A stretch of DNA of 36,838 nt from Leucosporidium creatinivorum (Eukaryota; Basidiomycota; Microbotryomycetes; Leucosporidiales; Leucosporidiaceae). The notes beneath the pieces were generated by a model. It worked only from the letters and a program-made list of their open reading frames with translations. It made no database searches and was not told the origin of the DNA. The translations under genes were made by a program, and so were the position numbers. Shown here piece after piece: positions 1 to 36,838 of the stretch; within the stretch, counting starts at the first letter, position 1; every line of letters starts with the position of its first letter. Location of the stretch: positions 249,475 to 286,312 of the forward strand of contig BCKL01000019.1 in NCBI GenBank assembly GCA_001600635.1, written 5' to 3'.

Positions 1-1403
1 ATACCGCTCAAGACTCAGCGCAACTGCACGATAGCAGCGCTCCTCGTCGGCCTCCTTCTCTTCCTCAGCGGCACTTGGCGACAGCGCACCCACCTGCCCA
101 GCTTCGACTCGCTCTCCTCAGAGCCTTACTGCGCCAGCGATCAGCTTGCTGTAGGACAATGGCTACCGATACAGGTCGACGCTCGGACTTGGCCCATCCT
201 CAAAGAATCGGCCGGCTACCTCTGCAGCGACAACAGGCATGCCTTGATGTGCTTCGACAATCAGCCTTCGCAGCTCCCTCGCCTCGCAGCAGCCAACAGC
301 TGGCGATGGAAGCCAGACAAATGTGCTCTACGATCCTTCAACTCGGCGGCGCTCAACTATCGTCTCGGCGCCAATGCGCGCAAGGGAGCCAAAGGCCGAG
401 GGATCCTGTTCGTCGGCGATTCGCTGCAGCTGCAGCAAGTGCAGTCGTTCGAGTGTTTGATGGGGAGGCATGTACAGGAGGGCTACATCTCAGACTATGA
501 GGTCGGCAGCTTGGAGTTGACAGAAGGAGCAGGAAAGCTCGAGTTCGTTCGGTGAGTGGTCAGGTCAGTTCGGCGCCGAGGATGGCGTGAGGCTGACCTG
601 GCTTCGATCCCTCGTCCTGACGCTATAGTACCGACTACGCCGTCCAGCCCGAAGAGTGGAGCCTCATGTACCCCGGAACCGAGGAGCCGTCAAATCACAC
701 TCGCTTCGACCGCAAGTGGACACATCTCGTCGAGGACAAGGAGTTCGTGGTGCTCAACACGGGCGCTCATTGGGGAGACCATCGGGTGAGTCCCTGCTCC
801 ATCTGTCCTCGCTTCGACTTTGACTGACCTCTGTCCTCACCGCTCCCCGTTCGCTCCCCTGCCTTCCTTCCCTTCTTGCGCTCTACTGTCGCCGCCTTAG
901 GCCTTGTGGATCGAACGCTACACCAGCATGGCCAAAGAGGTCATCGCTTTTGTCGACCGATTCCCTCACATCACCCTCATCGTTCGCACCTCGGTTCCAG
1001 GGCACACCAACTGCTCGCAATACTCGGCGCCGCTGCTGGAGGACGTTCCCGAATCGCACAACTCGTACAATTGGCAAGGATTCACCCTGTTCAACAACGT
1101 CTGGCGTGACCTCCTCGTTGACCATCCAAAGCATCTGCTGCTCGACGTCGGCGCTACGAGCCTGCGAGGAGACGGTCACCGGAATCCTGACGTCGACTGC
1201 CTACACTACTGCCTGCCAGGTGAGCTGCCACTGCCCTTCTTTCTCTTCTTTATCCATTTTCTCTCCTTCACACCCGTCTCCCCTCTCTCGTCGCCTCTCG
1301 AGCGTTGAGCTCACTTCTCGGCGCTCAAGCTGACCGTTTCGATATCGCAGGACCGGTCGATACATGGAATCAACTCCTCAACCACATCATCATGGGACTT
1401 TAA
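1..1403 (+). CDS. PC-esterase (PMR5/TBL-like) paralogue A, 5' end cut by window edge
   Basis: Probable membrane-bound polysaccharide O-acyltransferase or esterase of the PC-esterase (PMR5/Cas1p/TBL) group. Four exons: 1-551, 629-785, 901-1219, 1351-1403, giving 359 visible residues. The reading frame is open from base 1. The start codon is missing, and comparison with the two downstream copies suggests that only about 15 residues are lost. A hydrophobic segment (AALLVGLLLFLSG) near the N-terminus looks like a signal anchor. Block I is FVGDSLQLQ and the C-terminus carries DCLHYCLPGPVDTWN, closely matching the plant TBL motifs GDS and DCxHWCLPGxxDxWN that hold the catalytic Ser and Asp/His. It is the first of three tandem copies with the same intron positions and phases. 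Family is clear; acyl group and acceptor are unknown. Confidence 0.85.
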
Positions 1404-1797
1404 GTATCTAATGCCTACTCTTGCCGGGAAGAAGGGAACGAAGTGCTTGCTCCTCGCCTTCCCGCGAGTCGAGATGGAACGGCGCCGAGAAGGACGAAGG
1501 GGGGATCGATTCGAGGAGGAGGGGGAGGAGGAGCGGTGTTTGAAAGCCCGTCGTAATTTATCACGCACAGGATCCAATACCTCCCGCCTCGTGTTGAGAG
1601 CGATGCAGCTCAGCTCTGGACAAGCTGAGCAGGACCAGATTCGGCGCCGAGAAGAGGTCGAGCGAGCCGCGAGCCTACAGCTCTGCGTTACAGTATCGAA
1701 TGGACCTCGTAAACCGTCATCAGAGTACACCTGCTCTACATCAGCCGGCCAAGAGCCTTCCGCGACTCGAAATCTGGCTCTCCCACCTTCGCCCGCC
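1404..1797. other. Intergenic, upstream of PC-esterase B
   Basis: About 390 bp with no gene I can support. It holds the 3' flank of copy A and the presumed promoter of copy B. It contains two CGGCGCCGAGAAG stretches, near 1470 and 1650, of the motif that recurs through the window. A purine-rich AAGTGCTTG patch near 1442 recurs after copy B (near 3269), so the tandem duplication probably included flanking DNA. Confidence 0.5.
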
Positions 1798-3232
1798 ATG
1801 TCGTCTTCTCCCTACGCAAGCCTGCGGTCTCAGCGGAGCAGCCGCAACTATACCTTAGCAGCACTAGCCCTTGGCCTCGTCCTCGTCCTCACCGGCACCT
1901 ATCATCAGCGAGAACGACTCCCGACCCTCTCGCTCGTCGCCCTCTCCCGCCAGCGCTACTGCACCAACGATCAGCTCTCGGTGGGTCAAGGCCAGTGGGA
2001 GCAGGTGGAGGTCGATGCGCATACATGGCCTCGCCTCAAACAGTCGGCAGGCTACCTCTGCAGCGATAATCGGCACGCCCTCATGTGCTTCACCAACGAC
2101 GCGACTCAGCTCTCTCGTTTAGCCGCTTCCAACAGCTGGCGGTGGAAGCCCGAGGGATGCGCATTACGGCCATTCGACGCTGAGAAGCTCATTCGGAGGC
2201 TGGGCGATAATGCGAGGAGAGGGAAGAAGGGCAGCGGCATCTTGTTCGTGGGGGATTCGCTTCAGCTGCAGCATGTTCAGTCGCTCGAGTGCTTGGTGGG
2301 GCAGTATGTGGAGGAAGGGTTCATGACGGATAAGGAGGTGAATGGCCTACTGTTGGCAGAGGGAGCAGGGAGGTTGGACTTTGTTCGGTGAGCCTCGCTT
2401 CTTTGGCGCCGAGGAGTGGTAGGCCCGTTCGAGAGCTTGGCTGAGGACGATCTCGTTACATACTACAGGAGTGACTATATCGCGCAACCAGAGAACAACT
2501 ACGCCATCATCATGCCCGAGACGGAAGAGCCCGGAGACATCGGTCGGTTCGTTCGGAAATGGACCCATCTCGTCGAGGATAAGGAGTTCGTCGTGCTCAA
2601 TACGGGCGCTCATTGGGGGGGAATGTCGGTGAGCTGCATCCCGGACTCTCTCTGGCGCATCTCCCACTGACCGTCTCTTTGCGCTCCTCCCTCTTCGCCC
2701 GTTCGCCGAACTTCCCTCCCATCCCCTCGCTTGCACACCAAAGGACCGCCATCTCGCGCTGTACAAGAGCGTGGCCCAAAATATCATCTCCTTCATCGAC
2801 AGGTACGAGCACGTCACGCTCATCGTCCGAGGCTCAGTGCCCGGGCATGTCAATTGCTCTCAATACTCGGCGCCTCTCCTCGACGCTGATGCCGGCGTGC
2901 ATGCCGCGTACAACTGGCGGGCATTTGAGCACTACAACGCGATTTGGACGGAACTCCTCGACTCGCATCCTCGGCATCAATTCCTCGACGTCAGCGCGAC
3001 GAGCTTGCGAGGAGACGGCCATCGCTTGCCCGACAAGGACTGCCTCCACTACTGTCTCCCCGGTGAGCTGCTACGATTATTCTACTCCCTTTCGCCTCCC
3101 CTTTGATCTCCGGTGTCCCCCTCTGATCCCCCTTCAAACCTGAGCTCGCTTCTCGGCGCTGACCCTCTCGACCTTGCAGGACCTGTCGATACTTGGAACG
3201 TTCTGCTCAACCACATCATCATGGGGCTGTGA
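1798..3232 (+). CDS. PC-esterase (PMR5/TBL-like) paralogue B
   Basis: Complete copy of the tandem family, 373 residues, exons 1798-2387, 2469-2628, 2744-3062, 3180-3232. The start ATG leads into a basic tail and one membrane segment at about residues 19-34 (LAALALGLVLVLTG), as in type II Golgi enzymes. Block I is VGDSLQLQ with Ser154. The C-terminal DCLHYCLPG supplies Asp349 and His352 as the presumed rest of the triad. Between them lie the shared stretches THLVEDKEFVVLNTGAHW and TLIVRGSVPGHVNCSQYS. Intron phases are 2, 0, 1, identical to copies A and C. The last exon codes only for the 17 residues after the catalytic motif. By family, plant TBL proteins acetylate wall polysaccharides and Cryptococcus Cas1 is needed for capsule O-acetylation. 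The acceptor here is unknown. Confidence 0.9.
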
Positions 3233-3667
3233 GCATGAGATGGTTGCCTGCTGGGAGAGGAAGAACAAAGTGCTTGTACCCTTCACTTCCTCCCAGCTGC
3301 GGTCGAACAGCGGCCGAAGATGAGAGCAGGGATTAAGTGGGGTGCAGAGGAGATATCGACGCTGTTGTTGTTCATTACACACGGAGTCGAACGGCGTTTG
3401 TCAAGGGCAGGAAGAGAACTCGCGGAGAGCACAAGCCACGTCCCGCGAGCAGCTTCGAAAAAGGTCATGAGCGTCGGGACTCGACGCCGAGAAAAGGGGT
3501 CAGCGTCGCTTCCGTGACCTCGGGGATGATCTGCAGAACTAAAAGATGCAGCACAGTACCAAAGAGCCTCTCAACTGACCCGCCGCAAGCTCACATCTAC
3601 CCCACTAGCCCCACTGGACAGCGACGAGCCCCCTCGCGCTACAAACGGAGCTCTCCCTTCGCCCCTC
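3233..3667. other. Intergenic, upstream of PC-esterase C
   Basis: About 435 bp without a supportable gene. Short open frames here lack splice-consistent continuation or homology that I recognise. It contains a CGACGCCGAGAAAAGG element near 3481, resembling the one before copy B, and CT-rich sequence directly before the next ATG. Confidence 0.45.
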
Positions 3668-5053
3668 ATGTCGTCTGCTCTCTACACCAGCCTACTGTCT
3701 CGGCGGGACAATCACAGCAACACACTACCAGCTCTTATCCTCAGCATCCTCGCTATCGCCATCTTGGCTTGGCTACAGCGAGAGCGGCTCCCTTTGCTCA
3801 GCTTGAGCGTGCTGGCCATCCAGCGCTACTGCACCAACGAGCAGCTTTCGGTCGGGCGCTGGGAGTCGGCTGAGATCGAACCTCATACTTGGGCTCGTCT
3901 CAAAGCTTCAGCGGGCTATACATGCGCAGACGACCGCTGGGGCTTGAGATGCTACTTGGAGGACAACGCTCAGCTTCCTAGACTCGCAGCGGCCAACAGC
4001 TGGCGGTGGAAACCTCAAGGATGTATTATTCGGTCTTTCGAGGCCAGCAAGCTTATACATCGTTTGGGCGCCAACTCGCGCAACGGAGTCGAAGGGAGCG
4101 GCATCCTCTTCGTCGGCGACTCCCTTACGCTGCAGCACGCTCAATCATTCGGGTGCCTCGTCGGCCAATATGTCGATACAGGCTCTCTCTCGGACATGCC
4201 TACCGAGAATGGTCTGGTGCTCTCAGTGGGAGCTGGCAGAGTCGATTTCGTCAGGTGCGCCGAGGTGGCGGGGCACTGGTGACCTGGGCTTTTCATCGGC
4301 TAACGGGTGATGTCGTCTTTTACAGGAGTGACTCTATATCTCAGTGCGGGAGCGACGGCCGCTACAGCCTCTTGCTACCCGAGACCGACGGACCCGACGA
4401 GGCCGGCGAATTCACAAAGAAGTGGACGCACCTAGTGGAGGACAAAGAGTTCGTCGTACTGAACACTGGGGCTCACTGGAGGCTCAACACCGTAAGATCT
4501 TACTGCTAGAACGTGAGCGAGTCGGCTGACCCGTCCTCGCTGCGCAGGAAGCTGACTACAACACGTATCGAGGAGTTGCCCAAGAGGTCCTCACCTTCCT
4601 CGACCGTTATCCTCATGTCACCCTCATCGTCCGAGCAACCGCACCCGGCCACATCGACTGCTCTCGATATTCGGCTCCCCTCAACCACAGCCTGACTTCG
4701 TTCGCCTACAACTGGGGCGACTTCGACAAGTACAATCAAGTATGGAAAGATGCACTTGCTTCACATCCCCGTCACCATTACCTCGACATCTTTGGCGCAA
4801 CGAGCCTGAGAGGAGACGGCCATCGAGATCCGGATGTCGACTGCTTGCACTACTGCCTACCAGGTTAGCTGGGACATCTTTCTCGCCTGTACTTTCTCTC
4901 CTTCCGCTCCCCTTTTCTCCCTTTTTCCTCCAGCTCAAACCACTCTGTTCTCCCTTCTCTACTCGAGTCTCCGCTAACTTTCGGACTTCTCACGCGGCAG
5001 GTCCCGTCGATACCTGGACCATCCTCCTCAATCACTTGATTATGGCGCTGTGA
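3668..5053 (+). CDS. PC-esterase (PMR5/TBL-like) paralogue C
   Basis: Third tandem copy, 373 residues, exons 3668-4254, 4326-4491, 4548-4863, 5001-5053. The N-terminus MSSALYTSLLSRRD precedes a membrane segment (LILSILAIAILAWL), again a type II anchor. Block I FVGDSLTLQ carries Ser152, and DCLHYCLPGPVDTW near the end gives Asp349 and His352. Exon phases match copies A and B, but sequence is more diverged (for example ATAPGHIDCSRYS where B has GSVPGHVNCSQYS), so this copy probably split off earliest. It is convergent with the gene at 5474-7108. All catalytic residues are kept, so I read it as functional. The donor of intron 3 is GTTAGC rather than the usual GTGAGC. Confidence 0.88.
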
Positions 5054-5473
5054 GGAGGGTTTTTGGTATCAAACCCTCTTTTGCATTGGGTACTGGGGTG
5101 TGGCGGGTGAGCATCGATATGAGGGGGCCGGCTCGGCGCTCGGCGGAAGTATGGCGAGGCAAGCGAGGCGTATGGTAATGATCTTCCAGCTGTTCAAAAA
5201 TGAAGAGGAAAGTAGAGAGCCGTGGCATAAAGAGCAAGCTGTACCTTCTGCTTCTCAGTGTGCCGGGAGCGACTCAAAAGGTCAGCGCTGTGCTAGCGAC
5301 GCTGCTCGGCTCGTAGGATCTGCGAGATGAGGCGCAAGGGTCACCACAATTGTGGTGCGGGGCATACAAAATCCTTTTTCTCACATTGGGACCCGATTTC
5401 TCTTGGTCTACCCGTGCAACATCTATCATTGCGCCCTACCAAAGCCCACGGCCCACCGCTCTCCCTCATCCCT
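5054..5473. other. Convergent intergenic region
   Basis: About 420 bp between two convergent stop codons. It should hold both 3' UTRs. No gene, RNA gene or repeat is evident. Confidence 0.5.
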
Positions 5474-7108
5474 CTAACAAGTCGTATCCCATCCCTGCAC
5501 TGCTTTCCTAAGGTAGTACAACACCATGTCGGCAAAGAGATATGTTGGTTGAGAGAGGGGCTTGACGTGCATGACATCGGCTGCGGAGAAGCGAGGCGTT
5601 AGTGAGCGAGCTCTGCGGAGGGATTGCCGGGGCGTGAGACTTCAAGAACGTACCGTAATCTTCCTCGCCAGTCAAGAGCTCGGCCCCTACGCACGATACA
5701 GACGTCAGCCAACGGCGCAAAGGACGTCGAGGCAGCTGCACGAAGTTCGCGCGCGGACAAAACGAGGACAGCCCCGTCGACCAAGGAGAAAAAAGCCGAC
5801 ACTCACAGGGGAAGATGGGGATGCCGAGGTAGTCCATCAACGTCTTGGCCGACTCGTTCATTTGGTAAAGCGCCACGTTGCCTCCTCCCTGGTTATTAGC
5901 GCGCTCTTGACCTGCGAGAGAATGAGGCATGAGCTCGGCGTTCGAACGAGGTCGAATCTCGAGCGAGAACTCACCTAGCCGGAACATGATAGGCACATCA
6001 GGGAAGCGTTTTTGGAAGAGCCGTACATAGTCGGTGAGGCGGGCACGATGCCACGCCAGCTCGGTCCAAGTCATCGGCCTGGTCACGCGCTGAAGCTCCC
6101 ACGTCCAGCCGTACTGTGTCGCATGATAAGGAAAGTAGCGAAGATCCCAGTAGATGGATTGGAGGATGATGAGGTCGGGCTTGCCAATCTTGACAAGGTC
6201 GGGCTCGAAGACCTCGCCCATGCGCTCTTCGAGAAAGAAGGGAGGCGGGTTGTTCTCGGCGGGCTTGAGATGGGGGCCATACCACTGCTCCTTCTGCTCG
6301 GCCATACCGTAGTGGAACCACGAGCTGACGGTCAAGTTGAGTCCCTGTGGGCGACCAACGGAGCGAAGCAGGTGAGCGGTGAAGGTCGACTCGGAGCGGA
6401 GCGCCAACCTTCGCATAGCGAGATGCAAGACTCAGCAGGACTTACAGGTAGCGTGCAGCGCGCAGTGACGTGGGCTCCCTTCGACGATAATACAGCACCC
6501 GAATCCTTGTGCTGAGCGCAGAATCCCTCAACGTTTCGGCGATCATGGCTGCGAGGTGAGGGAGGTTAGGCGCGTTCGAGCAGGCTTTGAGTCGCAACCG
6601 AGCGCACCTATCGCCAACAGAAAGTATCGTCCTCCCTCGAGCGAAGTCGAGCTCGGGAGCATCCTGCAGGTCACCTGAATCCTTGATCCATTGGTTGAAG
6701 CTCGGAGGAGCTGTAGCCAGCTTCGCAGTGGGAGGTTTGAGCTCGTTGATGAGCTGTATTGGTCCTCCTTGTAAGTCTTCCTCGTCGTAAGGGATCCACC
6801 TGCAGCACACTATCCGTCAGCTCGGCGCGCCCGTCTCAAGCCAGCCCGTCTCGTCCTCACCGGATCTCGGCGGGCGTATGACCTCGGTAGATGTCTGTTG
6901 GAGAGATGAGTGAGTCAAATAGATCTACCAGAAGGAGCGCTTGCTCCCACTCACATCCTGGTCGGTTGTAGGGATCTGAGCAAGTCGAAAGGAGAGGCGA
7001 GCGTCGCGTGCGCTGCTGGCGCAAAGTGAAGGCCAGGACGAGGCAGACAGTGACGACACCTGCTAGCGTGTAAGCCCGTTGGTGTTTTGGCGGTTTCAGC
7101 GACACCAT
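5474..7108 (-). CDS. PC-esterase-like protein, SHDRRN subtype, copy 1
   Basis: A 365-residue SGNH/PC-esterase-like protein in eight exons (minus strand): 7108-6955, 6894-6861, 6799-6608, 6548-6446, 6344-5975, 5911-5807, 5686-5654, 5580-5474. A short basic tail and a hydrophobic segment at residues 15-29 suggest a type II anchor. Block I reads TILSVGDSHDRRNVEGFC with Ser127; an intron splits the Ser codon. The C-terminus has ADVMHVK with Asp332 and His335, a D-x-x-H as expected for this fold. Exon 33 nt long (5654-5686) codes for the LLTGEEDY stretch. The model is supported by the paralogue at 15728-17509, which has the same phases at seven introns. Its start lies 87 bp from the start of the divergent SGNH gene. 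Substrate is unknown; a carbohydrate O-acyl group is likely. Confidence 0.85.
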
Positions 7109-7195
7109 CCGAAGCGAGCAAGCAGCCAGAAAGAAGCGAGACGACGAGAAGACGAAGCGACGCGACCGCTTTGGCTCTCTCGCTCCGCCCGTAAC
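7109..7195. promoter_or_regulatory. Short divergent promoter (87 bp)
   Basis: Only 87 bp separate the start codons of the minus-strand PC-esterase-like gene and the plus-strand SGNH gene. The spacer is purine-rich (GAAGCGAG-type repeats) on its left half and CT-rich on its right. No TATA box is visible. A shared bidirectional promoter is inferred from distance alone. Confidence 0.6.
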
Positions 7196-8641
7196 ATGCT
7201 GCAGCGTCGCTCGCTGCTCGTAGCAGGGTTTATTTGCAGCTTCTTCCTGCTGCTGCTGCTGCTACGACCTCCAGCAGCGCCTCCCACGCCTCGAAACGTT
7301 CAACTGCAGCTCCAACTCGTTCAGCAGCTCGTCGAAGGACAGGCGCTCACGTTGGGCATCCTCGGCGGCTCAATATCACGCCAGGAAGGAGGATACGGCG
7401 CTCAAGTAGTCGACTGGCTAAATCGCAACTGGCCACCAGAGCGAGGAGCCCACTCGCTGGTCAACGGCGCCGTCGCCGCCTCCGAGTCGAGTCTCGCTTC
7501 AGTATGCTACGATACGCTGCTGCAGCAGGACGCCGATTCCTCGAGGATCGACCTGCTCATGATCGAGTACTCCTACAACGATGCCGCCAGCCCGGAAACC
7601 GCTCGCTCGGCGTTCGAGTCGATCGTTCGGCAGGCGCTGTTTCGCACCTCGGCCGTCGTCTCGGTCGAGTTTGCAGGCTATTCGCACAATCGAGGGCATA
7701 TGGAGTCGGGCAAGGCCACCAACGACTTCCAGAACAGCGTCGGAAACCTGCACGCCGAGGTCGCAGCGCAGTACTCGGTGCCCATCGTCGATGTAGCTCG
7801 ATACTTCTTCGCCTACGCCTACGCCGAACGCCTCATGAACTACACGGATGGTATTCACCCCAACGTTGAAGGCCACACACTGGTCGCAACCCTCGTCATC
7901 GAAGAGCTCGTTCGGCTGGTAGCCTCGACGGCCGAAGGCGCCGAGTGGCTTCGCAGCAAGTCTATCTCCGCCAACGGTCCGAGCTGGCTCCATCCTCCTC
8001 CTTCCACTTCATTTCGCGACAACTCCCGTTACCTCCCATCCCTCAGTTCCAACGCCTCTTACCTCTCCCCGACCTCAGTCAGCGCCGAGCTATCCCCTCT
8101 GCCACCTCCATCCTTCTCTCTCCCTTCCTCATCAACCCCTGACACCTTTAAATGGTCCTGCGCAATCTCACAAATTGCCTCCACCGTCTCGACCCTCCGC
8201 CAATCCGCCATCGTCACCCAAGGCTTCCTCTACGGCCACGACGAGAGCGATGGCGGTCCCTTCCGCTCTCGCGCGCGTCCCGGCTTTCGCACCAACTCTA
8301 CCATCGACGAGGGAGATGAGGAAGAGGGCCATCTCATCTTCTCGCTGGGGAAGGCAACGGAGGTCAAGAGGGTGGCGCTGCTGTATCGAAGGTCGTGGCA
8401 GCCGAGCGGGAAGGCGGTGGTCTGGGTTGATCAGAAGGAGCGATCAGATGGCAGTACAAGTCGATTAGGCGGGTGTGAGAGGCGTGTGGACGGTCAGTGG
8501 GAAGCTGAGACGACTCAAATGGTACTGGAGGTCGTCTGTGGCGACGGGGAGGTTGAGTGGAGCGAAGAGGCGGAGCTTTTTATGCATGTTGTAGCGCGGC
8601 GGAAGGATTATTTCAAGGTGTATGGGTATGCCAAGGGTTGA
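7196..8641 (+). CDS. SGNH-hydrolase-like membrane protein with C-terminal extension
   Basis: Single-exon gene, 481 residues. The start is the first ATG of the frame, followed by a basic MLQRRS and a leucine-rich anchor (residues 8-23). The SGNH blocks are in order: LGILGGSISR (Ser59; GGS instead of GDS), VNGAVAASES (block II Gly), MIEYSYND (block III Asn128) and TDGIHPNVEGH (Asp218, His221). The catalytic set is therefore complete. A low-complexity Ser/Pro linker (about residues 260-320) leads to a 160-residue C-terminal domain of unknown family, with alternating hydrophobic strands (EVKRVALLYRRSW). It is the only intronless gene in the cluster, which may mean a different origin. It is probably an esterase or acyltransferase acting on glycans in the secretory route; substrate unknown. 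Confidence 0.82.
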   Translation: MLQRRSLLVAGFICSFFLLLLLLRPPAAPPTPRNVQLQLQLVQQLVEGQALTLGILGGSISRQEGGYGAQVVDWLNRNWPPERGAHSLVNGAVAASESSLASVCYDTLLQQDADSSRIDLLMIEYSYNDAASPETARSAFESIVRQALFRTSAVVSVEFAGYSHNRGHMESGKATNDFQNSVGNLHAEVAAQYSVPIVDVARYFFAYAYAERLMNYTDGIHPNVEGHTLVATLVIEELVRLVASTAEGAEWLRSKSISANGPSWLHPPPSTSFRDNSRYLPSLSSNASYLSPTSVSAELSPLPPPSFSLPSSSTPDTFKWSCAISQIASTVSTLRQSAIVTQGFLYGHDESDGGPFRSRARPGFRTNSTIDEGDEEEGHLIFSLGKATEVKRVALLYRRSWQPSGKAVVWVDQKERSDGSTSRLGGCERRVDGQWEAETTQMVLEVVCGDGEVEWSEEAELFMHVVARRKDYFKVYGYAKG

Positions 8642-9074
8642 TCGCTATTTACCTTTGCTCGTCGGGTCTTGCGTTCGCGAGGAAGAGCAGCGAGCTCACG
8701 CCGAACCTTAGCGCCGAGAGAAGTTGGAGGGGGGCTTGCTGAGAGAAAGAGGAAGGAGATCTAGTCGGACTCACTCATCGGGTGACTTAAGGGCAAGATA
8801 CTAGTCTGTAGAGGGTCAGAAGAAAGCTAGATAGAGGACAAGCCATCGTGAACCGAGCTGAGGCTGAGTCGGAGCGCCGAGCGCCGAAGCAGCTGAGTCC
8901 ACCGCCCTGCAAAGCACGAGATCTGGAAGCATACAGAGCTCTCCCACTTGATCCTTGATTCATATCGTCCTCTGCACTCGAACAAGGTGCAGCTCACCAG
9001 AACTTTGCCTTCGACGCGTCAAAGACTGGCGCGCCAAGCCTCAGCGCCTGTTTGGCTCCTCCTTCTCACCTCGA
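8642..9074. promoter_or_regulatory. Intergenic/promoter region before the GT92 gene
   Basis: 433 bp with no coding signal I can defend. It holds a tandem AGCGCCGAGCGCCGA element at 8873-8887, about 190 bp before the GT92 start codon, plus one AGCGCCGAGAG near 8710. The same tandem element occurs at 11686-11700. No TATA box is seen. Confidence 0.5.
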
Positions 9075-11537
9075 ATGAGTTCGCTGTCAGCTCGGGGGGC
9101 TGCTCTGCCTGCACTGGCCCTTACGGGTGTAGTGCTGCTGCTCTACCTCCTCCTCGGCCCTTCCACCGTCGCCCTCGCCCATCCTCGCGCCCTCTTCTCG
9201 CGACCAACCTCGAGCAGCTCGTCGCCTTTAACTTGGTACGATTACGAGCGGATTACCAGCAAAACCAGGACGGATAAGCAAGTAATCGCTCCTTTACATC
9301 TACACCACCTCGACGAGTTCCGAGCACCAGCGCCCTTCAACTACATCCATGCCGTCTCCGCCTGGCTCGACTCGCGACCGCTCCTGGCAGCTCGAGCGCC
9401 CGACGTTACGATCCTGGCGACGATGCAGGGGCAGCCCTACATGACAGTGCCCGAAAGCACCTTCAGCTCCAATCCGGTGCACTGCTACCTCGTCGTCAAG
9501 CACCGCCAGTCGGGAGTCGAGGAGGTCATGGTCACGCCGAGCGTTCTCGTCGGGCTTCGCGATTCCCACTCGTACGATAAGGATCTCGTTACAGTCCTGT
9601 TCACCTGCCCGCTGGAAGATGAGCAGGGTGAGAGCCTCGAGTGGAGAGATGCAGACATGTGAGTCCGCTGCGTTTGTTGTTGGGCGCCGACGAGCTTCCG
9701 ACGAGCGAGAGATGGCTGACTTGGGCTCGGACTTATTGCAGCTTCGTCACACTATCATTACCGACACTCCCTCCTCCCGCCGACGTCTTCCTTCCCGTTA
9801 CGCCGCTCCCTGAGCTCAACCCCGCCAAGCATGTCACGGGTCAAGGACGCGGTGCTGTCTGCCTGCCACCTCTCTCGACCGACCTCTACGCGCCAGTAAT
9901 GCGAGACTTTATTCAGGTGAGCTCTGTTGCTGCTCTCCCGCTCAATGCGGACGCGCCGAGCTGACCTCCGCTCCCTCCGACAGTACTATCGCGGACTCGG
10001 CTTCGACCAGTTCTACGCCTACCTCCTCGATCCTGGACCAGACACGCTCGAGGTCATCCGAGAGCTCGTAGCGGACGATCCTGGCTTCCTGCCCATCCGG
10101 TGGGGCCTTCCCAAGACGTGGATGAAGAGTGGGACCTACCTCCAATCGCCATCTCGAGACTTTCGCGTCGAGCCCTACGACTGGAAGGTCCCTGGTGTCG
10201 AGGAGCTTTCACTCGACGTCGAGTTCAATCTCGGAGTCTCCACCGACAACGAGCGAGACGTTCGCATTTGGTGAGTTAGGCTCGCTCGTCGGTTCGGCGC
10301 TGGTCTCGGCGAGCAACCTCTCATTCATTCTCTCGCTCCTCAGGTACTTCGGCCAACACCCAGCTCAGCAGGATTGCGCCTACCGAGCCATGGCCGACGG
10401 CATTCGCTTCGTCGCCAACGTCGACTACGACGAATACCTCTCCTTCATGCCCGCCAAGCAGCAGAGCTGGTCGTCCCCCTCCTCTTCCTCCGAATCACCC
10501 ATGAGCGCTTTTGTCGACTGGGCTCGCTCGCTTCAGCCAGCATGGGATGGATCCCGCCCTCTCGGCGAGAAGGGAGTTCCCATCGCCATTGAGCACTCGC
10601 TCGCCGGGGAACTCGACCTCGACGTCTGGGAGATCACCAAGGGCATGCTACCTTCGGGCTTCGTCTTCCAATCGTCGTTCATGTGCGTCAAGTGCAGACC
10701 GGCCGACCCTCCACCAGCCGACGCCGTCGCCGCCATCACCTCACGTTTCCCTTCGCTCGACTGGAGGACTCCAGGACTCGGTGGCGTTCCCCTCGCCTTC
10801 TCATCGCCTGTTCGCATGGACTGGCTGCCTATACCTGTTCGTAGCAAGGCCGTTATCGACCCCTGGTACGTCTCGGCTTGCGCTTATCTCATCGAATCGC
10901 TTTCGCTGACCCGTTCTCTCATCGCAGGGCATGGCATTCGGGCGTCATCCACTACCCCGGTGTACCCTACGTCACCTGGGCCCTCCAGCACGGCTTCTGC
11001 TCCTCCTCGGCTGGAGAAGCCTCGCGCTCAAGCTCCGACAGCGAGTGCGCGACCGCCCTCCTCCTCGCCCTCGGCTCCGGCTCCATCCCCATTCGCCCGT
11101 CTCCTGCCACCGCACCAGGATCGATCTGGCAACCACTCGACTCGGGTCGAGGAGCTCTCTACCACGTTCGCGTCAACAAGGACATCTCGGTCGACAATAT
11201 CGAGCTGATGCGGCTCGGCAACGGCGGCGCTCGGCAGGACGTCGTCTCGGGCGAGAAGGCCAGCGAGCTCTTTCGCTCGCATCGGGTAGAGAAGGATCAA
11301 TGGCTCGAGGCCTACCGCATTTTGCTCTACTCGAGCACGGCCGAGGTCGAGCTGTACGAGGACTGGAGTCTGGCGACCTTGATGGCGGGAGCGCTGCTGG
11401 AGAACTTGGAGGAGAAGACGGGGAAGGCTGGGGGAGGAGGGGCTGGATGGGGATGGATGGCGGGCGTGGGATCGCTGGTAGCTATCGGAGTTTGGGTTGC
11501 TGGTCGGTCAAGAGGGAAGCAGGGCGTGGGACTTTGA
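9075..11537 (+). CDS. GT92 (DUF23-like) glycosyltransferase
   Basis: Predicted 725-residue glycosyltransferase of family GT92, in five exons: 9075-9658, 9742-9916, 9984-10270, 10344-10865, 10928-11537. Known GT92 members are galactosyltransferases (animal GALT-1, plant GALS). An N-terminal hydrophobic segment (ALPALALTGVVLLLYLLLG) suggests a signal anchor, and a second hydrophobic stretch sits near the C-terminus (MAGVGSLVAIGVWVAG). The family pattern is visible: DFIQ-YYRGLGFDQFYAYLLD, then QQDCAYRAMADGIRFVANVD with the metal-binding DYDEY (Asp376, Asp378, Glu379), and a downstream AWHSGVIHYPG. The Asp-rich motif and the spacing from YYRGLGF fit the GT-A fold. The glycine-rich loop near residue 690 and the tail are poorly conserved types of sequence. 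Donor sugar is inferred, not shown. Confidence 0.85.
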
Positions 11538-11790
11538 GCGGGCGGCGGAATCATTTGCATATAGAATCTTGTAAGGGGCTTTGCTAGCATGTTACGATAC
11601 CCTGACTTATCATTAACCATCGACTACGCGACAATCCGAGAGCTGCTCGACGCGAGGCGAAGAGCAACAGGGCGTCAAGCGCGCGAGCGCCGAGCGCCGA
11701 ACTCGCTTCCTTCGCCTTGCTGGTCTCTGCTTCCAGAAGCCGTCTAGCTAATAGCACATACATTTTGCTGCAATGAGGTTATGCTGCTAT
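11538..11790. other. Convergent intergenic region with tandem GCGCCGA
   Basis: About 250 bp between the GT92 stop and the predicted end of the multidomain GT gene. The tandem AGCGCCGAGCGCCGA at 11686-11700 is identical to that at 8873-8887. No gene seen. Confidence 0.5.
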
Positions 11791-14700
11791 CTACACCCAT
11801 CCTCCCGCTTTGTGCCAATGAGCCTCCTCCATCACCATGCTGCACTGCGCTGAGGTCTCGTAGCCAATCTTGCTGCATGGGTAGTCGAAAGGTATCGTCT
11901 CCGACATGGTATAATGATGTAGTCCGGGTACCTGTGCGCCGTGAGCTGTCAGCTGAGGGACCTCGGAGAGTCAGCGCTGAGGGGAAGGGAAACGAACCGT
12001 CCATTCGTGTTGTATCGGGAAGAGTCTGCGAGAGAGCGGCTGTGAGCAGAGCAAGCGGTGCAGACGAAAGAGATCAACTTGCGATGTCGTGTATCGGAGT
12101 GGGTTGTGCCCGAAGATCTGGTTGAAGCTCTCGAGGCAGTTGGACCGAACGCCCATGTGCGACGGTCGAGCCCAAAGGCCTTCGTTACCGAGGTCGACCA
12201 GCATCGAAGCCCATGCATCGATAACTACCGAGGAGAGTGAGTCGCGAAAGTCAGCTTCCGGCGTCGAAAGCGAGGAGACGCTCAGCTCACGAATGGGCCC
12301 CGAGCCGGTAGCATTGGCGAGCATGTAGTTGAAGAGGAGGTCGTCGCAGTTCTGCACCTGGTCGACCAAATCTCGTGCTGCTTGCGGTAGCTCCGAGGTG
12401 TACATGTCGAGGTACTTGCGATGGTAGATGAAGCCGGAGCTATGGAGAGGAAAGATCAGTAGAGCTTCGAGGGAACATGAGCAGAAGTTAAAACGTGAGA
12501 AGCCTACGGTAAAACAATAGAGTAGAATGACTTCTTGCCGGCGAGCCGCTGTGGTGAGAGATAGGTGGAAGAGTAGAGGGTGGTCTCTTTGCTTTCCACT
12601 TCGCGCTGGACCTGCGAAAGGGCATGAGAGTCAGCGACCTGGTGCATGAGTAGTCAAGCGAAGAGCAAAAAAGGACCCCGCCTGGGCGTACGTGGTTGCG
12701 ACCTTGATGCGAAAAGCCGACGAGGTGATTGAAGAAGTGCCCCTTCCAGACGTCAATGGCGTACTTGAGATGCTCGTGGGGCATGTCCCAGTCTGAGAGA
12801 AGGGGAGAGATCAGAGAGAGTGTAAGACTCGATATGTCGAGCCGACGACGCACCATCGTCCTGTAGAAGCGAGCGATGGTCAGCTTTCGGTCGCCGAGGC
12901 AAGTCGAGCAAGGACTCACCATATTGACAATGCACGAGTACATGATCTTCGGCCAAGGGTAGAAGCGGTTGTTGAGCGAGTTCCGGTCCATCTTGAGCAC
13001 TTCGACGGGGATCGAGTAGTTGGTGTAGAGCAGCTGAGGAGGAGGGTAGTCGGGGTTGTTCCAGAGGACGAGGATCTGACCGAGACGGTCGAGATGGTGA
13101 TAATGGTCGAGCCGTTCGGTGAAGGTTTCGACGCGACTGAAGACGGTGATAATCATGGTGCACTTGTCGAAGGATTGGACGTGGTCAACGCCGCGAGGAA
13201 AAAGGTCGACGTGCGAAACGGGCTGCTGCTGCAGGGTGTAGGTCTCGAGGGTCGATAGAGGAGGAAAGGTTTGGAGAGCAAAGTCGTCCTTGCGCAGGAG
13301 AAGTGGGACGCGGAACTTGGCGTGAATGAGCGCTCGCTCGGTGGTTTCGGCGGGGCGGTCGTTGGTGCCGATCTCGACGTGGTTGGTGCTGCGAAGGCAA
13401 TGGATCAGTCAAACCGGTTCTGAAAGACGGGGACGGCGACTCACGAGTAAGAGCGACCGCCAGGGAGGTTGGGGTAGATGCCGTAGCCGCCGTGCTCGAC
13501 CATGAAGCGGAGGTAGTATTCTGCGCCGAGAGAGAGGAAGGTCAGAACGGGTCTCTCATAGCGATGTAACCTTCAGATACCCACTCTTCCAGCTCTGAAG
13601 AGATGTGAGGTTCGAGGTCAGCAGCTGCAGCATCCTTTGAAGCGCTCAAGAGGGCTCACCTGAGCGAAAGGCCAGCGATTCGTGAGCGAGTTGGGTACGA
13701 GCGGGTCCAGTCCTTTATCAAAGTGGGCGACGTAGGAAGTGAATCTCCTCCACGGCTCGGGCATGAAGATGGCGCCCCAGCTCTGCGGCTGCTGGTAGAT
13801 GTAGGGCTTGTGGCCGTTGTCGACCGAGACGAAGGACTCGATGGCCTCGTTATAGCGGAGGTTGTAGAGCGAGATGGTGAAGAGACGGTGGTCGGCGTGA
13901 TCGCGGTAGACGTAAGCCTCGACCATCTTCTGCGCGTAGCGGAGGAAGTGAGGAGAGACCTCGATGTCGTCCTCCTGCGTGAGCGAGCGAGTGCAGCCGA
14001 GCGGTCAGCAGTCGGCATCGGCGGAAAGGCGAGACAGGGAACTCACCAAGAAGATGGCAAACTCGTGATTGCTCTCGGGCTGCCAGCTCGACAGAATCGA
14101 CGCCCGCAAGCCCATCGGCACCGGCTTGCGGATGACCTGCAGCGTCGTGGCGGGTCCGATGCTCTCCTCCATTTCTGCGAGGTACTCGTTGTAGTCGAGT
14201 TGATCATCCTCGTCCATGCTGGGATCAAAGTCGACGTGCACCTCGACGTTGACCTCGATCTCGTCGTCGAGAGGAGAGGCCGAGCGAACCGACTCCCAAC
14301 ACCTCTGAAACGTTCGAAGGCGGTTCTTGGTGAAGAGGATGATCTTAAATGAGAAGGGCTGAGGGAAGGTAGCCGCGAGACCTCGAAGCTCGTGTTGAGG
14401 AATCGACTTGAGCAGGCGAGTGTTGCTGAGCGCCTCGTGCCGAACGTCGTAGAAGTCGTTGAGGCGGTCGAGGATCCAGCTGGCGCTGTAGCCTTCCTCC
14501 AGCCATGGCTCAGGCATCGCGACGTCCTCGATTCCCATCTGGCGACCCCAGGGCTGCGACCGCTCCCGTAATCCGGATTGTAGGAAGGACATGTAGGCCT
14601 CGTTGAGAGGGTACTCGTAGGGATGGCGAGAGGAGGGGACATAGGCGAGGCCGTTCTTGATGACCGTCTTGCCTTGACCAGCGGGGATGTTGTCCATGTT

Positions 14701-15638
14701 GACCGTGTTGTTGTAGGGGAGGGTGTTGAGCCGAATCGCATGCTCGCCGAAGATGAGAGGGCCGAACATCTGTCCGAGCGGAGAGGTTCAGTGTTGTCAT
14801 CTCGGCTTAAGAGGACCTACATACTTGCAGGAAGTGAGCGCCGAGGGTCCACTTGCCAGTGAAGCCTCCCTCGCCCTGAGGAGCGAACGGCTGCGAAGGA
14901 GGAGCGAGTCAGCTCGAGCGATCTTCTGACTTCAGCGCAGCCTTCAGACGCACGAAGAAGAGTGGTAAGACGCTATGATGGTACACAACCATGCCGTTGT
15001 CGAATCCAGTCAATGGTGCGACTTCTGCATCCTCGTAGGTCGTCTGGAGGGTGCGCATGTTCTCGAATCGCTCGTCGCCGACCTTCCACGGGAATCCAGC
15101 GATGGCGGGTCGGTACTTGCGGAGGACGAACTTGAGCTCCTCGGCGAGCGAGGGTCGAGTAGCATGCGGACCGAGGTAGTAGTCCAGATCGTCGTCGTGA
15201 GCTGCGAAACGGAGTCGTGAGCGCCGAACGCCGAAGTCGAGTTCGGCGAAGAGCTGATCACTTACTGAAGACGTAATCGCATCGTATCCGCTGGGTGATG
15301 TCCTGCACTGCTGCCCACATGCCATCCGAGAAGGCCAGCGCCGGCGCGTCCTTAGCTGGACGGATGAACAGCACTCGGCCGTGGTCCGCCGAGGGAGGCC
15401 CCTCGTGCTCCCCCCAAACGTAGAATGTAGCTGGTAGCTGCCCCGACCACTGCTTGTACACCCGCAGGGCGCCTTCTGTCGTCTGCGAGTTGCCTACCAG
15501 CCCCACCGACAAGCCGCCGTCGCTGCTGCCCGACCAGTGCCATCGAGCAAAGACGACGAGCAAGAGCACAGCAGCTACCGCTCGTAGTAATCGAGAGATC
15601 CGCGAGCGCTGCCGGTAGCTGAGACGACGAGGGAGCAT
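11791..15638 (-). CDS. Multidomain glycosyltransferase with C-terminal GT64 domain
   Basis: A 1002-residue type II membrane protein in 14 exons (minus): 15638-15266, 15201-14954, 14890-14825, 14769-14047, 13974-13660, 13594-13585, 13520-13445, 13388-12920, 12860-12854, 12792-12692, 12611-12508, 12439-12291, 12224-11998, 11931-11791. Three acidic, GT-A-like motifs appear. THDDDLDYY (about residue 125) lies in an N-terminal domain of no family I can name. EDDIEVSP (471-473) lies in a GT2-like middle domain that also has KIILFTKNRLRTF and NLRYNEAIESF. DDDWDMP (761-763) lies in a GT64/exostosin-type domain with CTMIITVFSRVETF, VLWNNPDYPPP, NSLNNRFYPW, CDDLLFNYMLAN and GVRSNCLESF. Two exons are 10 and 7 nt. 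The last intron has a weak donor (GTTCGT); if it is not used, the gene ends at 11971. It starts 89 bp from the divergent gene at 15728. Confidence 0.82.
12854..12860 (-). other. 7-nt microexon carrying the GT64 DDD motif
   Basis: Seven bases (GACGATG on the minus strand) sit between a CTACAG acceptor and a GTGCGT donor. Joined to the flanking exons, they give Asp-Asp-Asp followed by WDMP, the metal-binding motif expected at this place in GT64. Phase enters at 0 and leaves at 1, and the following exon needs exactly that. Confidence 0.75.
13585..13594 (-). other. 10-nt microexon in the multidomain GT
   Basis: Ten bases (AGCTGGAAGA) lie between a TCTTCAG acceptor and a GTGGGT donor. They supply the SWK of SWKKYYLRFM directly after NRWPFAQ. 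Introns of 65 nt and 64 nt flank it, and skipping it would shift the frame. Confidence 0.7.
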
Positions 15639-15727
15639 CGAGCGGGCAAGTCAAGAGCGAGTCGACGAGTCGCTTCCAAGCCTCTCTCTTCCTCCTTCGC
15701 TACACTCGACAATCCGACTTCGGCTAG
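15639..15727. promoter_or_regulatory. Short divergent promoter (89 bp)
   Basis: The start codons of the multidomain GT (minus) and the second SHDRRN-type gene (plus) are 89 bp apart. The right half is CT-rich. It holds GACTTCGGCT at 15716-15725, a 10-mer also found in the divergent spacer at 26207-26216. No TATA box seen. Confidence 0.6.
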
Positions 15728-17509
15728 ATGAAGAAGCGGTGGGCTGGTATCGGTGCTACTATTGTCCTGCTCGGACTATTAGTGAGCTCTCCTAGCACTC
15801 GTTCGGCGCGTCGAAAGCTGATCTCGTTCACGAGGTATTCAGCATCACTCCTTGCCTGCGAAGCAGTCGGCCGACGCAGAGGAAGTCTGCTTCGATGCCT
15901 ACAACTCGCCTGGGTGTACGTCTTGCCGCTGCTTCACGCACTGGCCCGGCCTACAGCTAATTCGCTCCCCGTTCGCCCGCTCCCAGACATTTACCGACCG
16001 CCGAAGGCAGAGAGCATACGGTGAGCGTCGAAGCGTCTCCGATATGGCTATATAGCTAACACGCTCCTCTCTCCCGTCAGGTGGATCCCGTATCGACCTC
16101 AAGATTTCGACGGGAGCCGCGCCGAGCTCGTCGAGAGCACATTCCCCGCTCTTGACGCGCTCGCCGATGCTCCGCCGTCCTTCAATGAATGGCTAGCGCA
16201 AGCCACGCATCTTCCAACATCGTCAAGACTCAGCTTCATGCGGAACAGGACTATTTTGACGGTCGGCGATAGGTGAGTCGAGATCGGGTAGCGCTGCGAG
16301 AGCGAAGCCAGCTTTCGAAGCCTTACGTTTGCCTCTGGAGCTGTCGACTGAGTCTTTCGTTCCCTACAGTCACGATCGGCGGAATATCGAAGGCTTCTGC
16401 GCTCTACACAAGGGCGTCGGCGCTCAGCTTCTCTCTACGGGCTTTCATGTCGCCTCTTGCTGCATCATTCCTGTAGGTGTGCTCTTTTAACTCTACCCGG
16501 ATACTTGCTCACTTCAAATCTATCTCCCTGACCCTCCAAACCGTCGGCCTCGTCCCTTCGTCCTTCTCTCGCACCCTCGGTGACCCTTTCCTCCTCGCCC
16601 CGCCATCCTTCCAACAGGCCCTCAACTTCACCATCGCCTCTTGGTACCACTATGGACTTGCGGACCCCTCGGAAACCTGGTACAAAGCCGGCGGAAACCC
16701 CCTGGAGGACGCTCCTCCCTTCTCCATCGAGGCTCGACTCGAGATCATCTTCAAGCCCAACCTCGCCCTCATCGGCCAGCCAGACCTCATCATTCTTTCT
16801 TCCAACTATTGGGACGTGCGCTACCCCGTGTATCATGCGGAGCATGAGGGCTTCAGCAAGGACCTTCAGACGGTGATTCGGCCGCTCGCTTGGAACGAGC
16901 TGGCGTGGCATCGGTCTCGGCAACGAGACTATGTGGAGCTTTTTGAAGAGGCGTTCCCTGGAGTACCGCTCATGATGCGACTTGGTGAGTAGCTTCTGTC
17001 AGCTCGAAGCGGGATTCGCGAGGGCCGAGCTGACTTTCCATCCCCACTTCGCTCTCCCTCATCACGCTCCGACCGGGTCCTCCTCCTTTTGCCTTCCTCT
17101 CCATCGTCTCTCCCACAGCCCATCTCCGCGCCAACAACACCGACGGAGGCAACGTCGCACACTGGCAGATGAACGAGTCGACCAGGTCCCTAATGGCCTA
17201 CCTCAAGATCCCTCTCTTCTCCTGTGCGTCGCTTCTGTTACCTCAAGATTCGAGTCTGACTTTTCGTTTCTCCTTACCAACCAGGGGGCGCACTGATTCG
17301 AGGCGAAGAAGACTACGGTCAGTTACGTGGTCCGAACCCCACGACGAGCGCCGAGCTGATCTCGCCCTTGCCACTCAGTCGACATCATGCACGTCAAGGG
17401 TGCACCGTGGGCCCTTTGGAGTAATATGGTGCTCTACTACCTTCGGCGGGCGGTAGAAGGTTGTGGCGCAGAGCAGACTTCGGCGAGGGGCAATTCAGAC
17501 GTTGGCTAA
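15728..17509 (+). CDS. PC-esterase-like protein, SHDRRN subtype, copy 2
   Basis: A 363-residue paralogue of the gene at 5474-7108. Nine exons: 15728-15781, 15843-15915, 15987-16020, 16081-16272, 16370-16472, 16618-16984, 17119-17223, 17285-17317, 17379-17509. The N-terminus MKKRWAGIGATIVLLGLL is a short basic tail plus anchor. An extra first intron is the main structural difference from copy 1; its acceptor at 15842 is chosen by branch-site distance (15866 is the alternative and keeps frame). Block I is TILTVGDSHDRRNIEGFC with Ser118, split by an intron as in copy 1. The C-terminus has VDIMHVK (Asp322, His325). GEEDY, LRANNTDGGNV and MNESTRSLMAYL match copy 1 closely. A role in glycan O-acylation is inferred. 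Confidence 0.85.
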
Positions 17510-17938
17510 GGGGCGAGGCAGGGTCAGGGGCGGGCTAGAGTAGTCGAGTAGGCTGTACTTATACCATCACTTTGCTAGAATGATCGACTGTACAAGCTGT
17601 CGTGCGCGAGCGCTCCTTGTAGTCGCGATGAGCCCGAGCATGTAGGCAGGCTCGGCGCAAGCCAGGCAAAGGAGGTAGAAGGCGGCAAGAAGGAGGAGCA
17701 GTACGAAGGGAGCAGCACTTGCTAGATCTCTTCCCTCGACGACTCGAGGAAGTGTAAGACGAGCTTGTCGTTGGCGAGGCGCTCCAAATGAGAGGGCGCG
17801 CTGTTGCGTTGGGCTTACGCTTGCTCGCTCACTAGACGCTCGAAACACGAACTGACTCGACTGAGCGGCTCATCAGCTCCTCGCCTAGTCATTCATCATC
17901 ACCCTCGAGCGCACCACGTCGAGCCAGCCTCCCGAGCC
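17510..17938. other. Intergenic region before the third PC-esterase subtype
   Basis: About 430 bp. A 93-codon minus-strand frame (17567-17848) with a hydrophobic run exists, but it has no recognisable motif. I treat it as chance. The remainder presumably holds the 3' UTR of the upstream gene and the promoter of the downstream gene. Confidence 0.45.
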
Positions 17939-19535
17939 ATGTCGACGCACGGAACAACGCACCTTGAGGGCTACTCGAAGCTACCGACGCGGGGTGCAGA
18001 GCTTGTTCATCCTGTCCCCAAGTCTCATCGTCGACGACATCGGTGGCTTTGGCTCTGCATCGCCTTCCTTCTCATGATCCTCTCCATCTCGGCGCTGGTA
18101 GTCCTTCACCCGCAATCACAAGAGCAGCTCAGACGTATCTCGCACTTCACCCTCGCAAGGCAGTACAACACGGCTGTAGGACCACGCTCCTACTCGCACC
18201 TCTACCAGGGTTGCACTCTCAAGCAGCTGCTGCTGGAGCTCAAGGAATCGCGGATCAAGGACGACGCGCCGAGCAGGACGGCCAACTTCAGCCTCCCGCC
18301 TTATGACCCCACCGATAATGGTCCACCGCCGTTTGCAGGCTTCTCCTTCGACATGGACACCTGCCCTCCCCCGCACGTCTTCTCTCGAGATCAAGCCTGC
18401 GACCTCATCGCCAGCTTCGGCGCTCTCATCCTCAGCGGCGACTCCTTCATTCGGCACGTCTGGGACGCCCTTCTTATCTTCTTGACTGGTGAGCTCAACA
18501 TCTGCTGTCTGAATGCGGGTGAGAACGCGCAAGCTGACCTTTCGCCGAACTTTGACAGGCGATCTCTCCGGCGCTGTCGTCGACCCTCAGGATCGCGCAC
18601 AATGCCGCGGCGAGCACCTCTTCAACGACCGCGAGTTCAACAACTTCTCTGCCATCACTCCATGTCGCCTGGGAATCTTCAACGAGCTGGAAAGCTTGCC
18701 AGGCAACGTCTGCGGAGGGCGTGAGATTCGGGGCAAGCGGTTCATCGGGCTCGAGTCGTGAGTAGCGGTTCATGTTCAGAAGGCGGCTCGACCTGATCTT
18801 CTCTTGCCCCCACTCCGCTCACCTCCAGGGTCTCACTCCCCTCCCTTCTTGCCTACATCACCACTCTCCCGCCCGCCTCACAACGGCGCTCGCCCGTGCT
18901 GCTCTTCGATGGTGGGGTCCACATCCACTATCAACTCAATCTCACCTCATCCGACTTCCTTCTCCCGGTTCTCAACCTCAACTCCCACTTCTCCCCTCCC
19001 ATTGTGCCCATCTGGCAAGGCTCGCATGCCCCCGGCGACAACCTCGCTGCTCCCTATTACGATTCGCAAGGTCGAACGGCGGTCAAGAGCTACATTGCAG
19101 GTGTGGAGAGCAGAATTATGGAGAATCAGAAGGTCTCGAGTGTGGTGGAAGGAGCGTTGCTGCGCATGTCATGGTACAATGTTAGTCGAGGGGCTTCGCC
19201 GAACCGCCGAGCATCACTCGCTGACTTCTACTCGGTCCATAGGCAACAGAAGGAGGCAAGTCTAAGAGTAGTCTGCTGTGTAGAGCCATTAGCTGACTGG
19301 CTTTCTCTCTAATCTCTCTCCCTCGCCGCACAGCCGACTCTTTCGACGGCCAGGTAAGCTCGGCCCTCCCCCTCTTTTCCTTCCGTCATCCTCGCTCACA
19401 AGCTGACTTCCCTCTCCACTCTTCCCGCCACAGCACTACAGCTACCAAGTCAACACGGAGAAGATGTACACCCTTCTCACTGTTCTCGACCTCGTTTGGC
19501 ACGAAATTGAGGCAGCGGGCGGCCTCGTCGAGTAG
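17939..19535 (+). CDS. PC-esterase-like protein, GDSFIRH/DGQH subtype
   Basis: A 411-residue type II membrane protein. Exons: 17939-18488, 18559-18757, 18829-19180, 19243-19255, 19334-19353, 19434-19535. A basic tail (PKSHRRRHR) precedes the membrane segment WLWLCIAFLLMILSISALVVL (about residues 36-56). Block I is LILSGDSFIRHVW with Ser169. The presumed Asp/His pair is Asp376 and His379 in FDGQHYSYQVN, and an intron separates Gln378 from His379. Cysteine-bearing stretches (GCTLKQ, TCPPPHVF, AQCRGE, TPCRLG, NVCGG) suggest disulphides in a secretory-lumen domain. Exon 4 is only 13 nt and is followed by a GC-AG intron; this choice is needed to keep frame. It belongs with the fungal PC-esterase-like proteins, but I cannot name a subfamily. 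It sits 5' of, and codirectional with, the NXPE-like gene. Confidence 0.78.
19243..19255 (+). other. 13-nt microexon followed by a GC-AG intron
   Basis: GCAACAGAAGGAG lies after a CCATAG acceptor and before GCAAGT. AG|GCAAGT is the classic consensus of a GC donor. It joins WYN to ATEG and then ADSFDGQ in frame. No GT donor nearby keeps the phase required by the next exon. Confidence 0.6.
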
Positions 19536-19756
19536 GGGATGGTCTAGCGAGCAGCATGGGAAGGCTGTGAACAAGTTGTGTAGTCGCTTACAGTACGCTT
19601 AGAGTCTATGGAGGTTCTTGACCCACCACAGGATGTGATGAAAGCTATGCTACTTGCGAAGAGGTGCAGTCTTCTGTCAGCGCCGAGTCGAGAGTTGAGA
19701 GGGCTTCGACCTCACCGAGATAACCTCATATCCAGCTGTGCCTAGGCTCGCTGTTC

Positions 19757-21152
19757 TTGAGAGCTGATCACGGCTCGCTAGCCCCCTCATTCACCCTCCT
19801 CTTCCTCATCCCCGACCTTCAACATGGCATCTCGGCAAGGATAGCTCGCCATCGCGGTGGAGGTGCAGCCCTCGCCCTTGCCCCCCATATCTACTTTGGC
19901 GACTCGCCGCACTCACCACCGCGTCTCTGGGGGCCAGGACTGTCCAACGCACGGCAGAACGTTGCTGCCACCTTCTTCATCGACTCTGACGAGACCAGGG
20001 ACTCGCCGTTAACGATCAATGAGACCATCTCGGTAGTCCTCGAAGGGCCAGCTCGCTTCGCCGCCTCGGTCACCTACGCTGGAGGAGGTCGCTTCGTTGC
20101 CACATGTACACCCTATGACGCTGGCACCTACACCCTACGCACCGACATCTTCCGGCGCTCTCTTCGCTACTCGCCCTACCCCTACTGGTGCCCTCTCGGC
20201 CTCGACAGCTACTCTGTCACTGTTGCTCGTCAAGACGGCTCGCTCGCTCGAGGATCCGGTTATCAAGAGATCGTCTTCCCTTCGGAACGCTGCACGGGAG
20301 AGGAGGACACGGCCGAGGGCCGCTGGGTTCGCTGCAAGGATACCCCCCTCGCCTGCGTTTGCTACGGCTGGATCTGGCTCCCTCGGCCGTGCTACTTCCA
20401 CATTTACAAGGCCGACGAACTCGCCGAACAGGACCTCTGGATCGCCGTCGTCGGTACCTCTGTCTTCCGAGGCATCTTCTTCACTGGGCTCAACCACCTC
20501 ATCGGCAAGCGCGCCGCCAACCTCTCGGCGCCGACCTCTTGGTTCTGGAAGTGTTGGGGACGCTTCTCGGCTGAGACGCGACAGGTTTGCCTCTCCTACC
20601 TCGACTTTCGGGAGGAGTGCACGTCCCGAGGCAACGAAGGCATCTGCCTCGGCGAGTACTTGAAGGACACCGAGAAGATGCTCGGCCTCTTGGGCAAGGA
20701 GAGGGCGGGGAAAGGGCCGGATCTTGTCCTGTGGGAGATCAACTATGCGCGAGCAGCCAACGTGGATACCCTTCCTCGGTATCGGCAATTCCTCAGCGAT
20801 GCTTGGGACGGCACCTTTATTGCCTCTTCTTGCACCCATTCCCCCGAGGTGGTCTACGAGCCGGACCTTGTGAAAGAGCTCATTTGCAAGACTTCGACCG
20901 AGCCTGAGAACCAGGTTGAGGCCATGGACATGTACGCAGTCTTGGTCTGCACCCTCGGCAAGTGCAATCGAGCTGATCTGTTCTTGCTTCCCCTTTGCAG
21001 CTCGACCATGGGCGCCAGCATGTTCGACACTATGGAGTTCCCACTCAATGTACGAACCTCTTTCCACTGGCATGGTCAGTGCAACGCCGCTGGCATGCAT
21101 TCCTGCTCGCCTGTGTAAGTTCGGCGCTGGCGCCCTCTCGCTCTCTCTCTCT

Positions 21153-21183
<31 letters not shown>

Positions 21184-21552
21184 TGACCCCCCCCCCCCCC
21201 CTCTCTCGAAGGGTCCCTTCGCCGCCATCATCGCCATCGGTACCCTCATCAAGGGCTCGACTGCTCACTTTGAGTACATCTCGGACGCCGTCACCCCCNC
21301 CCCCCCCGTTCTCCAACTCCTTTGCTGACCTCTCTCATCCTCCCCCACAGCAACGACATGATCTTCCAGATGGCCCTCAACCTCGCTATCCACCGCCAGC
21401 AAACCTCTCCTCGCCCGTCCCTCGCTTCGGCGGCCCCCCCTCCTTCCCTCGGTTCAGACCTCTGCTTCTGCCTCCAATGTCCCCCGAAGCTCGACTTTTC
21501 GATGCGACCAGAAGTTCAGCCAAAATGCTTCGAGTCGCTGCCTTCTGAGTGA
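19757..21552 (+). CDS. Filamin-like plus PC-esterase protein (NXPE-like layout)
   Basis: An open frame from 19757 to 20931 continues in exons 21001-21112, 21212-21273 and 21351-21552. No in-frame ATG lies before the conserved part, so a small upstream exon is probably missing and the start is uncertain. The first ~110 residues after [10 protein letters not shown] resemble a filamin/Ig-like repeat ([34 protein letters not shown]). The next part is PC-esterase-like: [61 protein letters not shown]. Metazoan NXPE proteins have the same order of Ig-like then PC-esterase domains. Two expected acidic residues are missing: block I has GTS instead of GDS, and AGMH stands where DxxH is usual. It may be a binding or non-catalytic member. 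A long poly-C tract lies in the third intron. Confidence 0.7.
21157..21202 (+). repeat. Poly-C homopolymer tracts inside an intron
   Basis: Two runs of C (about 26 and 14) separated by TCTGA lie in the intron 21113-21211 of the NXPE-like gene. A further C-run with an ambiguous base lies near 21290-21307 in the next intron. They extend the pyrimidine tract before the 3' splice site. Their exact length in the assembly is doubtful. Confidence 0.8.
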
Positions 21553-22754
21553 GCCGCCGGGATTCGCTGGGGAGGTGGGCGGACGAGGAGGGAGATGTAG
21601 GGGTCGAATTGCATTGTTGAGCATCGCTTCCGTGTATCAACAGGTGGTTCAAGACTATGGGGCTACTTGCGCGTTTGCTACTTAGTGAGAGAAGAGAGGG
21701 GAGTCGAGCGAGTGAGACGACCGAGATACGAGGATCTCGTCGCTTCGAACGAGGAGCACACTGAGCGGGATACGACGTCGAACAGCAGTCTTCGGCGCAT
21801 CGTCGTCTCCTGTCAAGTGCTGTTCCTGAGCTCTGCGTCGACCGCTGTGGCATCGGCAGCCTCTCGGGGCCAGTCTGTCACGTGCTCGGCGCTGCTTCAA
21901 GCTGCGATGCATCAACTCAGCTCGCCTCGCTCTTTTATCGCCGGCCTCGTTCGCGTTATCGCACATCTTATCTTTCTTGCCGTCGCATGCATTTGTAAAA
22001 GTGCACCTTGGCAGTTCCTCTTCTCGCCCAGCGGATGGAACTGCTCGGTGGGCGCCCGAAATCTAGAAGACGGGAGAACAACGACGGAGAAGCGAGCCTG
22101 TGCAAAAGCTTAGCTGGACAAGATTGATACTATCCCGCGCTGGGACCGTCACAGCACGGTCGTGTGCATCTGTATGTAGGCTCTCAGCGGCGGCGGCGAA
22201 CAGCCGAGGTTCGGGATTGGCTCGGTCGAGGGGGAGAGGAAGCTGGAACAGCCTCCGGCGATAGACTGATCTCATACAGGTGCAGCTATTGTTGTAGCAT
22301 CTGGTGCATTGCAAGATCTGCGCCAGGCTCACGGGAAGAGTGATCTTCGAAGCTTCTCGCGTGTCTGAAAGCGTCGATAGAGATGGCCCTGTCGGCAAAG
22401 AGCACAAGCTTGGCTCACTCCTCGCTACGCGTTGCCAGGAAAAAGGAGAGTGCCGGGAAGCAATGTACTCTACCCCAGTAAGAGCTACTCGGAGGCTAAA
22501 GTCCTGTACCAAAGGCGGGAGGGCTATAAAAAGGCGGGAAGCTTGCCCGACCGAAGGGGAGGGGCTCCGGCGAACGTCTCACTCCAGAGTTGGGATCGAG
22601 ACTCTGCGCGTGGCCGCTCGCCCGTTTCTACCTCTTCGACTTTCTCGCTCCTGAGCTCTCTTTGTCCTTTCGCCCTCGTCGTCTCGCTGCTCCCCTACTC
22701 GGCTACATCATCTCTTCGAACGGCTCTGTACCTCGACACCTCGGGCCAGTCAAG
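21553..22754. other. 1.2-kb intergenic region upstream of the two-domain GT
   Basis: The longest gap in the cluster. A 148-codon open frame (21667-22113, starting at a non-ATG codon) has no recognisable domain, and I do not call it. The right end carries a TATA box and an ATG-free probable 5' leader for the next gene. A small gene or non-coding RNA cannot be ruled out by eye. Confidence 0.45.
22525..22532 (+). promoter_or_regulatory. TATA box (TATAAAAA) of the two-domain GT gene
   Basis: TATAAAAA stands in GC-rich surroundings 223 bp before the ATG at 22755. Transcription would start near 22555-22580, giving a leader of about 180-200 nt with no upstream ATG. It is the only clear TATA box I found before a gene in this window. 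Confidence 0.55.
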
Positions 22755-24808
22755 ATGCGCGTTCGACAACTCTCGCGGGGGATGAGCAGCGCCCTGCTCG
22801 CTACTCTGGTTATCTCCCTCTCCCTCTCCGTTTGGTGGCATCGGCGCCATCAACCTACAGGGAGCAGACGGAGCTCGTTCAGCCTCTCGACCTCGTCGCT
22901 ATGGACTCGGGACCGGTCACGGCTCGCCATCGTGCTGCCCTTCACCGCGGGCGACGTAGAGCACCAGCTGGACAATATGGAGCTGTGGGCCTCGATGGGA
23001 GCACCGACGCGGCCGCAGGATGCAGGCAAGGTCGACCTGCTGTTCTACTACAACCGCCTGGAGGAGAAGGAGGCGACCGGCCTCCTCGAGCACCCTCGGT
23101 TCCTCGAGTCGTGGAAGACGCTCAGCAAGTCGTTCAAGAGCTACAGCCTCGTCTACGCCAACCTGACCGACATTGAGGACATCTACCCCGCTGGACCATC
23201 CAACATGTTCTTTAAGCTCTTCCTCGACAACCATCTCCGCTCCCTCATCGCCCCTTACGTCGCCATCTACTGGATGGAGTGGGACGTCTTCCCCATTCGT
23301 CCTCATTGGGCTTCCCAGCTCCTCCTCGAGGCCAGCGGCGGCGAGCCGTTCTGGCAGAAGGGCTCCATCTACCTCGGCCGCGCCTTCGACGGCTCCGTCA
23401 CCTTCGCCTTCAACTGGGGCTGGGTCGCCCACATCAACGGCAACGCCCTCTATGCGACCGACGACCCGGAATGGCGCACCTTCCTCGAGATGGTCATCGA
23501 TCAAGAACCTCCCAACCACTACTGGAAGCCCTTCGACGTCTCCATCGCCAAGGTCTTCCGCCATCTCCCCTACGCCTGGCAATGGCAGCAGAAGTACAGC
23601 GGTCGCTTCCAGTACTCGGACTTCGTCGTTCACTACGGCTTCACCATCCTCGACGAGCAGATCCAACAAGCGCTGCAGAACCCCGACACCTTCCTCATCC
23701 ACGGCAAGCGCGGCTCGGCGGGCAAAGTCAAGTACGACACCAAGATGGGCAACACGGCGGCCATCTCGCAGGTGCAGTGGGGCGATGAGGTACCAGCGTG
23801 GATGAAGTTGTCGGTGAGTAGAGCTTCTAATCGCGCTCGTGGCGAGCGAGGAGCTTTCTTCGGCTTCGTTTGAGCTCGGCTGACCGTTCTCGTTCTCTTC
23901 CACCACGTTCGCAGGTGCTCATCCGTACCTTCAGAGGAGACGTCGAGTACGCCGTCCTGGCCGCCCTCTCCGCCTCGATCCACATCGCCAACGCTCTGGA
24001 GATCGTCATCGTCGTGCCCGAGGAGGACCTCGCTCTCTTCAAGACCAAGACCTGGCCCGCCAACGCTGTCCTCAAGGGCGAGCCCGACCTCCTCCCCAAC
24101 GGCCACATTCAGCAGAAGTACACCAAGCTCATGGCCGACACCTACTGCGCCGGCGACTACATCCTCCACCTCGACTCCGACACCGTCATCTACCGCCCCG
24201 TCCTGCGTAAAGATCTCATCTGGGAGGGACGACCATCCATCCTCTACGCTCCCTACGACACCCTTCCCGAAGCCGCGCAAGCATGGAAAGAGGGCACTTC
24301 GGCGGCCATGGCCTTCCCCGTTGAGCACGAGTTCTCGCGCTCCGCCGTCCACATGTACCATCGGTCGACCTACTCTCACGCCCGCAAGTACATCGAGGAC
24401 GTCCACGGCACCACCTTCGTCAAGTACCTCACGACCAGGATCGGGAAGAACATTGGAGTCCTCGGCACGGCCGAGATGTCGAAGCGCTACTTCTCCGACT
24501 TCAACTACCTCGGCGCGTACCTCTACTACCAGGAGCACGAGTCCATCACCTGGGTCCCCGCTTGGGAGGAGCCTCGCAACAACGCCCTCTTCCCCATCCT
24601 CCCGCCCTTCATCTGCCAAGGCAACGCTCGACTCGCCAGCGCCGTCGACCTCCAGAAGGGCAACATGGACGCTGTGGCGGAGCTACGCAAGCGCTTGACG
24701 GTCGCCATCTCGTCTGGCCGTTGCTACGAGGTGGATGCATTGGTGCAGAGCTGGGAGGCGTGGGCGGTGGAGGTGACGGCCAGGGAAAAGCCGTCGACGA
24801 ATCATTGA
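22755..24808 (+). CDS. Two-domain GT-A-like glycosyltransferase
   Basis: A 650-residue type II membrane protein in two exons, 22755-23813 and 23915-24808. The anchor follows MRVRQLSRG (SALLATLVISLSLSVWW). The first half has LAIVLPFTAGDVEHQLDNM, KVDLLFYYNR and YWMEWDVFPIRPHW (Glu175-Trp-Asp177), which looks like a GT-A nucleotide-sugar domain. The second half, which is exactly the second exon, has VLIRTFRGDVEYAV, IVIVVPEEDL, GHIQQKYTKLMADTYCAGD and LHLDSDTVIYRPV with a clear DxD (Asp440, Asp442). It resembles the DUF6492-type nucleotide-diphospho-sugar transferases. The intron falls at the domain boundary, suggesting a fusion. It is probably bifunctional; sugars are unknown. It converges with the GT43 gene. 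Confidence 0.82.
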
Positions 24809-25138
24809 GGGAGATGAGGCGGTCGAGCAAGGGGGTTCGGGCGTGGTCCTTGATGTTGTGGGGTCGGGTCGCTGTAGAGAGGAATCCAGGAAGCGGGGTT
24901 TCGAGGGCGAGGGTAGTGGGGGATGCGCATGAAGTTGGGGCCGACGACCGAAGATGATGATTGCTGCTGTACTCTTATTTATCCTTGCATGACCATACCA
25001 GCTAGATTTCACGACTGACTGTCCATTTGCATCGCGAAAGTCGCCCCTACTTCATCAACGAGGTCGTGTCTCCTTGCAGTGCACCCTGAAGGCTCGCCTG
25101 TACTCGGACCGTCGACATGGCTCTACTACACAAGCTTG
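24809..25138. other. Convergent intergenic region
   Basis: About 330 bp between the stop codons of the two-domain GT and the GT43 gene, presumably both 3' UTRs. Nothing else seen. Confidence 0.5.
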
Positions 25139-26157
25139 TTACAACAATCTACCTCTAGGCAATGTACTATTAGCCCAACTGAACCCTCTAGCCACCTCTC
25201 CCTCGCTGATCAACCTCCTACTCATCACCCCCTCGGTTCTCCAATCCTGATCATAGAACGCCGCCTTGTAGAAGGGCACAGAATGATCGTGCCACACGTA
25301 CACTTGGTCTATCAGCCGCGGGAGGAAGGTGAGAGAGGCGTTGAGCGCCTCAAACTGCTCTAAGAGATCCGTCTCGAGGTAGCCGGTTTCGGCGAGGGGG
25401 TTGAAGGCGAGGGAGGGGAAGAAGTGGAGGAGCGAGGCGTGGAAGGCAAGACCGCCCATGTCAACGTTCCATCGTCGTCGACAGAAGTCGCAGCACCATT
25501 GCTGGATCTGTACAAGGCCAGTGTCGTCCTGCTCGGCGGAGGTGGAAGACGATCCTTCGGCGGCGACGAGGACGGGCCCTTCGAAGCCAAAGTAGCCGGT
25601 GTTACCGACGGGGAATACGGTATAGCTATCCTTGGGTATCCTGGCGAGCTCTAGCAGCAGCTCGGGCCGCAGGGCGTTGTCGTCGTCGGCGAAGTAGACG
25701 ATGCCGTCCAGCCCTTCTCGGCGAATGAGCTCGAGGGCTCGGTTCCTCTGCGCGAGACCTCGGTGCTCAGTGTTGGGTGGTGTGTGTTGGTTTATGTAGC
25801 GATGGGGGATGTTGGATCGGTGTACGAGGGAGAGAATGGCGGGGTCGGGAACGGGTCCGTCTTCGACGAGGAGCCATTCGAGCCGAGGGGCATGAGGGAG
25901 TGAGAGGGCAGCTTGCAAGGTGAGTTGTAGGTGTAAGACATCGGCGTAGCGGGTGAGGCGGTCGTAAGTCTGCAGTTGAGCCGAGTGAATAGCTGCTGCT
26001 AAGCGAGATGAGACGGGAGAGGCGGGAAAGAGCTCACGGGAGTGACGACGATGACTAGCGGAAGAGGTGTAGTAGCAGGATATAGCAGCTTGAAGGATAT
26101 CAGGAATAGTACTGCTACGCCGAGCAGCAGCGGAATCCCTCGACGAGCAGCGCTCAT
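25139..26157 (-). CDS. GT43 beta-1,3-glucuronyltransferase-like protein
   Basis: A compact 316-residue GT43 protein in two exons (minus), 26157-26038 and 25969-25139. The ATG at 26157 opens a basic tail and an anchor (IPLLLGVAVLFLISFKLLY). The intron joins VIVVTP to TYDRLTRYADVL, restoring the family's VTPTYxR start. Then come LEWLLVEDG, TEHRGLAQRNRAL, VYFADDDNALRPELL (Asp135-137, the metal-binding triad), YTVFPVGNTGYFGFEGP, WNVDMGGLAFHASLL and a late ETDLLEQFEAL. All GT43 landmarks are present. Animal members transfer GlcA in the proteoglycan linker and HNK-1, and plant members serve in xylan synthesis. A longer upstream open frame exists, but it lacks the VTPTY junction. It lies head-to-head with the GT64 gene, 83 bp apart. 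GlcA as donor is likely but not proven. Confidence 0.9.
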
Positions 26158-26240
26158 CCCCTTTGAGCAGACGCGACGAAGGCAAGAGAGAGAGAAGCTT
26201 AGGTTTGACTTCGGCTCGTTTCTCGGCGCCGAAAAGGAGG
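26158..26240. promoter_or_regulatory. Short divergent promoter (83 bp) between GT43 and GT64
   Basis: 83 bp separate the two start codons. The spacer contains a GA-rich run, GACTTCGGCT at 26207-26216 (shared with the spacer before 15728), and CTCGGCGCCGAAAAGG next to the plus-strand ATG. No TATA box seen. A shared promoter is inferred. Confidence 0.6.
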
Positions 26241-28949
26241 ATGGCCAAGTATCGCCTGACGAGAGGATTCTTGCTGTGCTGTACCTTGCTAGCAGTCACT
26301 CTGTACCTTCTCCTCTCGCCTGGCTCCACTTCGACCAACTCGCGCTCCTCGACCTCAGCTTCACGCGCTCGTAACGGCAAAGTCACGATCCTCCTCTCGG
26401 CCTATCGCACTACAGGTCTTCGACCGCAATGGATACACGACACGGCAGCTCTGTACACCTCGGCACACTTCCAGCACATCGTCGACCGCGTGATTCTCGT
26501 CTGGAACGAGCCCTCGGCGCCTCCGCCTCGCATGCCCAGCGGCGTACAGGTCATCAATGGCAAATTCAACAGCATGAACAATCGGTGTGTCAAGCGCCTG
26601 CCTCTGCTCTACGGTGATCGCTAATCCTCAGCTTCGGGTCGCGCAGATGGATCCTCTCGCTGCCCTTCATCCGCACCGACGCGGTCCTCGTACTCGACGA
26701 TGATATCTCCGTCTCGCTTGTGAGCTATGCACCTCTTTACCACTGCGCCGAGGCCTCACTGACTCTCGCTCTTACAACTCTCGGCGTTCGTCTCCTCCGC
26801 GCATCCCCTCCCTCCATCCTCTCCCCTTCTCCAATCGCCTCGCACCTTCTTTGCCTCCCTCTCCGCTCCCATTCGCCACCCCAGCCCGCCCTCACCTGCC
26901 TTCTCTCCGCTCATCAGGAGCACCCCGACCGACTGCTCGGCCCTTTCGCCCGCCGCCGCGACCCTCAAACCAACGAATACATCCTCAACGAGCTACTCAC
27001 TCTTCCCGGGGAAGGGAGTAGATATAGCATGGTCTTACCAAGGGTGATGATGCTTAGTGTGGGGTTTCTGGCGGCGTATGGAGAGCGGGAGGTGGGATTG
27101 GAAGGGTTGAGGGAGTATGTAGATGAGCAGGAGGTGAGTTCAGTGTTGCTGGTGGGCTAGCTGGAAGTGCTGGACGCTAGGGCTGCTGCTGCGAGGCCCG
27201 TAAAGGGCAGGGAGAATCACAGCTGACTCTTCCCTGTACCTCTTTTCATCCCCGTCCGGCCGTTTTCCCACATCCGCCATCGTGCCTCTTATCTTCCTCA
27301 TCCTCAACGTCCGCTTTACGCTTCCTGCCATCCTCCTTTCACCGTCGGCGATTCCCCCATCCTCGGCGATGCCTCCCACCCTCGGCGATTCTTCACCTCG
27401 GCAAAGGCCCATTGCGACGACATCCTCCTGAACGCACTCGCCGGCTACATCACCGGCAAGCCTCCACTACGGATAGCGCTGCCACCGAGCAGCATTACTG
27501 ATTATACCGCTGTCTGTGGGTGAGTGAACACCTCGCCGGGAGAGGAACGGGGGGGCGAAGAGCTCCATCTGACTGTACGCTGACGATCTCCCTCTTCTCT
27601 CCTCCTATTTTCCCCCTTCTCTCTTTCTCTTCCCGCTTCCGCCTCCCTACATCGCTCCTCCACGCCATCTGCGCTTTCTTCGCTCACTCACCCGCCGCCG
27701 TTGCCGCGCTCGCTCATGCACTTCGCTCTCACGTTGTCTCCATCACACGCCACCTTGCTCCTCGCCGTTCGCCCTCCCCAGTCCACTCGACCGCTCCCTC
27801 ACTTCAGGTCTCGCCGACCAAGGCTCGCGCTGGGATTTACGGACCGAGTGCATGAGGAGGATTATCGGTGGAGAGGGGAGTGAAAGATTGAGTTTGAGTC
27901 ATAGTAGTACGCAGGTGGCCGTTTGTGAGTTTCCCTTCGCACACTTGAGCCGATCGGCGGGGGGAGGAGAGCGAGCCGAGCGCCAGAATCGAGAAGACGG
28001 CTCGGCTTCAGCTGACTCTCGTCTGGTTCTTCCTCCACTCTCTGCTCATTCCCTCCCTCTTCTGGGTCTAACAGGCAGCAGTAACGGCTCAACCTACGAG
28101 ATCAAGAACAAGGTGGCTCACTCGCGCTGGCGGTCGATGGCGACCCTCACGGCCCAAGACCTCTGCCCGGATCTTCTGTGCGTCAGACTCTCTTCTCTGC
28201 TGCTTCCTTTCGTCCTCCGCGATGCTAATCCTGACTTGCAATACTTCTCATTTCAACTTCCCACTTCTCTTTCCCCCGCGCTTGCTCGCCGCCTCGCCAG
28301 CAACCTGGATGCCTCCCTCCTCGGTCCCCGCTCCGCACTTTCCGACCGTTCCTCCCTAGGCCAGCAGATTGAGGAGTATTGTCCGGCCGTCAACCCCGCC
28401 ATGAGCGAGTGGATCTCGGCGCTGGAGGAGCTGCCGATGTGTGAGGGGTTGGGGAGTGGAGCGGGGAGGGACAAGGAGATGTTGAAGAGGCTGGTGGAGA
28501 GTGCTAAGCACCAGTGTGGGAGTTGGTGAGTCTTGTTTCTCTTGCTGCTGAGTCCCCGCCGAGTCAAGGTTCTTGAGGGGCAGGTGCATCTGAGGGGTGC
28601 TGTGGTACAAAGTGGGCTTGCTGACACCTCTCCTCCTCTCTTCTCCCCGTCTTTCACCCCTTTCCCATTGCTATGCTCTGTTTCTCGCCCCTCCCCGCCC
28701 CAATCTGTTTGTTCCCCTCCCTCGGTCCCCTCTCCTCTCCTACAACCTCTCCTTCTCACCCAATACAGGTGCATCTGGGACCTCCGCTCCCCCTCGCGTT
28801 CGGGCTGGTACCTTCTCAAGTCAGGCTCCTCTTCCTCACCAAAAGGCTGCTTTGACCGATTTGAGGAGGAAGATGGACCATATAGAGCTTGTGACGGGTG
28901 GTGGTGGCAGAAGCCAAGGGTTTTGTTGGATGGGACTGAGGAAGAGTGA
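26241..28949 (+). CDS. GT64 (exostosin-like) glycosyltransferase with C-terminal extension
   Basis: A 476-residue type II membrane protein in eight exons: 26241-26584, 26647-26719, 26885-27133, 27407-27519, 27782-27924, 28075-28177, 28301-28525, 28769-28949. The anchor is LLCCTLLAVTLYLLLSP. The GT64 signature is in order: KVTILLSAYR, HIVDRVILVWNEP, KFNSMNNRWILSLPFI, AVLVLDDDISV (Asp132-134), EHPDRLLGPFARR, MVLPRVMML, AHCDDILLNALAGYITGKPP. GT64 proteins are HexNAc-type transferases in animals. After the GT64 core, roughly 210 residues (from about 263) form an extension of no family I know. It is cysteine- and tryptophan-bearing, ending GYLLKSG-like then CDGWWWQKPRVLLDG. Acceptors of exons 3 and 5 were picked to keep frame; other choices break it. 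It starts 83 bp from the divergent GT43 gene. Confidence 0.82.
27339..27400 (+). repeat. Short (TCGGCGAT)n-type repeat inside a GT64 intron
   Basis: Three close copies of CGTCGGCGATTC / CCTCGGCGATGC / CCTCGGCGATTC, followed by CCTCGGCAAAG, lie at the 3' end of the 273-nt intron 27134-27406. The last partial copy abuts the splice acceptor. Confidence 0.65.
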
Positions 28950-29096
28950 GATGATGGCTTGTTGTGTCTTGAACAGGTGGTTGGGCAGTAGCTAGATGTT
29001 GTATTAGTAATCAACGCAGGCTGCAGCCGGCCAACTTGCCTCGCAGCTTCTCGATCAGCCTCTGCTGCAAGCGGTAGGGTTTGTGACAAGGAGCTT
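28950..29096. other. 3' flank of the GT64 gene, cluster/transposon boundary
   Basis: Short AT-richer stretch after the last host stop codon. It presumably holds the GT64 3' UTR. From about 29,097 the sequence becomes recognisably retrotransposon-derived. Confidence 0.5.
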
Positions 29097-29434
29097 TTGT
29101 ACACACTGTCTACACCTACAACCAAGTCGGACACGTCTCGCTCGATGGAGACGTCCCACTTCGCCGCTGGACCGGCAAGCCCATCTCGATCGGCCACCTC
29201 CGCGCCTTCGGATCCGAGATGCTCGCCGTCATCCTTAAGGAGCTGTGTCACAAGCTCAACGGAAACGTCGTCTCCCTCATCTTTGTTGGCTACAGCCTCA
29301 CCGAGTCGCACTACAAGGGATGGAACCCCTCTCTCCCTCCGAGCAAGGGTGTCGTCCGAGCTCGCAACGTCTACTTCCGGGAGCATTGCTTCCCGATGAT
29401 GCTGGACAACGTTCGTGGTGCTGGGAATCTCTAA
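29097..29434 (+). mobile_element. Ty1/copia fossil: pol fragment (integrase C-terminal side)
   Basis: Translated sequence carries a copia-type stretch that follows the integrase core (WTGKPISIGHLRAFGSE, FVGYSLTESHYKGW, VVRARNVYFREH). It is an isolated fragment without the rest of pol beside it, so it is clearly broken. A copia-type LTR start follows at 29509. Confidence 0.75.
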
Positions 29435-29508
29435 CGCTCCTCAGCGCCGTTAGTATGTCCTTTTGCTCACACTCAGAGCAAGATCAGCATGCCACTGACT
29501 GCTCCCTG

Positions 29509-29890
29509 TGTTGAGACGGCCAACTAGTACCTGATGATTGGCATCTACCACAAGTTCTACCACGAGTTCATCATCATCATCTCCCCGATTGTCTACCTTA
29601 CCTTGTACACCATCAGGTCGTCTTCCTTGAGTTCATCTCCCATCTGTCCAATTCCCCTTCGGCGCGCCTTCAAGTGTCGGCCCTCTCCCCTCATCTTCTG
29701 CTTGTCCCTCTTGGCCAGAACTTGCTCAAGAGGGTTTACTCCTGCTGGATATCATCTAGGAGGAGTATGGAGTGATTTGGTGGAAGTGAGGGAAGCAAGT
29801 CTTTGAGGGTTAAGACCCTAGGCTGGGTGCTCACTTAGACTCACTCAGACTCTCTTCAGCTAGTCTGAAGCAGTTGAACTCAGGCTACAA
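29509..29890 (+). mobile_element. Copia-type LTR fossil, plus orientation
   Basis: Starts TGTTGAGACGGCC followed by AACTAGTACCTGATG. The next 280 bp are closely similar to the inverse complement of 31258-31555. Its right end is not sharp; about 29890 is an estimate from where the similarity to the other copy fades. LTR remnant of the same family as the minus-strand element at 31140-31999; age is moderate, since the two copies differ at many sites. Confidence 0.65.
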
Positions 29891-30049
29891 TCAGGATGGT
29901 GTTGAGAGAGGGGGAGTGAGGAAGAGAAGGAGAGCGAGAGCGAGAAGGTGGCGGCGAGGAGAAGGAAGAGAGCAGGGGAGATGGTGAGCAAGGGGATGAG
30001 GAAGTTGATGTGGGTGAGCAAGAGGAAAACACTGTGGCCGGGAGGGAAG

Positions 30050-30095
30050 ACCAGCAGAAGCAGGAGCAGGAGCAGGAGCAGGAGCAGGTGCAGGA
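30050..30095 (+). repeat. (GCAGGA)n short tandem repeat
   Basis: About seven imperfect 6-bp units of AGCAGG/AGGAGC type, inside the LTR-derived zone. Purine-rich simple repeat. Confidence 0.75.
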
Positions 30096-30139
30096 GCGTG
30101 AGTGTTCCCCTCCCATTACCTATAGAGGTACAGAGGACT

Positions 30140-30330
30140 GGCGATGTACTCAATCAGACAGAGTCTCAAATGCATCAAAGACTAGCTACACAAACTCACC
30201 TGGCAATGTACTCGATCAGACAGAGTCTGAAGAGAGAGCCAAGTGAGCGCCCACGCCGGGGACTTAAATCCGCCGAAGTCCGATAGGGGCTCCCATCCCA
30301 AAACTCCTCCTTGCTGTCCCAAAGTTGGAG
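30140..30330 (-). mobile_element. LTR-related fossil, minus orientation
   Basis: Contains CTGAAGAGAGAGCCAAGTGAGCGCCC, matched at 31212-31237, and a CCCCTATCG...GACTTAGGCGG-type block in inverse form, also present near 31077 and 34180. Two copies of ATCAGACAGAGTCT lie about 60 bp apart. Degraded LTR piece; exact ends unclear. Confidence 0.5.
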
Positions 30331-30499
30331 TAAAGACTGATACATGCTCTGATGAGCTACTTGAGCAAGGGGAGAGCGTGTAGAGCGAAAGGTGAGGAGG
30401 ATGAGAGGTTCCCGCGGTCGGACTCGAACGAGGTCGAAAGGAAGGGAGAGAGAGGGCAATGCTGAAGCCAATGATGAGGTGGAAGTGGTGACCTAAGCA

Positions 30500-30834
30500 T
30501 CCTGCTCAACATTACCTACCCCACCTTCTCCGACATCTTTGGTTCGAACAACTCGTTCACCGTCTCTTCGCCCGCCGCTCTCATCGCCTTTACTCCCTCC
30601 TCCAACGAGCTCGTCATTGACATGATTGCGTCCAGTCTCGTCCAGGAACAACCACAAGCCACGACCCTCGCCTTCGCCGCATCGAGCGGGATCGAGCGGG
30701 ACTTGCCCTCCTCAACCCTCGCTGAGGTCATTGCCGAGCCCATCTCCGAGTCGACCAACGCCACCATCCTTGACAAGGGCAAGGCTGTCAAGGTCTTACA
30801 GGACTACAGCACGTCTCCCACTCCTTCTTATTGA
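30500..30834 (+). other. Coding-like fragment of unknown origin
   Basis: An open frame with host-like codon use reads LNITYPTFSDIFGSNN, SSPAALIAFTPSSNEL, TLAFAASSGIERDL, ISESTNATILDKGKA and ends at a stop at 30832-30834. No start or splice context is obvious and I recognise no family. It lies between LTR-derived pieces. It could be a fragment of a host gene caught among insertions, or part of an element. Confidence 0.4.
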
Positions 30835-31029
30835 GCAGGAGCTCTAGACCTCCGCCATCGTCAGGTACCACATCATCATGTACCTCATCATCTACCTCAA
30901 CCTCACGTAGCACTACAACATTTTGGCCATCGTCCGCCTCCATTGGTTCCAGCCTTCCTCGGCGTCGGGCTCTCGCCCTCCCCCACCTTTGCTTCCTCGA
31001 CCTCTCCTGGACGTCCAGATTGTCGGAAG

Positions 31030-31135
31030 AGTAGTAATTCTCGTTTGGTGGAGTTTGGTGGAGTTTGGGAATGATACCCCTATCGGGGACTTAGGCGGAG
31101 CGGGACTCAAAGTCCCAGGGTATCAGAGCTTGAGG
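31030..31135 (+). mobile_element. Copia LTR end with primer-binding-site-like sequence
   Basis: An LTR-like block (CCCCTATCGGGGACTTAGGCGG) is followed by GGTATCAGAGCT at 31119-31130. GGTATCAGAGC is the primer-binding sequence commonly seen in copia elements primed by initiator-Met tRNA. Fragmentary. Confidence 0.55.
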
Positions 31136-31139
31136 TTGA

Positions 31140-31999
31140 CTGCTTCAGACTAGCTCCTTACAGACATGCTACAACTACTCAAACTCACCTGAGGTCGACT
31201 GCTTCAGACTAGCTGAAGAGAGACCCAGGTGAGCGCCCGGCCTCGGGTCTTAAACCCCCAAAGNCTNGCCTCCCTCACTTCCACCAAATCACTCCATACT
31301 CCTCCTAGATGATACCCAGTGGGAGTAAACCCTCTTGAGCGAGTACCTGGCCGAGAGGGACAAGCGAAAGTTGAGGAGAGAGGGCCGACACTTGAAGGTG
31401 CGCCGAAGAGGAATCGAACTGATGGGAGATGGACTCGAGGAAGACGTACTGCTGGTGTACATGATGAGNTAGACGATGAGGTAGATGATGATGATGAACT
31501 TGTGGTAGAACTCGTGGTAGATGCCAATCATGAGGTACTAGTTGGCTGTCTCAACACCCCCCGTAATCCCACTGGGGGAATTAGCGAGTCCAAGCGCAGC
31601 TCGATGCTTCTTGAACGCCAACGCCTTGGTGAAGGTGTCAGCGACCTGCTCCGCTGTCGGCGTGTAGGCAATGTCGACCTGTCCTTGGCGAACCGCACGA
31701 CGCACGAACATGTCGCGAATGTCCATGTGCTTGCTGCGTCCAGCGTGCTTGGGGTTGCGGGCGCAGGTGATGGCTCCGGTGTTGTTGCCGAGGATCTTGA
31801 TGGGCTGGTCGACGGGGAAACCGAGCTCCGCGTTGATGTTGCGGATGGCGAGAGCCTCCCTCGCCCCCTCGCTGAGAGCGGCAAGTTTGGCCACGACGGA
31901 CCTCATTGCAAGACGCCCAGGGTCTCCTCGAGCTCGCCAGTCTCTCCCACCCCCGCTAGAGGCAGGGGGGCTCTTCCGCCGAGGCATCTTTGGAGTCAT
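31140..31999 (-). mobile_element. Ty1/copia fossil: RNase H end plus LTR, minus orientation
   Basis: Minus-strand pol sequence shows the copia RNase H end (EALAIRNINAELGF, NNTGAITCARNPKHAGRSKH, DIRDMFVRRAV, AEQVADTFTKAL). It leads into a purine tract and an LTR beginning TGTTGAGACAGCC at 31555, running left to about 31140. Inverse copy of the LTR at 29509. Only the 3' end of the element is here, with a few ambiguous bases; broken. Confidence 0.75.
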
Positions 32000-33880
32000 T
32001 GGATCGCTTGACTACAACTTCGCCGTCTCCAACACCTCGCCAAGTCCGCTTCGACCTTCCGCCCTCCACCTCCACCGGCAGATCACCTGACCCGATGGGG
32101 CGCCCACCGGCGCGACTCGCTCCTTGCATCCCTCTCAGCGAGGAGGAGAAAGAAGCCATCAAGGGAAACCCACTTGACGCTGGACTCGAGCAGGAATTGG
32201 ACGACGAGCTCGCCTTCCTTGCCTCCTTCATGGTCAAGACGGGAGAGACTTTCCGCGACAAGACCGCCTTCCTTCGACCAGCCAACAAACCGCGGAGCAT
32301 CAAGGCTGCCCTCAAGACGGAGCACGCCGACGATTGAAGAGCAGGACTCGTCTTGGAGGTCGACAACCTTGTTCACAAGTACAAGGTCATGTTGCCCATC
32401 GCCCGCAGGAAGCTCCCTCGCGGCGCGCGTCTTCTCCCCTCCAAGGCCATCTTCAAGACAAAGTGAGACGCTGAGGGCAAGCCAAGTTCGCATCGTAGCA
32501 ATGGGCAACCTTCAAGGGGAGGACAACTACACCGAGACCTACTCCCCAACGCTCAAGTTCCCCTCGTTCCGCACCATGTTCGCACTCGCCGCCGAGCACG
32601 ACCTCCTCCTCGAGACCTGCAACGTCACCAAGGCGTACCTCCATGGCAAGCTCCACGAGACCAACCTCTACCTCTTCGTCCCCGAGGCTCTCGTCGAGAT
32701 CATGCCCGAGCTCAAGGACCGCGTCTTCCACCTCAAGAAGTCGCTCTACGGCCTCAAGCAAGCGGGTTGCTGCTGGAACAAGAACGTCGATTGCACCATC
32801 CGTCTTGAGGGCTACCTCCCCACCCTCTCCGACCCCTGCGTCTACACCAAGAAGTCAAAGGCCAAGGGCAAGGACGGCTGGGACTACATCGGCCTCTACA
32901 TCGACAACACAGCACATCTTGCTCGGGAGCAGAAGGAGATCGAGAAGCAGAAGGCGGCCCTCAAGAAGGCGTACAAGATCAAGGAGAACGGCGCTCCAAC
33001 ATGCCACCTCGGCGTCCCGACGAAGCGTCTCGCTGACGGGTCTTACCACCTCAACCAGCCGAGGTACATCAACAACATGATTGAGACCTTCCTCCCCGAC
33101 GAACCCCGACGCGCCGTCTACACCCCCATGGCCGCCGATGCTCTCTCCAAACTCCCTTTGGCCGACCCCGACGCCTCGCCGAGCGACAAGCATCGCTTCC
33201 GCTCCCTCGTCGGCTTGCTCGCCTACTGCTTGACAGCCACTCGTCCCAACATCACCTACGCCGTCTCCAAACAGCTCGGGACCTCGCAGGGAGCACTTCA
33301 AGGCGGCGCTGAGGATCCTTCGCTACCTCAGGACGACCCACAAGCACGGCCTCCTCTACAAGTTGACGGGCGTCCCGCTACACGGCTACACCGATTTGGC
33401 CTACGGCAACAATATCAAGGACGGGCATTCAACTTCGGGATACGTCTTCATCGCCGCAGGCGCCGCCGTCTCATGGTCCTCCAAGAAACAACTTCGAGCA
33501 GTACATTCGACGACTGAGGCCGAGTACATCGCGCAGTCCAAGGCAACCCACAAGGCCATCTTCCTCGAACAGCTCCTCATGGAACTTGGACTCGGCGCCG
33601 AGCAGCCCATCAAGGTCTTTGGCGACAACACCTCGGCCATCGAGATCGCCAAGAACCCCAAGCACCACAAGAAGATCAAGCAGGCCCAACTCAACGAGTG
33701 TGGCATCTCCAAAGCCGTCAAGCTCGGTCTCATCGACATCTCGTATGTGCGCACCAAGGACATGACCGCCGACATCCTCACGAAGCCTCTCGCTTGCTCC
33801 GCTTTGGAGGGACATCGGGATTGCATGGGAGTCGTCCCTCCCCCCATGGGAGTGAGGAGGGGTGTTGAGAGGAGGAGGAC
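31995..33880 (+). mobile_element. Ty1/copia fossil: reverse transcriptase and RNase H, plus orientation
   Basis: Plus-strand copia pol: the reverse-transcriptase region has ETYSPTLKFPSFRTMFALAA, VTKAYLHGKL, LKKSLYGLKQAG and the downstream GLYIDNTAHLAREQ. RNase H has AVHSTTEAEYIAQSKA, GDNTSAIEIAKNPKHH and MTADILTKPLA. It abuts the minus-strand fossil head-to-head near 31,995. Several interruptions split it, so it is a fossil, though relatively long and readable, and so perhaps younger than its neighbours. Confidence 0.85.
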
Positions 33881-34345
33881 TTAGCCATCGCCGAGTCGAC
33901 TCCGTCACCTTGCGCTGGCTGCCAAGGACGTCTCCAAGCTTCTTCCTCTTCATCATCTAACTCATCGTCATCACAAGCACCTCTTCTACCTCTACCAACT
34001 TATCCGAGGCGCTGGACGCCCTTCCTTTCCCTTCGCTTTGGCTCACTCCCCTTCGGCTCCCTTCGCCTCTCTCCATCAAGTCGACCTTCCTCCTCTCTCC
34101 CACCGCTCTGGACGACTGGAATCAACCTACACGGTGTGTAACACTCCCAAGGGGAGGGACACTTGAGGAGGAGAAGTGACCCCTATCCGCGGAGGACTTA
34201 GGAGCGGAGGAGCACCTGCGGCTCTTGACCTCAGCCTTGTCTGAGTGTCTTTGCACCCCAGCTGAGTGGTTGAGTAGGGTGTACAGCGTTGCATTACAGC
34301 CTTGTCTGAGTGTCTTTGCGCCCCAGTACACTTCTGTACAAGGAC
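33863..34345 (+). mobile_element. LTR-derived region after the plus-strand copia fossil
   Basis: Begins TGTTGAGAGGAGG right after the RNase H end, as a copia 3' LTR should. It contains a CCCCTATCCGCGGAGGACTTAGG block like those near 30,280 and 31,077. Two copies of CAGCCTTGTCTGAGTGTCTT (near 34,230 and 34,298) lie inside. The right limit is an estimate. Confidence 0.55.
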
Positions 34346-34349
34346 GAGG

Positions 34350-35880
34350 AGAAAGAAGATGTATCCTGCTGCTGCTGCTCTGCCAAGGCTTCAGGAGAAG
34401 GCGAGCGCTCGGGAGAAGAAGTGGTTGCGCGAAGGGGGAAGGGGCGTCAGCAGCGTCGAGGTCGTCTCGTACTCAGTGCTCTCGTCAGGACGTACGGACG
34501 GCGGTGAGGGTCTCGAAAGATTCCCATCACCGTGAACGTTGTCCTGCTTGAGAGGGAACTCGTCCTCGTTGAAGTAGACGCTCCTTGCTCGAATGACTCC
34601 CTTGGTTGGCGACTTGGACTCGTCCCAGATGCGGTAGAAGCCGTCCTTGGAGTCGAAGCCGAGGAGGATGCCATCGATGGTGATGGGGTCGAGCTTGGTG
34701 CGGAGCTCCTTCGGCTTGTAGACGCAAGCGCGAATGCCGAAGGTGCGGATGTGGGCGAGAGAAGGCGTCTTGCCGCTCCAGCGGAAGATCGGAGTCTTGC
34801 CTTTGAGCGCGGTGTGGCCGGTGCGGTTGTAGACGTGCATGGTGTACTTGGGCGCCTCTCCCCACCACTGCGAGAGTGCAATTGATGCGCTCAGCGCGCG
34901 CGTTGTTGCGAGGCATGTAGGGGATGGTGTGCTCGTGCTTGATCCCGTGCTCCTCGAGGTAGGCGATGAACTCCTTGGAGAGGTACTCGCCGCCGTTGTT
35001 TGTACGGAAGGCGATGAGCTTCTTGCCGGTAGAGCGTTTGGCGGAGGCGAGCCAGGACTTGAACTCGGCGAAGGCGTTGCTCTTGTTCTTGAGGAGCCGG
35101 ACCTCATGGAGACGACTCGCGTTGTCGGTGATTGTCATGGCGTAGCGTGCTCCTCCAAAGGTGCTAGTGCCAAAGTCGAGGAGATCCAAGTAAACGAGCT
35201 CGAGGATGTCGGACGCGAGGGAAGGGGAGGGGGGGAACGGCAACTGTGTAGCTTTCGCTTGAACACACGCCTCGCACTTTTTCACTTCATCTACACTGTT
35301 ATCAGTCACTGCTACATCAAGGCCNGAGACGGCGCCCGACTTCACAAGCTCCTGAATAGCAGAGAGAGATNGGTGGCACAGGCGTCGATGTGCTGTCAGC
35401 CCATCTACCTTCGACGAAGGAGCGGCGNCNAACCCCGAGGGGCGAGACGTACAGAAANTGCAGTCGAGGTGGAGGAGGCNNTTGCGGAGGGAAGCCGAGG
35501 TGACNANAGNGCCCGACTTGTCCTGGATNTTGGCTCCGCCCGAGTCGATGGTGACCTTGAAGCCGACGGTCTTGGCAAGGGTGTTGGTCAAGATGAGCGT
35601 GAGGGCAAGGAAACAAACAAAGAAACACGTCCCGAGGCAAAGGATCCTTCCCGAGGGCATCTCGAGCGCGATCTCTCCGACGTGGGTGGCGACGGCTCCA
35701 GGGGCGACTCCGTTGATCGCCATCTTGGGGATCGACTTGACGTTGGTGAGAAGTGCGAGGTCCCCCGTCATTACCAAACCTACTAGGTTGGTTCTTGCAA
35801 AAACTCCCCCTGTCTTCCTTACCCCCAAGACCCAAAAACACTTCGATTTTCGAGCAGTCGCACTTTTGTCTGGGCCTTAC
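34350..35880 (-). mobile_element. Ty1/copia fossil: integrase region, minus orientation
   Basis: Minus-strand pol with the gag-pre-integrase and integrase signature (LTAHRRLCH, VKKCEACVQAKATQLPF, YLDLLDFGTSTFGGARYAMTI, NNGGEYLSKEFIAYLEEHGI, TIPYMPRNNARAERIN) and the post-core part (WSGKTPSLAHIRTFGIRACV, GILLGFDSKDGFYRIW). Several ambiguous bases lie at 35,320-35,530. It is broken, with a few interruptions. Confidence 0.82.
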
Positions 35881-36390
35881 AGAGAGGGCCTATGAGCTAT
35901 GAAGGTCTGTACTGCACCTCAGCAGCGTCGCGTAGAGCAAGCAAGCCCGAGAGAGTGGTACTCATCCCCGCTTGGCTCAACAGCGAGGGAGCGGCGCAGC
36001 AGAGGGAGCTTGGGAGGGATTCGGCAATAGCTCGGCGAACAGTTTCTGAGGCAGCACGGGTTCCAAACAAGCAGGGCAGGAAGCTGGTGCACTATATGTG
36101 CATGGTAGTGAGCTTTTGAGAGCTGCTCACTACCTGCACAAGTGCTGGAGAGGGGTACAGCAAGACAAAGCGCTCCAGGACGGCTCGGCGGAGGTCGACT
36201 CGCCAGGTTCTCAGCTGCCAGCAGTACACTCCGCCATCTGAGGAGGCGTAGCTGAGTGAGCCATTGACAAATGCTTGAAGCGCGCGGCTCTCAGTCCCCT
36301 GCTCTCCTGCTGCTCTTGCTTGGGCTTCAGCGCTCACACTCGGACTTCGCTGCTCACCTCGTAGCTGCTTGCCTCTCAAAGAATAGGTTT
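35880..36390. other. Unassigned stretch inside the minus-strand copia fossil
   Basis: About 500 bp between the integrase part and the gag/protease part of the minus-strand element that does not read as copia protein on either strand. It may be a nested insertion or heavily decayed element sequence. No terminal repeats identified. Confidence 0.4.
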
Positions 36391-36838
36391 GGTACCCGCC
36401 AGCACGGACGGCCCCCTCTATCATGTTGGCGCTGGCGCCGCAGTCGAGGATGATGGTTCCCTTCGCCGAGCTCGTCTCGGCGATCCAGGAGCTGAGCCCG
36501 TGCTCGTAGTTGGCGGCGGACTCGGGAGCGGGAGACAACAATCCGTCTTGAGCGTCGAGCGAGGCGAGCGAGGCGTTGTGCTCCGAGGGAGAGGCGACGT
36601 TGGCGGCCTCGGTCTTCTCCTTCTTCTTGCGAGCGTCGACCTTCTTCTTCCTTGCGTCCATGAGCTTCTTCTTGGCGGCGGGCGCGTTGGGGTGAGGGCA
36701 GTTGTCAAGCCAGTGCCACTTGCCACAGGGGCAGTTGCTGGGAGGCTTCCTTTCCGACTTGCCTCCGCCTGAGCGGGCTCCGCCAAAGAGAGCCGACTGA
36801 GGGGACTCCTGGCTCGTCCTGATGACCTGCTCACAAGT
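36390..36838 (-). mobile_element. Ty1/copia fossil: gag zinc-knuckle and protease part, minus orientation
   Basis: Minus-strand sequence shows a zinc-knuckle-like KWHWLDNCPHPNAP, a lysine-rich segment (MDARKKKVDARKKKEKTE) and a retropepsin-like IILDCGASANMIEG. It runs off the right window edge. It is probably the upstream part of the same minus-strand element as the integrase region. Confidence 0.7.

Follow-up and report, generated by a model that had tools for sequence, protein, structure and literature searches.

A cluster of glycosyltransferase and PC-esterase/SGNH-type genes in Leucosporidium creatinivorum and the surface glycan it may build

Do the genes that lie side by side in a 36,838-nucleotide stretch of the Leucosporidium creatinivorum genome (contig BCKL01000019.1, hereafter the window) form one pathway for a fungal glycan? 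To our knowledge, physical clustering of surface-glycan genes is known from few cases in fungi, the galactosaminogalactan cluster being the one that we could document, and our literature search found no published description of the present cluster. The predicted proteins bring GT43, GT64 and GT92 together with up to eight SGNH-type proteins in one cluster. We think it probable, at roughly 0.6, that the cluster serves the assembly and O-acylation, in the Golgi, of a single glycan that is secreted or exposed at the surface. Should the genes act in one pathway, they would provide a defined set for learning what fungal GT43 and GT64 make, a question that has stood since GT43 was described from Rhodotorula and Puccinia. 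They would also allow tests for stand-alone, plant-like O-acetyltransferases in fungi, alongside the fused Cas1p type.

Extent and content of the cluster

Thirteen consecutive genes (g1-g13, Table 1), the number given in a preliminary description, run from position 1 to about 27,925 of the window, and no other coding gene was detected in the gaps that we scanned. Twelve of the gene models are spliced, g5 alone having a single exon. However, the same description carried the cluster to 28,949 (29 kb), which is too far to the right: it is about 28 kb long and its limit lies near 27.9 kb, where retroelement remnants adjoin g13. The left end is truncated by the start of the window, leaving g1 without a start codon.

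The coding scan covered the 1.2 kb to the right of the cluster (27,926-29,080) and eight intergenic gaps, which are all the non-divergent ones but that of 200 bp between g9 and g10. No segment scored above the highest of its 15 shuffles. When tried with one family left out at a time, the scan found 10 of the 13 genes (g10, g12 and g13 were missed), and the full-CDS coding score was negative for five (g4, g5, g8, g12 and g13) when their own family was left out of training, therefore a small or unusual gene could escape it.

Had every gene been rightly placed in a glycan family? For eight of the 13 (g1, g2, g3, g5, g6, g7, g12 and g13) the claim holds, since these pass the curated Pfam cut-offs for PC-esterase (g1-g3), GDSL_2 (g5), GT92 (g6), GT64 (g13 and the C-terminus of g7) and GT43 (g12). 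In g4, g8, g9, g10 and g11, however, the label comes only from motifs or sub-threshold matches. The type II topology expected of almost all of the proteins fares similarly: an N-terminal hydrophobic, TM-like segment (Kyte-Doolittle mean >= 1.6) is found in 10 of 13, but falls below this threshold in g2, g8 and g10. On the same scale g10 and g11 each have an internal hydrophobic segment.

Table 1. Predicted genes and divergent intergenic regions, in window coordinates.
Feature	Positions	Strand	Description	Details
g1	1..1403	+	PC-esterase/TBL-like, 359 aa, 5' end cut	exons 1-551, 629-785, 901-1219, 1351-1403; PF13839 2e-22
g2	1798..3232	+	PC-esterase/TBL-like paralogue, 373 aa, 4 exons	PF13839 7.9e-21
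g3	3668..5053	+	PC-esterase/TBL-like paralogue, 359 aa, 4 exons	PF13839 1.9e-15 (score from an earlier 357-aa model); 58% identity to g2
g4	5474..7108	-	SGNH-type by motif, 365 aa, 8 exons	VGDSHDRRN box, ADVMH; 54% identity to g8
g4/g5 region	7109..7195		divergent, between start codons	87 bp
g5	7196..8641	+	GDSL_2 SGNH protein, 481 aa, single exon	PF13472 (Lipase_GDSL_2) 1.9e-12
g6	9075..11537	+	GT92 protein, 725 aa, 5 exons	PF01697 2.3e-6, 27.9 bits against a cut-off of 23
g7	11974..15638	-	two N-terminal segments then GT64, ~940 aa, 13-exon model	PF09258 1.9e-49 at 670-910
g7/g8 region	15639..15727		divergent, between start codons	89 bp
g8	15728..17509	+	SGNH-type paralogue of g4, 355 aa, 9 exons	VGDSHDRRN, VDIMH; 54% identity to g4
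g9	17939..19535	+	GDS...FDGQH protein, N-terminal anchor, 411 aa, 6 exons	one 13-nt exon, GC donor
g10	19736..21118	+	filamin repeat and, by motif, PC-esterase/NXPE-like part	PF00630 8.4e-6; start codon ambiguous
g11	22755..24808	+	two-part protein, 650 aa, 2 exons	C half DUF6492-like with LDSD; N half without family
g12	25139..26157	-	GT43, 316 aa, 2 exons	exons 26038-26157, 25969 to stop ~25139; PF03360 7.2e-29
g12/g13 region	26158..26240		divergent, between start codons	83 bp
g13	26241..27925	+	GT64	exons 26241-26584, 26647-26719, 26918-27133, 27407-27519, approximate 3' part near 27.8-27.9 kb

The encoded protein families

The evidence supports g12 as a GlcA-transferase-like GT43, as first suggested. 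Besides its significant domain it has six of the eight strict GT43 motifs, DDDN included, where the available text of PMC4449007 asks for at least three. Its closest solved structure is glucuronyltransferase I (B3GAT3, 1.7e-17), and all four significant solved-structure matches are beta-1,3-glucuronyltransferases 1, 2 and 3. The two strict motifs that it misses are motif 6 (VDMGGL) and motif 8 (WHDH). It keeps DDDN, LET and Trp-His, the final His of motif 8 standing against Arg in GlcAT-I. GT43 has already been published for Rhodotorula and Puccinia (PMC4449007, available text).

The GT64 and GT92 labels were likewise correct, with PF09258 in g7 and g13 and PF01697 in g6 above cut-off; g6 has a DxD-type motif, VDYDEYL. 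Both GT64 domains carry DDD and CDD in the alignment, with a gap between the two in g13, and match EXTL3, EXTL2, EXT1 and EXT2 (EXTL3 at 1.5e-36 for g7; EXTL3 at 1.7e-8 and EXTL2 at 2.2e-8 for g13). The g13 domain scores 6.3e-15 from the first exons only and 2e-22 with the approximate 3' join; this ill-defined 3' end adjoins retroelement debris, and g13 may be decaying. Parts of the g7 model, namely its 3' end and a number of small exons, are uncertain. Its N-terminal segments contain acidic motifs (THDDDLDYY and FLEDDIEVS); the first has no Pfam match and the second has sub-threshold ones (DUF3841 0.049, GT2 0.065, GNT-I 0.15). For g11, putatively a two-domain GT-A protein, the match to DUF6492 (PF20102) stays below cut-off whether the full length (0.0028) or the C half (0.00059) is searched; its AlphaFold models are poor (mean pLDDT 33 and 41) and it has no PDB sequence match.

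Six PC-esterase-like genes had been counted. By domain, g1-g3 belong to the PC-esterase/TBL family, each with the PC-Esterase domain, GDS and DxxH, the latter within DCLH...DTW. In g1, which is 63% identical to g2, GDS lies at aa 139 and DCLH at aa 335. The sole solved-structure relative found for g2 is ESKIMO 1 (6cci, 3.3e-9), matched at the GDS end and more weakly (0.18 alone) at the DCxHxCLPG..DTWN end. These motifs, together with the ESKIMO 1 match, support a potential for acyl transfer in g1-g3.

Family searches do not confirm the label for g4, g8, g9 and g10. For g4 there is no Pfam match, PF13839 reaches just 0.057 in g8, under the Pfam cut-off, and the g4/g8 profile has no PDB match; g9 has neither a Pfam nor a PDB match. 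With GDS and DxxH present, and neither a domain above cut-off nor a profile match to g1-g3, we class g4, g8 and g9 as SGNH-like by motif only. The hhalign probabilities against the g1-g3 profile are 5.8 for g4/g8, 0.2 for g9 and 10.2 for g10, linking none of them. In g10 the filamin repeat (27.0 bits against a cut-off of 26.9) is the only Pfam match above cut-off. It is accompanied by W.W.P..C and then a GTS box, but the model reads AGMH where DxxH is expected, without the Asp, so g10 does not show an NXPE/PC-esterase C-terminal domain with Ser-Asp-His; it shows no N-terminal anchor in this model. The best solved relative of g5 is a GDSL-like protein (6hfz, 2.4e-7).

A proposed pathway and its alternatives

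Under the preferred reading, one Golgi pathway for an O-acylated glycan, the membrane-anchored glycosyltransferases would act successively on a growing chain. With UDP-GlcA as donor, the GT43 of g12 would transfer glucuronic acid; the GT64 domains of g7 and g13 would add alpha-linked N-acetylhexosamine and the GT92 of g6 a galactose-like residue, while g11 and the N-terminal segments of g7 might add further sugars. The PC-esterase/SGNH-type proteins (g1-g5, g8-g10) would put acetyl groups on particular hydroxyls, or trim them. The product could then be a heavily O-acetylated exopolysaccharide or capsule with GlcA and HexNAc, or a large glycan on mannoprotein. What we observe is the gene set, the eight family assignments, key active-site motifs in g12 and g1-g3, purifying selection on the duplicated genes and closely spaced divergent pairs; we infer which donors and linkages are used and in what order, the class of product, the compartment and any co-regulation. 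Pfam found no polymer synthase, UDP-GlcA-forming enzyme, nucleotide-sugar transporter or acetyl translocator among the 13 proteins and ten other reading frames, therefore the pathway is not self-sufficient within the window. Chain initiation, UDP-GlcA supply and an acetyl-donor translocator would have to come from genes on its left side or in another part of the genome.

Could the cluster instead decorate glycoproteins, GPI-linked mannoproteins or glycolipids with short, branched, O-acetylated and GlcA-bearing glycans, and make no free polysaccharide? We consider this rather unlikely, but it has several points on its side. N-terminal TM-like segments in 10 of 13 proteins are typical of Golgi glycosylation enzymes, Pfam showed no processive synthase or polymer export protein, and human GT43 enzymes build a surface epitope as well as glycosaminoglycans (PMC4449007, available text). 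Up to eight SGNH-type proteins, however, are many for a short glycan. Furthermore, Golgi-type enzymes in Cryptococcus also make a large capsule polysaccharide.

It is unlikely, too, that the PC-esterase/SGNH-type proteins are mainly acyl-removing esterases, in which case the cluster would remodel a glycan and not acetylate it. The earliest prediction for the family was that its members are acylesterases (PMC2824669, available text), and the GDSL_2 family of g5 has known acetylxylan esterases, but XOAT1, alone among PC-esterases in having both a structure and detailed biochemistry, is an O-acetyltransferase (both from the available text of PMC9487903), and g2 matches it.

We give little credence to a neighbourhood that arose mostly by tandem duplication and chance, with no common pathway or regulation. 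The paralogue sets g1-g3, g4/g8 and g7/g13 do cut the number of independent families to about ten, and no convincing promoter motif unites the genes: among nine promoter regions no 6-mer occurred in all, the commonest occurred in seven, and these were 0.9- to 2.4-fold as frequent as in gene bodies, a ratio without significance control. Yet about ten families or subfamilies adjoin one another, and the scan detected no unrelated gene among them. If some 2% of genes (an assumed figure) belonged to such families, the odds of ten independent units in succession arising by chance would be minute. All three divergent pairs, with 83-89 bp between start codons, join different families. As for the paralogues, NG86 dN/dS was 0.20 (g1-g2), 0.21 (g2-g3), 0.29 (g1-g3) and 0.25 (g4-g8), and maximum likelihood gave 0.05-0.14 across the same pairs, rough values because dS exceeds 1.2 and YN00 failed for all four. 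They appear to be under purifying selection, as old, constrained duplicates that are still neighbours.

Finally, GT43 beside TBL-type acetyltransferases is the plant xylan pair, and g2 matches ESKIMO 1, but it is very doubtful that g12 is a xylosyltransferase making an acetylated xylan-like chain, given that it retains the Trp-His of motif 8, that no plant GT43 is among its solved-structure matches (though a plant GT43 structure may not be deposited) and that in a published tree the fungal and the animal GT43 proteins share clade D (PMC4449007, available text).

Comparison with known systems

Like the galactosaminogalactan cluster of Aspergillus fumigatus, with its five co-regulated genes uge3, gtb3, agd3, ega3 and sph3 (PMC4817252, available text), the cluster proposed here would make a fungal exopolysaccharide from one physical locus. 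The two are not the same system: Pfam scans of the 13 proteins found no epimerase, deacetylase, hydrolase or spherulin-4-like domain, and the 13 genes here encode mainly membrane-anchored glycosyltransferases and SGNH-type proteins.

The GXM capsule of Cryptococcus neoformans is, as proposed here, a basidiomycete glycan that contains GlcA and is O-acetylated. Its genes are not known to form one cluster. The GT69 (CAP59/60) and GT90 (CAP10) of that pathway (names from the available text of PMC8355462) were not found in our Pfam scans. Its Cas1p, a PC-esterase-family protein required for O-acetylation (PMC6110886 and PMC9487903, available text), joins SGNH and a multi-TM acyltransferase in one protein; g1-g3, by contrast, have one N-terminal anchor at most.

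The plant xylan system (IRX9/IRX14 GT43 and TBL29/ESKIMO1) likewise sets GT43 beside TBL-type GDS/DxxH proteins, but fungal GT43 falls with the animal enzymes (PMC4449007) and no GT47 was found in the cluster. For the lichen yeasts Cyphobasidium and Tremella, GT47 and GT64 have been proposed to make an unknown acidic polysaccharide, a proposal that the available text bases on family counts rather than on physically clustered genes; the paper at no point mentions GT43 (PMC8355462). The Rhodotorula toruloides GT43 proteins EMS23236 and EGU10941 have 318 aa, against 316 in g12 of the same family; with those of Puccinia they are described as single proteins, the available text mentioning no cluster (PMC4449007).

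Animal glycosaminoglycan assembly (GlcAT-I/B3GAT3 and EXT/EXTL) uses the same GT43 and GT64 families, and provides the closest solved relatives of g12, g7 and g13. These are enzyme types best known from animal tissue polysaccharides. By Pfam, however, the 13 proteins contain no GT47 exostosin, xylosyltransferase or sulfotransferase domain, and without exostosin and sulfotransferases the 13 genes do not themselves make up a heparan sulfate pathway. EXT and EXTL3 carry GT47, and in its place g7 has other segments. It is conceivable, although quite improbable, that a GlcAT-I-type GT43 and EXTL-type GT64s alternate GlcA with HexNAc in a glycosaminoglycan-like polymer, with g7 as a multi-activity chain builder replacing EXT and stand-alone TBL-type acetyltransferases O-acetylating densely where animals sulfate. 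If true, this would place a plant-like, split acetylation machinery in a fungus, in contrast to the view of a fused, one-protein Cas1p in fungi.

Gene models and limits of the cluster

The gene cluster is real. Its 13 consecutive genes (g1 to g13, from left to right) occupy positions 1 to approximately 27,925 as modelled, with the right border at about 27.9 kb and the left border beyond the window. The preliminary description had drawn the block from 1 to 28949. The run of 13 genes stands, but the block ends earlier than claimed and is followed by Ty1/Copia-type retroelement remnants in both orientations, which adjoin the cluster on its right (29087-36838). This stretch also hosts two adjoining pairs of inverted-repeat arms (211 nt, 87% complementary, and 92 nt, 91% complementary). 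The arms probably represent two copies of the same element end, inverted relative to each other.

Genes and other features of the window, with Pfam families above the curated cut-offs
Feature	Position	Strand	Family or class
g1	1-1403	+	PC-Esterase
g2	1798-3232	+	PC-Esterase
g3	3668-5053	+	PC-Esterase
g4	5474-7108	-	
g5	7196-8641	+	GDSL_2
g6	9075-11537	+	GT92
g7	11974-15638	-	GT64
g8	15728-17509	+	
g9	17939-19535	+	
g10	19736-21118	+	filamin repeat
Poly-C tracts	~21150-21300		
g11	22755-24808	+	
g12	25139-26157	-	GT43
g13	26241-27925	+	GT64
SH3-like polymerase domain	29087-29431	+	Ty1/Copia-type remnant
Inverted-repeat arms, left	29508-29811		
Inverted-repeat arms, right	31253-31557		
RVT_2 reverse transcriptase	32012-33514	+	Ty1/Copia-type remnant
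Gag-pre-integrase, integrase core, SH3-like domain	within 34394-35876	-	Ty1/Copia-type remnant

Our sources were the window sequence, Pfam, NCBIfam, the PDB sequence file and published papers. We modelled genes with a small purpose-built gene finder, using unambiguous reading frames for training, and then corrected the models by hand. The models of g1 to g12 contain 48 introns, 47 GT-AG and one GC-AG (in g9), a count that is not independent support, as the method itself imposes the splice consensus. More independent support comes from g1, g2 and g3, which have three introns apiece with identical phases in identical order. Seven g4 introns also have phase-matched partners in g8, although the g8 model was drawn up with knowledge of g4. 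For g7, the modelling runs disagreed on some exon borders, and both the g10 start and the g13 3′ end are provisional. The long poly-C tracts directly after g10, together with an N at 21299, are possibly a weak point of the assembly, which would make the end of g10 and the sequence of the 1.6-kb g10-g11 gap less sure.

No gene model beat the best of 15 shuffles on either strand of eight intergenic gaps and 27,926-29,080, and neither Rfam nor ARAGORN gave any hit in the window. In leave-one-family-out trials the gap scan recovered 10 of the 13 genes (g10, g12 and g13 were missed) and the complete coding sequence scored negatively in five of 13, so that ‘nothing else present’ is a fair, not an absolute, statement.

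Families of the encoded proteins

All 13 genes had been described as belonging to glycan families. This is firm for eight of them, which lie above the Pfam curated cut-offs, but g4, g8, g9, g10 and g11 have no such match to a glycan family: for g8 and g11 the Pfam matches are sub-threshold, g4 and g9 have none, and g10 exceeds the cut-off for the filamin repeat only. NCBIfam searches with g4, g5 and the two halves of g11 returned only far sub-threshold matches, for g5 alone. The type II membrane topology ascribed to almost all of the proteins is likewise partly upheld, with an N-terminal transmembrane-like segment in 10 of 13. No multi-pass acetyl translocator was seen among the window proteins.

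Judged by sequence, g1, g2 and g3 (53-63% pairwise identity) resemble plant TBL proteins. The g2 protein aligns to ESKIMO 1, a TBL29-type plant protein (structure 6cci), at WRW.P..C...GDSL, and at DC.H.CLPG..DTWN, where the match is weak alone (0.18). In TBL29 the Ser of GDS and the Asp and His of DxxH are described as essential (review PMC6110886). The g4 and g8 proteins, 54% identical, share GDSHDRRN and a D-x-M-H close to the end; the motifs of g9 are GDS and DGQH; the g10 model has W.W.P..C, then GTS, with AGMH in place of DxxH. Pfam, hhalign and PDB sequence searches did not place these four, which we therefore label SGNH-like by motif only, and hhalign of g4/g8, g9, g10 and the N half of g11 against g1-g3 gave no convincing link.

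The proposal that g12 is a GlcA-transferase-like GT43 protein is supported at the level of sequence. Residues 35-269 of its 316 align to beta-1,3-glucuronyltransferase 3 (B3GAT3, GlcAT-I; 1.7e-17), followed by enzymes 1 and 2 (PDB sequences). A motif scan finds six of the eight strict GT43 motifs (TPTY, WLLVED, QRN, DDDN, EGP and LET) of the set that Taujale and Yin based on how human GlcAT-I contacts its substrates (PMC4449007); motifs 6 (VDMGGL) and 8 (WHDH) are imperfect.

For the last 240 residues of g7, the matches among PDB sequences are EXTL3 (1.5e-36), EXT2, EXT1 and EXTL2; for g13 they are EXTL3 and EXTL2 (~2e-8). In EXT and EXTL3 a GT47 domain lies N-terminal to GT64. The architecture of g7 differs, as its first 650 residues contain two unclassified segments with acidic motifs fused to GT64, the first with no Pfam match and the second with sub-threshold matches only (DUF3841 0.049, GT2 0.065, GNT-I 0.15). 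The g11 protein consists of two halves; the C half is near DUF6492 (sub-threshold) and the N half has no Pfam match. Two single-sequence AlphaFold models of g11 exons were unusable (mean pLDDT 33 and 41).

Signs of a working unit

The cluster most likely encodes a single Golgi pathway, and its product would be an O-acetylated glycan that contains glucuronic acid and N-acetylhexosamine; both product and regulation we infer. The dN/dS ratios of the paralogue pairs are 0.20 (g1-g2), 0.21 (g2-g3), 0.29 (g1-g3) and 0.25 (g4-g8) by NG86 and 0.05-0.14 by maximum likelihood, all approximate as dS exceeds 1.2, with no YN00 estimate for any of the four; such dS values also indicate that the g1-g3 and g4/g8 duplications are old. 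All three divergent pairs have short distances between their modelled start codons (g4|g5, 87 bp; g7|g8, 89 bp; g12|g13, 83 bp). No promoter k-mer was common to all nine regions compared and no convincing shared motif was found, in a comparison without a significance control.

Relatives and known fungal systems

Scans of viral contigs with g11, g7 and g2, and of genome contigs with the C half of g11, gave no match. A viral-contig match to g12 (L001; 135 bases, 39% identity, E 3e-5, around VYFADDDN), in a contig that holds other small unrelated frames, was judged to be chance. No paper on such a cluster was found, by title and opening lines of the abstract, among the literature matches listed. 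This is weak evidence of absence, as for many searches the papers listed were a small share of those matched, and several listings were mostly bacterial.

The Melampsora lineage belongs to the Pucciniomycotina. A taxonomy look-up places Rhodotorula and Puccinia there too. In the databases of 2015, seven of the 21 GT43 proteins from neither plants nor animals were fungal: two from Rhodotorula toruloides strains (current name), four from Puccinia graminis and one from Melampsora (PMC4449007, table 1). The Rhodotorula proteins are given as 318 aa (PMC4449007), compared with 316 aa for g12. This distribution and the near-equal length make it likely that the window comes from a member of the Pucciniomycotina. 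Three of the four P. graminis accessions in that table (XP_003336238, 242 and 254) are numerically close, and from these numbers only there may be a local GT43 group there too.

The nearest fungal polysaccharide-cluster precedent that we found is the five-gene galactosaminogalactan cluster of Aspergillus fumigatus (PMC4817252). None of its enzyme types was seen among g1-g13. For Cyphobasidium and Tremella genomes, GT47 and GT64 are reported and an unknown acidic polysaccharide is suggested (PMC8355462). The review PMC6110886 describes fungal acetylation as the work of a single protein, Cas1p. In contrast, g1-g3 are stand-alone proteins, a difference that hints at a split acetylation system in this fungal cluster.
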